DNA of 64,000 nucleotides. Source: Ulva prolifera (lineage: Eukaryota; Chlorophyta; Ulvophyceae; Ulvales; Ulvaceae). Below, piece after piece: positions 1-64,000 of this stretch. Within the stretch, counting starts at the first letter, position 1, and every line of letters starts with the position of its first letter. The notes beneath the pieces are model-generated. The model was given only the letters and a program-made list of their open reading frames with translations, was not told where the DNA came from and did not search any database. Made by a program: the position numbers and the translations under genes. The DNA lies in NCBI GenBank assembly GCA_023078555.1, contig CM041200.1, forward strand, positions 9,137,528 to 9,201,527, given 5' to 3'.

Positions 1-10
1 CATCACGCAC

Positions 11-141
11 CTTCGTCGTCACTGTGGACGAAGACGTCTCGCAGAAGGCGCCCCAAGCGCCGGCGTGGAAGATCTCGATGTCTCCACTGGTGGAGTCGGT
101 TGCATCAGTTCGGCGCACCAGGCGCAGCTCTCCCTCCTTCC
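11..141 (-). CDS. SRCR gene exon 11: start of SRCR domain 6
   Basis: Acceptor CCCTGCAG, donor AAG|GTGCGT. Encodes EGELRLVRR and IEIFHAGAWGAFC. Shorter than the other N-half exons and ends before the CRQLG motif, so this domain either uses a different intron position or continues outside the window. Confidence 0.75.
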
Positions 142-3100
142 CTGCAGCCACTCCCCTATCGATGATAGGCTTTCATGATGTATGAAAGGCCGTCACCGCT
201 TGCGACGGAGGCGGTGTTTCCACAGTGTACATGGCCCATTGGACTCCTCCCTGGTTGCACTTGACGTGCTAAGCATTACGCATGGCTGTCCATGGCGCTG
301 TGGGGGTGCCAGCACTATGAACACGGGTGCACTGAGGCTGTTAATGCGATGTGACGTCTGAGGGTCCAACACCAGAACAACCCACTTTGTAGCTACAAAC
401 ATATCGATGTTCACTCAGTGGCGTCTCTGATTCAATCAGGCAAACCACTGGCTGAGTACGGGCCATCACGAAGCGTGTTGCTGGGCAGCTACACTGCTGA
501 TGTCAGACTCCTGAATGCATGCAGAGGGCGGATGTCAGACGTGATTGGGCCTCGCCCTTGTAGACACGATGTAAATGCCTCAAATGCCTCGCAGGCACCG
601 CGCAGGCTGCGACCGTCAGCAACGCACCTCGCTTAGAGGCTGAGACACACGAAAGGGTCAGGCCCGGGAAGACTGTAGTTTCGGACACCCGGATGCCCTG
701 ATCAACAAAAGGCGCGTCCACGCTCCGACACTGCAAGCGAGCTTGGGCCAACATGGCGTCTTTGCCAGGCCGGCACTCCAGGAGGGACGACTCGTTGCCG
801 GAGCAGCCGGGGATGGTGAGCGCAACCTCTGGAGCCACGAGGCCTATGTCGGGGCCGTCGATGGGGATCAGCCCAGAGCTCTGCGTGCCTGCATGCATGC
901 GGAAATACCCTCGAGGCAGTTTGGGAAAGCTGCCTGGCCACCACAAGTGGGCGGTGACCGATACCTTGAGCGGTGGGGCTCCGCAGACACGGCACTGCGT
1001 AGTACATTGATGTAGTTGTGCACTCGATGGCCATCCAAGAAGCATCCATGTGTGAACATATTGTGTAGTACAGGGCACATACGTGCACCAAAGCACAGTC
1101 GCTGTCACGGAGACGGCTGTTGGGTACAGGTATGCAGTTGTGCTATCGGGAACCCTCGGCGGGGCGCTCTGCACGGAGACACGTTCAAACTCCTATCGCA
1201 GCTGCACTGATGCGCAAGTAGCCACGAGGACAGCACGTTACTGCCTGTCAGAATATATCATGGAATTTGCTAGCGGTGTCACAGGCACGTGAAACTGCTC
1301 GTCTGTCGAACCGGCTCACATGGCAAAGGATGTCAGTATAGTTACACAGGAAGCACGTGATCCAGAGATGGCTGTGAATGATAATACGCAGAGTGCACTC
1401 GGGTGTCGGCAAACTGTCGTCGATCACCGGGTGCTGCAAAAACGAGGGCGACGTGAACATGTGTCAGTGGAGCAGGCGAGATACCTCCAATGTGTCCATG
1501 AGTGTCCGCCGTGCCCCCAACACTGTAGACGAGGCCACATGCGTTGCAGACATGCACAGCTCCATGCAGACAGCACCAACACGCAAAGAGATGCGGCCAT
1601 GCACAACTCGAGATACTGCGAACTGCCAAATATGTTTGGAGAGAGAGGGCATGGCGGCACCTGCTGCGGTGTAGCCGAGCTGGCGGCAGGCGACGACGGC
1701 ATCTGCCCCCATGAAGCCAGCTGCACAAACTTGTCCCCAGGAGCCCTCGTAGAAGACCTCCAGGTGACCGATGTCCCAGTTGAAAACAGATGTGACGCCC
1801 GAAAGCCTCAAGTCTCCCTCGCCTGCAAGAAGATCAAGCTTTTGAACTTCATCCGTCTTGATGGCACGATGATCTGCATCTCCTGAGTTGAGACGTTGGC
1901 CAGGGCAGTCGATCCTCCCTGTCATCAATGATGTCTACGATAAGGGAATTTCAATCTCGAACAATTGGTCAAGGTAAGCGGCTGTCTACCTGGCATCAGA
2001 GCAGCGCAACACGCCATACAATTGTACGATATTGGAGCACAACGATGGATCCTTCTCATCGCGTCGTTAGGTTGCTACAAGTACCTGCACCGGGGGTGGT
2101 GACCGCCTCCAGCGCCTCTGGAACCGCAAACTGCCTGCACGCCACCCAGAGTGGTATCGGCGGCATGAAATTTCCTGTGCATCCATCCATCGACATCCCA
2201 TCTCCTGCAGGCAAGAAGCCTGTGCCAAGGTCGCAGTCCTCCAGTCGCTCCTCTGGCCCGCGGCACCGAACGTCGTCCAGCCAGAAGCGGCGCTGCGGCC
2301 CCTGCGCCGCCTCCTCTGGCACCATATCAAAGTAGAAGAAGTAATCAAAGAGCAGTTCGCGATCGGTCGCGGTGGAGAGGCTGTCAACGACGGTGCCGTG
2401 GGGGAAGCCGAGCTGCCGGCAGACGACGTCGGCGACAAGGAAGTCATCTCGGCGGGAGGTATCGCCGTCGCAGATGGCGCCCCACTCGCCGGCATTGTAG
2501 ACCTCGACGATGCCAGAGTGGATTGGGTCGCAGGGTGTGCCGAAGCCGCCACGCAGGCGCACAGAGCCCTGCTCGGGAGCTGGCATGGTGTCGCAGTCTG
2601 CACAGACCCACGCCTACTGTGACACACATGTGCGCCAGTCCTTGCTTATGCGCATGCCACTGCGGCATCTACTGTGCACCAGTCGCACGTGTACTTGCTG
2701 CCTCAGACATGCTCATTCCGCAAAACTTTTGTGCGCGAGCACGCTGCGCCCAGCCATGGCACTGGTGTCATGACAGGAAGCCCCGAAATTTTTTACAACA
2801 CATAGCAGCATGTTCACTGGCACCTGGCCGGTCACAAGTCCGACAGTAAGTGCACGCGCACGTGCGTTACAAATCCAGCCTTGCCAGTCGACACACTCGG
2901 GGTGGAAATCGGAAACTGTCAACGCGGATATAAGCAGGCGCATCTTGAAAGTTTCAGTGCGATGCCATGGTTTGCGCTGCTACACTTCAGGTAGAACCCT
3001 AGAGCAGACTCGCAAGCGCTGCAAGCAGCTGTCGTGGAATCGTAAACTTACTTCATACACATCATGTGCCAGTACTCTGACCAGGACAATCGCACATACT

Positions 3101-6100
3101 TGGGCATAAAAATTCACTTCAACATGTAATGGCATGATTAAAGGCACATATGCATGTGATGAGAAGGTATGACTCCAGTGGAGTGTGCACACCTGGTGCT
3201 GCGGTGCCGCAGGCGAGCACCGTGGCATCGTTCGCAGAGCTGCGGGGCACGCTGCACTCTGCCTCTATCCCAGAGGTTGAAGCGAAGGGGCAGTCCAGGA
3301 GGGACGCCTCGGTGCCGGTGCAGTCAACGCCAGATATACCAGGAGGGATGTCTTTCACGAGGACCTGGGGTGTCACAGCTGCCCTGAAGTCTCAGGCTGC
3401 GCGCACAGAGGTCAGGCAGCGATAGGCGTCCCGCTCGCGCTGACAGAGATATGTTTAGTTGCTAGCAATCTCACAGGATCAATATCAAGACAATTGCAGG
3501 TACTTGTACTACTCCAAGCGTTAGGTGTTGGTACGGGAATCTGACCTCGTTTTCCAGGCTCGCCCTTCCGCTGCCGTAAGCCTGGATGAACTGGAGGACA
3601 GCGCCGCCGTCGTAGCCGAGAGTGCGGCAAGTCACAGTTGCCGAGTCGGGGGTGAAGCCTTCTTTGTCGCACACAGTGCTCCAGAACCCTCGGATAAAGA
3701 TCTCGAGGCGGCCGTACTCGTACCCCGGGCCCGAGCCGCCGTCCATCAGCCGCACGCTGCCCTCTACGTCTGCAGACAGGCAAGGTCTCATTGCGAAGCA
3801 TGTGGCTCAGAAAAAAGCAACAATTTGTCTACCGCAGGCAGAAGGCCTTCTCAATTCAAAGGAGGCATATGCAGCCACGAGCCTGCTACTGTGGCATGTG
3901 ACCCACGAGATAGAATTACCTGTAGTCACATAAAGGTGTGTTATCTGACTCAGGGTTTTCTGCGCAGCCACATCCTGAAGAGAGTGCCTGTTGTGACAAT
4001 GGGAAAATGTACTGATGGTGATGGACAATGGGGGTCCGCTCGCACTCCTGCTTCCGTTGACACAGAAGTTCAGTGATGCCCCCACAGAAAGTGCTCTGAA
4101 GACGTGTGATCACCCGCCACGAATGTGCTTCTGTACGATTACAGCAACATTGCTAAAATTGCAAAGGGCGTCGGATTCGACTCACCTGGATCTGATCCTG
4201 ACGTGCATATCAGCTCGACGGCATGGCGTGGGGCACACAGGTCCAGCGCAATGGTCCCATTCTTAGGGCAGTCCAGCAGCGATGCCTCATCCCCGATACA
4301 CGCAAACCCAGTTGTTCTCCAGATGGGCAGGAGCAGCAGCGCCTCTGACTCCTCATCTTCATCCTGCAGCCAGGCAACGGTTCTGCATGGCATCTACGTC
4401 TTCATAGACTGCAGATCCCAGAAACCTGGCCGCGGTGCGTTCTGGACGACATGGCGCAGGGAGCATGAGTGCGAAACAAAAAATGATCACATGCATGCCT
4501 GGTGATCCCATTGGGCAGTGACCCGAGGCAGCCAAGCATACAGGTGCTCGAGCAGGGGTGCAGCGCGTAATACGGCTATGTAATCATGCATACATACATA
4601 CGACCCTGATGCGTATAGTTTTGTGCCGTTGTCGCATGAGACGCATGGTCGATTGGGACGGCCTGCCATGAATCACTTGAATCGGCTGGCGGAGGTTGCG
4701 TCTCGGTGTGGCAAGGTGAACCGTGCTTTGTTTGTGACGAATGCTCTGCGCCGGTTGAGTGTGGCGTTGTGCAAGGGGAATGCTCTTGTGCTCCGTGCGG
4801 TGCTTCAATCTTTGGCTGGCATCACCGGCCGAGCTGTGGTACGTGCTCGTGCCCGGCCTAGTGCCATGACTGCGTGAGTGGATTTGCGTGTGTATTCCTG
4901 GCAACGGCTCGCTGCCCGGCCTCTGTCCTTTGTAACTACATACATACATACATACAGTCACTGCAGTGCCGTTGACAGTCCCCTGCAGCCCGTGTGAGTG
5001 TGAGGCGAACTGAACACACGGTCAGGACTAATCAGCAGTGGACGATTTGTGACAAGCTGTTGCGTACGGTCGTCTGAGGGGGGTTTCCAGGTGGTTTACC
5101 CTTCGACATATGTGGCCCCGTTCACTCGGAGTTGTCAACGTCCAATAGGACACGGCTCAGTAAATACAGATTTACTGTGGTTGACTTTACAAGCCCTTCG
5201 TCCAACAGCTGACAAGGGAGTCTGCCCTGAGGGTGCATGCCTGTGGTGTGGAAACTATGACAGGAACGGAGTGCCCAGCAGCCTTAACTGCACTGCATGG
5301 TCACCATGCATGGTCACCGAGGTGCGATGGCGAAGACTCAAACAAGGCCACATGCATCTTCCATGCACCCAGAACAGCACAGGCATCCAGACAGTGTGCC
5401 AGGCGCAGAGTCAGAGTCATACATTGGATGCGACAGCGATTCCGTCTGTGAAGCCGAGACTTCTGCACGCCACCTTCGCATCTGCTGGGCCAAAGTTGTT
5501 ATGGAATCTTGGTCGGGCGCACACGGTGCCCCAGCCGCCCGCGTGAGCAAACTCCAGGCGGCCGAACCGGGACAGGCCATCCTCTGAGGTCGCCCCACCA
5601 GCCAGGCGCACCTCTCCATCACCTGCACTCCTCACAACAAGCGTGTTAGTCATGGCATGTCAGGCCAAACCTTCATGGAAGGAGTCTGTCCGCAGCCTGT
5701 GGTAACCGGACCCATAGCTAACGCTGTCACAGCCTATGGAGAGCACCTACATGGGGTAGCTGATCAACTGCTAGTCTAGTTCACGAGGTATGCAGCAGGC
5801 ATGGGACACATAGGGCTCCTGTGATATCAGGCTGGTGCATCGGAGTGGTGGTGGGCATTCGACAGAGAAAGTGGCAAGCAGATAAGCACAGCCGACGCGT
5901 CGCGACGCAAGCACAGCCGACGCGTCGCGACGCACCATATAGTCAATGTCTCTCAGTGGATTCACTACATATGCAGAACGGAGTTTGTGTTCGATCACTG
6001 CTACGGGTTTTCCAATGCATACGACAGTAAGAAACCTCCACACGCATGCACATCTGCTTAGTACTGTCCCAGAGTAAACGCACGTGGCCCAGATGCTGAT

Positions 6101-8809
6101 CCACAGGCGATGAAAGTAGACTCCAGGCCCTCCTCGGATTTGCACGACCTCCTGTCTAGCGTGTAGTCTCCAAAAAAAAAGTAGTCGTCTTGCAATTGTG
6201 TAGGAGCCGTGGTCGGGCAGTCAACCAGACGAACCTCAGAACCTGTGCACTCTGGATTCTCCAGCAAAATCGGCGCCTCAGCTTCCTGCAATTCAGCGGT
6301 GTGTTGTCGATGGCCGCATCCAGTACCGCTGTGGCTGTGATGTGCAAGATGAATCTCAGTGCGCGTGTGTGATCTCACATGCCCATCTGCTGCTTAGTCG
6401 GGAACCCGTTTGCCATCCTGTGTAAACAGCACTGTACATCGTGCAAGCGCAGCAATCAATCCCGCTTACGCGGCCTTCATGCATGGCGTGAAAGTTCTGG
6501 GTGGATGTGGCTAGTCAACATGTCCACAAGTGACTTGACTGCACAGAAGCAAGTGCTTGTATGCTGCCTGCTGGTAGAGCTGCAGCAGAGCGAGGCGCTG
6601 ACGAGCAATACATCCAGCACTGTTACCAGCACATCCAGCAGCGGGCATCATCCGCCGAGGTCAGCCAATGCTGTGTAAACGGCTGCAGGTGAATGCTCCA
6701 AACAGCTGGAAGCGCTATGGCAGTGCTGTGGCGAAGTGCGGCGCACGGAGCATGCTGCGGTGCTGGCCGCAGGGTGATGTATCGAGCAGTATGGCACCGT
6801 GACGGCCTTTGATGGTGAAAGCACATAACAGCCAGCATCACAGCGCAAGATTATTGCAATACTAGGTTATTGCAGCTGCCTTGCTGCGGTCGGACTGCTG
6901 CAAAGGCCGCCACGGGCTTTGTCTGGCAGGCTGCCTAGGTGTGGAAGTTGAAGGCGACGTCGACGACAGATCCAAAGAAGACAGGTGTGACAGCGCCACA
7001 GCTGATACGTGCACATAGCACAACCCGCAACACAGTACAACATAGACTAGCCAGGTGTTTGATGGATGCACAGAGAGTGTGCAAGTCCGCACCTTGAGCT
7101 CGGCGTCGGTGAGAACGGCGTCCACAAAGGGTGAGATTCCGCCGCCAACAAAGCCGAGCTGGCGGCACGCAACATCGGCGTTCACGTTGTTGAATAAGGC
7201 GCCGCAGACCGTGCCAAATGCGCCGTCAAGGAAGACTTGGACGGCTCCGATGACGTACCCGTTGGCCTCCCGGCGGGAGACCAGCCTGAGGTCCCCTTCC
7301 TCTGCACAGCACACACCACACGAGTCAGAATGGAGTCACTGCTCACGGCCGTCATCTGGACTCACATACGCAAGCATCAACACTGTTGGTCAAGAAATCT
7401 TGTTTATAAACGTCCTTTGTCAACATGGAAAGGATACCGTGGTTTGCAGCGAGTGGCCCAGTAGCGAATCGATCCATCATGCATGCTGCGAAAAGCAGCA
7501 GCACAAATGCGAATCGCACATCACTGAAAAGTGCAGAAGCTGACCTAGCCGACTGTAGCGGCTGCTTGATATCTACACAGCATTGACTAGCAGGTGTCAA
7601 GTTGCCCCCGGCATTGCTTCAGCCTCGGCATACCGGTAGACCCATACACAAATGTGCACACAAAGCATCAGCCACTACCAGGCGGTGGATGTGGACGTGG
7701 AGCTGGCGATTACGCAAACTTGATGGATTCGGGGATGTCATCATGTGCGCAGGCATAGGGGATACCGATCCTAACAGCCATGCGGGAGACATAGACACAG
7801 TCACCAGGTTATCTTGGAAAGTGAAGTCGCAGCAGCTTGCAATTGCGTCCATCGGATCCCTCACAGACTTGAACCCCGTGCGCATGTATGTCAGAATAGC
7901 AGGCAAGGACTGCTCAGCGCCTACAGTGACTATGGTCGACCATGACCAAGATTCGCCAAGGAGGAGCAGAATGGTGTACACAAGGCCCCCTGTGCTCCAC
8001 GAGTGTGTCGTAGCGCCGACAGAAACGCACGGGGACGGCCTGTCGCATTAATACAGCTGCAGAAACTGTTCGCTGGGCACAAGTAGGGTTTACGCGAGAT
8101 TGCCTGATCCAGCGCAGATTGTGAGCTGCTCGGCGACGCTCGTGGTAGAAGGGGAAACAAGCCCAAACCGCATCGTGCTGTGTAAAACTGCAGGCTGTGC
8201 AGAGCCCATGGCAAGTGAGCAGGCCAAGCATTGCTCAGTGTGGACACCACTTCTGTACAGCCGCGCAGGCCTTGTACCTGGTAAGGCTGCCACATGCACT
8301 GGGGCGCAGATAGGTACCAGGCATCCCCTTGCAGCCATAACCGCTACAGGTATAGCTGTACCAGAGGCAAAAACTTGAATCGCAATGTGTTTGAAAGCAA
8401 CCATGGGCATTTGCGCTGGCGCATTCGCACCCGGAGGCGGCTTCACAGGCTCGATCGGAGCCCGCACCGGTGGTGAAGGGATTTTAGAAGAGTTGTGCAT
8501 GAGGCCAGCCTGCCCTTCGCCTGCGCCATCTTCCCGCATGGGTGGTGGTGCTGTGCGACCGGGACGGCCTGGGCGTGCGGGGCGTTCGCGCCCCGCATGT
8601 GCGGCGCGATGGCTGCGGGTGTGCACCCTGCGGCCATCGCGGTGCGGGGCTGTTGGGCGCTGCGCCCGCATCGCGCTGCTCTCCGTGCGAGCCTGTCGGC
8701 CTGCGCCTGTGGCGGAAGGCTCTGCTGTGCATGCCGCAGCGACGAGGAATGCCAGCACGAGGACCAGCCATGCGCATGCAGCACACCATGTGTGCCGTGG
8801 AGATGCCAT
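11..8809 (-). CDS. Secreted multi-SRCR-domain protein (partial, 11 exons, continues past left edge)
   Basis: Proposed exons in transcript order: 8809-8431, 7301-7093, 6285-6084, 5622-5423, 4363-4186, 3769-3546, 3364-3193, 2597-2085, 1822-1617, 880-628, 141-11 (about 889 codons here). Every border is GT..AG and every exon length fits the next phase. Exon 1 encodes an ATG and a hydrophobic signal peptide (LVLVLAFLVAAA). Six scavenger receptor cysteine-rich domains follow, with hallmarks such as GRLEF, W-G-T-V-C, CRQLGF and a late LLDC/LVDC motif. SRCR domains bind ligands outside the cell and are stabilised by disulfides; Chlamydomonas relatives have many such proteins of mostly unknown role. 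Each domain enters in phase 1 and is cut by a phase-0 intron in its middle, except domain 4, which is one exon. No membrane segment is seen, but the C terminus lies outside the window. Family call is firm; exon 1 and the 6084 donor are the least certain. Confidence 0.82.
628..880 (-). CDS. SRCR gene exon 10: C-terminal half of SRCR domain 5
   Basis: Acceptor CACGCAG, donor CGAG|GTGCGT. Encodes GCSGNESSLLECRPG and a final LSCVSASKR, in the same place as the terminal cysteine segments of exons 3, 5 and 7. Confidence 0.78.
1617..1822 (-). CDS. SRCR gene exon 9: N-terminal half of SRCR domain 5
   Basis: Acceptor CTTGCAG, donor GCA|GTATCT. Encodes EGDLRLSG, LEVFYEGSWGQVC and ACRQLGYTAAG. Phase 1 in, phase 0 out. 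Confidence 0.83.
2085..2597 (-). CDS. SRCR gene exon 8: complete SRCR domain 4 in one exon
   Basis: The only domain not cut by an intron: VEVYNAGEWGAICDG and VCRQLGFPHG run on to RFWLDDVRCRG and ERLEDCDLG in one 513-nt exon. Phase 1 in and out, so the exon is a symmetric module. Acceptor TGTGCAG; donor GCAG|GTACTT. Confidence 0.85.
3193..3364 (-). CDS. SRCR gene exon 7: C-terminal half of SRCR domain 3
   Basis: Acceptor CACCCCAG, chosen because it restores phase 0; an upstream AG would bring in an in-frame TGA. Encodes DCTGTEASLLDCPF and a final LACGTAAPG. Donor CCAG|GTGTGC. Confidence 0.8.
3546..3769 (-). CDS. SRCR gene exon 6: N-terminal half of SRCR domain 3
   Basis: Acceptor GTCTGCAG, donor GAG|GTCAGA. 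Encodes GSVRLMDGG, YGRLEIFIRGFWSTVC and TCRTLGYDGG. Phase 1 in, phase 0 out. Confidence 0.85.
4186..4363 (-). CDS. SRCR gene exon 5: C-terminal half of SRCR domain 2
   Basis: Acceptor GCTGCAG, donor CCAG|GTGAGT (the best donor in the gene). Begins with an acidic run (DEDEE), then FACIGDEASLLDC and ELICTS. The intron before it holds a LINE fragment. Confidence 0.85.
4583..4960 (+). mobile_element. LINE 3' fragment inside an SRCR intron
   Basis: The plus strand encodes SHETHGRLGRPAMNHLN and LRRLSVALCKGNA over 4626-4877. A similar HETYG/GRLARP and MRDLSTTLCR segment lies in the decayed LINE near 12330-12470, so both seem to be the far C-terminal region of one algal LINE family. Short CATA/TACA runs bound the piece (about 4587-4603 and 4941-4959), as expected for a LINE with a simple-sequence tail. 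It is antisense to the SRCR gene. No RT motifs remain. Confidence 0.5.
5423..5622 (-). CDS. SRCR gene exon 4: N-terminal half of SRCR domain 2
   Basis: Acceptor GTGCAG, donor CCAAT|GTATGA. Encodes GEVRLAGG, FGRLEFAHAGGWGTVC and ACRSLGFTDG. Phase 1 in, phase 0 out. Confidence 0.85.
5885..5934. repeat. Two perfect 25-bp tandem units
   Basis: AGCACAGCCGACGCGTCGCG plus ACGCA occurs twice in direct succession at 5885-5909 and 5910-5934. Each unit holds the small palindrome CGACGCGTCG. Lies in an SRCR gene intron. Confidence 0.85.
6084..6285 (-). CDS. SRCR gene exon 3: C-terminal half of SRCR domain 1
   Basis: Acceptor AATTGCAG. Encodes ECTGSEVRLVDC and a final IACGSAS, the second half of the domain. 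The donor CAC|GTGCGT is weaker than the others, but it gives the phase 1 that exon 4 needs. Confidence 0.75.
7093..7301 (-). CDS. SRCR gene exon 2: N-terminal half of SRCR domain 1
   Basis: Acceptor TGTGCAG, donor AAG|GTGCGG. Encodes EGDLRL, then VQVFLDGAFGTVC and ACRQLGFVGGG, the first half of an SRCR domain. Starts in phase 1 and ends in phase 0. Confidence 0.85.
8431..8809 (-). CDS. SRCR gene exon 1: signal peptide and Pro/Arg-rich linker
   Basis: Starts at ATG 8809 with a short basic stretch, a hydrophobic core and an Ala/Cys-rich cleavage region, then a basic, proline-rich linker. The proposed donor CCGG|GTGCGA ends the exon in phase 1, which matches the phase-1 start of the first SRCR exon 1.1 kb downstream. 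Membership in this gene is inferred from phase, strand and the need for a secretion signal. A later donor or an extra small exon is possible. Confidence 0.6.
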
Positions 8810-8854
8810 GTGGGAGCTGGGATGATGCTGGATTCACAGGACTGGGGTGATGAT

Positions 8855-8880
8855 GACCTGCAGGCAGCAGCCTGCAGGTC
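8855..8880. repeat. 11-bp inverted repeat upstream of the SRCR start
   Basis: GACCTGCAGGC, loop AGCA, GCCTGCAGGTC. It lies 46-71 bp upstream of the proposed ATG at 8809, so it would be in the 5' UTR or promoter of the SRCR gene. A regulatory role is only inferred. Confidence 0.6.
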
Positions 8881-8909
8881 AGGTTGAATGCTCCGGTGCT
8901 AAGAGACAA

Positions 8910-10436
8910 TCCACTTCTGCCCGCAGCAAGGAATAGCCATGCCCTCGAGCTCCAGATATCTGAGTTGAAAGAATTTGCTGAAGCACGTCAATTGATGTTT
9001 CAGGTAGGTTGCCTTGCGATTGCCAAGCACAGGCCACTTGGCAACGGGCCAATTGGTTAACCACTGATGCCACCGCGATGCCTGTGTTGCATACATGCTC
9101 AATCACCTGGCACGTCGTGGACAAGCATGGGACCGGAAACAGATGTGAAAGAATACTGATCGCAGGAGTCCAAGGGTAATGCACTTTGCATGAACGAGCT
9201 GCACCATGCACTGTTAAATGATGAGCAGCTTTTAGACTGGCAGAGCAAGCCCTACCAGCGGTGCCGCATAACCCAGGATGCTGAACAAACAATTACATGC
9301 TGTGTGAGTTATCATGGAACGTGTTGTGTAAAACAGCTGGAATTCGTGCAGCACAGCGCTAGCGTTGCAAACGTCACGCCCCATGCTCGAAGTTGCCATG
9401 TTGAGACACTACACAGCATATACATCGGACATTTTGATAACTCCTGTGCCTGTCGATATGCTTGCATGGCGTGTTCAAATCAGTGCGCACGCTCTAGAGC
9501 TGCAGCGACCCGGCGAGAGCTGATGCTACCTTGCAAGCTGCAGCTCTGTGTGCTGCGCGCACCACATGCTCCAGAAAAAAAAACACATAATGCGCGTAGT
9601 CGATAGCCCAGCACGCTTCTACAGGCACAGATGCCCTGCCACCCATGGTCAGGGGCAGCGATGAGCAAGAGGCGCTGACGCGAACCTTCAGCATTGACGC
9701 AGCGTGACTCATTCAGAGCCTCTGACAGTGCATTTACAGGCATTGCATCAGCCAGGACTTGCTCCAATGCAACCGTATTTATATTGCGGGTGCAGGCCTT
9801 CACAAAACGGTGTGTGTGCAGTTGACCGGCTGAACGATATTCCGCGAGGGGTGCAGCTTCGATGATGGCACCCGTACTCAACTAGTCTTATCTATTGAGT
9901 GGGTGCAAAACGTCAGGATAGTCGCGAGGGAACCGTGACGGTGTTGGCGCCTATCTTCGTGCCTATCAGCCCTATCTCTTGATATCTTGACCAGACACCT
10001 CAACCCGCCCACTGCGGATGTTCGCATCGTCTATGACTTAGACGAATCAAGATATGATTCGCTATCGCAAGTTAACCTTGTTTTCAGTATTCCATGGAGC
10101 AGCGTGACTGACCATTGTGTTACAGAAGAGCGATTCAATGTGGATTCTTAGCACATCTGAAGACCTGCGAGCCCAAGAACATATATTAATACTGCACACG
10201 CGACACAATTCCGGACGTATGCCAGTCCATCCATCAGAATTCAAGCGTGCAAGGATGTCCACGTGCGTCAAGGAGTCACTGGCCATGATTTCGCATTTGC
10301 ACCTGTCTGGTGCGACGCATAGCTTCGAAGCTTCTCAGACAAAAGCATGAAGGTGAACAGGCAGTCAGCACCGCAAAACCACCATGCAACGCAAGTATAC
10401 AACAACAGATACATACGTGTATATTTGCACACCCAC
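8910..10436. other. No recognisable gene
   Basis: No domain, conserved motif or splice-consistent exon chain was found here. Short ORFs on both strands look random. Part of it should hold the SRCR gene promoter (higher coordinates side of 8809). Confidence 0.5.
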
Positions 10437-12660
10437 CAACACGGACAGGGCACCCTGCTCATCGCCGCGGCCGTACGGCCGCGGACGGCACCACCGCAGA
10501 GCTGCACAGCGAATCGGGCCCGATTCCGGGAGTGAGGCAGGGCGACCCCCTGGATCGGCTCCTGTTCGCGCTCTCGTGTGGCTTGTGTGCGGCACCCCGC
10601 TCGGCACACAGTCGTTCGTTGAAGCCCACGTGCAGCAACGGTGCCAGCGGACTCTGGAGCTCATCGATAAGCTCGTAGGACTGCCGCTGCAGTCCCAGTC
10701 GAAGTGGGCGCTCCTGTTCCACTGCCTCCAGAATTGGGAGGCGCATCTCCTCCGGAAAATGCTGTGAGATGTGCTCCGGGAACACCTGCCCGCTGTCGAA
10801 GAGGCAACGCTGCGTGGCGTTCGCAACATTATCGGTGTTTGAGTTTTGACCCCGCGGCCGGCACAGGCCGAGCAGACCATCCTGCCTCACCGCCACGTCG
10901 GCATGGGGCTCCGGCACTAATGCGAGGACGTCACGGATGAGGCACGCATGTCATCCGCGGCGCTGGCTCAGTGCGCCCTCGCCGACGGTGTCGAGCGCGG
11001 CCTGCCGATCTGAGGCGCCTCGGCTGCGCAGCCGGCTGCGAAGCCGTCAAGATGTCGCAGGTGCTCGAAAGTCTTCGTCCGACGTGGAGTGTCTCCATCA
11101 CCAAGATCGCCAACAGTCCCGTAGGCGCGGCGAACTGGGCGGTTGACGAATTGGCAGATGTGCGGCTGAACCAGCTGCAGCGAGCGCTCGCCCGGGTCGA
11201 GGCCGACGCTCGCACAGCTGCAATTTTCCAGGCGCTGCTCACGGCCATGAACGACCACTCCACTCAGATAGCAGCGGGCGCTCGTCCGGCGATGGCCTGG
11301 CTGCGCAGCTGCATGGGCGCAATCGCGTCGGCATGGCTCACGGCGCTCCCGGGCCCGTTACGGGCGTGTCCGACATGGAGTTAGGCATATGCGCCCGCTT
11401 GAGGATGGTTGAAGCCCTACTGCCTAGCCTGAGCGATGATGGCGACTGCCCATGTGGCTGCAGCAGGGTGTCAGGCACCCACTCCTTATTCTGCTTGTCA
11501 CTGTGGGGGACTGTGGTCATCCGCCACAACCTCCTCGTAGAGACGTGGCGGCGCGTCATTGCGCGCAGCTGCATTGCTTCCGCGGTGGAGTCACACTTGA
11601 GCAGGCTCTCCAAAGGCCTCGGCCGCGGCCTCCCAGCTCGGCCAGCAGCACCCCGCACGTCACCCTCCACCACATCCACACCTATGCAGGCCTCGGCCGC
11701 GCCCGCAACCTCTCATGGCGCCCAGGCTCTGCCCTCCATCTCCCTGCAGCTGCCCGCGCGCACTGACGCCGCCGATGACGCGGTGCTCGGCCTGGCCATC
11801 ATCGGCGCTGCTGCGGTCCACGCGCTTACACTGCGGTCGACTCCTGGCCGCCCTTCTATGCAACAGCTCAGCCTGTCTCCGACTCCTTCCCAGCCTCAGC
11901 CGCGCCCGCTTCCTCCCATGGCGCCCAGGCCCCTCCTCCGGTCACGTACGCAGCTGTTGTCTCTGCCACAGGGTTCGCCCCCTCTGACACACTTGCCCCA
12001 TCCCCTCCCCGGCTGGGCCTGGACCTGCATCGCCAGCGGTGGCGACAGGGCACGTGCATGACGTCCCTGACCATTGGCAGCCTCGGGCAGCCGGGCAGCG
12101 TTCGCAGCGGTCGGCCGCCGTCCGGACTACTCCTTCGCGATCGGCTCCTCCTCCCCGGTCGCACAGGGGCGCTCAGCACGGTGACGTTTTCGTGTTCTTC
12201 CTGATCCCCGGCTCGCCGCTGATCGGCGATGTGTGCGTGTCTCACCTGCTGGCCGGCTTCAAGGTCCGCAAAGCGGCGACATATATGGTCGGGCGGGCGC
12301 TGCAGCATTCACCTTGGTGCCACTCTCTCATGAGACGTACGGCGGATTGGCCCGGCCACATTCCTCAATCAGTTTGCTGACATTGCTGAAGGTTTGGGAG
12401 CAGCCTCCCGGCGGCTGCTCTTGGAGAACACAATGCGCGACCTTTCCACGACGCTGTGCCGCACGGTGGATCGGCAGGTGCACGCTGTCTGCTCATGCAT
12501 ATGGCACGTCATGCGGGCAAGACAGATTTTACAGGGCTGGCGGTCCGGTCCGATGACCTCACGCCGCTTACAGGACACCAGGCCTGAGGGCGATGCGCGC
12601 CCGCCCGGGATGCCTGTTAGGCGGTCGTCGCTGCATGCGCTCGCGACCTCGTCCGCTTCG
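10437..12660 (+). mobile_element. Decayed LINE (non-LTR retrotransposon) with reverse transcriptase remnants
   Basis: GVRQGDPLDRLLFAL near 10530-10570 is the RT block before the catalytic YADD box; the box itself is missing. Downstream come GTPLGTQSFVEAHVQQR, an ALAQCALADG block near 10960, and DCPCGCSRVSGTH with a later FC and VIRHNLLVETWRRV (11440-11560), a Cys/His region typical of algal LINE C termini. A HETYG/LARP and MRDLSTTLCR segment follows near 12330-12470. The pieces lie in different frames with stops, so this is a dead copy of plus orientation. The 5' end and the ORF1/endonuclease part are not seen. Confidence 0.68.
10465..10484. repeat. Perfect 20-bp GC palindrome
   Basis: CCGCGGCCGTACGGCCGCGG reads the same on both strands. 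It sits at the left edge of the LINE remnant. Confidence 0.9.
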
Positions 12661-12739
12661 TGGCGGTAGCGGCCCTGGCTTGCCATCCGCCTTGGAAAAT
12701 CAGGCTTGCGCTCGGCGTGCCGCGCTTTAACGCTATCCT

Positions 12740-13170
12740 TGCCGTGCGTTTGGGAGTGGCCCGCCGTCGGGGTGTGGCCAGGGGGGTTAAGGCGGGCTGG
12801 GCTGGAATTTGGGGATTGAGGATCTTGGTTTACGGGTGGGCGAGGTGGTGTGTGGGTGTTGGGTGGGGGTGGGGTTTGCACGGGGAGTCAGGAGCCTCCT
12901 TGGGTTGAGGGGGTCGTTGTTGGTGTCTTGGTGTTTATAGCGTTGCAGCCTCGGCTACGTGTGCTTTTGGGGCTCAGAAGCCTGGCTAGTGGGCGGGGTG
13001 CAAGTGGGGGTGTCATTGCGGGCGTGGGGTAGGGGGAACTTTGTGTATGTGTGTGGGTGTGTGGCTGTGGGCAGCGCGGGTGTTGACTGTGCGGGGGTGT
13101 GTTGGTGTGTGCCGCATGTGGCTGGTTGCGTGGGTGTGAAATTTTTCTGATTGTTGCTTGCGGTGCTACC
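12740..13170. repeat. GT/GGGT-rich low-complexity tract
   Basis: The plus strand is strongly G- and T-rich, with many GGGTG and GTGTG runs, unlike either flank. ORFs here are composition artefacts. It may be eroded simple sequence; G-quadruplex formation is possible but untested. Confidence 0.6.
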
Positions 13171-13464
13171 TGCCTTGCTTGCTTTGTACCTGTAACACAC
13201 CCATCAACACATCCATCGTCCCCGCACCGCAGCCGCAGCCATCATCGCGCGGCTTATCTGCGTGACATCACTTCGTCGGCGCCTGCATCTGGCTCTCCAA
13301 GGTCGACAAGTCAAAGTTGCGTTTAACTTGAGTATCACAGACACGAGCGGGCAGCCACAAGGAGGGGGGTATGCACTCGGGGCATGCACACGTCCAGCGG
13401 GACGGGAAGTAACGCAGACGTCGCCTAGGGCCCGGGGCGGTATCTATAAATTCACAATAACAAA

Positions 13465-13790
13465 GTTGCATTAGTACCCGTATCTTTCGAATTCGGTACG
13501 CTTAATACGCGTTTTTTATTTCTTGCGTACTATCTTAATTGATATATCAGCGTATAGTACGCGTATACGTTTCGGACTTAATCGTTTTTCAGAAGCCTAG
13601 AGCTCTACTCTGTGTTGCACCTTTAGCTACAAGGCCCAAGTAGGTTTTGAATATCCCTTGCGTCGCATTATGAACCTGAGTAACCTGATCATCTGATTTA
13701 CCGCGGTAAAGCGCGGTAAAGCGCCGTAAAGCGCTGTAAAGCGCCGTAAAGCGCCGTAAAGCGCGCTAGTTCATTTAAGTGTTCTCTGCA
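13465..13790. repeat. Dispersed AT-rich repeat, copy A
   Basis: Shares an ordered series of blocks with copy B at 16521-16769: GTTGCATTA, TTAATACGCGT, TATCAGCGTA, ACGTTTCGGACTT, GAGCTCT, and the run AACCTGATCATCTGATT near the end. Clearly homologous with many differences. Copy A also holds a decamer expansion at 13701-13760 that copy B lacks. No coding capacity is seen; an old nonautonomous element or solo LTR is possible. Confidence 0.7.
13701..13760. repeat. Six tandem 10-bp units (GCGCCGTAAA type)
   Basis: Units read CCGCGGTAAA, GCGCGGTAAA, GCGCCGTAAA, GCGCTGTAAA, GCGCCGTAAA, GCGCCGTAAA. They lie inside dispersed repeat copy A and are absent at the equivalent place in copy B. Confidence 0.9.
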
Positions 13791-13799
13791 GGACTGTGC

Positions 13800-16520
13800 C
13801 CAAGCACAGATGACAGTGACCGTGGCACTTTCAAGTCTGGTCATCACCGGCTCGGCGTCTCCGTGCTATAGCCTATGCATCGTACCTTTCAAGCGCCGTA
13901 GTTTTGCTTAACGTACTTGATCACGAATCGTGCTAATTCCAATCTGTACAATGACACAATGGATGCTAATGTAGTAACATAATGGATGCTACTGGGCGAA
14001 ACGTGCCAAAAGCAAAGCCCTATTTCGTCCAAAAGGCCGAGTTGCCCATAGAGGCCTAGCGCCCAGCGCACGCCCAGTGTGTATAGTGGACTGCGAACAC
14101 CCCAAAAAACACTATCATATGTGTCATAGATGTTCAATGTCTAATCAACTAGTGTCGTGCGGGCATATACCTCTGCAAGCCGCGCACCCCACACATAGCG
14201 TCGTTGCCGTCCTTTTGAGCCCCAAGACAATGATCTGCACCTCTGAAGCATCGACACTGACAAGGTCGAGATTCACATAGTCCTCGGTACCCCAGGCACG
14301 ATTTTGCACGACTTGTGAGCAAGGTACAGCCACGGCCCACTCGAACACAGCGCACCTTGGCCCGTGGCACCCATCATTGTGCGCGAGCGTTGATGGCCAG
14401 ACACGAAATCGACCGCTCGAAGACCCCGCTAGTCAACCCACCTATATCATGTCGCTGTACAAGCAATAGGTAAGGCATCTCCATCGCCAAAACGCCATTA
14501 ATCCAATTTCTCGGGAATTACGGATTGGCGCATCTTTAGAAGGGGCACCCATCCTATTGGCGCACCATGGTGAGCGAGTCTGGCATCATGTCTTTGAGGC
14601 GCGAGCCGATGGCATTTAGAGGGGCCGGAGGAATGTCCAAGAGGTACCTAATGCACAACATGAACTCAACATCGGTCATGCGCAGCGCCTGGGAGAGCGG
14701 CAGGGTGCTTAACCATCTGTTGACGCGCAGTCTTCAGTACATGGCATGACAGGGCAGCCAGCGTTCCATACCTGCTACAGGTAGAACCGAGGAACGCTAA
14801 AGCGGAGGTGGATTCTGCTAGTACCGTGATCCAGTAAGAAGGAATGGTTACAGATCACAGTGTGCACATCATTATATGCACACTGAACACTCAAGGTTAC
14901 GGCGGGAGACCACCCCATGATCTCCCTCGCTACACCGCGACAATCCCGCTAACGGCTTACCCCTGCACTAGATCCGCAGATCGATCGTGCATGGGTGCAC
15001 TTGTCACCACACTGCTGCCCGCAGACTCGTGCATTTTGACAGGGGGTGGCTTGACTACGCGGCGTTGACAACGTTGTAGACCGTAGCGGGGGTTTGTGGC
15101 GGGGTGGCGGGTGGGTGATGAAGATGTGGTTGGGCAGGCTTGGCTGGGGCGGGCTGTTAGGCGGGCTGTTGGGCGGGCTGCTGGAACGTTTTGCCGGCTG
15201 CGCTGCGGGCCGCGTGCAGTGACCGCCCTTCAAGCTTCTTTGTTGTCCTCCCACAAATCTATGGGGCTTGTTGATCTTGGTGGAGCCGAAGATGCCTCAG
15301 ATGGAGCAGTATCCAGCATTGAGTGCAGCGCCTCGGTAGGCAGCCTCGGTAGGCAGCCTCGGCCCATCTCAATGGCTTCCCGGGGCTTGATGTGATTGCA
15401 TATGTCTTGAGGGGACGTGAGACTGCTGCCGCATTTGGGATACGGACGTTCAAAGCGCATACACATGATTCGTTCAACTGAAATTGGAGTCGGAAACGGT
15501 GCAGCCTAACGGGACATTGAACCGGCCAGACATTACAAGAACACACAATCAGACACTAAACGCTTGCAGAGAGACTAATTTGCAATTCACTGGTGGCTAG
15601 TCCGCAAGGCTTCTTGTGGGGCTTCAAAACAACGGCCCGCGGGCACGCTCATCCAACGGCCCGCTCGACATAACTACCGCACAACCTAACGAGCCATTGA
15701 ACAGGCCACGTGAAACAAAGAATAGTTGTTTAGTTCTTGCAAATGGGCAAGGCTGTTGGCTACTAGCGGCTAGTTCGCTGGTACTCCAATGAGGCTGCAG
15801 AACGACGGAACACGGGCAGCCCGAGCACGAATTCGCTGCAGCTACCGACCTGAGGACACATAACACAATGCAAGATTCACGTTTTCTTTCTAAGCACCTC
15901 ATGCATGCGGGGTTGTTCCGTAGCGCTCCTACGTTGACGGCAACGTCACACGGCTGATATGCAAGGTCCGCCGAAAACGAATAATCTGAGGTTGAGTTAT
16001 ATAACATCTAAACCACCAGTATTGCCGTATATGGCCCCGTATGGCATATCAGATGCCGTATAAGTGTATGATGCACTGTATGACCATATGCTGTGCCATA
16101 CATGCCCTGGATGATCCATACGATGGTCAAATATGCCTGATTGATTGCACACTGAGGGTACGAGCTAGGCCGCATGACGGCTTGCAATTGAGAGCACGCA
16201 TGGCACAACCAGGAACAAGAGCACCACCCACACGTGTGCAGAAGCCACCACCGCCACTCCACACGGTCAGCACACTCAGCCACCGTAGTCCACCACAACC
16301 TGCACCCACAGCGGCGCTTCGCGGCCAGCGCCCACAGCTGTCCTTGCCGCGGCCACGCTCAGGGGTGTGAACCGACCGAATCAGGGGATGAACCCAGCAC
16401 CGTATACAGTAGCAGCATGAGCTGCACCAACAGTGATGCATGCTGCAACCAGGGGGGGCGAGGCGCAGTGCCCTGCATGGCCATCGCCCGTGGCGGGGCG
16501 ACGTCGCGGCGTACGTCAGA
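13800..16520. other. Intergenic; only a diverged ~180-bp duplication seen
   Basis: No gene recognised. Near 15503-15860 there are two diverged copies of a ~180-bp unit: CCTAACGGGACATTGAACCG at 15505 against CCTAACGAGCCATTGAACAG at 15685, followed in both by a GGCTAGT segment and a GCGGGCA/ACGGGCA segment. The copies are too diverged for exact ends. Confidence 0.45.
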
Positions 16521-16769
16521 GTTGCATTAATACGCGTATATTTCGATTTGATAAGTTTAATACGCGTATTTTATGCTTACGTACTTTATCAGCGTACAGT
16601 ACGCGCGTACGTTTCGGACTTGAGCGATTTCGGAGAGCCTCGAGCTCTGCACTGTGGTGCACCTCTAGCCGCAAGGCCAAAGAAGGTCTTGAACATCCCT
16701 TGCATTGCATGGTGAACCTGCGTAACCTGATCATCTGATTGACTGCTAGTTCATTGTACTATTCTCTGC
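16521..16769. repeat. Dispersed AT-rich repeat, copy B
   Basis: Direct-orientation partner of copy A about 3.06 kb upstream, with the same block order and the same ends (GTTGCATTA on the left, TTCTCTGCA on the right). Lacks the decamer expansion. Confidence 0.7.
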
Positions 16770-17334
16770 AATAGTACTAGGAGAATCGCACTAGGAGAAT
16801 GGCGACACTCTGAAACGGATCCGGGTGTCGTCCGCCAGATTCCGAAAGTCCGTTCACTCTCTGATACCTCTCCGACATCATCGGATGCGAGCAGTCGGAT
16901 GGACCTTGGACTTTGGCACCGAATCATCCGCCGACCCAGGTATATTCTGCCGGACTGTGGACGTACCTTACCGCTGCAAGTGGCCTTCGCATGTCTGCGC
17001 TGGCTGCCATGATACGAGGTCACTTCGGGCCAAGCCCGCGCTGACAGTGGATCGAATGATACTATTTGTTACTTTATTACTACATGCGTATCTGGAAACG
17101 ACTGGATTGTAAACGGTGCAGGTATATGTGGACCCATACTCATGGCAACTGACATCGACTTTAGGCAGGAGACGAAGCGGCAGGAAGCTGGAGGCAGGCT
17201 CACAATAGCGGTGACTTTTTGCATCGCCCAAGATAGCGTTGGTCCGTATTTCAGGCTCGGCAGCAGTCCTTGTAGTGTTGGTCGTCGCCCTGTGAATGGT
17301 GGCCGGAAAAGCGTGCACATAGGTTCCTGGATGC

Positions 17335-17830
17335 GAATGCATGCGGTGGTCCAGAGTGACCATTCGGCGAATGGCCACTCTGGCGGAGTTACGTCATCAT
17401 GCTCCAGGTAAGGCGTGCGCTCGTCCTCCTGGACACGAATGCATGCGGTGGTCCAGAGTGGCCATTCGGCGAATGGCCACTCTGGCGGAGTTACGTCATC
17501 ATGCTCCAGGTAAGGCGTGCGCCCGTCCTCCTGGACACGAATGCATGTGATGGTCCAGAGGGGCCATTCGCCGAATGGCCACTCTGACGGGGTGACGTCA
17601 TCGTGATCAAGCAAATGAGTGAGCTCATCCCGATTAGTACCTGGATGCGAGTGCATACGCTGATCCAGAGCGGCCATTCGCCGAATGGCCGCTCTGGCGG
17701 GATGACGTCATCGTGCTCCAGGTAACGAGTGAGCTCATCCCAATTAGTACCTGGATGCGAGTGCATGCGCTGGTCCAGAGTGGCCATTCGCCGAATGGCC
17801 GCTCCGGCGCGGTTGATCTCACCCTGCCCT
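17335..17830. repeat. Five-unit tandem array, each unit with a ~33-bp palindromic hairpin
   Basis: Units start at about 17335, 17437, 17539, 17649 and 17759, so the period is 102 bp twice and then 110 bp twice. Each unit contains a hairpin of the form CCAGAGTGGCCATTCG facing CGAATGGCCACTCTGG (17351-17383 in unit 1), followed by a GTCATC segment and a CTCCAGGTAA-like segment. The hairpin is the best-kept part: unit 4 has AGCGGCC paired with GGCCGCT, a compensating change. ORFs on both strands are by-products of the repeat. Confidence 0.85.
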
Positions 17831-18058
17831 ACCCGAGTGATCAGGCGCCTTTGCATTCGGGGCCCCCAACTTGGGTCGTGCTTCATGAAAGGGACAAACG
17901 GTGGATATTGTGTATGATACGGCTAACGTCCAGCGTGTGTAGTTCACCTGGCGTTTCAGTGCACCGCGTCCCTGCGTCCGTCGTAATCCTTCGCCTAGCT
18001 GCGCTGCTCGTGACCAGTTACCGCATCCGGCAGTGACTAGAATATTCTTTTGCATACA

Positions 18059-20952
18059 ATGGATCCGCGCCATGCTGCAGCAGTTGCAGGACTGTCAAGT
18101 ACCCATAATGGGCCTACTTCCGCGCGCAGCGAAGACTTACTCGTTGGTCGCATGCGTGCTCAGAGAATCCCTGTAGTGGGTACTTTAATTTCAAGGGACG
18201 GGCGTTTTACGGATCGTGCCTGCGTCGGCCGCAACGACGGTCCACTGTCCGGTCCTGGGGTGTCGGTGTGGTGGTCCCTGGGGGTGGTTCTGCGAGACGA
18301 CGTGGTGGAGAGTCGGACGAGGGAGCTGGGTACGGCCAAGGAAGTGATTGTTACTACCTGTCTTGCGCTCTCCTCCTGGCTGCACGAGCAGGCAATGCTC
18401 GTGTCCTCGTGGGAGGGCAAAGGGAAGACCCCACATGGCTGCCTGGTGCCCCGGCGGTGGAAGCCCCTGTTGGGAAAGACAGAGGTGTGTGTGCCCGGTG
18501 TGCTGGTGGATCAGCTGCGCGCGATCTGCATTTACTGCCAGTCCACTGACACGGGGCCCGGCTAACCTGTGGAGTGGGGCCAGGACTCAGTGCCGCCATT
18601 TGTGCAGGTTGAGATCACCGGCCACGTATGTGAGTCTGGCCTCCCTAAGACCAGAATCACAGCTGAGAGAGACCCGGAGCTTCGCCAGCGGTTCGATCTT
18701 CCTCAGATCAACGTGTGTTGTGAAAGTGCCTCGTAGCGCACAAGGCAGGTGCACATGCGAATGCACGCACGGGGTGACACGTGGCAGTCGCCAGCCCGCG
18801 AATGAGAAGACACATTCCAGCTCTCTGTATAGGTCGAACAAGGTCATGGTTCAAGTATCTGACTCAGATACTGACCATGCAGGTGTGATCCCAGATCTCA
18901 GGCGTCATGTGCTAAGTATTTCGCACACATACTTAACATTTCGCCCAACTAAACTTACGGTATGACGCTTCCACTCGCGCTTGCATTCGAACAGGTATCG
19001 ATGAGTAACCACGATCACATGGGCCCATCATCACGTAAGCACCACATGACGCTTGTGATCGCTCTAACATGACCTCTCGTGTGCACAACTTCCCACAGGA
19101 CATTCCAAACACTCGACGCGCTCCGAGAGAAACTTCCACATGTGCCTCATGAGCTCGCACACGCTCGCTCCCGTGAAGGGGGGAGGTGTTGTGAAAGTGC
19201 CTCGTAGCGCACAAGGCAGGTGCACATGCGAATGCACGCACGGGGTGACACGTGGCAGTCGCCAGCCCGCGAATGAGAAGACACATTCCAGCTCTCTGTA
19301 TAGGTCGAACAAGGTCATGGTTCAAGTATCTGACTCAGATACTGACCATGCAGGTGTGATCCCAGATCTCAGGCGTCATGTGCTAAGTATTTCGCACACA
19401 TACTTAACATTTCGCCCAACTAAACTTACGGTATGACGCTTCCACTCGCGCTTGCATTCGAACAACGTGGGGGGAAAGCGCAAAGGGCCGGACCCCCCGC
19501 GTCCAGACGGTGTGCTCTCTGCACGCATGTTGTTATGTAACGCAGTCACGTATGCTGCCCCCACATCGTGCGCGGCATGCCCTCCGCATTCGTGCACAAG
19601 TGACATGGGTGTTCTCGGTGCAGTGTATCATTGCTCCACCCCGCGACACGTCGTGTGGGCCTGGGCTTCCTTCATGTCTGGGCTGTCCCCTCATCGCACC
19701 AAGTTGTGGACAGCCGGAAAGGCGTCTCCCGCGGTGGAGGGTCACGGGTCCTCCAGGAGCAGGGAGAGACCCACATCCAACCTCCCAGAGGACCTGAACC
19801 CGCTGGTGGCGTGGGTGCTGTATGAACACGCACACTGCCTCCAGCTCGAGAGCATGGATGAAGATGAGCTCGAGCCGTGTCAGTCGATAGCACGGCACAT
19901 TGGGGACCGGTGCCATAGGATGTTGGCGAACACAAACGGGGTCCCTGCACAGCCGGTTTTCCAGCTGACATCGGGCGCGCCGGTGTTAGCTGACATGCAC
20001 ACCTCGCACTCGGACCTCATCAAAGCTTTCGTGCGCTCCTGTGACTTTCCATGAATCCGGCGTGGACAGGGGGACTGCCTGTTGGTCTGTGTGCTGTCCT
20101 GTCCTACCAGGCATTTTTGCCTTATCGCATGCATGATCGTGGCCATGGTGCCCCTGTTTATGTTGATCCCTCAAGTCTGGCCTGTCACCGGCCTGGGCTC
20201 GAGCTGTGTAGTCAGGTGTCTTTGCGTGCAGGATGTCAAGATCCTCGGTGAGTTTGTCGCCGCGCTCGACAACTTGGGACCCTGGGTATTGGCTTATGCG
20301 GCGGAGCACTCTCTGTTTGATTGTGCAGAGGTGCGAGGTGCCACTGACCTGTACATGCCATCGAGAGCTGCGTGACTGTGCAGAGCTGTATATGCTTGCT
20401 GTAGCCCGTCCCCAATTGTTGAGTATACCTGGATCTCGCCGTGCAGGGTGACCGAGTAGCCCGAGCTCTCCGTCCGGCGTGGAGTTCTGTCCAGGCATTC
20501 AACTCCCACATCATGTGGGCATGTGAAGGGCTGCAGCTGACCTCTACGGAACTGGCGTCCTTCGCCATGAATGGGGTCCACCTGTTCATGCATGCTTATC
20601 GGCGCCTCGTCGCCGCGGCTGTGACAGGGGACCCGGGGGCGCCTGTCCTGGAGAGGCGGCGTGTGCAGGACATTCCAGCCTTGGAGCCCAGCCTCCTGGA
20701 TCCCGCCTTTGCCGCCATCCTGGTGTGCACGGTGAATACCAGCAGTGCGCTACCAACCTTTTCTTCTCCATTGTTCAGGATTCAGTTGTTACCTGCTGTA
20801 GCCCCCGATGTGGGGCAAGACTCAGCTTTGCAGACAGTGCTCTCGTCTGAACCACGCGGTGCATCCAGGTTTGGTGAAATCGGGGTATGGTCAGCCCGTC
20901 AAGAGGCTGGCCGACGACCTGATCCCCTTGTGCCCGCCCCACACGCTGTGGC
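18059..20952 (+). pseudogene. Unrecognised multi-exon gene, left part, split by a TRIM and a gypsy LTR
   Basis: A plus-strand gene is traceable by phase. ATG at 18059 opens about 165 codons. An exon starts at 18608 (acceptor TTTGTGCAG) and is cut at 18715 by the TRIM; the frame resumes at 19470 (INV then GGKRKG). Later exons include one ending at 20030, then 20232-20330, 20447-20731 and 20826-20952, all in phase 0. The last holds a CTLCRQC cysteine pair and runs straight into a gypsy LTR. The same frame resumes after the 3' LTR at 62772. No family was recognised. Insertions in two exons imply a broken allele, unless the LTR boundary is an assembly effect. Confidence 0.6.
18716..19464 (+). mobile_element. 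TRIM: miniature nonautonomous LTR retrotransposon, 749 bp
   Basis: Two 278-bp direct repeats, identical as far as I can see, at 18716-18993 and 19187-19464 enclose only 193 bp. LTRs start TGTTGTGA and end CGAACA. The target duplication ACGTG is perfect at 18711-18715 and 19465-19469. A primer-binding-like GGTATCGATGAG follows the 5' LTR and the purine tract GAAGGGGGGAGG precedes the 3' LTR. No coding capacity. Termini, PBS core and purine tract match the gypsy element at 52423-62766, so that family probably supplies its proteins. Identical LTRs indicate a recent insertion. Confidence 0.93.
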
Positions 20953-21728
20953 TGTTGTGAGATGTTCATCTCACCTCCGGCGCAGGCTGGTAGATGCGCA
21001 CATGCATAATGACCTCCAGGTGCTTCCAAGCACGTACATGACCGAATAAGATAAAACGGTCCGGATATTGCATCATCACATAGTCATCAGATTATAATCA
21101 TTTGTCATTTCGCGTTGTCGAATACCCGGACAGCGATACATTATTTGGCCTTTCAACATCATGGGCCTCAGTCGCGCACTGCTCACCATGTGGCTACGAG
21201 GGCGTCGCGCACCAGTCATATCACTCTTCACTAACATCTTCATATATCTCATTATTAAGCACTGATATCATCGTGCATTTAGACGTGCGCACGAACACAA
21301 CTTAAGATCACATCAAACGACACAGCATATCAATAGTTAGCTACGTCACTGGTCATGGGACATGCATGATGACACATTCATAGTCACACGTCATCAGTCA
21401 TACTCAGCATGCACATGGTCAACTGTGCACAGGCCATTCGGAGGCACTAAGTCACCTATGCCCCGAACCCGCTACGCGGTGGCCACGCTAGAGTACTACA
21501 CGAAATTGTTATAAAGTCACATTTGGGGTTAAACTCCGACATGCACGTTATACTCCGAGACGCGCTGTTATCGCACCGGAAGCTACATGCATATGTCAGT
21601 GAGCACAATCATACTCGTCACATCATAACGCTGGCACCGAGTCCGGTGTCCATTGCTTGTCAGCCAATCATATTAGATATCCCGCGATTATTAGGGATTC
21701 CATTCAGTGTGCTCCACTTTTGTGTAGC
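20953..21728 (+). mobile_element. Gypsy LTR, truncated by an assembly gap
   Basis: Matches the first 776 bp of the LTR at 52423 with no length difference, then runs into Ns; about 280 bp of LTR is missing. Left flank is GTGGC (20948-20952), which equals the right flank of the 3' LTR ending at 62766, not the flank of the LTR at 52423. Confidence 0.92.
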
Positions 21729-21828
21729 NNNNNNNNNNNNNNNNNNNNNNNNNNNNNNNNNNNNNNNNNNNNNNNNNNNNNNNNNNNNNNNNNNNNNNNN
21801 NNNNNNNNNNNNNNNNNNNNNNNNNNNN
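21729..21828. other. Assembly gap (100 N)
   Basis: A run of exactly 100 N, the usual placeholder for a gap of unknown size, placed inside a repeated LTR. Sequence after it shows no further LTR or element sequence, so the true gap is not 100 bp. Confidence 0.98.
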
Positions 21829-24300
21829 GATCAGTAAGAGCAAAGCGAAACGAAGCCCTCAGACAGCTTGCAGACCCCCATGGTTACCGCCAAAATGTGA
21901 GCTACGTGCGGCTTTGCTGCTGCGGAGATTCAGTGCAGAGTCACTGCTTTAAATGCCACCATGGCATGGTCGCGCCGCATGATGTTCAGTACATGTGTAC
22001 AAGGCTGAGAGCAAATGACGTTACACCACAGACGCACAGGCTTTTCAGTGTAGCTGACACTGTTCTTGCAGTCGAGTTACAACTGCAATTGTGCTATGAT
22101 GCGAAACATTGTTTACAGAAGTTGGTGGAAGCGCTTGTCTAGGGCCGTTTTGTCAATGCAGCATGTGCTTACGTCATGGCATGAGCTGACCAGCGTTGCC
22201 ACACGTACAACCGAGCTTGGCCGCCCTGGTCCCGTTGCAGCACTGTGGCTAAGCGATACCCATGGAGTAATATGGGTTCATGCCCTCATCTCTGAGACAC
22301 AGAAGTGTGCCTCTGTGACAGTGCTGCTGGTTCGCGCGGCCTCCATCACTGAAACTACTTGTCGGTGCAGCACGGCACCTGCCAGCATCCTGACATGTCA
22401 AAGCCGAGTAGATGCCAGCATGCTGCTTGAGTGCAACGTTGAATCAGCTGCAGCAACATTTCACAGCGCTGAAGTGCGAGTTTTGATGGTCCAATCTGGA
22501 GCGGCCAGGGATCATTAAGGGACGCAAGTGTAGCACATTATTGCTTTGGTCAATCAGTCGTCCCGGTCAATCAGTCGGCCGGGTTGCCAACACGTATCAA
22601 GTGTGGAATGTTGCAAACAAGTTGTGACACCCGCTGACATATTGTTCACTGTGATGTGTGTTCACGTGGACATGCTGTGCAATCCCGAAGCTGTCAATCT
22701 GCTCAGCAAGGGTCCACAAACAGTCCAGGGCGTACACAAGCGCCGCCACACGGTAGTACTACAGCGACATTGGCATCTGCTGGACTGGGACTGATCGACG
22801 ATCCTACTGCACCTTGATGATCCCATAGGAAGAGCAGGCATAGCCTGGCACATATTGGTCAAGGAGTACCCAAACTCGTCAGTGACAGTACAGCACATGG
22901 ACCATACCTAGCAAACCTCATCCACATGCAGGCACCATGCCGGATGGCGCAAAGCTTCACAGACTCCATCTGTTCCCGACCAATTGCTGTGAATCATTCC
23001 CTTCTCGGCAAGTGGAGCACTTCAGAAGCCCAGGTGATCAGACTCCACAATCTGGCGTACCACGCCCATCGCAACCAAAAAGTGCATCACACGGTGAGGA
23101 GCACTTACGCCGTTCATTTGCCACACCTGGCTCCTACATGCCGATAATTCAGTCCTGTGCTCCATGCCTGAAAATCATCAGTTGCCAAATCAGCAGACAG
23201 TGATCATGGTAGCGGCAACCATCACAGTGTAGCAGGCATGAACTAATACTTCTGGTGCCATGGCGACGTGGGCAAGAGGCAGCTGTCGTTGGTGTGGTCG
23301 ATCAAAACCAGACGGCAAGGTGAATTTGAAAGTGCTCCCTGCATGACACAGTGTGAGGTCTTGCACAAAGAACCGATGAGCGGTGCTGACTGCACGGTGG
23401 ACAGGCAGCACCTGCGGCTTCGCAATCACGAGCCATTGAATCCACGCTGCATATGGCTGTTGATTCCCACGTGATGTTGAGATCAAGCCGGCAATTTCCA
23501 CAACATATGCGTCTGCTTGGTAAACCAGCAGTCCAACATCAATCTCCGAGCCATGTAAGTCACGGCCATCTGAACATGGTACCATGATGCTCACGTACTC
23601 ACAAGCAACAAGAGACTGCCACCCATCAGTATGCCGGTATACTGCACACGCATTCACAGACAGAGCCTCATATCTGACGCGCAACGGTGACAATGTCATA
23701 CCAAGCCCACCATGTGGACATCAGGGGCTTGATGTGTGAAAGCCCCACATGTTTCACTTCAGACTTCAATCACTGCCATGGACCCCACAGTCAGTCCACA
23801 ACGCAGCCTGGGATGGTTGATGTTTGAAGGGTTCAGCACAGCGATGTCTTGTTCAACTGTGCCTTGATCTGTGAAGAGGTGTGGCGGGCGATCGAGGCAT
23901 GGTAGTGGGCTGGAGCCACCTGGCCTTGGCATGACTCAGGTCCCGGACTGTCCAGCTGCAAGTCGCAAGGAGTGACTGTGTCATGCCTCAGGGATCTCAA
24001 AGGCAGAAGATCTCGAAAGATCGACTGGAACGCACCATCCGTAGCATGGTTTGGCAGAAAGCTGCCCCAAAGCTTCATGCGGCTGTAAGCGGCTGGCAAC
24101 GAATAGCGCAGAATCTCACGCTGTAGGCGCAACAGTGGATTTAAAGTCTGCGCGAGTGCGTGGTGAGTTGCCATGGCGATGCCGATACGTCTGGCGAACT
24201 CCCCGGCACAGTGACCATGTTACCGTCAAAAGTCCAATTGGTGGAGTTCAATACCTCAGAGCTACCATGATCTAATAAAATCGAGGAATTCGCCTAACGA
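21829..24300. other. Unassigned region; block related to 37600-39100
   Basis: No gene was recognised with confidence. Several short blocks recur in the same order at 37.6-39.1 kb: CACTGTGGCTA near 22242 and 37707, GCCAT-rich coding-like sequence near 23230-23290 and 38605-38650, GCCATGGAC near 23776 and 38762, and a GCGATGTC..CGAGGC segment near 23840-23900 and 38868-38930. Similarity is patchy and old. Confidence 0.35.
23190..23699 (-). CDS. Possible exon of unknown gene (169 codons)
   Basis: The longest open stretch on the minus strand here. Its QLPLAHVAMAPEVLVHA end resembles SCLSKEMAPEVYDCC read on the minus strand of the related block near 38585-38640. This weak protein-level match is the only support for coding. 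No domain recognised and no confident splice sites. Confidence 0.25.
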   Translation of the reverse strand: MTLSPLRVRYEALSVNACAVYRHTDGWQSLVACEYVSIMVPCSDGRDLHGSEIDVGLLVYQADAYVVEIAGLISTSRGNQQPYAAWIQWLVIAKPQVLPVHRAVSTAHRFFVQDLTLCHAGSTFKFTLPSGFDRPHQRQLPLAHVAMAPEVLVHACYTVMVAATMITVC

Positions 24301-26380
24301 TGGGAGCCAAGGTGAAAGCTGCGCTGCGCATCTCAGCGGAGCATGCTCGCCCAGGCTGCCTAAAACCCTCCGCAAACTGCGATGGAAGTACAAGTGCGAA
24401 ACTCTCAGGCCCTGATCGTACAAGCTGGGTGATTGATGTGGCAACGTGTGTGCTTCAAACATACTGATCAAAACGCTGTCTGTTGTTTGCGATTACGCGC
24501 GAGCCCTGCCAAACTGTCTCAGGGATGTGACTCTTCTGTACGGTCGCACGGCATCAGAAGCTCCGGAAATTTTAACAGCTGTATGATTTTGCGTGCTGGG
24601 TCACCATGTGATGTGGAATTCTTTCATGACGACCATTCAAAAAAAAACGCGATCGTTTCGTTCGCATGGCCGTGGAAATGCACTGTGATAAGCTTCTGAG
24701 GCACAGTCCAAGCGGTGCGTGCACGTAACATGCTTTCATCTCGAGCTTTTTGAGTAAGCTGGAGGCACTTCGCTGCTTGTTCCCTCGTAGCACGGAAGCA
24801 CGCTTCTCAGATCATGCCCGTTGCACATAGTTGTGCCACTGATAGAGGACTTCAGCGTCATTTGCACCCCTTTGTTCATGTTTTTTCTCAATTGCAGGGT
24901 ACATTATAGTTAATTGTTTGTAGGGTATGCTCCACCTTCAGCCCCTGACTCCTGATATGTACATGTAGTGCTGCAGCACTGACTGTTGCTTCATCTTGAG
25001 ACGACACAGAGTCACCGCTGTTCGCATCGCAAAATCTTTGCAACCACCTCAGACCATGCTACGCTATGCGCCCAGTGAAATCAGCTGCTGAAATCCCAGC
25101 AGAGAAAGGCTGCTGCCCCGCGTAGTGTGCATCATGTATCATGGGGGTTTGCTGCCGTCTATCTCCCGATCTGCATGGCATTGTTCGTGAAGTCCACAAG
25201 TTTCAACCGCAAAGTCGTCGTATGTTCGCCTGGCGCTGACCCTGGGACAGAGGTAACTGAGGGCAGCAAGTGTGCTGTACAGGCACCAGGTGTTTCCGAA
25301 GCCTCAACTGTGCCCGGCGTGTGTGCGTTGTCCGCCGCCCGCCGGTGTCAGATGCACTTGCGCATGGCTGGTGGCACATGCATGCTGAACAGCATCCAGA
25401 TTGCCTTACAGTGGTGGAGACGATCATGCACGCCTGCGCAGGCGGGGGCCTCTGCTACCCCCGCGCGGGGAGCAAGCCTGATCAGCGCTCCCCCCCTATG
25501 TACCATCCGTCTTCATGACAACGTGGCAGCGAAACATCGAACGTTGCCAATGCTCCACGATGACCATCAACATACCAGTCGTCTACGCGCTTGGCGCATG
25601 CATGTTCTCAGATCAAGTTCACTGCTTGCCGGAATGACATCGAATCATGCCGCAAATGATGGTGGATCGATAGGCCAACACACTGCAGGACCATTTGAGT
25701 CCATGTGGCAATCCAGTGATGTGGCCGCGACGCGCAAGTCGCGACGTGCAGGGCTCCAGTGGTATAGCGGCGATATCACTGGATTGCCACAGTCCACGCA
25801 GTGTTTGTTCGGAAGTGTAAGTGGTTCTTTTGTTTATATATCCATATAGTACAAGCAATTCGATACAGAGGTCCCCTCATGGCCCGTGCTAAGAATGAAT
25901 AAATCTATTGAAAGAGTGAAAAGTGCCACCATCGCTCTGATCTGCCTCTTAGCGTGGGCGCTCAACGTACACTGGAGCAAACAAGCTCGAGCTGATCAGC
26001 ATTTCTGCATCAGACAACGGTAAAAGGCCAGAAGCTATGCCTGTAAAATGTGTTGGCCGGCACAGATCCTGAGCCCACAGCTGCCGGGCAGCGTGTAATG
26101 CATGAGCGGTGCATCCTGCAATTGGTTAACTCTGTGGAACAGCCCAGGTCACCCTACTGCCATCTCAACAGCGTCTTTGATTGTTGCGGACAGGTATTCG
26201 CCAGCTGCGTCCATCAACTGCTTTGACGGCCTCCATTCTGGGTTCAAATCTGCACCAAAGCGCCACTCAGCACCACTCGGCATGATATCATGATCGCATT
26301 TCCACATGGCCACTGCACTGCTACTTGCCTTCAGTCTAGAACATGAGCGTGCAGACACAGGGTGCTCAGGCTCTAGACAC
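24300..26380. other. No recognisable gene; one small inverted-repeat structure
   Basis: A 240-codon open frame at 25127-25849 (plus) has no recognisable motif and its shadow frames are also open, so I do not call it a gene. A 16-bp perfect inverted repeat (GTGGCAATCCAGTGAT, 25705-25720 and 25775-25790) is listed separately. Confidence 0.4.
25705..25790. repeat. 86-bp structure with 16-bp terminal inverted repeats
   Basis: GTGGCAATCCAGTGAT at 25705-25720 pairs with ATCACTGGATTGCCAC at 25775-25790. The 54-bp interior contains a smaller dyad around GTCGCGAC. Could be a tiny MITE or an RNA hairpin; no target duplication is obvious. Confidence 0.6.
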
Positions 26381-26384
26381 CTTT

Positions 26385-26485
26385 CTCTACTGCAGGTTGT
26401 ACGGCCATATGTCATGCATGACATTGCATTGCTGGTCATGGTGTAGCGGCAATGCAATGTCATGGCCGTACAACTTGCAGTAGAG
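26385..26485. repeat. Nested hairpin just downstream of the Hsp70 stop codon
   Basis: Outer arms 26385-26408 and 26462-26485 are 24 bp with one mismatch. Inner arms ATGACATTGCATTGC (26418-26432) and its complement (26449-26463) are perfect. On the Hsp70 transcript this falls about 90-190 nt after the stop, so it would fold in the 3' UTR or near the cleavage site. A role in 3'-end formation or mRNA stability is inference. Confidence 0.75.
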
Positions 26486-26572
26486 CATCCGACCTGTGTA
26501 GAAGTCAACAGCTGCACACAGGCCTGTATGCTCATGATGCATTTATGCAAGCATCGTACAGGCAGTCAATGC

Positions 26573-29500
26573 CTAGAGGATGAGACACCCTTGCAGCACA
26601 TGAAGCCATGCGAAGAGCGCACTGATTGCGTTCCGGACGGCGCAGCTGCACAACGCCTCAAGCTCAGAGCGCCGGCCGTAGTACTCATCAGGCTCCCGCA
26701 GGTCGCTCCCGGACTCCATCCACGCCATCATCTTGTCCTTTGCCCTGACCACTGCAGACACATCGAAGCGTTGCAGATCGCTCTCCAAGCCAGCAGCGAG
26801 GGCCTTCTTGATGCCAAAGATGTACGCTGACAGCGCGTTCTTTGCCTTGTGCTTTTTTAGCACAGCTTCATCGGCTCGCCTGTAGCGCTCGGCCTCTGCA
26901 ATCATCCTCTGCAGCTCCTGCTCGGTGTGCCGGCCGCTGTTGTGGTCGATGGTGATCTTCATCGAGTTGACCGTACCCTTGTGCTTGGCCGTCACGGTCA
27001 AGATGCCATCAGAGTCGATGGTGAACGTGACCTCAAAACTCTGTGAGCCCTTCGGTCCGAGGGGCAGGTCTCGCAACGAAAATGACCCCAGCTGGCTGTT
27101 GAGTGAGGCCACAGCCCGCTCACCCTCATGCACTGGGAAGCTACATGCTGACTGGTCGTCATGCACAGTATAGTAGTCGCATTTGGTCACACTGGTCGGG
27201 ATCTTGGTGTTCCTCGGGATCACGACCGAGAATTTGTCCCCGTGGCAGCTGACCCCCAGGGACAGCGGGGTGACGTCCTGCAGGTGCAGTGACTCGATGA
27301 CACTGCTGGACCACGTGTCAGTCAACATGGCCGCCTGAACAGCAGCCCCGTGCGCAACAGCCTCATCCGGATTGACGGTCTTGCTCAGCAGCTTCCCGCC
27401 AAACAGGTTCTGCAGCAGGGACTGGATCCGCGGGATGCGCGTGGAGCCACCCACAAGCACCACCTCGTCGACCTGGTGCGGCTTCAGGCCCGCCGCGTCC
27501 AGGCAGCGGGTGACCGGCAGCATGCAGCGCTGGAACAAGTCCTCGCACAGGTCCTCGAATTTCGCACACGTGATGGAGGTGAAGAAGTCATCACCCTTGA
27601 TGAGACTTGCGACCTCGACCGGGGCGCAGTCTCTGCTTGACAGGGTGCGCTTTGCAACCTCGGCAGCCCCATGGAGCCGCCTGCGGGCCCGTGTGTCTGA
27701 TGACAAGTCAACTCTGTACTTTTTCTGGATTTCCTGCATATGCAAGGATTGTGCAGGCGTACAGGGGCTTGTTTTAGGTATGTCTCAACAGCGCAATGCC
27801 AGAGCAGAGGCGCAACCTCACCTCTGTCCCAGTCTTGGATGGAATCAGTTCATTTGCATTGCTCTGATAGACGGGCATCATGCGGACATCTGGCAAATGG
27901 GATGCTCGTTTCAGCGTGTATCATGGCATTGGATGCTGCAGTGTCCAAGTGCGTTCACAACGAGATGTGCCGGTTCGAGCGGCAGTGGGGCGAGTGGCCA
28001 AGGGACCAAGCCCCACAAGTGCTACGGGCACCGAGCCACACCCTCACGTGAGGGTGCACGTGGAGACATTTCAGCCAGTGCAGATCACACTGTGGCACAC
28101 GGCAGGCCTGCCTCGCTTGCTTTGTCCTTTAACACACGGCAGGCGAGATGTTTTGCATGCTCCAGAGGTGGCAATCTCAACATGCAGTGTGCAGTGCACT
28201 CGCACACCCTCACCACAAGCGTGCAAGCGTGCCATGGCTTCCTAGGAAGCTGTACCATGGCATACACAGCGCAGGCACGTGGCAACATGCGTCGACGAAC
28301 GCGTCGACGGACGCGCATGGCCACGCTCGGCATGACAGCATCGCTGCTGGCCTGCTCGCGTGAGGATGCTACCTACCCGCAGTGTTGGGTCACCGGGCCT
28401 GATCACATAGAACAATTCCGAGTATCCGAGTCTGGTTTTTGGATGGCATCCCTGATAATGCTGCAGAGTGACCCAAAACTACCTACACGCTGCACACGCA
28501 GACGCCTGTGGCGGCAACACCAGCGTGGCAGAGGAAGGAATTAGCACCTGCATCAAGTGGTCCACGAGGCACTTGTCAAAGTCTTCACCACCCAGGTGTG
28601 TGTCGCCATCCTTTGCGAGCACTTCGAACTTGCCGCCTTCTATCTCTAGTGCAGAAACGTCACATGTGCCGCCCCCGAGGTCGTAGATGATGACCTTGCT
28701 CTTGCCCACGTGGTGGCGCTGCAGGCCGTAGGTCAGTGCGGCTGCAACCGGCTCGCTGATGATCCTGAGCACCTCCAGCCCCGCAATCTTGCCAGCCTCA
28801 ACGGTCGCGGAGCGCTGGGCATCGTTGAAGTAGGCCGGCACGGTGATGACAGCTTGTGTGACATCGCCGTCCAGGAAGTCCTCAGCAAACTTCTTCATCC
28901 GTGCCAGTACCATCGATGAGATCTGCTGGGGAGCGTATTCCTTCATCTTGCCCTCATGTTGCACCCTGAGCACTGGCTTGTCTGCAGTCCCTTCGTGCAC
29001 CTTGAAAGGCCACAGCTGCATGTCTTTTTGCACAACAGTGTCTGAAAAGTGGTGTCCAATCATACGCTTGGCATCATATATCCTGCATGCAGCATTGTGC
29101 ACTGTTCCACGTGGCAAACATTCCATGAGCCTCGAGGCAGGAGATGCAAGCCACAAACATCATGATGAACGCAGGCCGACCTAAATTCAGTCTGAGAACG
29201 GGTCCTAAACAGGCATTGGGACAAACACACACATGTGCACAGCACTGTGCTTCCATGATACAAACCCTCTTATCAGTCAAACGCTGTGGATCAAGGTCTA
29301 GGAGCCCACGGCAGACCCCTTGCATAAGATGCACAGCCCCGGGGACTCGACGCTACGTGCTGCAGCTGTAATTGCAAGTGCCACTTGCGGTGCAATGCAA
29401 GTGCCACTTGCGGTGCAATGCATTTGAACTGTATCACAGGCATTACGGACCCACCCTGCCTCCTCTGCCCACGACCAGTCAAACGTCGCAGGGTCAGCAC

Positions 29501-30012
29501 AACCCTGCTGATTTGGGCACAGATAAGCTCAGGGGCGAGAGTCCTCAGGAGCAGGTCTTGTATGCTTGCAATGCCATCTCGGGAGCGACCTGCCGGTGCT
29601 CGCGGCATGCATAGTAAATGAGGAACACAGGGCCAGAGGGTTTCCTGTGCTGCGTCGACGATCGGCTTAGCTGGCGTCCGATGCTTCGCAACGCCATGGT
29701 GCACCCCCCCGGCATGGCCATGGCCGGTGGCAGATGTCGAGTGCCTCAATCGATTGTATCAATGACGACGCCCCGAGTCCCCAGGCATGAAAACTGGAGA
29801 TCGTACGTATTTTCTGCGTTTCGATGAGCTTGGCTTTTCGCTGCCTCTCCGATGAGTCTCTCGGTGTCAGTGAAGGCGACGTACGACGGCGTGACGCGGC
29901 AGCCCGAGTCGTTGCTGATGATTTCTACACGACCCTTCTGATATACCGCTACACAGCTGTAAGTCGTGCCAAGATCAATACCGACAGCGGGACAGACGCG
30001 TCGGCCTGGCAT
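26573..30012 (-). CDS. Hsp70 chaperone (three exons)
   Basis: Exons 30012-29807, 29082-28548 and 27733-26573 join in frame to about 633 residues, near the usual 640-660. The N-terminal ATPase shows [15 protein letters not shown] (phosphate 1), [13 protein letters not shown] (phosphate 2) and [17 protein letters not shown] (adenosine). The linker DVTPLSLGV leads to the beta substrate-binding domain and helical lid. No N-terminal targeting peptide, so cytosolic or nuclear. It folds client proteins in an ATP cycle with J-proteins and exchange factors. Odd points: Cys replaces the usual Phe in GGGTFD, and the C terminus ends [10 protein letters not shown] with no EEVD (cytosolic) or ER-retention signal, so docking of TPR co-chaperones such as Hop is not expected. 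A further 3' exon cannot be excluded. The divergent neighbour encodes its likely exchange factor. Confidence 0.92.
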
Positions 30013-30950
30013 GGTGCACTGGTCTGCAGCTAGCTATAGCATACTGTCAACGGGAGCACAACGTTTTGTAATCACACGGGGCCGCGCGCGATATCGGCCG
30101 CTTGGAGCACAGAGCGCTGTCAATATCACAGGAAACATCTCGATGTACGTACTGCTGGGCATGTGTTTAAATCCTGCCGAAATGCGCACATTGCACACGC
30201 ACGTCGTCGCTGTGCAGCGTCGTTACACGGGTGTCTGTCACCGGAGGCAGCACCGGAACTTCGCCGCGGTGTGAGCTGCTGTGATGCGGATATCCATATG
30301 TCGGAGACTTGGAGCACCTGTGCACACCTGTGAGCTCGATCGGTACCTCGAGATCTGGACCTGCTCAGCCTCTGCAGCGACCGAGTTAGCTGATCCAACT
30401 TGGCTGTGAAGACTAACCAAACGGATGATTTTCTCCCGTTCACTCTTTTGTAACACCAAACGGATGATCTCTGTCCCGATCGCAAGGCTCGCTCAGCTGC
30501 CGTGCCGCGGCATGCCGTATGCAAATTGTCACCAAAGGGTGACCGGGTTGGACTGAACACAGTCGAGATATCTAACACTAGTCAGCTGGGAAGGCCGGGT
30601 TACCTGCTTAGAAGCTGCGCGCATGCGAGTTTGTCAAACAAGCTAGCAGCGCTGCCGCGGAAGTCCGTGTGTGAGTTTTAGCTCACAATTGGCATGCGCA
30701 CGCACTGAACGACCTTGCCAGTGCCCCCTATGTCGACAATACATATATGTGTAACACGAAGGCCAAGGTAAATGCAGCAAAGAAGTCTCAGCACAAACGT
30801 GTATATGCATGCACCATTCGACATCGTCCAGCCGTGAGTGCGTTCCATGTGTGCATGTACCGCTGAAAATGGCAGATCGATCTGTAGCTGGCTGCCGATT
30901 TCACAGGAACGGTGCAATGCACAGGTGTTTCTGATCGCTTGCGGGGAAAT
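30013..30950. promoter_or_regulatory. Shared divergent promoter region of Hsp70 and Hsp110-like genes
   Basis: 938 bp separate the two start codons. ACCAAACGGATGAT occurs twice in direct orientation (30416-30429 and 30455-30468), each followed by a pyrimidine-rich CTCCCGT/CTGTCCCG stretch. A dyad GTCACCAAAGGGTGAC lies near 30528. No canonical heat-shock element (GAAnnTTC or TTCnnGAA) was found; the closest is GGAACTTCG near 30254, with a 1-nt spacer. Co-regulation is inferred from arrangement only. Confidence 0.5.
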
Positions 30951-33900
30951 ATGGTATACGTGGGCATCGAGATTGGCAATGCGACGTCGTGTGTCGCGCT
31001 CACAGCTCGAGGCCGACAAGGGGTCGACGTGATTGCGAATTCCGAGGGACGGAAAGAGACTCCAACAGTGGTGCAGTATGGCACGAAGATGCGCGCGGTG
31101 GGCAGCAAAGTCACGGGCGGCCATGCATGCGACATCGACTGCACCATTGCTCAAGTGAAGAGGTTGATTGGCAAGTGCCACGCGGGCCTTCCGCAAAACG
31201 ACCGTTTCCTGTATAGTGTAGTGCAAGACGATGAAATTCGGCCTGGGTTCTGCATGATCAATGTGAAAGGAATGCGCCTCTCTCCCGAGCAGGTGCTGGC
31301 AAGTGTGCTGAAGGATCTGAAGCAAACAGCAACTGATCATTCCAAGGCTGCGATTGACAATGCTGTCATCTCGATTCCCTGCTTCTACGGCCAAGCGCAG
31401 CGTCATTCAGTGCTGGCTTCTGCGAAGCTGGCTGGTTTGGAAAACGTGACCTTGTTGCATGAGCTCACAGCTGCAGCGCTGGACTGGGTCGCAACCAGAC
31501 CTGAATACCCGACTATACATGCCAAGAACGTCGTACTTGTGGATGTTGGGCATTCTGCAACCCAGGTGCTTCCCAAAAACTCACTAGAACTCGCTTTGCA
31601 CTGCCTAAGCTTAGCCTAGGTCTCGTGCAGCTGGTGGCTGGGTGGCTGCTGCAACACGCGTCTGTGCCCGATCCCGTGATGACGTAGCCCATCGTAGTCT
31701 CTAGCGTGCTGTTGCATGCATGTTGCGCCCTCGATTGCTGAAATAACATGTTGCGTTGAAGCCGGCGACTGCTTGACATGTGGGAAGCCAGGTAACTGGG
31801 CACCATGGCCAGAAACCGGCGCAGCAACTTGAAGCTGCAGACACATGCTGGAACAGTTCAACATCTGGGCCGCAGTGCAGGCGCCCCCGCGCAGTACTAC
31901 CAGCGAATCAGTTTACTATATGTCGTTGTATATATCTCACACAGTGTACTTTTGGCACGCTCGGCCGGTTTCTGCTGTTGTGAGTGCCCTTGAGAGTTGC
32001 CTGTGCATGTAAGCTCACAAGCAGCTGATGTTATCTGCAGCTCCTTGCAGCCTTGCTCCATTGCTTCGGTTGTGACCCTGTCCAGTCTTCTTGGGACGAT
32101 TGCATCGTGTGTTCTTCACCCCATGAACCGACCTGCAGAAGCACACCTCGATCTGCTGTCACGCACGGGCGTTGAGCTTTGTCAGCAACAGACACGTCCT
32201 ACGCTAGCCAGAGCAACCGTGAGGCCACATGCATCGCAAACCCATCTAGAAGCTGATCCGTGTCTGTTGCAGACAGACTTTTCAGCGCCTGTACTTGACG
32301 ACAACATACGGAGGCTCGCTGTCGTATGTCGTGAATGAGATGAGCAGTAGTAAAAGCCGTCTGTGCTGCGGCGCACGTGCTCAACATGATTTCATGCTGC
32401 CTGCACCTGCGCTGCATCGGGTAGGATATCATGCACTTTTCATCGGGGTTAGTATCTGTGACTCTGCAGGTGTGCATTGTGGCTGTCAGCAGCAGCTCCA
32501 TAAAAGTTGTGGCGCATGCATGGGACGATGCGGTGGGAGGACGTGACCTAGACAATGTGCTGATGAAGCATTTTGCGCGGGAGTTCCAGGGGCAAACCGG
32601 GCAAAGCCTCTGGGCCTGTCCCAGAGCTCAGGCCCGCTTGGAGAAGGAAGTCACAAAGTGCCGACACCTCCTGACCGTCAGCAAGGAGGCCCACCTGTCA
32701 GTCGACATGCTCATGGGGGACCAAGACCTGAGGTATCGTTGACCGGTCACTGTACAACATATACATGCTCACAGGGTGAGATCTGCCTGTAGATCAATAT
32801 GCACTGTGACATGCAATGGAGCCTCTGCAATGCGTTGTTGTGCCTGACAAGATCATCCAAGGCTCATCGTGCACCGAAGTCAAGAACGCTTGATGGTGAA
32901 CCTCTGGAGATACATCATGCGTGGCTGTGCACAAGAGTTGGCACGTACCGCCGCGATGGCGGCATTCCTGCACTGCCCTTCGCAAGCCCGGTCAGAGCAT
33001 GCATGCTCTGACCGGGCTTGCGAAGGGCAGTGCAGGAATGCCGCCATCGCGGCGGTACGTGCCAACTAACTGATGGCATGCTCCCATCAGTTAGTCCTCC
33101 CAGTGTGCACGTCTCAGGACTCTCATATGCCGTTAGCATGTTTCAAGTTGAGCCTAGGCTGTGTTTGGTAAAGACCCCGATAACACACCAGCTGGTTTAT
33201 GGTAGCGCTTGATCTGCCGCCTGATGCCCCATAGTTCTGGATTGTTCTAGATTGGTAACAGTCAGCGGTTCTGAGTCAGTTAGGCCGCGGCTTCTAGTAT
33301 AGGTGAATGTGGGTTTACTTAGCTGCGTCCTTGAGAGGACACGGACAATTTTGAATGAACGGGACCACATGCCTACTGGTAAAAGGCAGGTCTTTGGGGT
33401 TCATGTGTCACACGGACAACTTCAGAGAGATCGGTATGCGTAGCACCACCGGGGAAACGCATAGGCACGGAATGCCACCAGACGCCATGATATCATGAAG
33501 GTCAAGTCTGATGAGTGCTTCAGCACAGACTGCTGCTACGAATCACTGATTCGTAGCAGCATTGGCAATGGATCCATATGCCCGGTGACATGTACAGGTC
33601 CAAGGTCACACTGGGTGAGTTCGAACAGCTCAGCGCTGAGCTCGTGGTGCGTGTGGAGAGAGTCCTTCAGCAAGCCTTGAGGAAGGCTCAGATGCGAGCG
33701 GAGGACATCAATACAGTGGAGCGGGTGGGCGGAGCATCACGCACTCCAGCGATCGTGGACGCCATCAAGCGTGTCTTCCGCCTGGACAAGGAGCCCAAGA
33801 GGTCCGCACACGCAGCTGCCCGACGCATGTTCCATACGCATATATGGTCGTTGTGGTCCATCTGTACATGCGTGCTGTCAGGGTACTCGACCGCGTTCAC

Positions 33901-36900
33901 TGGGAATGCGACGCTGATGGGGGCATCAGAGTGTTTGCAAGGTTTGAGTGTGCGCGGACATGTGCTGGCATGTGGGCGTGCCGCTGTCGCACTGTGTGCC
34001 GATCCTGTGGTGCCAGGGACACTGCGTTGAATGGTGCAGCCGTTTCACATTCGGCAGACAGAGACGCACATGGCAGTGCACTGGACCCGTTCATGGCGCT
34101 CGCTGCAGGCCTCATGTGCACGCTCGCCGACTTGACACAAATTTTTTTTTTAAAGCACGTGACGCCAGCAGCAGCCGTTGTCCCTCCAATCTGGCACACT
34201 TGCGCAAGCCCAGCTGTGACCTGCCTCAGATCTCTAGAGGCGCGTAGCTGCAGTGAGGCTGCCGGGTCCGCACCGTCCAGGGCCTGTCATGATGCAGGGC
34301 TCGGGTCGCGTAGCCTCGACAGGCCGTGTTGGCATCTCCACTAACACTGCCTTAGTCAGTTTTGCTGAAGGGCCATCTCCTGCTGGCAGCATGAGAAGTA
34401 CTGCAGCGACCCACAAAACATGAATCCGGCTAGCAAATTTTGGATGCTTCGTGGAACAATGACATGGCGAGAGTCCATTATGAGAGTGCATGTGTGCCTG
34501 CTGATCAGACCACAGTGCACTCAAGCGATTCCTGTGCAGTACAATCAACCAGAAGGAGTGTGTGGCTCGAGGGTGCACCATTCATGCCGCTAGAAGAGGA
34601 GGCTTGTTTGCGGAGATGCCAGCGATCGCTGACAAGTACCCCTACGCCGTCAACTGCTGCGTCGATACCTCGAAAAGTGGCAATCCACATGAACATGGTG
34701 ACGGCAAGAAGAAGCTATTCATGTTCTCACAGTCTGGCGGTGAAGCTTCGTTCATGACGCCGGCTCAACCAACCCCATGTTTTTTGCCAAAGTGGTGCTC
34801 TCCCATGCGAGGGCGCCTGCAGATTGTCAGCGACCCAACCCGCTCGGATCCTCAGGTGACGCCCCATCTGGGACAAGGTCTCAATAGCACTGCTGTACAT
34901 GCTTGAGTGGTAAGGTAGGTCTATCAATGCGATCTGGCACCAAGCACCACTGGCAGCATGGACGCCACAACGCAGCCATTTGAGACACACAGCCACCGCC
35001 AAAAACATGGAGCAAGGCATAGTTGTTGTTCTCCGTTGTTGCATTCGAGCCTCTTCTTGAGGCCTACCAAAGCATGGGCTGATGTTAGACTGGCATGGGA
35101 TTGGCAAGCTGCCTGCAATTTACTGTGCGCTGCTGGCTTACCGTACTTCAGCACCTGTCCTCCGATGTGGCCGATAGCATGGTCACATTGCGAATCGAGT
35201 GTCTTCACTGTCACTCAGGTGTCAGTGAACAAGCGCCAGCGACAAAGCGGTATCGGGTGGCGTGCTTGACATGGTTCGGCGTCCCCTGCAGGAGGCCCAG
35301 ACCATCGTGCAAGTGGAGCCAGCAGAAGCACACCGAGGCTATTGGTGCACCTGGAATACATCTTTCTTCATGGACGACAGCGGAATCATCTCGGTCCAGG
35401 CAAAGACTTGCGGAACTGTGCGCCCTCCTGAACATGTTATCTGATGCGCTCGAGCCTGACCAGACACATGTACACAGGAGCAGGTTGCTATTCGATAATA
35501 ATTCACGCAGTCATGGTGCCGCAATGGCTCTTTCTGCTGCCGGTGCCGCTTCATAGCCAATGACTATTAAGCCAATGATTGCTTCACTGCCATTGTGGGC
35601 TGGTGGGTCAGAGCAAGCAAATGGCCTAGGCCATTCGCGATTCGATTGCCAATCCTATCAGCGGGTGATGGCGACACGTCCTCCACGTGTGAGACCCTGA
35701 CCGACACATTGTGTTGCTGGGTCAGGGCAATGGTCCAGATCTGGAGGGGCGCGCGAGTATCCATTCATGTGAATTCCTTGGATTATCTGTGCCAAGTTTG
35801 ATGCTGTCAACAGCCGTTCGGTGCACAAGCATGTCTCAATCTTGCCGAGTTCGCCCGAGACACGGAAACCCAGGCATTTGTTTTACTGTGGCAACTCCGA
35901 TGCAGTTGGGATGGAGCCAGGCAGCAAGAATCCGGTACATCCCAGAGGTGCCACAGCATGTCGCTGCCAAGTGGCTTAGCGAGGAGAGAGCACTGGAAGA
36001 GAAGGACTCGGCACAGATCAGGAACGAGAGAAATCGCAATGAGCTGGAGAGGCACACGCTGCAGCTTCGCAAGTCGACACGTCCCAGCGGCATCTATGGG
36101 CAGGTGATGACAGGCGATGAGAGGGCGGGAATTGGTCAGCGCCTTGCTGCAGCCGAGGCTATGCTTGCTACTGATGATGCAACACCACAGGTATGCCGCT
36201 CTCGAAACCCATCGCAAGACAAGTCCGCCAGGTTCTGCTGACGCCAAGATGAGAGGGGCAGTCATGCAGGAGTGCGTCGACAGTCTTGAAGCATTGCAGC
36301 AGATAGCGAGTGACTTGCAAAAGCGCGCTGTGCAATCTGAAAGGGCCTTGGTTGCTGCAAGTTACGGTCAAGACGGGTCGCACCGCGCAAATTATCCCCC
36401 AAGCAGATCTGCCACCAACGGTCGCAACTACTATCGCCATGTAGTCCCTGGTGGAGGGGCCCCAGCCACTGGCAGCGGCGAACCTCAGTTGAAGAAAACG
36501 AGCATAGCCAATGCACCCAGCCCAGATGAGATGCAGCACATCGTGTCGCAGATTGCAGATGGTTGTGCCTTACTTAATGACTGCGATTTGGCGTTGCTGT
36601 GTGAGTGCCCCAGTGGCCCTGCAATTGCAACGAGGCTCCGTGAGGTGCTTGAAACTCTAACAGAGATAGCTGAACTCAAAGCAAACCTTGTGACTAAAAA
36701 CAACCTGGGGCATAGCAGGACCAAATCCAGGGAAGCGCCAGCAATGCCTGGCCCGGCAGCAGCCACGGGACATGATCATGATGACGAAGCAAATCTGATC
36801 GCCAACGACCAGTATGGGGCTATAGGACCTGCGCCACCAGCAGTGTCTAATGCGTCCGGACAACTTGCAGCGAAGTCGGCAGTTGAAAAAAATGGCCATG

Positions 36901-37178
36901 CAGACCTGATCGTTGGTGAAAGCCAAGGGGAAGCGGGACCAGTACTCAGAGAACAGCCTGCAAAGTCTGTAAAGGCAGCTGCGACCTCGCGGGATGCCCG
37001 CGACAGCAAAGTCACCCTTGGTAAAAGCCAGCACCAGGGTGAAGAAGGAGCGGCGTTCAGAGCAGAGCAGACTGACCCGGCGGCAGAAATCTCGGGAGAT
37101 AGTCAAGATGAACAGATGACGTGCACCAGTCATATCGTTGCATTGTCGAGACAAGCTAGTGCTCAAGTTCGGGACTAG
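30951..37178 (+). CDS. Hsp110/Grp170-class Hsp70-superfamily protein with repeat-bearing C terminus
   Basis: Clear exons: 30951-31565, 32470-32732, 33598-33801, 34540-34855, about 35906-36190 and 36270-37178; the first four join in phase. Hsp110 signatures: MVYVGIEIGNATSCVAL with RKETPTVV, VLVDVGHSATQV replacing the Hsp70 GGGT box, then VVAHAWDDAVGGRDLD, VERVGGASRTPAIV and ECVARGCTIHAA. Exon 5 matches the alpha-helical region (EERALEEKD, SGIYGQVMTGDERAGIG). Exons for the rest of the beta domain (34856-35905) are unresolved; 35154-35217 is a candidate. The last exon adds about 300 residues with four ~36-residue repeats. Hsp110 proteins act as exchange factors and holdases for Hsp70. Start 30951 is preferred over an in-frame ATG at 30912 because the family begins just before VGI-x-IG. 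Confidence 0.8.
32936..33067. repeat. Perfect 132-bp palindrome in an Hsp110 intron
   Basis: Two 66-bp arms (32936-33001 and 33002-33067) are exact reverse complements with no spacer; the centre is GAGCATGCATGCTC. The arms include GGCACGTACCGCCGCGATGG and its complement. It lies in the intron 32733-33597 and would form a cruciform or strong RNA hairpin. Confidence 0.97.
33066..33094. repeat. 11-bp hairpin abutting the large palindrome
   Basis: CTAACTGATGG (33066-33076) pairs with CCATCAGTTAG (33084-33094) around a 7-nt loop. It overlaps the last two bases of the 132-bp palindrome. Confidence 0.9.
33532..33560. repeat. 14-bp hairpin near the 3' end of the same intron
   Basis: GCTGCTACGAATCA (33532-33545) faces TGATTCGTAGCAGC (33547-33560) with a single base between. 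It ends 37 bp before the exon-3 acceptor of the Hsp110-like gene, so on the RNA it overlaps the branch-point zone. Confidence 0.92.
36681..37110 (+). repeat. Four degenerate ~36-residue coding repeats in the Hsp110 tail
   Basis: Units begin near 36681 (ANLVTKNNLG), 36789 (ANLIANDQYG), 36900 (ADLIVGESQG) and 37005 (SKVTLGKSQHQG), with spacing 108, 111 and 105 nt. All continue into a Pro/Ala- or Ala-rich acidic stretch. Predicted to be disordered; not part of the conserved Hsp110 fold. Confidence 0.65.
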
Positions 37179-40100
37179 GTACTCCCTGAACATGCTTTGT
37201 CGCAGATGCATCGCACATTGCTGGGCATCGGCTTTGGCAGGGAAAATAGGAGCCATGCCAGAGGCTAGGAACATGCAGGATGTGAGCTACACGCTGCTTT
37301 GCTGCTGTTTGTATATAGTGCGGGGTAATGCCTCTGATGCCGCCTGGTTGAGCCAATTTGCAAGCTGAGCGTGCTGAGGCGCAGGTGGCCATCCATGCAC
37401 ATAGAGCCGCCTCTCTGACGGCCTTGGCGCCAGTCCAGTGGTGTAATGCCACTGCATATGTCACGAGCTTGTGCATAAACACAGTAGGTGGTCTTCGTCG
37501 CATAGTCTATGCAATGTGATTGAAGATTAGGTGCAGTTGAGATTGGGCTATGTTGAGTCAGATCATGTACATATTCATCGAAAGTCTTGTGCCGGGGAAA
37601 ACTCTGGAATCTCAGTCTGGGCCTGCGCTATGACGTACTAGCCTTGCTTTAAATCGCTTTGTCAACACTGAATGTGGAAATTTAAAGCCGGCTGTGCGGA
37701 AGCACTGTGGCTAGGTGACACATGCGGATGCCCCTGCCCTCATCACAACAAAGCTGCAAGTGTTTGTGACAGCGTTGCAGATCTGTGACACTGCAGCAAG
37801 ATCCCCACAACTGTCATGAATGCTTGGCATGTATTCTGGGGGTACTAGGGATCATGCGGGCAAGCAGCATGCCGTTGCCTTGATCATTTCATTCACCCAA
37901 TTGACAGAGATTGTCAACTGTGATGCCTCAAGAACAAGACTAGACATCAACATTGGTGTGCTCAATCTTTTGTCGTAGCCACGCACATTACGCTGTTATC
38001 ATGAGACTGGCATACGCTACGCTGAGTACACTTCTAGACTTCGTGCAGGCGATCGTAAAGCGCCAAGTGCAGCTCTAATGTAATGCTTCAACAACAGAAT
38101 TGCTGCAGTGAGGCCATTTTGAGAGTACGATTCTGCTGCTCTTCATTTGGTGCCGTACATGTACTGAAGACACCATGTTGAGGATCCATCCATCTCTACC
38201 AGAACAGTGCAGCAACACGGGCCATACCTACGTAGGTATACCATCCTCTGACCGTGTATAGGCACCACGCGAGGAGGCTCCAGTCGTCACAATTGTTTAA
38301 AGGTCAAGCCTTCTTGCCCTATAGCAATGTGGTTAGGTTGCTCCGCTGTGAGAGGATCTTTTCATATGTCAGAGTGATCAGATGCCGCGACCATGGAGGC
38401 CCATCATGGCCTGCAGGCCCATCACGGCCATTGCTGCCGTGTGGGTTTGGCTGCGTCACAGGGCAAGCAACAGTCACGCCCCTGAACAGCGGGGTCGCCT
38501 CACCCACGTTCTGGGTAGCAGTAACACAGTCCTTCCTGCACACCGTTCAGTGATTCAAATCCGCAGAAAGCGGCCGTTCATGTACGAGGAAGCAGTTCGC
38601 AGCAGTCATACACTTCCGGTGCCATTTCCTTTGACAGGCAGCTGTTGAAAACGTGAAGCTCACCATGTGGACTCCATTGTGGACTCCAGAGGTCTGACAG
38701 GCCGAGTGCATTTGTAAGTACATACGTTGTACGGCAGCCTTCACCCATTGCCTTCACCCACCGCCATGGACTCAACAGCAGTCCATATGTTGGACACCCA
38801 ACAGCAGTCCATGTTGGACACCCAAGTGGCCTGGCCAGCATGGACACTCTCTTAGATATTCAGTAATGCGATGTCATGCTGGACCCTGGTCTCATCGGTT
38901 CAGAGGGCCGGGCGAGACCACCGAGGCGTCGAAGTATTCTGGAGTCGAACATGTGCTCCAGGGCTTGGCCAAGCTTGGTGAGGCATGGCTCAGCTCCCTC
39001 GGTCCTTTTGACTGCACTTTTGCACAGGTGTTACGTCAGCATGTCTCCAGTTTGTGAAAATAGGAGCAACATCCCGACGATTCAGTTTCACGTACCAGGT
39101 GTAGCATATTCTGGCAAAGTTTTGCAAAGGACTGGCTAAAAGCGTCCGACAGCTGCGTACAAAACCGTTGTGTCTGACCAACAACAAGTCATCCATTTTA
39201 CCAGTAGTTTGTGTGACGTGCTGAGGGCAGAAAAGCGGCATGCAAGTCTGCTCGAGTGTCCGGCAACTTGCCTCGGCGATGCCGATAAACACGGTGATGT
39301 CCCTGACGCTGTATCTCAAGAGATAATGACATTACCGTCAGCCGTCCATCTCTACGCTGCGGACGTCCATGCTTCGAAGCACGCGTAACGCGGCATCGAT
39401 CAAAGAAGCGAAAACGATTTCTGACAACACTACAAGGATGGTGGGTAGGCGATGCTGTACATTATCAGTGACCCATTTCCGGCTGAACAGTAGACAAACA
39501 GTGTCCAGATGTGTATGAACTGTATGGCGATCGACGCAGGAGTGGCCGAGTGCTGTACACCTAACGTGCTGTCTGACAGGGATGTGAAGGGTAGTGTTGC
39601 ACGGCCGACGCGCTGCGATTGTAGAGAATGTACACTTCTGTGCGACGAGTGCGCGAGCTGTCCATGCAATCGTGTGAAATGTTCACGAGTACCTAGGTGA
39701 TGTGCACCTCGGCCTGCATCATGCAGTGCACGTGAACCGGCAAGATGCGCTCGTCGTGAACATTCCTCGCGTGGCGTGTTCACGTCCTTAAAAATCGGCA
39801 CATTACTGACACTGTTTCACCAATGATGTACTCGTCAGGCGTAAGCTACGAGTGCTGTTATACCACGATGATGTACAGTTGGTGCACACGACATACGATG
39901 GCAGATACCCGGTCATGTGGCCTGTGTATAGACTGCATCTGCGTTACATCATCTCCTATTGTCCGGGAAATAGTTATTGTCGATACTATCATGCCCATCT
40001 GGCCCTTGTGTCCGTGCCGTCGCACTGGAAATTGCTGAAATACCGAAGCAGCCACAGGTAGGCTGTACACGTAGCAGCTACCGCTGGCCAACGCCGGCTG

Positions 40101-40300
40101 AGCCATGGCTCAGGCGGTGCAGTTGGCGTCAATAAAGATAATAAGGAAAAATGCCGCCATTCGTGCACCATCACCCTCTGCCTCGTGATCCCAGCAACCA
40201 GTGCTGGAGTGTACCTTCTCCTTTGCAGTATCTCCCGGAAACAGGTAAAGGCCCCGCCAGCTCGGCAGCACACTTCAATTATCCCATTGAGTCACTATAG
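37179..40300. other. No intact gene recognised; holds the second copy of the 22-24 kb block
   Basis: Short blocks matching 22.2-23.9 kb occur in the same order at 37.7-38.9 kb, some coding-like on the minus strand (38578-38847, ending MAPEVYDCC). Near 38640-38830 there are small direct repeats of GGACTCCA and GTTGGACACCCAA. Nothing else was recognised up to 40.3 kb. Confidence 0.4.
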
Positions 40301-42909
40301 CTAGATGTTCTGGTGCTCCTCACAGTAGGCCATCCTTTGCTCCATTAGTTCCATCTTGGTTTCCTGCAGCTCCGCCACACGGCTTATTATCCCCTATAAT
40401 CATTTTGATCTGAAGAACACATTGCAAACGTAGGCTGAGCCACACCTTCAGTTTCCCGACTGTGTCCTGTGCGGTCCGCATTTTGGGCTTGACATTGTTG
40501 CGCTTGCCAGCACAGCCCTGCTTGCATTCTTCAATCACTGCTTCTTGCTCGTCGATCTTGCTCTGAATTGATGTCAGTTCCTTGGCCAGGCGAGCCATTT
40601 CACTCTTCAGGAATTCCTTACGGTCAACGACGGGGTGGCTTGTGGAGCTGATCTGCAGCTGTGCAGGCTGAGTATGGGTTGGACAAGCTGTGTGCGGTGC
40701 AGATAACTGAGTATTAGGCAATGCTGAGTTGGTGCATACATGCACATAGCAGTCTAGTGGAGATCTGACCGCACCTGGCCATCAGGGGAAGGAAGTGTCC
40801 CATCTCCATTTGCCTCCTTGTCGCTCAAAGGTAGGCCCATCAGGTCTACATCGTCGATGCCTATCATCGCCAACATATCATCCACAGCTGCACTGTCAGC
40901 GGCCACGGATGGCACCACTAATGCGTTGTGTGTCTGGTCTTTCTCCGCTGCCTGGGTCGGCAACTGTGCACAGAACATTGCAGGGGAGACATACGGGGTC
41001 TGATGTCCATGACCAGTGACTTGCATGACCTGCTATTAGCAGACACAATCAGTTCTTGAACGGGGCAGGCAGTACAATCGTACCGCCCATGACATGCTGG
41101 CACCCCGTGCCTGTGCAGGTATTAGAAGTCGAGAGCATGTTACCTCTGAAACGGCGCTGTGACCCCCCTCGCCGTGAGTGCCCACATCAAACTCGGAGGC
41201 CAATTTGCTAGGAGGGCGCCATTCCGTAGATGCACCGACGCCAGCAACCGGGTCGGGTTCTGGTCTCTTCCTGCCGACCTCAGGAGGTGGTAAGTATCTC
41301 AGGTTGGCCGTCTCTGGGGTCAATCCCATGTATCTCAGCCTCTCTGGTATGTTCCTCTCCGTGGCGATACATCTCTTGTTGCCGTGCATGACCTGAACAT
41401 GTACGAGCTATCAGATATTGGGCTGCCAACAACTGCGAGCAGCATCTATCAGTCTCAATTTGGCTGCTAGTACACAGACTTCGATGATGCCATTTGCACA
41501 AGCGATTGCCTGCACTTGACACCATCGTACCTGCTTCAGGTTGCCAGCTACACCCGGGGGAAGCTGCAGGGGGATGGCTCGGGCGATGGGGTCAGGTTCA
41601 AGATGATCTTTCTCTGGTGTCTGACCTGTTCTCTCGAGGTTGGACACATTGCTATCCTTAGCAGTGATCTCCCATTTGGGCTCGAACTTGTACTTAGGTT
41701 CATCAGGCTGCCACGGAGGATAGTGGCCGTCATCAAAGGCCCACTCCAGCCTTGTCTTCTGTACATGGCCAGCCACTGCGGCTGTACCACCATCGTGCCT
41801 GACCTGTAACGCACGCATCCCATCAATATCAGCACATGACCCATTCGCACAATCCAATTGAACAGGCTCTAGAGCACGTGCCAGCTTTCTGTCAAACTGC
41901 ATGGAAAGTTCCATTAAGGATTTCCCTGGTCCTTTTGCCTCGTGTGTTGCCGCGGGATTAGCTCGCAGTGCTGCTGCGAATTTGCGGATGTTGACATTGT
42001 TATTGCCCATGCGTCCGTTGACCGCAGTCCTGCACAGTGCATTGTGTTGAACCATCCGGAGGAAGCAGGTTCCGGTCACAGTGAGGGCAACAGTACCTGC
42101 TACCAACAAGCTTTGTATACCCCATCATCATCTGTTCCCACGCCTGTGTCAGATTATGAATTTTGCGTCCGGCCTCCTTCTCTTTGTCTGTCTCCCCATT
42201 CTCCATTGCCTATGTCAGTATAGCAGACAACTTAGCACATGCACTTCCTATATAGGATATATCGACCACATGCACTTGCAATCGGGGTGGGTGTGCGCAC
42301 CTCTTTTGCAAACTCTACCATTCCTTCAACGGGCGTCACCTGAAGCCAGCAGCCGTCTGGCGTAATCGTGTCGTCAAGTACCTTTTTCGCCTTGGCGCTC
42401 TTGTTATACCCCTCGGGTAGTGCTTTCAATGTCTCCCGGATCTTCGCGCACATGAAGATACCACCCTTCAGTTTAGCAACTTTGGAGTCCACGTTCCTTG
42501 CAGTCGTACCGTCGCTGACGCATGACCGACTGCCGCCATGATCGAACGTGCTCGTTGCAGCCGGAGGTGGCCCCGTCAAACTCGAAACCGCCCAGACCTT
42601 GCCAGGCAGCTCTGGCGTTACGGGTGCGGCTCCCTCGGGTAATGCTACAGTGTCACACAACAACTCCAATAAATCAGCGCCTGTGTAAATGGCTCCGGTC
42701 GCGCCTGTAGACTTTGATCCCGTGGGCGTCACTCTGAACTTGTGCCGTTTCCATTCGGACCCATCGGTGTCGTGGGATACAGTGATGCCACAATTAACTA
42801 GCAACGTGAGCATGAACGAATTTTGATCGCGCGGTTTGGTATGACACTTGCTGAAAACCTGCTGCGATTTGCCGTCAACATTGTTGCATTTCAAAAGCAC
42901 ATTTGCCAT
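40301..42909 (-). CDS. Unknown seven-exon gene with C-terminal coiled coil, divergent from the transposase
   Basis: Exons 42909-42301, 42209-42097, 42029-41531, 41392-41144, 41029-40775, 40658-40446 and 40393-40301 all have GT..AG borders and consistent phase, giving about 619 residues and a TAG stop. No known domain recognised. Exon 1 has paired cysteines and lysines; exon 5 is acidic (DDMLAMIGIDDVDLMG, possibly an activation- or interaction-type patch); exons 6-7 form an amphipathic helix (LKSEMARLAKELTSIQSK, then RVAELQETKMELMEQRMA) that should dimerise. Its start is 372 bp from that of the zinc-finger/Tnp2 gene. Plant and algal CACTA elements often carry a second DNA-binding protein beside the transposase; such a role fits but is not shown. 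Confidence 0.6.
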
Positions 42910-43311
42910 GATACCTACGCCGATGAAAAGTTTCCTTGAACTGGGTTGTGGGACAGTGAGCGGTGGCAGTTGATCGGTGGTAATGTGTACCTGCGGGATC
43001 AGTGAACGTAGCTGACGGTTCGAATGCGGGACCGTGTTTGTGGCGACTAGTGACTGAAGCCTCTAGTCGCCACGACCAGCTTTGATGAAGTTGCTGGACT
43101 GTGGGCCAAAGATGCAAGGCGAGTGCTCTGTCGTGCGAATCACGGATCGGGTGAGAGAGATGATATTATAATTAGCCTCTTGGTGATTGGAAGCGTTTGA
43201 TATGGAGCACAGTGGAGCCAGTATAATTGCGTTTTACGATTAATCGCCGCTCACACCACCTGCATCCGCAACCGTTCAAGTATGCAGGCCCATCACGTAG
43301 CGACGGAGCCC
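42910..43311. promoter_or_regulatory. Divergent intergenic region of the putative CACTA element
   Basis: About 400 bp between opposite start codons at 42909 and 43312 (or 43282, in frame). A GTGGCGACTAG/CTAGTCGCCAC dyad lies near 43041-43071. No TATA box stands out. Confidence 0.4.
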
Positions 43312-46300
43312 ATGGCGAAACGTGTTAGGAGGACAAAGGCTGACATGGAGCTCAGTCTTGCGCAGAAAGGTATTTACAGTGACCCTGACGCAAATGGTGC
43401 TGAGAGGTACAGATGCAAGCACTGTCACACTCCTTTCGCGCCCTCTAGCAGAGCTCATGCAACGCGGCACGAGTGCCCAGCTGCCCCGGGTGTGGCCTAG
43501 CATACTGACACCGACGTAGGCGGTCCATTTGCCGGCTGCGACACGAGGCTGCCCTTGGGGGCATCTCTGCAAGACGAGCCTGCTGCTGCAGCTGGCTCCG
43601 GCTCACCAGAGGCATACACGTACAGCATGCCAGAATGCACGGAAGATTGGGCGCTAGGCACTGAGGCAGATGCACCTGTGTATTACACAGCTGAAGAGGC
43701 CGATTTAATCGCTATGGCAAGGGCGACTGCCTTCAATGCTGCCTATGAGGTGTGACACCCCGATCCCGCAGCTGAGTGGCACAAGTCCATGCGAGAGCAG
43801 TACATCAGAGAGGCACCTCTCTAACACCGGTGCATATGCATGACCGAGTGGGCATGGACGCATGTCGCTACGACTGTGTTGTTGCAGGAGTTGATCAGAG
43901 ATGATGACTGGAGAGCCCGAGGCGGACTAGAGGACCTGGATGAGGAAGACGAGGATGACATCGCCCCTCGGCCAGATGGCGATCGTGGCCCACTACCGGG
44001 TCAAGTGCTCGCTGAGGCCGCAGCCGAACAGGGTGTGTATGCACCTAGGCCCATCGGTGTCCATCTGGCTCCGGCGCAACGGCGGTTGCTGGAAGTCCAT
44101 GCTGCACAACAGGGTTGTCGACCGCCTAAAAAGGGGACCGGAGCATGGTTGTGTGCCCACCGAGGGGATCCCATCACACCGGGGCACGCCGTCACCGTTG
44201 TGCAGGCCTGTTACTGGTTGGCGACGATGAAGAACGATCACAGGGTCACAGACACAGTTATTGATCAGTACTGTGCGATGATGCACCACCTGATCCTGCC
44301 GCCTGACAATTTGTACCCAGCATCATATCACATGGTGAAGGCGGTATTGGACGTGGAATCAAGTACCACATGTACTAAGCACATATGTGACAAGTGTTGG
44401 ACTGTGTTTCCACCACTTGATCCGGCTCAGTATCCCGGGAACGCAGATGCAGTGTGTGCTGCTGAAGGATGTGGCAACCGGCGTTTTGACGTTTCTGAAA
44501 CTGGTGGGGTGTTCCCCAAGCGGAATATTTACTACTTTGATGTACGGGCAACGGTACTGGACCTTCTGGATCCAGTATTGGAAGACCTCGATGCATACCG
44601 TGAGCAGCGAAAACAGGCCTACCAAGACCCTGCATCTTTTTTGAGCAGCCCCGCCGGACAGCACGTGGACGCCGCTATAGGCCACAAGCTCAGCAACCCC
44701 TCCGTTGAGGAGAATGAAATTGTGATTCCGTTTTCAGTGGGTACGGTGCACCTGACCTGGCCAGTAATACGGCATGTAGCTATAGTTGCAATTGATGTCT
44801 AGCTCTAGCAAAAGTGTGACAATGCCACCGGTTCCTGCAGGGGGGGATGGTGTCCAGATCTACACCAACAAAGTGTACGGTACGTTGGCTTGTGGGCTGA
44901 AGTTGACTGATGCACCAGAGGGTTTGCAAGCCAAGAATATAACATGGTCCCCGGTGTGCATCGTCCAAGGACCAACAGAGCCTGGGTCTTACCATGATGT
45001 CATGGCCCCCATCATAGAATTCTTTGAAAAACATGATCCAGGTGTGGTGTTGCTGTACATGCCTACTGACTTCAACGACATTCCACTCCTGTTGATCAGT
45101 CTCTCACACTGAATCAACCTACAGGCCGACCAGGTTCCACACCTCTCCTGGTCGATGTTGGCGGGCCACAGCTGCTGAAAGTGTGGCCGGTTCTTGTGTG
45201 TGCACAGGGAGACATCCCGTTCATGACCAAGTTAACAGGCGGCTTGCATCATACCGGGCCGAATGCCTGCTTTGCGTGTGCGATGTCGGGGGCCCACAAC
45301 CACGAAGCCAACACTGTCCGGTACGTTGCTGTGTAGACTGGAAGGCGGATATTCCAGATCCAGGCGCGTGCCGGGGCTACACTTGAAACCCCACCTGGTG
45401 TATCTGCAGATACAGCTGCCGTATGTATGCAGGTGGCTGGGGTTTGATGCTGGAATGGTACAGAGGGTCCCATGTTATGCCGCAGCCGGCCAGTGTGCAC
45501 CAATGGCAGGTCAGACGTTGCATCCACATGAATTGGCTGCTGTTGACAACTCTGGGGACCATCCTCGCGTACCACTAGGTTACCTCCAGAAGGATGATGG
45601 GCGTTACCTTGCGAGGACTGCCTTCACTGATCCCATCGATGTCGCCTCAAGTACCTGGCTGACAGACAATGTGCTGAAGCTAAGCGACCTTGAAATCAAG
45701 ATGCGCGGTAGAAAGGCAAAACTCTATCAAGACCAGGTGCTGCACCCATCACTGGAAGCAGTCGAAAAGAAGGATCAGACCCAGCGGGAGGACTGGGCCA
45801 ACCAGATGCAGAAGGAGCTCGGAGCTCGTAAAGAACCGATGTTCCAGAGCCTCTCGTACGTGAAGTATGACTCTTGCTGTCCGGACTGTCTTACAGAATC
45901 TGTACCTGTTTCCTGCAAGGTCGTGCAGTATACTGACTGCTTAATCTTAAGTGTGCAGCCCGTGTCATTTCTTTCGATACGGGATTGCGCACATCTTCTT
46001 GCTGGGCATCCTCAAGGATTTCTGGCGCATGTGGCTGAGGCAGGTGTCTTCTGGAGGACATGTTCTCCCGACTTACATCCGGCAACACATCTCAAAAAAG
46101 GGATCTGAAATTCTGGTGACAGAGTTGTTTGGCAAGCCGTACACCGACTTGATTCGGTGGGTCTCCAGCCAACTCTGTCGGGGTCTCGACATGCAGCTTC
46201 TGTGCAGCAATCGTTGCTGTTGCACAGCGTGCCCCACAGTGTGTCAATGAACTCTACTGCTTGCTGCTGGTGCAGGTACAGAGGACTGTGGATGATGGAG

Positions 46301-47757
46301 GAATGGCTGGCATTCACAGAGACATTCTCCATGTTCCTGCTCCACGACCTACCGTGGAAACGAGAGCATCTCGGGCTGAAGAAGGCTTTCGACGAGCAGT
46401 GGACACTGCTGCGGTCCTCGGTCCTTTATTTCATGAAGTGGCACGATGGGCAACACACCGAAGAGCGAATATTGCAGGCACAGAAAGATCTGTTGGAGTA
46501 TGGGAGAATTGTAGAGAAGGTCCGCACGCTGCAGTTGTACTTGCTTGGGCAAACAGACGGCTGCTGTGGCAACAGCTGCGTATGCGTATTGCAGACTTGG
46601 TAAGCTTGTGTGACAGCCGCGGCCGTCTCTACAGCAATTTGCCAACATGTTCGAGAATGCAGGCGTACGGGGGCAGATTTTTGACGACATACAAGCTGCA
46701 TCTTGCTGCCATGCACCTGGCAGACCAGGTTCGGGCATGTGGGCCTGGCTATACGTGGTCAGAGTTCTGGGTGGAACGCATGGTTCAGCTCGTAAAGCGA
46801 ATGGTGAAGTACCGCAGTACCGCCTACCCTGAACTGCTGTTTGTGCACGATTGGCTACTGACCCTAGCATGCCGCCGGGTGAAGTTGACTCCAGACGGGT
46901 GTCAGTGTGTGTCTTTAGCTGAAGCGCTGCGGGCCGTCAAGAGACGTCGCCAGTGTTCCCGTGACATGCCCCTCCCAGACCAGGCGCTGCTACTGGGAGC
47001 ACCCAAGAAGGTAGATGCCGGGGAAAAGGGAGAGGTGCTGTGGAGCCCCACCCCGGGTGCTTCTGGGGATGCTCATCTGATGAAGGGATTGCCTCTGCTC
47101 CTCTTTGAAGACACGACCCTCCTACAGGACGGGTGGCCAGTGTTCAAAGACGCCGATGCTGCTGAAAGAGAGGGCCTCATTCTGCATGAACTGGGGTTGG
47201 AAGGCCCCCTTGGTGCGGGCAAGGCTGGAGTTCAGGTGGAGTTGCAGAAGTTCACCCGGGCTGACCTTCCAATCGGGGATACAATGAGCAGTGTGCAGTG
47301 CAAAACGCAGACCAGGAAGAACAATCAGTGGTTCCTGATCCGATATAGTGTAGCTTATGCAGACGGGCGCACCGAAATGAAGGTGTATGTAGGGCAGTTT
47401 TTGTACTTTGTGCGTGCAACTTTCATGAGTAGTATGCTGCCGGAGGGGGCATATCGTCCGGGCTGCGATCGGCAGCACCCAGCTGATTTGCGGCTGGGGG
47501 TGGCTAACCTGTACACAAGTGTGGACCAGCATGGTCCGGGAGTTCGGCCTGCAGACCCGGGTATTTGCCGGCTGCACGAATTTGTGAAAGTTGACAAGTT
47601 GGACCCCTCCAAACCTGGCACCCGGTTTGAGGGGGTGTTTGTGCTAGATCTTAGGTCAATCGACTCGCAGGCAGTACCGACACGCGAGAGAAATGACACA
47701 AGGTTCTTTTGTGTTTCTGCAAAACTGTCAAGTAGGTATGCCGGTGTAAAGCGATAG
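43312..47757 (+). CDS. CACTA (En/Spm)-type Tnp2-like transposase, multi-exon
   Basis: Exons by phase: 43312-43489, 43520-43749, 43888-44740, 44841-45041, 45125-45320, 45433-about 45918, about 45960-46158, 46276-about 46600 and about 46640-47757. Exon 1 holds a C-x2-C..H..C zinc-finger-like segment (YRCKHCHTPF, ATRHEC). Core matches to the Tnp2 family: DGVQIYTNKVYG and VCIVQGPTEPGSYHDVM; AQGDIPFMTKLTGGLHHTG with CFACA; FLLGILKDFWRMWL; EEWLAFTETFSMFLL; and LHLAAMHLADQVRACGP with FWVERMVQLVKRMV. Tnp2 cuts and pastes elements with CACTA ends; catalytic residues could not be assigned. The 30-bp intron 1 is in frame and contains a TAG, so it may instead be a nonsense mutation. Element ends were not found. 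Confidence 0.66.
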
Positions 47758-47806
47758 GTGCAGGGTGGCTGTTGCTTTGTGCCGAGAATCAGGTCTGGTA
47801 ATGTAC

Positions 47807-49272
47807 ACATTCGAAGTGTGATGCATCTGTGCTTGAGTCCCGGGTCGTGCAGCAAGGGGGCTGCTCGGGAGAGACTGCTGCAGTTGTGGATTGTGCCAGC
47901 ATTTTGCCAAACACGCACACTCGTGCAACAGTGCAATCCTGACAGGACTCTCAAGCTATCATATTAATTCTTTCACCACTCGACTGCAAAACATATCCAC
48001 TGCATTCCTAGCCAAGGTTCACGGCTCGATGCATTTGCAGACACCAGCTCTGGCAGCTTGTGTCTGGACCAAATAATGGGAGGCTGCAGCCCTCCCGGGA
48101 GAGCAGACATCAAAATTTTTGGGTGGCCCACAAACCGCCCATTTTTGTCCACATTCGAAGGGTGATGCATCTGTGCTTGAGTCCCGGGTCGTGCAGCAAG
48201 GGGGCTGCTCGGGAGAGACTGCTGCAGTTGTGGATTGTGCCAGCATTTTGCCAAACACGCACACTCGTGCAACAGTGCAATCCTGACAGGACTCTCAAGC
48301 TATCATATTAATTCTTTCACCACTCGACTGCAAAACATATCCACTGCATTCCTAGCCAAGGTTCACGGCTCGATGCATTTGCAGACACCAGCTCTGGCAG
48401 CTTGTGTCTGGACCAAATAATGGGAGGCTGCAGCCCTCCCGGGAGAGCAGACATCAAAATTTTTGGGTGGCCCACAAACCGCCCATTTTTGTCCACATTC
48501 GAAGGGTGATGCATCTGTGCTTGAGTCCCGGGTCGTGCAGCAAGGGGGCTGCTCGGGAGAGACTGCTGCAGTTGTGGATTGTGCCAGCATTTTGCCAAAC
48601 ACGCACACTCGTGCAACAGTGCAATCCTGACAGGACTCTCAAGCTATCATATTAATTCTTTCACCACTCGACTGCAAAACATATCCACTGCATTCCTAGC
48701 CAAGGTTCACGGCTCGATGCATTTGCAGACACCAGCTCTGGCAGCTTGTGTCTGGACCAAATAATGGGAGGCTGCAGCCCTCCCGGGAGAGCAGACATCA
48801 AAATTTTTGGGTGGCCCACAAACCGCCCATTTTTGTACCCATTCGAAGTGTGATGCATCTGTGCTTGAGTCCCGGGTCGTGCAGCAAGGGGGCTGCTCGG
48901 GAGAGACTGCTGCAGTTGTGGATTGTGCCAGCATTTTGCCAAACACGCACACTCGTGCAACAGTGCAATCCTGACAGGACTCTCAAGCTATCATATTAAT
49001 TCTTTCACCACTCGACTGCAAAACATATCCACTGCATTCCTAGCCAAGGTTCACGGCTCGATGCATTTGCAGACACCAGCTCTGGCAGCTTGTGTCTGGA
49101 CCAAATAATGGGAGGCTGCAGCCTCCCGAGAGTGGCGACACGAATGATTTTGGAGTGGCCCACAAACGAGCCATTCTTGTACATATTTCATGTGTGATGC
49201 ATTTGTGCTTGAATTGGGGGTCGTGCAGCAAGGGGGCTGCTCGGGAGATACTGCTGCAGTTGTGCACTAATT
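47807..49272. repeat. 344-bp tandem array, four full copies and one diverged partial
   Basis: Copies begin at 47807, 48151, 48495 and 48839 (ACATTCGAAG, then GTGATGCATCTGTGCTTGAG) and are nearly identical. A fifth, diverged piece runs from about 49183 to 49272. The array starts 50 bp after the transposase stop. Repeated short ORFs on both strands are by-products. It may be subterminal repeats bound by the transposase system, or plain satellite. Confidence 0.93.
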
Positions 49273-49629
49273 CTGGCACCGAGTGGTACATGGAGTAGTG
49301 ACACCAGATGAACGAGCACGTGTAATCTGCGATATGTGTGTGGACTTATGAAGTACGACTCTTGGTCGAGCGAACATGTTATAGGTTCACCCAGTGCTAG
49401 GACGCGTTGGAGGTATTGGGCTCATTACTGGGTTGTGCTACGCACGTCGCGCAATGCAGCACGACGTAGGCTTTATTTCCGGACACTCCAACGAGGCAGT
49501 AACACAATTACAGTAACATCGTACCTGACGCGCGGATGTGCCAGAGGTAGCCAGATTTGACGGCGACTTGACGTATTCGACAGGCTGATCGCTAGCTAGT
49601 TTCCAGTGAACGCTAATACATTCACACCA

Positions 49630-50508
49630 ATGGGCTCCATTTCGAAAGTACCGTCCAAACAGTACAATAGGGAGTACGATGTAGCACGCTTGATACAAGA
49701 GGCTCCCATTTATGTGGACGAGGGAGGGGAACAGTATGTTTTCCCAGGATGGTCCAACAGAGATTGGGTCATGGAGGAGCCAGTAGTGCTGAGCTCCCCA
49801 GAGGCCCGAGCACGGTGGGGGATGTACTACGTCCAGGAAGATATTGATGTGGACGAGTGCGAGGCTCAAGGGCGCACACACGAGGCCCCTAATGTGATTA
49901 TGACCCCGTCGGTTGCGTACACCGTCCATTCAGCCATCCAGCACCTTGCCCGCAATCGGCGTCCCACCCCGCACATATTCGAGGCCATGGCGGATACAAG
50001 ATGCAATCTATTCATTGACCTCCGTGCGATGGCACCTGGGGCCATTGCGGGGAACGTTGCTGCCTGCAATCAGTGGGTCATCCGGACTACGGATGTGATC
50101 CGCAGGTTCCTGCCGGTATTGTCAGGGCGTATGACTGGCGTCTACGTGGGCGTAGACGCCAGTCATCTACAATTCCACGTTCTCCGGAACCGCCACCCTT
50201 TGCGGCGACAGGAAAGGGGAATCGGGGCTACACGACAACAGGGCTCCAGTGCAGTACCCGAGCACGACCCCCCTGATGAATTCCTGTGCCGCGTGCTGGT
50301 GAAGCATCCACGGTGGATGTTTGAAGATTTATGCACGATGGATGGATTTCTGGAAGAGGCACTCAGCGCCTTTGAGGAAGAGGATGCGGCTGGGGCGCAC
50401 GCCTTGAGGTGTCTGCTTCTGCGCGGATCGTATCGACCCGACGGGTGTGCTTCACCGTCATGCTCCTTCTTAATCCTGTGGCACTGCCAACTCCACAAAG
50501 GACTATAA
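49630..50508 (+). CDS. Unknown ORF (about 292 codons), possible third gene of the CACTA-like region
   Basis: The ATG at 49630 opens MGSISKVPSKQYNREYD. No domain recognised. The composition is protein-like: acidic N terminus, then a mixed region with RRFLPVLSGRMTGVY and EEALSAFEEEDAAG. The frame may splice after about 50445 into an open stretch at 50527-50799 (EEGELHTEGGILWPDRELS, ending in an SRSRSR tail), but phase could not be fixed. A 16-bp perfect hairpin lies in its coding sequence. Confidence 0.45.
   Translation: MGSISKVPSKQYNREYDVARLIQEAPIYVDEGGEQYVFPGWSNRDWVMEEPVVLSSPEARARWGMYYVQEDIDVDECEAQGRTHEAPNVIMTPSVAYTVHSAIQHLARNRRPTPHIFEAMADTRCNLFIDLRAMAPGAIAGNVAACNQWVIRTTDVIRRFLPVLSGRMTGVYVGVDASHLQFHVLRNRHPLRRQERGIGATRQQGSSAVPEHDPPDEFLCRVLVKHPRWMFEDLCTMDGFLEEALSAFEEEDAAGAHALRCLLLRGSYRPDGCASPSCSFLILWHCQLHKGL
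50131..50166. repeat. Perfect 16-bp hairpin inside an ORF
   Basis: ATGACTGGCGTCTACG (50131-50146), loop TGGG, then CGTAGACGCCAGTCAT (50151-50166). In the 49630 ORF it encodes MTGVYVGVDASH without breaking the frame. Confidence 0.95.
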
Positions 50509-50809
50509 TGTTGAGGTGTTTGCAGGATGGTGTTGCTTATGGGATGCTCTTGGGGCCAGCACCTAGAAGAAGGGGAGCTGCATACGGAAGGGGGGATACT
50601 GTGGCCGGACAGAGAACTCAGCAACTGCCCTGTGCAGCCACCTCACGAAGATGTCGTGGATCCGGGTTTCTATGAATTTTTTAGTAATCTAGTTAGGACG
50701 CCAGGCCTTGATGATTATGGGGCTCAGCGCCAACCTGTTCAGCTGTTTACTAGGAGACAGACACCGGTGCAGGCCCACTCTCGCAGTCGCAGCCGTTGAT
50801 CGCATGCTG

Positions 50810-52422
50810 CTGCAGGTCTTTGTAATAAGTATGCCCAGTGGCTTTGGCAGACCGTGCTTGACAGTAATTGTTGCTGGTTGTGTCCTGGAATCGCGGCCAA
50901 CGGTCTTTCGAGTATATTATAATATATGAACCACGTGGTACTCGCTGTCTAGTATGCATGCCAGCTGGATTTGATTGTTCTGTATATGGACTCGACCACG
51001 CTCTTCAACCATGCTGCCACAGTCAGTGCAAAAATTTACAAACATCCGAGACTGGTTCCAAGTAGCACTCAGCTAGCTAAACATCAAAATCAATCAAGCA
51101 TTCAGCAAATATAGGACTGCATCCCAGCACTGCACAGCCATTGAATGCGGTATCTGTTTGCATGCGCAGCTAGATGGTGAATGGAAGTATCGTTACACTG
51201 TAGGATAGTGGCCAATAACCACAGTCCTTCACTAGTGCACCTACTGTTGCAAAGCAACATCGAATACATACAAATACACCCATGTCATCAGTGGCACAAC
51301 AAGGATGGTCCCTGTCTTGGTGTCTACAGACACGGTGCCTGCAAGTGTGAAGCATTTAAGCATGCCAGGTAATTGACTAACGATAAAGGATCCTTGTATA
51401 CTCGTCCAGCTGAGGTCACCGCAGATACTATTGCAGATACCGCAGGGATTATCGCTGTACATACGACAGCTGGTGGTGAAGCAAATACTGCATCCCATAC
51501 CGCCGTAGCTATAGAGACCCCCTCAGCAACAGATACGATCAAGGACCTCGGGCACCGTGCAGCTCGGAACAGGGCACAACAGGTTAGGATACTGTCTCGG
51601 AATTCTGCGCTAATCGTCGTTTGCACTCCGTACGAGGCGGAATACGCACCTGCAGCTGTGTCGACTGCTGCGCGGATTGGGGCCCTGTACCACAGCGGCG
51701 CATACAAAGCTTCTCCTTAAGCTACAGTGCATTTGACATTATCAAAAGGTGGCATTTGCCCGAGAGCCGCGAGAGTATGCCACCTTGAGCCAGCTACGAA
51801 TGCAACGACGGGCGTGGCGCAGGGCACGCTGTAAAGAGGAGATGTGCATCCAGCATGTACACGCCGAAGGAGTGTAGATGCGCGTTCCAGTGGAGCTCGG
51901 CTGATAGTGGCTCTGGCGGCACAATGCGCACGACGAGCGCACTCAGCCCAGCAAAAAATATGCTGTTCAAAGGAGCGTGAAAGCGCGTTCGCGGCATGTG
52001 CATTTCGCTCCATGAGGTGCGCTGCAGGTGCGCACCACCACAACACAAATAATATGCTGTTCGTAGGAGCGTGAAAGCGCGGTCGCGGCATGTGCATTTC
52101 CTCAACGAGGTGCGCTGCAGGTGCGCACCACCACAACACTCCGCTAACACATCTCACCTGCATTTTTGGGACGCACTTCACGCAGATACGGAATGTGTCT
52201 GAAGAGTGCGTGAACAGTGCGCGAATGTGCCAGCGAGCAAAACATGTGTCGCGAGTGTACACGCCGACCTGCCTACCATCCTTGTAGTGCAACGGGAATC
52301 AAGGCTGACGTGTGAGCTGCACAGCTGAATTGAGCATGCTCCCGGAATAGTTAGCAACGCTCACTTCATGTGCGTTCATTAAGCAAGTGCGAAGCTCTTA
52401 TGCCCTTCTCGTTAAGTCTTCA
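50810..52422. other. No confident gene; small tandem duplication
   Basis: An Ala/Thr-rich 115-codon frame (51373-51720, plus) and an antisense frame over the same bases are both open, so neither is called. At about 51960-52140 a ~94-bp unit is duplicated: ATGCTGTTC, then GGAGCGTGAAAGCGCG and GAGGTGCGCTGCAGGTGCGC, at 51960 and 52054. Confidence 0.4.
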
Positions 52423-53478
52423 TGTTGTGAGATGTTCATCTCACCTCCGGCGCAGGCTGGTAGATGCGCACATGCATAATGACCTCCAGGTGCTTCCAAG
52501 CACGTACATGACCGAATAAGATAAAACGGTCCGGATATTGCATCATCACATAGTCATCAGATTATAATCATTTGTCATTTCGCGTTGTCGAATACCCGGA
52601 CAGCGATACATTATTTGGCCTTTCAACATCATGGGCCTCAGTCGCGCACTGCTCACCATGTGGCTACGAGGGCGTCGCGCACCAGTCATATCACTCTTCA
52701 CTAACATCTTCATATATCTCATTATTAAGCACTGATATCATCGTGCATTTAGACGTGCGCACGAACACAACTTAAGATCACATCAAACGACACAGCATAT
52801 CAATAGTTAGCTACGTCACTGGTCATGGGACATGCATGATGACACATTCATAGTCACACGTCATCAGTCATACTCAGCATGCACATGGTCAACTGTGCAC
52901 AGGCCATTCGGAGGCACTAAGTCACCTATGCCCCGAACCCGCTACGCGGTGGCCACGCTAGAGTACTACACGAAATTGTTATAAAGTCACATTTGGGGTT
53001 AAACTCCGACATGCACGTTATACTCCGAGACGCGCTGTTATCGCACCGGAAGCTACATGCATATGTCAGTGAGCACAATCATACTCGTCACATCATAACG
53101 CTGGCACCGAGTCCGGTGTCCATTGCTTGTCAGCCAATCATATTAGATATCCCGCGATTATTAGGGATTCCATTCAGTGTGCTCCACTTTTGTGTAGCAC
53201 TTTAGCGTGGCCAGCCTTAGCAGGGGTGTCCTGGGTGCATTCCAAACGGTATTTATACCGTGCACTTGCTGGGATTCGTCCTTCTGTTTTCAGAGTTCGA
53301 ATTGGGGAACCTATTTCCACTCTGTCGTAACACATTTCTGTCTGACACCCATTTTGTTGACCCTGTCTTACTCCATAGTTGATTACAGTCTCCGCACTGC
53401 AACGTAAGGCCCTCTTCATCACGCCAAGTCATATACAGGTGCTCGTCAGCGCCCCGGAGACTTCTACCTCTCTCGACA
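52423..53478 (+). repeat. 5' LTR of the gypsy element
   Basis: 1,056 bp, TG..CA ends. A TATA-like TTATAAAG at about 52979-52986 could drive transcription. Short ORFs inside recur in all three LTR copies and are not genes. Confidence 0.95.
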
Positions 53479-53490
53479 GGTATCGGTTTG
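53479..53490 (+). other. Primer-binding site of the gypsy element
   Basis: GGTATCGGTTTG directly follows the LTR end. The GGTATC core is that of initiator-Met tRNA-primed elements (usual TGGTATCAGAGC), although later bases differ. The TRIM at 18716 has GGTATCGATGAG at the same place. Confidence 0.6.
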
Positions 53491-53535
53491 CTAAGATCTT
53501 CTGCCTAACATTTCACACCTGTTGCAGATCTCATC

Positions 53536-54378
53536 ATGTCTGCACCAGAGAGCATTCTAGCCGCGGATTGGGACGTAGTTCACCAGTCCATTATAGACCC
53601 TAGTGACGCGAACTTGTCCGTCGACCATCACATGTCCCAGATCCCAGGGATCTCGTCGTTTTCTCGCGAGGACATTGACTATGTTCGTCGAACAACCGGA
53701 CAGATGCGCTGGTTGGGCACCGTCGTTGCCGAAGCAAGCAAATCCGTCTCGTCTAGCAGTTCTAGGAGTACACTGTTAGCCATGCAGAAAGACGCTAGAA
53801 TGTTGCTTGTCAACGAGGAGCTTAGTGAAGAACTGTGGCCCTTCAAAACCTTAGAACCAAGGTCTTCGGCACGCACAATTGGTGCAACACTGTCACTCGG
53901 TGGCTCGGACACTTGCATGGTTGCATGGGGTCCAGGCCCGGGGCCGACTAGGAATTTGCTTAGCCCTCAGGGCATGTCATTGATGTGCTGGTTAGGCACA
54001 AAGTATGCACAGCCACTCTTAGATTTTGTTTATGCTTTTGCCAAGGATGACAGAGCATTCAAAATGCCATTCCTATCCTGCCCAGCTCAGAACGATATGC
54101 TTGATATGATCGGGGTGTCGAAGCGCGCCGCTACCCTACGCGCGTCGCCAGCTGTGAACAGTCCCGGCGCGGCAATCGTGCACTTAGCCAAGATAGCCGA
54201 CACACACCTGCAAGAGATTGTGTACGCCGTATTTCATGCATGCGAAAGTAGGTCGTTTTGTTTGGACTCAATCAAGCTCAAGATCCCATCAGTCAACGTA
54301 TCAGAAATGGTGAAGTCAGAAGCCATTCAGGGATTGCTCATCATCAGCTGTCACGCAGGTACAGTCAACCCTGCCTGA
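53536..54378 (+). CDS. Gypsy gag N-terminal ORF (280 codons)
   Basis: First ATG after the PBS. No recognised motif; predicted helical, consistent with the N-terminal part of a capsid precursor. It ends inside the next open frame (+1 relative), overlapping by about 65 nt from 54314, so the two could be linked by a frameshift. They may also have been one frame before an indel. Confidence 0.6.
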   Translation: MSAPESILAADWDVVHQSIIDPSDANLSVDHHMSQIPGISSFSREDIDYVRRTTGQMRWLGTVVAEASKSVSSSSSRSTLLAMQKDARMLLVNEELSEELWPFKTLEPRSSARTIGATLSLGGSDTCMVAWGPGPGPTRNLLSPQGMSLMCWLGTKYAQPLLDFVYAFAKDDRAFKMPFLSCPAQNDMLDMIGVSKRAATLRASPAVNSPGAAIVHLAKIADTHLQEIVYAVFHACESRSFCLDSIKLKIPSVNVSEMVKSEAIQGLLIISCHAGTVNPA

Positions 54379-55840
54379 TCTGTCCTCCTTGCCTGATGTC
54401 GAACCAAACTTCATAGACGATCGATCTGCGTCGTGGTTTCGTAGTGCCGAATACACGTTCAAGTCTGTCAAGTTTCCCGCGTTCTCGGGTCTACGAAGCG
54501 ACCAACTTTCGGAACTACGGTGGCACAAGTACCAAAGTGACGCATTGCATGCACGCAAGCACTGCACTCATTTGTCCGAGCGACAAGTCATTCAACATCT
54601 CATGTCGTCATTTGATCGCACGGAGCAGCATTTCACAGTCGCACAACACGCTGCAATGAGACCTCACTGTACTGTCCGCCAATGGCTAGAGACCATTCGT
54701 GACTTTTACTTCACGAATGGACAATTCCGACATAACATTGAGCAGGCATGGCAGTCATACAACGTAGATGAGTCCGCTGATTTTAATGAATTGATACATC
54801 ATGTCACAGAGTACTACCGATTGATCTTTATTGATTACCCACATATGCCTGGTAGACAATCACGTATTGACTTCGCATGCATACTGTTCACAAAGCTGCA
54901 GCAACTCATGCAACCTCAAAGCACATCAGCCGTCAGCTCGACGCTCACGATGTTCTTACCGCTGTCACAACTGCTGGTTAAGTTTAACGACGAATTGAAA
55001 CCTGCAATGAATGAATCCACAGAAAAAGCAGACACGGTCGCTACTGCATTCATAGAATGGTCAGTGTCACAACTGTTGCAAGTCCGAGAATCCGCGAACA
55101 CGGTCAAACGTTTTAATTGTGTTGTTTCGGAAAACCGATTTGATTACGCACGGTTGAAATCGAACCGTAGACATACCCCGCCGGCCGGCAAACGGTTGCA
55201 AGCCGCGGCGGCGGCACTGCAACCCCCTAACAGGAACTCTAGTGTGCAGCCACCTCGTCAGCCTAAGGGACCCTCAGCATCTTCAGATAAGCCAGGTCAT
55301 ATCCCTTTCTTGAAAGAGATGTGTCACACCGACAGCCTAGACAAGTTCAAGATTCGGTTCAACGAGTACCGTCAGCTTCCAGGCATCAGACGGTCGCCGG
55401 ATCTCATAACGGCGATCGAAAAGGAACTCGCGGGCGGCAGCACGGCAGTGCATGTTGCGTTGTCACGCGCAACAGGACCACTACCCCCCTCAGTCAAAGC
55501 AACACCCCTCAGCGTATGTCAGGCAATGATGCGCATGACACATTTGCACCCCAAGAAGCAGTGCCCACTCTGCCCAAATGGCAAGGGTCTCAATCAGACG
55601 CACCCCATGCATCCTATCAGCGAGTGCCCTACATTCAACGAACTTGTGCCTACAGCGAACCGCGAGGCGTTCTTTCAGGACGCGTTCAACCAGACGCGTC
55701 AGATGGTCCCCCTCGCATTGCCTAGCAGCTCGGGCACGCGACAGCAAGACGGCGCCAAACGCGACCGGTATGATCCCAACCGCAAGGGCTCTGACAAGTC
55801 CAAGCGGCCACGACATGACACCCAACAACATATCCGCTGA
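54314..55840 (+). CDS. Gypsy gag-like ORF with zinc-knuckle-like motif
   Basis: Open from just after a TGA at 54311. The helical capsid-like central part is followed by a basic, Pro/Gln-rich stretch and a Cys/His cluster CPLCPNGKGLNQTHPMHPIS then EC, which resembles a nucleocapsid zinc knuckle. The C terminus is very basic (DKSKRPRHD). It ends at TGA 55838-55840, directly followed in the same frame by pol. Confidence 0.75.
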   Translation, partial: SQKPFRDCSSSAVTQVQSTLPDLSSLPDVEPNFIDDRSASWFRSAEYTFKSVKFPAFSGLRSDQLSELRWHKYQSDALHARKHCTHLSERQVIQHLMSSFDRTEQHFTVAQHAAMRPHCTVRQWLETIRDFYFTNGQFRHNIEQAWQSYNVDESADFNELIHHVTEYYRLIFIDYPHMPGRQSRIDFACILFTKLQQLMQPQSTSAVSSTLTMFLPLSQLLVKFNDELKPAMNESTEKADTVATAFIEWSVSQLLQVRESANTVKRFNCVVSENRFDYARLKSNRRHTPPAGKRLQAAAAALQPPNRNSSVQPPRQPKGPSASSDKPGHIPFLKEMCHTDSLDKFKIRFNEYRQLPGIRRSPDLITAIEKELAGGSTAVHVALSRATGPLPPSVKATPLSVCQAMMRMTHLHPKKQCPLCPNGKGLNQTHPMHPISECPTFNELVPTANREAFFQDAFNQTRQMVPLALPSSSGTRQQDGAKRDRYDPNRKGSDKSKRPRHDTQQHIR

Positions 55841-58216
55841 GAAATCGGCAAGCCGTCCACATCATGCCCACAGTGGGCGGTAGAGCCACATGTCTTGGCG
55901 GAATCAGCACGACCACTTGCTTGTATACACTGTGATTCCCAACTCAAGTCAGGCAGCGACTCCTTGTTTGACATGCATAAGCTCACAGGGAACATCACGA
56001 TTACGTTACCATGTACTGAAGATGCACATGTAGCACTGCGGCATGTGCATACAATTGACATGATCTCACATAAGATCACATTAGTCATCCCTGCACGCGT
56101 GTTTGAATCAAACGCATACACACCATATTTGCGCCGGCACACCATGCCCACAGTGGACGAAGCATGTAACATCTTGCAATACACAGCCGGTGCTGCAGTC
56201 CCAGGGAAACAAAAGTACCATATATGCACTCTGGTCACCAATCAAAAAGCATCCATACTGCCTTCTCATAAAGCTGCAGTGGCATACAAATCTGCAGAGT
56301 TCATGGATTTAATATGCACTATGCCTGCTCGCATAAATGGTCACATGTGCAAGGCGTTGGTTGACACAGCCGCAAACCACAGCATGATCACCTCTGCGTT
56401 CTTGTCACGACACTCAATTGCGTTCACATCAACACACACCACCACAATGGGGGTATCAGCATCAGAAGCAGCGTGTCTTGGTTTCATCAAATTGCCAACC
56501 AGAGTAGGAAGACATGTCATAGAGGTCAAGTTCACAGTTGTTGAATCACTACCAACTGCAAGCACAGAGCACCATCCAAACGAAGCACTGTTTGCCCTAG
56601 ATGTCATATCCACTGTCAACATGCAAGTTAATTTCCAGAGTCCACGCATTATCATCACAGTTCCGAATCCCAAGCAGATATGCAAACGGAAAGGGAAGCT
56701 GTGGTGGCATGTGATACATCGAAATCACACCAAGGTCACATCTGAGACAAGTGACCTGGATGATTACTCAATGACACAGAGAGAAATTAAATCACTCACA
56801 AAGAAAGCACGAAAAGGCACACAACCGCTATACATAGCTCACATCAAGCCCACAGTGGAAAACACAAATATGTGCTGTGCTAATAAAAAGGGTTACCTAT
56901 CAGAACAAAATGCGCCTGCACATCAGCCACAGAGCATACAGAACATCCCTCAAGTTGTGCAAGACGTCATCACTAAGCACAAGGCCCCAGGTGGCACATT
57001 AGGACCAGCTCCGCCGAACACGAGTGCATCTGGTTTTGAGATGGACATTGACTTACTGCCAGGTGCCCGACCTAGAGCAGCACGACAGTTTCGCCTCACA
57101 CCTAGGGAACAACTCGAATTAGAGAAACAATTACAACACTTAATCACAATGGGGTGGGTAGTTCCATCCGTTTCACCATGGGCATCTTGTGTGTTGTTTG
57201 CACCAAAGCCGGGAGGCAAACTCAGACTCTGCATTGATTATAGATATCTCAACGAAAACACAGTCAAGAACACCTACCCATTGCCACGAATTGACTATCT
57301 GCTGGACAAACTATGTGGGCACAAGTATTTCTCAGCATTAGACCTACAGTCCGGATATCATCAGATCAAGTTATCAGAATCCGCGGGTCCGAAGACTGCT
57401 TTTCGCACGCCCGACGGTCTGTACCAGTGGACAGTTATGCCATTCGGTCTGACCAATGCACCATCTGTATTTCAACAGGCAGTCAATGTAGTACTGAAAG
57501 GTCTCATAGGTCACATTTGCTTAGCATATCTCGATGACATCATTGTATTGGCACGATCTGAAGAGCAGCATGCGAAAAATTTAGATATTGTTCTCACCCG
57601 ACTCAAGGAACATAATTTCTTTTGCAACACAGACAAGTGTCAATTTGCTCTGCAAGAAATTAAGTATCTTGGCCATATCGTCACAGCTGATATTGTCAAG
57701 CCGGATCCATACAAAGTGGAGGTTCTGCAGAATTGGCCCATATCAGATCTACAAAAATCACCTAACCACATCAGATCATTCTTAGGACTGGCAGGATATT
57801 TCAGGAGATTCATTCCGAAGTTTCCGACATTAGCTGGCCCATTATTGCAACGTGTGAACACAAAGGAACAACTGCCTTGGACTGTACAATGCAATGAATC
57901 ATTCAACAACATCAAGCAAGCACTGGTCAACGCCACATTCATGCGCCACCCTGATAATGACAAATCATATCACATCTACACAGATGCATCCGATTACGCA
58001 TACGGCGCTGTACTGACACAGGAACATGAGGGCAGTTTAGCTCCCATTGCATGGATAGGGCGCAAATTGAACAAATCAGAAGAAAATTATTACACGCTCG
58101 AAAAAGAGATAGGAGCAATTGTGTTTGCATATCGACAATGGCGCTGTTACTTGGAAAACAACCAACCTGTGTTCATCCACTCAGATCACAACCCCCTGAG
58201 ATTTTTACAGACATAG
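55841..58216 (+). CDS. Gypsy pol, first part: protease, reverse transcriptase, RNase H
   Basis: In the same frame as gag after a single UGA, with no ATG near its start, so expression by readthrough is likely. Retropepsin motif ALVDTAANHSMI near 56355-56390. RT motifs: APKPGGKLRLCIDYRYLN, FSALDLQSGYHQI, VMPFGLTNAPSVFQ and catalytic YLDD near 57526-57537. Tether GYFRRFIPKF, then RNase H TDASDYAYGAVL near 57979 and SDHNPLRFL. An in-frame TAG at 58214-58216, where related elements usually carry a Gln-Lys pair, interrupts RNase H; the frame then continues. Confidence 0.95.
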   Translation, partial: EIGKPSTSCPQWAVEPHVLAESARPLACIHCDSQLKSGSDSLFDMHKLTGNITITLPCTEDAHVALRHVHTIDMISHKITLVIPARVFESNAYTPYLRRHTMPTVDEACNILQYTAGAAVPGKQKYHICTLVTNQKASILPSHKAAVAYKSAEFMDLICTMPARINGHMCKALVDTAANHSMITSAFLSRHSIAFTSTHTTTMGVSASEAACLGFIKLPTRVGRHVIEVKFTVVESLPTASTEHHPNEALFALDVISTVNMQVNFQSPRIIITVPNPKQICKRKGKLWWHVIHRNHTKVTSETSDLDDYSMTQREIKSLTKKARKGTQPLYIAHIKPTVENTNMCCANKKGYLSEQNAPAHQPQSIQNIPQVVQDVITKHKAPGGTLGPAPPNTSASGFEMDIDLLPGARPRAARQFRLTPREQLELEKQLQHLITMGWVVPSVSPWASCVLFAPKPGGKLRLCIDYRYLNENTVKNTYPLPRIDYLLDKLCGHKYFSALDLQSGYHQIKLSESAGPKTAFRTPDGLYQWTVMPFGLTNAPSVFQQAVNVVLKGLIGHICLAYLDDIIVLARSEEQHAKNLDIVLTRLKEHNFFCNTDKCQFALQEIKYLGHIVTADIVKPDPYKVEVLQNWPISDLQKSPNHIRSFLGLAGYFRRFIPKFPTLAGPLLQRVNTKEQLPWTVQCNESFNNIKQALVNATFMRHPDNDKSYHIYTDASDYAYGAVLTQEHEGSLAPIAWIGRKLNKSEENYYTLEKEIGAIVFAYRQWRCYLENNQPVFIHSDHNPLRFLQT

Positions 58217-59347
58217 AAGAAGCTAACCGGCAAGCATGCTAGGTGGCTCGAATCACTATCACGCATTGATTGGAGGATCACTTACATTCCGGGCGATGCT
58301 AATTATGTAGCCGATGCACTCAGCAGAGCTACACACCTACCTAATACAGAGGTCACACTACACGACGGAGACACACTGTCAGCGGAAACCCCTCACCAGC
58401 CCTACCAGGCATTAGCATTAACAAACCTTTTAGTCCGCAGGCCAATCTCACCGGTGGATTTTCCCCCCCTCCAATCATCACAGGCACCATCAAGTGGTCC
58501 CACCCAGGCCACCTGCCCACCGGGTCCCCCTCCGGGATTGCCGTGTGCCGTGTCAGCGGCCAATATCAGTTCACCTTCGGCCAGACACATTCAGCCGATC
58601 CAGCTGATGGCCGCAGCGTCACGGATCTCGTCAAACGTCAGCGGACCGCCAAATGGCGCACCGCCACCTCAGACCCCAGCACCACAGCGACCGGCCATTT
58701 TCAGCAGCTCCAGCAGCCTTCACCGGACAGAGCATCTGCTGCCGGATCCCCAGGAGCAGCAGTTACCACCGCCCCCATTCCTGCCGCCACCAGGCCTGCA
58801 TCAGAGACCCGCGAACTCGGCGGATCAGCAGACCCAAAGCAGCGAGAAGTCAGCGCAGCCCTCCGAGGAGACGGCCCAGCCCCCTGAACAGCAGGATCTG
58901 GTGTTGGATCAGACTTCCTTCGAAGAGATCGGTACGCAATTACAATCACAACATGATGCACATTTGTCACTAGATACTGCCTTGGATGACTTTTGGGATA
59001 GGATGCGCATAGGGTACTCACACGACGAAATGTTCAAAAATCCGTCTCCTAAGTATAGATACGATAAACACTTACAAGCATATTTTTTGGACCACAAACT
59101 AGTGGTGCCTGACCATGATAACCTCAGAAAACAAATACTGCTGTGGCATCATGTACACCCCTGGCATGCTCACATGGGCATCAAGCGCACACAGGCACTC
59201 ATCATGGACACATTTCACTGGCCTGACATAAGTACTGACATTGAACATTTCGTCAAGCAATGCCATTCATGTCAGTTAATGAAGTCACCAGGGTGTTCTG
59301 ACAGCAATTGTCACCTTTACCTGTGCCAACTGCATGCTGGAGAGTAG
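58217..59347 (+). CDS. Gypsy pol, middle part: end of RNase H, Pro-rich linker, integrase zinc domain
   Basis: Continues the pol frame after the TAG: KKLTGKHARWLESLSRIDW and YIPGDANYVADALSR finish RNase H. About 150 residues rich in Pro, Gln and Ser follow (58440-58910), then the integrase HHCC domain (HVHPWHAHMG and CHSCQLMK, 59148-59283). It stops at 59345-59347 after a shift out of the integrase core frame. Confidence 0.85.
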   Translation, partial: KKLTGKHARWLESLSRIDWRITYIPGDANYVADALSRATHLPNTEVTLHDGDTLSAETPHQPYQALALTNLLVRRPISPVDFPPLQSSQAPSSGPTQATCPPGPPPGLPCAVSAANISSPSARHIQPIQLMAAASRISSNVSGPPNGAPPPQTPAPQRPAIFSSSSSLHRTEHLLPDPQEQQLPPPPFLPPPGLHQRPANSADQQTQSSEKSAQPSEETAQPPEQQDLVLDQTSFEEIGTQLQSQHDAHLSLDTALDDFWDRMRIGYSHDEMFKNPSPKYRYDKHLQAYFLDHKLVVPDHDNLRKQILLWHHVHPWHAHMGIKRTQALIMDTFHWPDISTDIEHFVKQCHSCQLMKSPGCSDSNCHLYLCQLHAGE

Positions 59348-60744
59348 TAAGTTTAGACATGATCACTCAATTGCCACGCACACAATCAGGGTTTGACTGC
59401 ATTGTCGTCTTTGTAGACCAGTTCTCAAAGATGGTAAGACTCATCCCAACCGATAGCACATTAGACGGACCCGGCTTTGCCAAGCTATTCTTCATGCACA
59501 TATATCCACATTATGGCCTACCACTAGGCATATGCAGTGATAGGGGTGTCCAGTGGAACAACAAATTTTTCAAAAGCATTTGTGATCACATGGGCATCAA
59601 TCTAAAACTGACATTTTCATACCACCCACGGGCAAATGGACAGGTAGAGCGCCTCAACCGTGTGATTGAGGAGGCCCTCCGCCATTTTGTCAGCCCAGCT
59701 CATGATGACTGGGACACATTCTTGCCACATGTTGAATTCAGCATCAACAGTGGTAAGAACGCTAGCACAGGGTGTACTCCCTTCCAACTTAACCGCATTA
59801 CCCCACCATTGTCCCCAACAGCAATTGCATTTAATTTGCCGGAATCACACCGACTGCACACATCTGTACTACATCGCATGTATTATCATTTAGCCAAACA
59901 AGCATTGTGTGAGGCAACACAAAGCATGTGGGCTGGTGCCATCAAAACATCTAGTGAATTTACTGTGGGGAAACTTGTCCTGCTGTCTCTGTCCAAGGTC
60001 GCACTACACCACCCATCACTGCGCCGCAAGTTCACAGCACGCTGGATTGGTCCGTGTCAGATACTCGAACTGGTCGGCTCCCGCGCCGCAAGAATCCAAC
60101 TTCCGGAAACATTACAAGCATTGCGAATGCATGATGTTTTTCATTTTTCGTGCCTCAAGCCGTATAAAGAAGCATATTATCATGAGTGCACGACTGTACC
60201 AGACCACACGGCACACACTGATTCTGAAGCAGTGTTTGAGGTAGAAGCGATATTAGATTACCGCCGCACCCACTGCCCTGCGTCACAATCTTCTGTCACA
60301 GGCCCCACACGAAGCCCACACTTCCTCGTTCGATGGAAGGGTTATTCATCACAACATGACTTGTGGTTACCACCGAGTGAGCTTAACAGTTGCCTAGAAA
60401 AAGTAGCCGATTATCTGTTCCAGAACGCATCCACGGCACAACGTGATATCATCATAGATCAGTTCCCGAAAACATCACGACTTAAGCTCACACACCTGTT
60501 ACAACGGGCACAACGCACCAGGAGCAATCATCCTGCTGCGCCAACCACCATGTCACGGCCGCCACGGCTCAAAACCCGGACCCGCCGACAGTCAAAGAGG
60601 CTGAACACAAGCCCCACACATAAGGCAGCAGTCAGCAGTTTACGATATTGCAACTGCTGCTCTAGTTTGATTCATTGTGCTGCACCCCGCAGAGTCGTTA
60701 AGGAGACGTCCGGACACGATGCCTGCATTACAGGGGAATCTTAG
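59308..60744 (+). CDS. Gypsy pol, last part: integrase core and chromodomain
   Basis: Starts in a frame shifted from the preceding segment; LSPLPVP and VVSLDMITQLPRT are the family's usual bridge after the zinc domain. DDE core: D in FDCIVVFVDQFSKM, D in GICSDRGVQWNN, E in GQVERLNRVIEEAL. The C terminus has ARWIGPCQILELVG and FHFSCLKPYK, then a chromodomain (FEVEAILDYR, HFLVRWKGYSSQHDLWLPP, about 60235-60420), which in chromoviruses guides integration to marked chromatin. A basic tail follows. Confidence 0.93.
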   Translation: MSPLPVPTACWRVVSLDMITQLPRTQSGFDCIVVFVDQFSKMVRLIPTDSTLDGPGFAKLFFMHIYPHYGLPLGICSDRGVQWNNKFFKSICDHMGINLKLTFSYHPRANGQVERLNRVIEEALRHFVSPAHDDWDTFLPHVEFSINSGKNASTGCTPFQLNRITPPLSPTAIAFNLPESHRLHTSVLHRMYYHLAKQALCEATQSMWAGAIKTSSEFTVGKLVLLSLSKVALHHPSLRRKFTARWIGPCQILELVGSRAARIQLPETLQALRMHDVFHFSCLKPYKEAYYHECTTVPDHTAHTDSEAVFEVEAILDYRRTHCPASQSSVTGPTRSPHFLVRWKGYSSQHDLWLPPSELNSCLEKVADYLFQNASTAQRDIIIDQFPKTSRLKLTHLLQRAQRTRSNHPAAPTTMSRPPRLKTRTRRQSKRLNTSPTHKAAVSSLRYCNCCSSLIHCAAPRRVVKETSGHDACITGES

Positions 60745-61063
60745 TGGTCGATAGGAGTCGGGGATGACGCAGGGTGACATCGACCTTGCCCTGCCCGCTC
60801 CGCCAGACATATTGTTTGGTCCCAGGTGGATTCATACCAACACCTAATCTATTGATATCCAGGCACTTGTTGGATATTCAGGCCTACTCCTCACGCGTTC
60901 GTCCCGCGAGGCCGCAACTGGTTTTTAATTTTTTATTGCCCGTTGCATGGCTCATAATGTCACCCATTCAGGCGCAGGGTGATACGCCACATCATGAGGT
61001 TGCGCAGTTATATCCCTTGTGCACAACGATGCATGGATTCTGTCAATTCTGACTACGTCATTA

Positions 61064-61620
61064 TTATGCAGTATCATCCCTCCCGTCTTTCGAAGATGGT
61101 CAGCACTCAGGCGACACCAGGCCTATTCACCTGTTGGCACAAGTCAAGAAGTTACTACAAGACATTGTGCAGATGCCAATGTTCGGTGTCAGCATCAATG
61201 CCTTCAGAGAGCAGCTGGCACTGCTAATCGAAGCTGACGAAGCAGTCACCGCAGCATCTAATCGCCGCGCTCTCATGTTCACAAATTTCACCAATTGGGC
61301 TCTGTCCAGCAGGGGCAGAGTCATAGGTACATATATGGATGACCTAATCTGTGAGTTTTATCAATCATAACCTTCTTTATTATCATGATCAGATTCCTTC
61401 TCTTTCTTTCTTCTTTTTAGCCGATGTAACCTCATTGCAGGGCAATCGCGGCCTGGCACCTGTTACAAGGCCCAGAGTCGCCCCCACCATGTGGGCCATC
61501 CAAGAGTCAGTGTCACGCACATCAGCTTGCTTGAACACTCTGACCACATATCTGCCTTACACCTGCATATACCTTCACCTGCATATGCTGATTGCGATAT
61601 TCACAAGAGCAAGGGTATGA
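61064..61620 (+). CDS. Possible spliced ORF downstream of pol
   Basis: An open stretch to 61350 (LLQDIVQMPMFGVSINAF, ALLIEADEAVTAASNR) ends at T|GTGAGT. A pyrimidine-rich tract and TTTTTAG follow at 61420, and the frame resumes at 61421 (DVTSLQGNRGLAPVTRP) to a stop at 61620. The 70-bp intron 61351-61420 has the best splice signals inside the element. No start codon is fixed and no family recognised. It could be an accessory gene or part of a spliced host-derived segment. Confidence 0.4.
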
Positions 61621-61698
61621 TGCATGACTGCATTAGGTCCACCTGTCCTTTCACCAGCCTTTGCATTTTTGGTCGCTCGCCGGCATCGCTCCTCTGTT

Positions 61699-61709
61699 AA
61701 GGGGGGAGG
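61699..61709 (+). other. Polypurine tract of the gypsy element
   Basis: AAGGGGGGAGG directly before the 3' LTR, the expected plus-strand primer site. The TRIM at 18716 has GAAGGGGGGAGG in the same place. Confidence 0.9.
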
Positions 61710-62766
61710 TGTTGTGAGATGTTCATCTCACCTCCGGCGCAGGCTGGTAGATGCGCACATGCATAATGACCTCCAGGTGCTTCCAAGCACGTACATGACC
61801 GAATAAGATAAAACGGTCCGGATATTGCATCATCACATAGTCATCAGATTATAATCATTTGTCATTTCGCGTTGTCGAATACCCGGACAGCGATACATTA
61901 TTTGGCCTTTCAACATCATGGGCCTCAGTCGCGCACTGCTCACCATGTGGCTACGAGGGCGTCGCGCACCAGTCATATCACTCTTCACTAACATCTTCAT
62001 ATATCTCATTATTAAGCACTGATATCATCGTGCATTTAGACGTGCGCACGAACACAACTTAAGATCACATCAAACGACACAGCATATCAATAGTTAGCTA
62101 CGTCACTGGTCATGGGACATGCATGATGACACATTCATAGTCACACGTCATCAGTCATACTCAGCATGCACATGGTCAACTGTGCACAGGCCATTCGGAG
62201 GCACTAAGTCACCTATGCCCCGAACCCGCTACGCGGTGGCCACGCTAGAGTACTACACGAAATTGTTATAAAGTCACATTTGGGGTTAAACTCCGACATG
62301 CACGTTATACTCCGAGACGCGCTGTTATCGCACCGGAAGCTACATGCATATGTCATTGAGCACAATCATACTCGTCACATCATAACGCTGGCACCGAGTC
62401 CGGTGTCCATTGCTTGTCAGCCAATCATATTAGATATCCCGCGATTATTAGGGATTCCATTCAGTGTGCTCCACTTTTGTGTAGCACTTTAGCGTGGCCA
62501 GCCTTAGCAGGGGTGTCCTGGGTGCATTCCAAACGGTATTTATACCGTGCACTTGCTGGGATTCGTCCTTCTGTTTTCAGAGTTCGAATTGGGGAACCTA
62601 TTTCCACTCTGTCGTAACACATTTCTGTCTGACACCCATTTTGTTGACCCTGTCTTACTCCATAGTTGATTACAGTCTCCGCACTGCAACGTAAGGCCCT
62701 CTTCATCCACGCCAAGTCATATACAGGTGCTCGTCAGCGCCCCGGAGACTTCTACCTCTCTCGACA
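61710..62766 (+). repeat. 3' LTR of the gypsy element
   Basis: 1,057 bp; nearly identical to the 5' LTR. Followed by GTGGC (62767-62771), the same five bases that precede the truncated LTR at 20953. Confidence 0.95.
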
Positions 62767-62771
62767 GTGGC

Positions 62772-63593
62772 ACTGGGCGCTCAGGAGCTGGCGGTACCTT
62801 AGCGTGGTGCAGAAAGACACCGCGGGGAGCAGTTCCGGGAAATCAGCATCCCCGTCGGTTGTCCGCCTTAGGCCAGGATCATTCCCCGAGATCAAGGACT
62901 GGGATTATGCCGGCGCTGAAGAGCTTGCCAAGCTGTCCTTGGCCAAGGGGATGCAGAGCTCAAAGTGTTACATGTGCGAACCCCCGGTGATGGTCCCTAC
63001 AGTGTCCAGGAGTGTCTCTTGCAGTACATGCTCCCTGCATGTTCAGGCGTATGCGACTGAGTTCTGGCCATCAGATCCTCCTGTTCTTTCACCAACGGGA
63101 GCATGTGCTGCTGTTAGTTGATCCAGAGTTGACATGCACGGGCCCTGGGACTACCAGCGTGTTCTGTTTGTTGTTGGCGACTCCGGTTAATTTTACAGGG
63201 CGGAGCTCAATAACATTCCCGAAGGTATCCTCGCCACCCTGCCCGAGGACTTGCGGCAGCCGCCTGTCGTAGCACCCCAGCCTTCCCCAGGGGCAGGGGG
63301 TGCCGGTGACACCCCTGCCTCTGGCCAGCGCAACCGTCGACGAACCGGGAAGCACGAGGTAGCCAAAGCACGTACCAAGTCGCTAATGCTGCGTAAGATG
63401 GGCCTGCCACCAGCCAAGAAGGGGGACACAGCCGCTGGCGGCACCGATACCGGCGGCAGCGACACTCAGGAATCCGGTGGGGACAGGGGCACCACCCGCC
63501 CTGCGTCCAAGGTGGCCACAGGGCCAGAGGTGCTCGGCCTGGTTTGGGGGGGAAAGCAGCGGCGGTGGCAGATTCGGCGGCGAAGGCGGGATT
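62772..63593 (+). pseudogene. Unrecognised gene, right part (continuation of the 18-21 kb gene)
   Basis: Counting one copy of GTGGC, the frame from 20826-20952 continues here without a break (TLW, then HWALRSWRYLSVVQKD). It runs through SFPEIKDWDYAGAEELAKL and a CYMCEP cysteine pair to about 63000, then probably splices to an exon at 63199 (acceptor TTTTACAG; NNIPEGILATLPEDLRQP, then a basic RNRRRTGKHEVAKARTKS). No family recognised. After about 63545 the frame shifts at a G run into a Gly/Ala-rich repeat tail. Confidence 0.55.
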
Positions 63594-64000
63594 GAACCCC
63601 ACTGTGAGGGTGGCAGCCACTGGGGGGGCTGCGGAGGCATTGCCAGTCACAGCGCTGAAGGCGGGACTGAGTCCCGTGGAGGGGAGGGCAGCGGGGGGAC
63701 ACGGAGGCTACGGCAGGCTTGGCGGGGCAGGGCGGGTTGAGCCCAACGGTGGGGGGGGCGGGGGGGGGGGGGGGGGGGGGGGGCTGGGGGGGGCCGGGCT
63801 GCTGAAGCTATGGCAGACATGGCGGCGCGTGGCGGGTTGAACCCACCAGTGGGGGGGGAAGTTGTGGGGGATTTTGCGGGGATCCCCTTGCAGGGTCAGG
63901 ACGCTACAGGTCGTCCAGAAGTGGGCCCCTTTGGCCTGCCTGTCCCCGTGCCGGCGGGCGGACCGGAACCCGTCCCTACAGGGTTTATGCAACCGGACAG
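63544..64000 (+). repeat. G-rich coding-like repeats with a long G homopolymer
   Basis: In a frame shifted at the G run near 63545-63551 the plus strand encodes recurring AKAGLNPTV, LKAGLSPVEG, AGRVEPNGG and ARGGLNPPVGG units about 25-40 residues apart. A run of mostly G at about 63752-63800 breaks the frame again. Likely the repetitive tail of the preceding gene, continuing past the window. Homopolymer lengths are unreliable. Confidence 0.45.

Follow-up and report, generated by a model that had tools for sequence, protein, structure and literature searches.

How the two edges of one gypsy insertion came to lie far apart is the question raised by a 64,000-nucleotide stretch of Ulva prolifera DNA (assembly GCA_023078555.1, contig CM041200.1), hereafter the window, which belongs to the large scaffold C5. 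A coordinate check places the left and right edges of this insertion, element A, about 42 kb from each other (Table 1). The truncated LTR on the left holds 776 bases of a 1056-base LTR and is identical at 776/776 positions to 52423-53198, the start of a complete element whose own flanking 5-mers differ, CTTCA on the left against GTGGC on the right. The first-pass annotation had reported GTGGC at both outer LTR edges and a reading frame continuing from 20952 to 62772, and had taken the outer edges for the two sides of one insertion; the coordinates are confirmed, the frame is open across the join (...HTLWHWAL...), and the joined flanks match copies of the host repeat unbroken.

Table 1. Features of the window, numbered from its first base.
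Feature	Position	Strand	Remark
Host repeat, left part	16789-20952	+	multicopy; gypsy target
Nested insert, 750 bp	18715-19464		interrupts left part of host repeat
GTGGC, left	20948-20952	+	5-bp target duplication copy of element A
Element A 5' LTR, first 776 bases	20953-21728	+	stops at N gap
100-N gap	21729-21828		inside LTR
Segment X, 30.6 kb	21829-52422		judged misplaced C3 DNA (left flank of C3 element B)
Hsp70-family gene exons	26573-29159	-	Pfam PF00012
Perfect 132-bp palindrome	32936-33067		66-bp arms, no spacer; centre of 38.9-kb C3 foldback
Hairpin	33531-33561		15-bp arms, 1-nt loop; centre of foldback in unplaced contig C34
CACTA-type DNA transposon	39428-52289		CAA target duplication; identical insertion edges in C3 copy
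133-bp flank ending in CTTCA	52290-52422		complete at three places: window and two on C3
CTTCA	52418-52422		directly left of complete element
Complete gypsy element	52423-62766		LTRs 52423-53478 and 61710-62766
5' LTR of complete element	52423-53478	+	A-type, despite element B's left flank
Ty3/gypsy chromovirus internal region	53536-60744	+	two ORFs without family match, then protease, RT, RNase H, integrase, chromodomain
Element A 3' LTR	61710-62766	+
GTGGC, right	62767-62771	+	target duplication copy of element A
Host repeat, right part	62772-64000	+	runs on beyond window

The host repeat supplies the empty site. In a genome search that scored 39 of 2745 candidates, blocks within its left part found matches at many loci, and the join of 20952 to 62772 is continuous in a single alignment in all seven fetched copies (L002-L008), at 97.9-98.2% identity with at most one gap. 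In the left-flank search, for which 40 of 107 candidates were scored and 8, the window included, became loci, the match stops exactly at 20952 in 38 of the 39 other scored candidates and a base short of it in the remaining one. A chance match of the GTGGC 5-mers is ruled out by the empty-site alignment. Two independent insertions at the same site were judged unlikely as well, as the two window LTRs differ at only 2 positions and thus form one pair.

The element itself, 10,344 bases long with LTRs ending in TG..CA, is a Ty3/gypsy chromovirus. Its domain order (RVT_1, RT_RNaseH, Integrase_H2C2, rve, SH3_Tf2-1, Chromo, with rve below its curated cut-off) and 5-bp target duplication are those of the group, including an integrase with zinc finger, SH3 and chromodomain; at the gag position there are two ORFs that match no family, the nearest protein relative of the integrase ORF is 72% identical over 95%, and no notable difference from other chromoviruses was seen in the features tested. 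Among the insertions of this family with both ends fetched (n = 14, which leaves out partnerless ends, 7/21 outer left and 4/18 outer right, as well as ends never fetched, 4/34 right and 6/36 left), 10 have exact 5-bp duplications and 2 are solo LTRs matching at 4 of 5 positions. The 2 clear mismatches, in the window and at C3:9303326, both carry the CTTCA flank of the intervening segment X.

A second element copy with right flank CTTCA had been proposed beforehand as able to decide the matter, and such a copy exists on the minus strand of C3 (C3:9254072-9264455). This element B has CTTCA at both sides and shares the CTTCA left flank seen in the window; a genome search with its right flank gave a single match of full length (40 of 262 candidates scored). 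Element C on C4 is likewise flanked by CATGA/CATGA, and as the left edge of A is present at 20948, the true partner flanks of all three insertions are intact elsewhere. At a second CTTCA-flanked join on C3, the adjoining element has a C4 flank and its 3' LTR is C-type. Between the two LTRs of B there is 1 difference, against 26 and 27 when each is compared with the window 5' LTR. Typing of the LTRs, the part of the elements to which it was applied, found no B-type positions in those of the window; the change from B flank to A-type LTR is located before LTR position 206. A private LTR base was dropped as a unique mark of element A, being common to the C2 element L040/L041, and L055 (C5:7.78 Mb) is identical to the truncated window LTR over its 776 bases; the typing therefore separates A from B and C, without identifying A uniquely.

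Segment X most likely belongs to C3 as the left flank of element B. Positions 42879-52422 equal C3:9264456-9273999 letter for letter (9,544/9,544 bases), a further 1.5 kb of the minus-strand C3 copy shows two single-base indels, and one gap lies near the point where that copy turns back. Both copies are clean where compared, neither being marked as low-quality, which counts against an assembly error. An 823-base query over the CTTCA flank matched at full length in 3 places (40 of 57 candidates scored), and C34 holds another, partial copy of X. For 21829-23000 no second genomic place was found, the sole candidate being the window itself, and genome searches found the whole of X on C5 only. Absence from the match tables was counted as evidence for 21829-23000 alone: the search with 30000-46000 was dominated by CACTA copies and did not have the C3 locus among its 15 scored candidates of 89, and another (20 of 21 scored) lacked the C3 copy of 33-39 kb that later comparisons revealed.

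The genes within X point to the same chromosome. The segment had been said to hold both Hsp70 and Hsp110; the Hsp70-family gene stands, with PF00012 matches in two exons (26573-27745 and 28482-29159), while no second PF00012 gene was seen in the ORFs tested; this family covers Hsp110 as well as Hsp70, which leaves the presence of Hsp110 unconfirmed. A protein search with Hsp70 gave 19 matches (29/29 candidates scored), the four best after the window lying at C3:9.2187-9.3492 Mb in one array and in the same orientation, as expected if X belongs on C3, and a diverged unit on the minus strand at C3:9340003-9349731 is colinear with window 25921-36619. The CACTA-like element proposed earlier is partly borne out. 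Its ends, at 39428 and 52289, are inverted CACTACAAGGATGG termini adjoined by CAA on either side, and its identity is based on these features; no transposase family exceeded its cut-off in the ORFs tested, DUF4218 (E 0.0075) falling under its own.

The C3 copy of X turns back at the 132-bp palindrome, where the window instead continues into 21829-32935. Aligned with the window over 6,758 columns, the plus arm of this foldback shows 5 mismatches and 51 gap runs, 44 of which are one base long, and it runs on into an element with a C4 flank. Gaps or low-quality sequence lie at or near the joins (the N at 21729, another N gap at C4:5353763-5353862, and the indel-rich C3 arm); the 52.42-kb junction itself is clean, with X meeting element A at an exact LTR edge and no gap between them, which counts against a misjoin there.

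The window is very probably a chimeric scaffold in which X has been wrongly joined, from C3, between the edges of one insertion. The first-pass annotation had left a choice between an assembly jump and recombination of element copies, and the former is strongly favoured because of the LTR types, the Hsp70 array on C3, the foldback and the indel-rich arm. These four, together with the one-insertion geometry, the second CTTCA copy and the identity of X to C3, are what the sequence shows; that they originated in the assembly and not in the organism is inferred. Element A, a 10.3-kb chromovirus, would sit undisturbed in the C5 host repeat with GTGGC at either side, and a tangle would have formed among the closely similar 10.3-kb elements on C5, C3 and C4. 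The assembler may have passed from X into the wrong element copy at the LTR edge or close to it and so produced a contig of the form X-CTTCA-[A]-GTGGC-flank, which the scaffolder would have set beside a contig ending within A's own 5' LTR, writing the 100-N gap between them; these contigs are proposed to have been paired because their outer flanks are true neighbours. On C3, the false foldback and a further misjoined element may stem from the same tangle, as may a duplicate on C4 that is rich in indels.

Real recombination between elements, of A on C5 with B or a copy of B's flank, could also have brought X between A's left LTR and A, whether by crossover, break-induced replication or reinsertion of a circular molecule. 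Similar element copies are indeed present, the junction is an exact LTR edge, and inter-element exchange is known (PMC7251063) to leave intact elements without matching target duplications. This account is nevertheless very improbable. The C3 copy folds back at the palindrome without 21829-32935 beside it and 21829-23000 has no second place, so that no complete source locus remains, and the consistency of source and reciprocal loci expected of ectopic recombination was not found on C3. The same CTTCA flank there joins an element with a C-type 3' LTR and C4 flank, the left junction is an N gap, and X equals C3 over 9,544 bases. The switch would also have to fall in the first 205 of 10,344 bases, which has a probability of about 2% if crossovers are uniform and about 19% if they are LTR-confined; on the latter estimate a switch in this part of the LTR is not rare. 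In a related scenario, equally improbable, the C3 Hsp70 array would break at the 132-bp palindrome and the 31-bp hairpin, hairpin-ended DNA would be copied into large palindromes, seen as the C3 and C34 foldbacks, and the fragments would recombine with the gypsy copies on C5 and C4. A point against reading the C3 foldback as an artefact is that a real palindrome lies at its centre; living cells can expand such palindromes too.

Structural heterozygosity or a mixed culture, in which the assembly merged a haplotype having X on C3 with another having it on C5, would fit the two clean copies of X's right part and the partial copy on C34. It is given a still smaller chance, since the C3 and C5 copies show no difference in 9,544 bases, the tested part of X's left portion (21829-23000) occurs once, and haplotypes alone do not yield foldbacks and an indel-rich arm. 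That X truly lies on C5 and the C3 copies are false is hardly credible: C5 is the sole place where the whole of X was found, but the GTGGC pair together with the empty site shows that X has no place between A's flanks, element B on C3 has CTTCA at both sides with X as its flank, and the nearest Hsp70 relatives are on C3.

False duplications and misjoins in long-read assemblies, as described in PMC9516828, include duplicated stretches split by a gap, extra sequence errors and wrong gap filling; the present case likewise has N gaps, both in the window and on C4, along with copies rich in indels. Unlike those, the present joins run via closely similar LTR elements on three large scaffolds, and whereas read depth was a main criterion there, the case made here is built on assembly sequence. 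Foldback (palindromic) artefacts of long reads are harmful to assembly according to PMC12870357 and PMC6218980; the near-perfect inverted duplication with a single turning point is shared with them, but here the sequence turns, on C3 and on C34, at natural inverted repeats of 132 bp and 31 bp respectively. In comparison with the ectopic LTR recombination treated in PMC7251063, the intact element with non-matching flanks is alike, but in the present case the partner insertions are themselves intact, the missing left edge is found at a distance of 31 kb, and the segment does not differ from its C3 copy in the 9.5 kb for which an end-to-end comparison was made.

The oddity of the window is almost certainly an ordinary assembly error and no strange rearrangement, as far as the assembled sequence allows it to be judged. 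If the reading by breakage at the palindrome were true, part of the cell population would carry amplified or relocated heat-shock genes. Under the favoured misassembly, about 31 kb of DNA with an Hsp70-family gene and a CACTA element is probably on the wrong chromosome in the assembly, and false duplicates are probably present on C3 and C4, so that synteny, copy-number or translocation claims drawn from the region would be wrong. Both clear mismatches among the 14 paired insertions trace to one tangle, which shows that in a young LTR family the sequence by itself can flag misjoins when target duplications are compared from copy to copy.

The sequences that end at 20952 on the left and resume at 62772 on the right belong to a multicopy repeat (the host repeat), and when these flanks are joined with a single GTGGC, all seven host-repeat copies fetched (L002-L008) align across the join unbroken (97.9-98.2% identity, at most one gap) and an open reading frame continues through it. 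In the 88.9-Mb assembly searched (44 contigs), where the window is C5:9137528-9201527, 38 of 39 left-flank matches elsewhere stop exactly at 20952, among the best 40 of 107 candidates scored, window included. As host-repeat copies are continuous across the join and matches end at 20952, the outer edges are therefore the two sides of one insertion, A, which on this sequence evidence is a single insertion on contig C5. The first-pass annotation had read the GTGGC edges in the same way, and the alignments across the join and the continued frame bear this out; its coordinates for the truncated LTR, the complete element and both LTRs also proved right on re-checking the sequence. Within the host repeat is a 750-bp insert (18715-19464) bounded by identical direct repeats of 279 bp (18715-18993, 19186-19464). 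It has 98-100% copies on C1-C5 and looks like a small LTR-type element.

Features of the window bearing on the split insertion
Feature	Position	Structure	Flank or relation
Truncated LTR	20953-21728	followed by 100 N	GTGGC directly before
Complete element	52423-62766	LTRs 52423-53478 and 61710-62766	CTTCA before, GTGGC after 3' LTR
Perfect palindrome	32936-33067	132 bp, 66-bp arms, no spacer	turning point of C3 foldback
Hairpin	33531-33561	15-bp arms, 1-nt loop	fold point of unplaced contig C34 (C34:2430-2730, L089)
CACTA element	39428-52289	CAA duplication	left and right insertion edges same on C3

Family LTR ends, found with one mismatch allowed, numbered 34 right and 36 left; 30 of each were fetched as loci, and 21 left and 18 right ends among them were outer ends. 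Fourteen insertions were paired with both ends (7 left and 4 right outer ends were without a partner): 10 carry an exact 5-base duplication, two are solo LTRs agreeing at 4/5 bases, and two are clear mismatches, namely the window element (CTTCA/GTGGC) and C3:9303326-9313750 (CTTCA/CATGA), which share the same left flank. A third copy of the CTTCA flank, at C3:9264456-9265278 on the minus strand, leads into B, a gypsy insertion with CTTCA on both sides, and B is thus the second copy with a CTTCA right flank to which the first-pass annotation had looked for a decision. Its right flank has one full-length match in the genome (best 40 of 262 candidates scored, the others coming from a short diverged repeat). 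The CATGA right flank is that of C, an element on C4 bearing CATGA on both sides; the sequence on the right of C occurs three times in the genome (3/3 candidates scored).

The three elements can be told apart by their 5' LTRs (identity A-B 97.6%, A-C 98.8%, B-C 96.6%). The window LTR pair differs at 2 positions. Measured against the window 5' LTR, the two B LTRs show 26 and 27 differences (1 between themselves), and the C LTRs, which are identical to each other, show 13 differing alignment columns, a single insertion making up 10 of these. The truncated LTR matches the 5' LTR of the window element at 776/776 bases, as does one other element (L055). A base at LTR position 1038, common to both window LTRs and absent from B and C, was ruled out as a private mark of A by its presence in the C2 element L040/L041. 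The window element LTRs are A-type, the change from B-flank DNA lying before LTR position 206. At C3:9303326 the 5' LTR is B-type with extra single-base indels and the 3' LTR is C-type; this element is evidently a second join.

Segment X (21829-52422), between the N gap and the complete element, is letter-identical to a C3 minus-strand copy over 9,544 bases (42879-52422), and a further 1.5 kb differs by two single-base indels and zero substitutions; 21829-23000 is without a second place in the genome (one candidate, the window itself). The CACTA element contains a 344-bp tandem repeat (47802-49264, 4.3 copies), also seen in the C3 copies. X contains two exons with matches to the Hsp70 family; one of these as query gave 19 genome matches including the window. 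The four best after the window (48-83% identical, one with an internal stop) all lie on one strand at C3:9.2187-9.3492 Mb (C3:9218705-9349153), the strand on which they should lie if X has there the inverted orientation of its C3 copy, and are probably a gene array; weaker matches are on C1, C5 (3.84 Mb), C7, C8, C9 and C10.

The C3 copy descends from window 52422 to the palindrome, the sole perfect even palindrome with arms of at least 11 bases found in the window, and then returns upward, matching window 32936-33500 on both strands around C3:9283803-9283932. This foldback stretch covers about 38.9 kb between two CTTCA sites (C3:9264456-9303325, read in pieces as L080, L081, L087 and L088). 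Where it was read, the returning arm is identical to the window for 2,551 bases; the 6,758 columns beyond contain 51 gap runs, 44 of them single-base, and 5 mismatches. Such a large excess of single-base indels over substitutions is the kind of error found in unpolished long reads. At C3:9340003-9349731 lies a diverged unit that is colinear with window 25921-36619 and so spans the palindrome; judging by this unit, it is the unbroken X of the window that looks correct and the foldback on C3 that looks false. Living cells are known to form palindromes at short inverted repeats; as the origin of the C3 foldback this process has a low probability. The 19,343-base contig C34 likewise folds back on itself, at the hairpin. 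On C4, a gypsy-element part begins within three bases after a 100-N gap (C4:5353763-5353862). The locus around it, C4:5351000-5360000 (L086), also carries a second copy, rich in indels, of the sequence right of C, which shows 26 gap openings and 2 mismatches over 3,193 columns and is likely a false duplication. For false duplications, PMC9516828 reports gaps separating the copies, an excess of errors and faulty gap filling; foldback reads are described as damaging to assemblies (PMC12870357, PMC6218980).

Real ectopic recombination between LTR elements, described in PMC7251063 as able to leave elements without matching duplications, would account for the mismatched flanks, but the source locus on C3 does not fit this process. 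A real crossover before LTR position 206 has an estimated chance of ~2% if uniform over the 10,344-base element and ~19% if confined to the LTR. The observed A-type pattern could easily arise if a chimeric contig had been polished with reads from A itself as far as the edge of the LTR. From the assembled sequence we infer that the window is misassembled. The neighbouring regions on C3 and C4 show companion errors, namely the foldback, the indel-rich duplicate and the N gap. X most likely has its home on C3 next to element B, and the window scaffold would have linked it to A (C5) by way of the element family.
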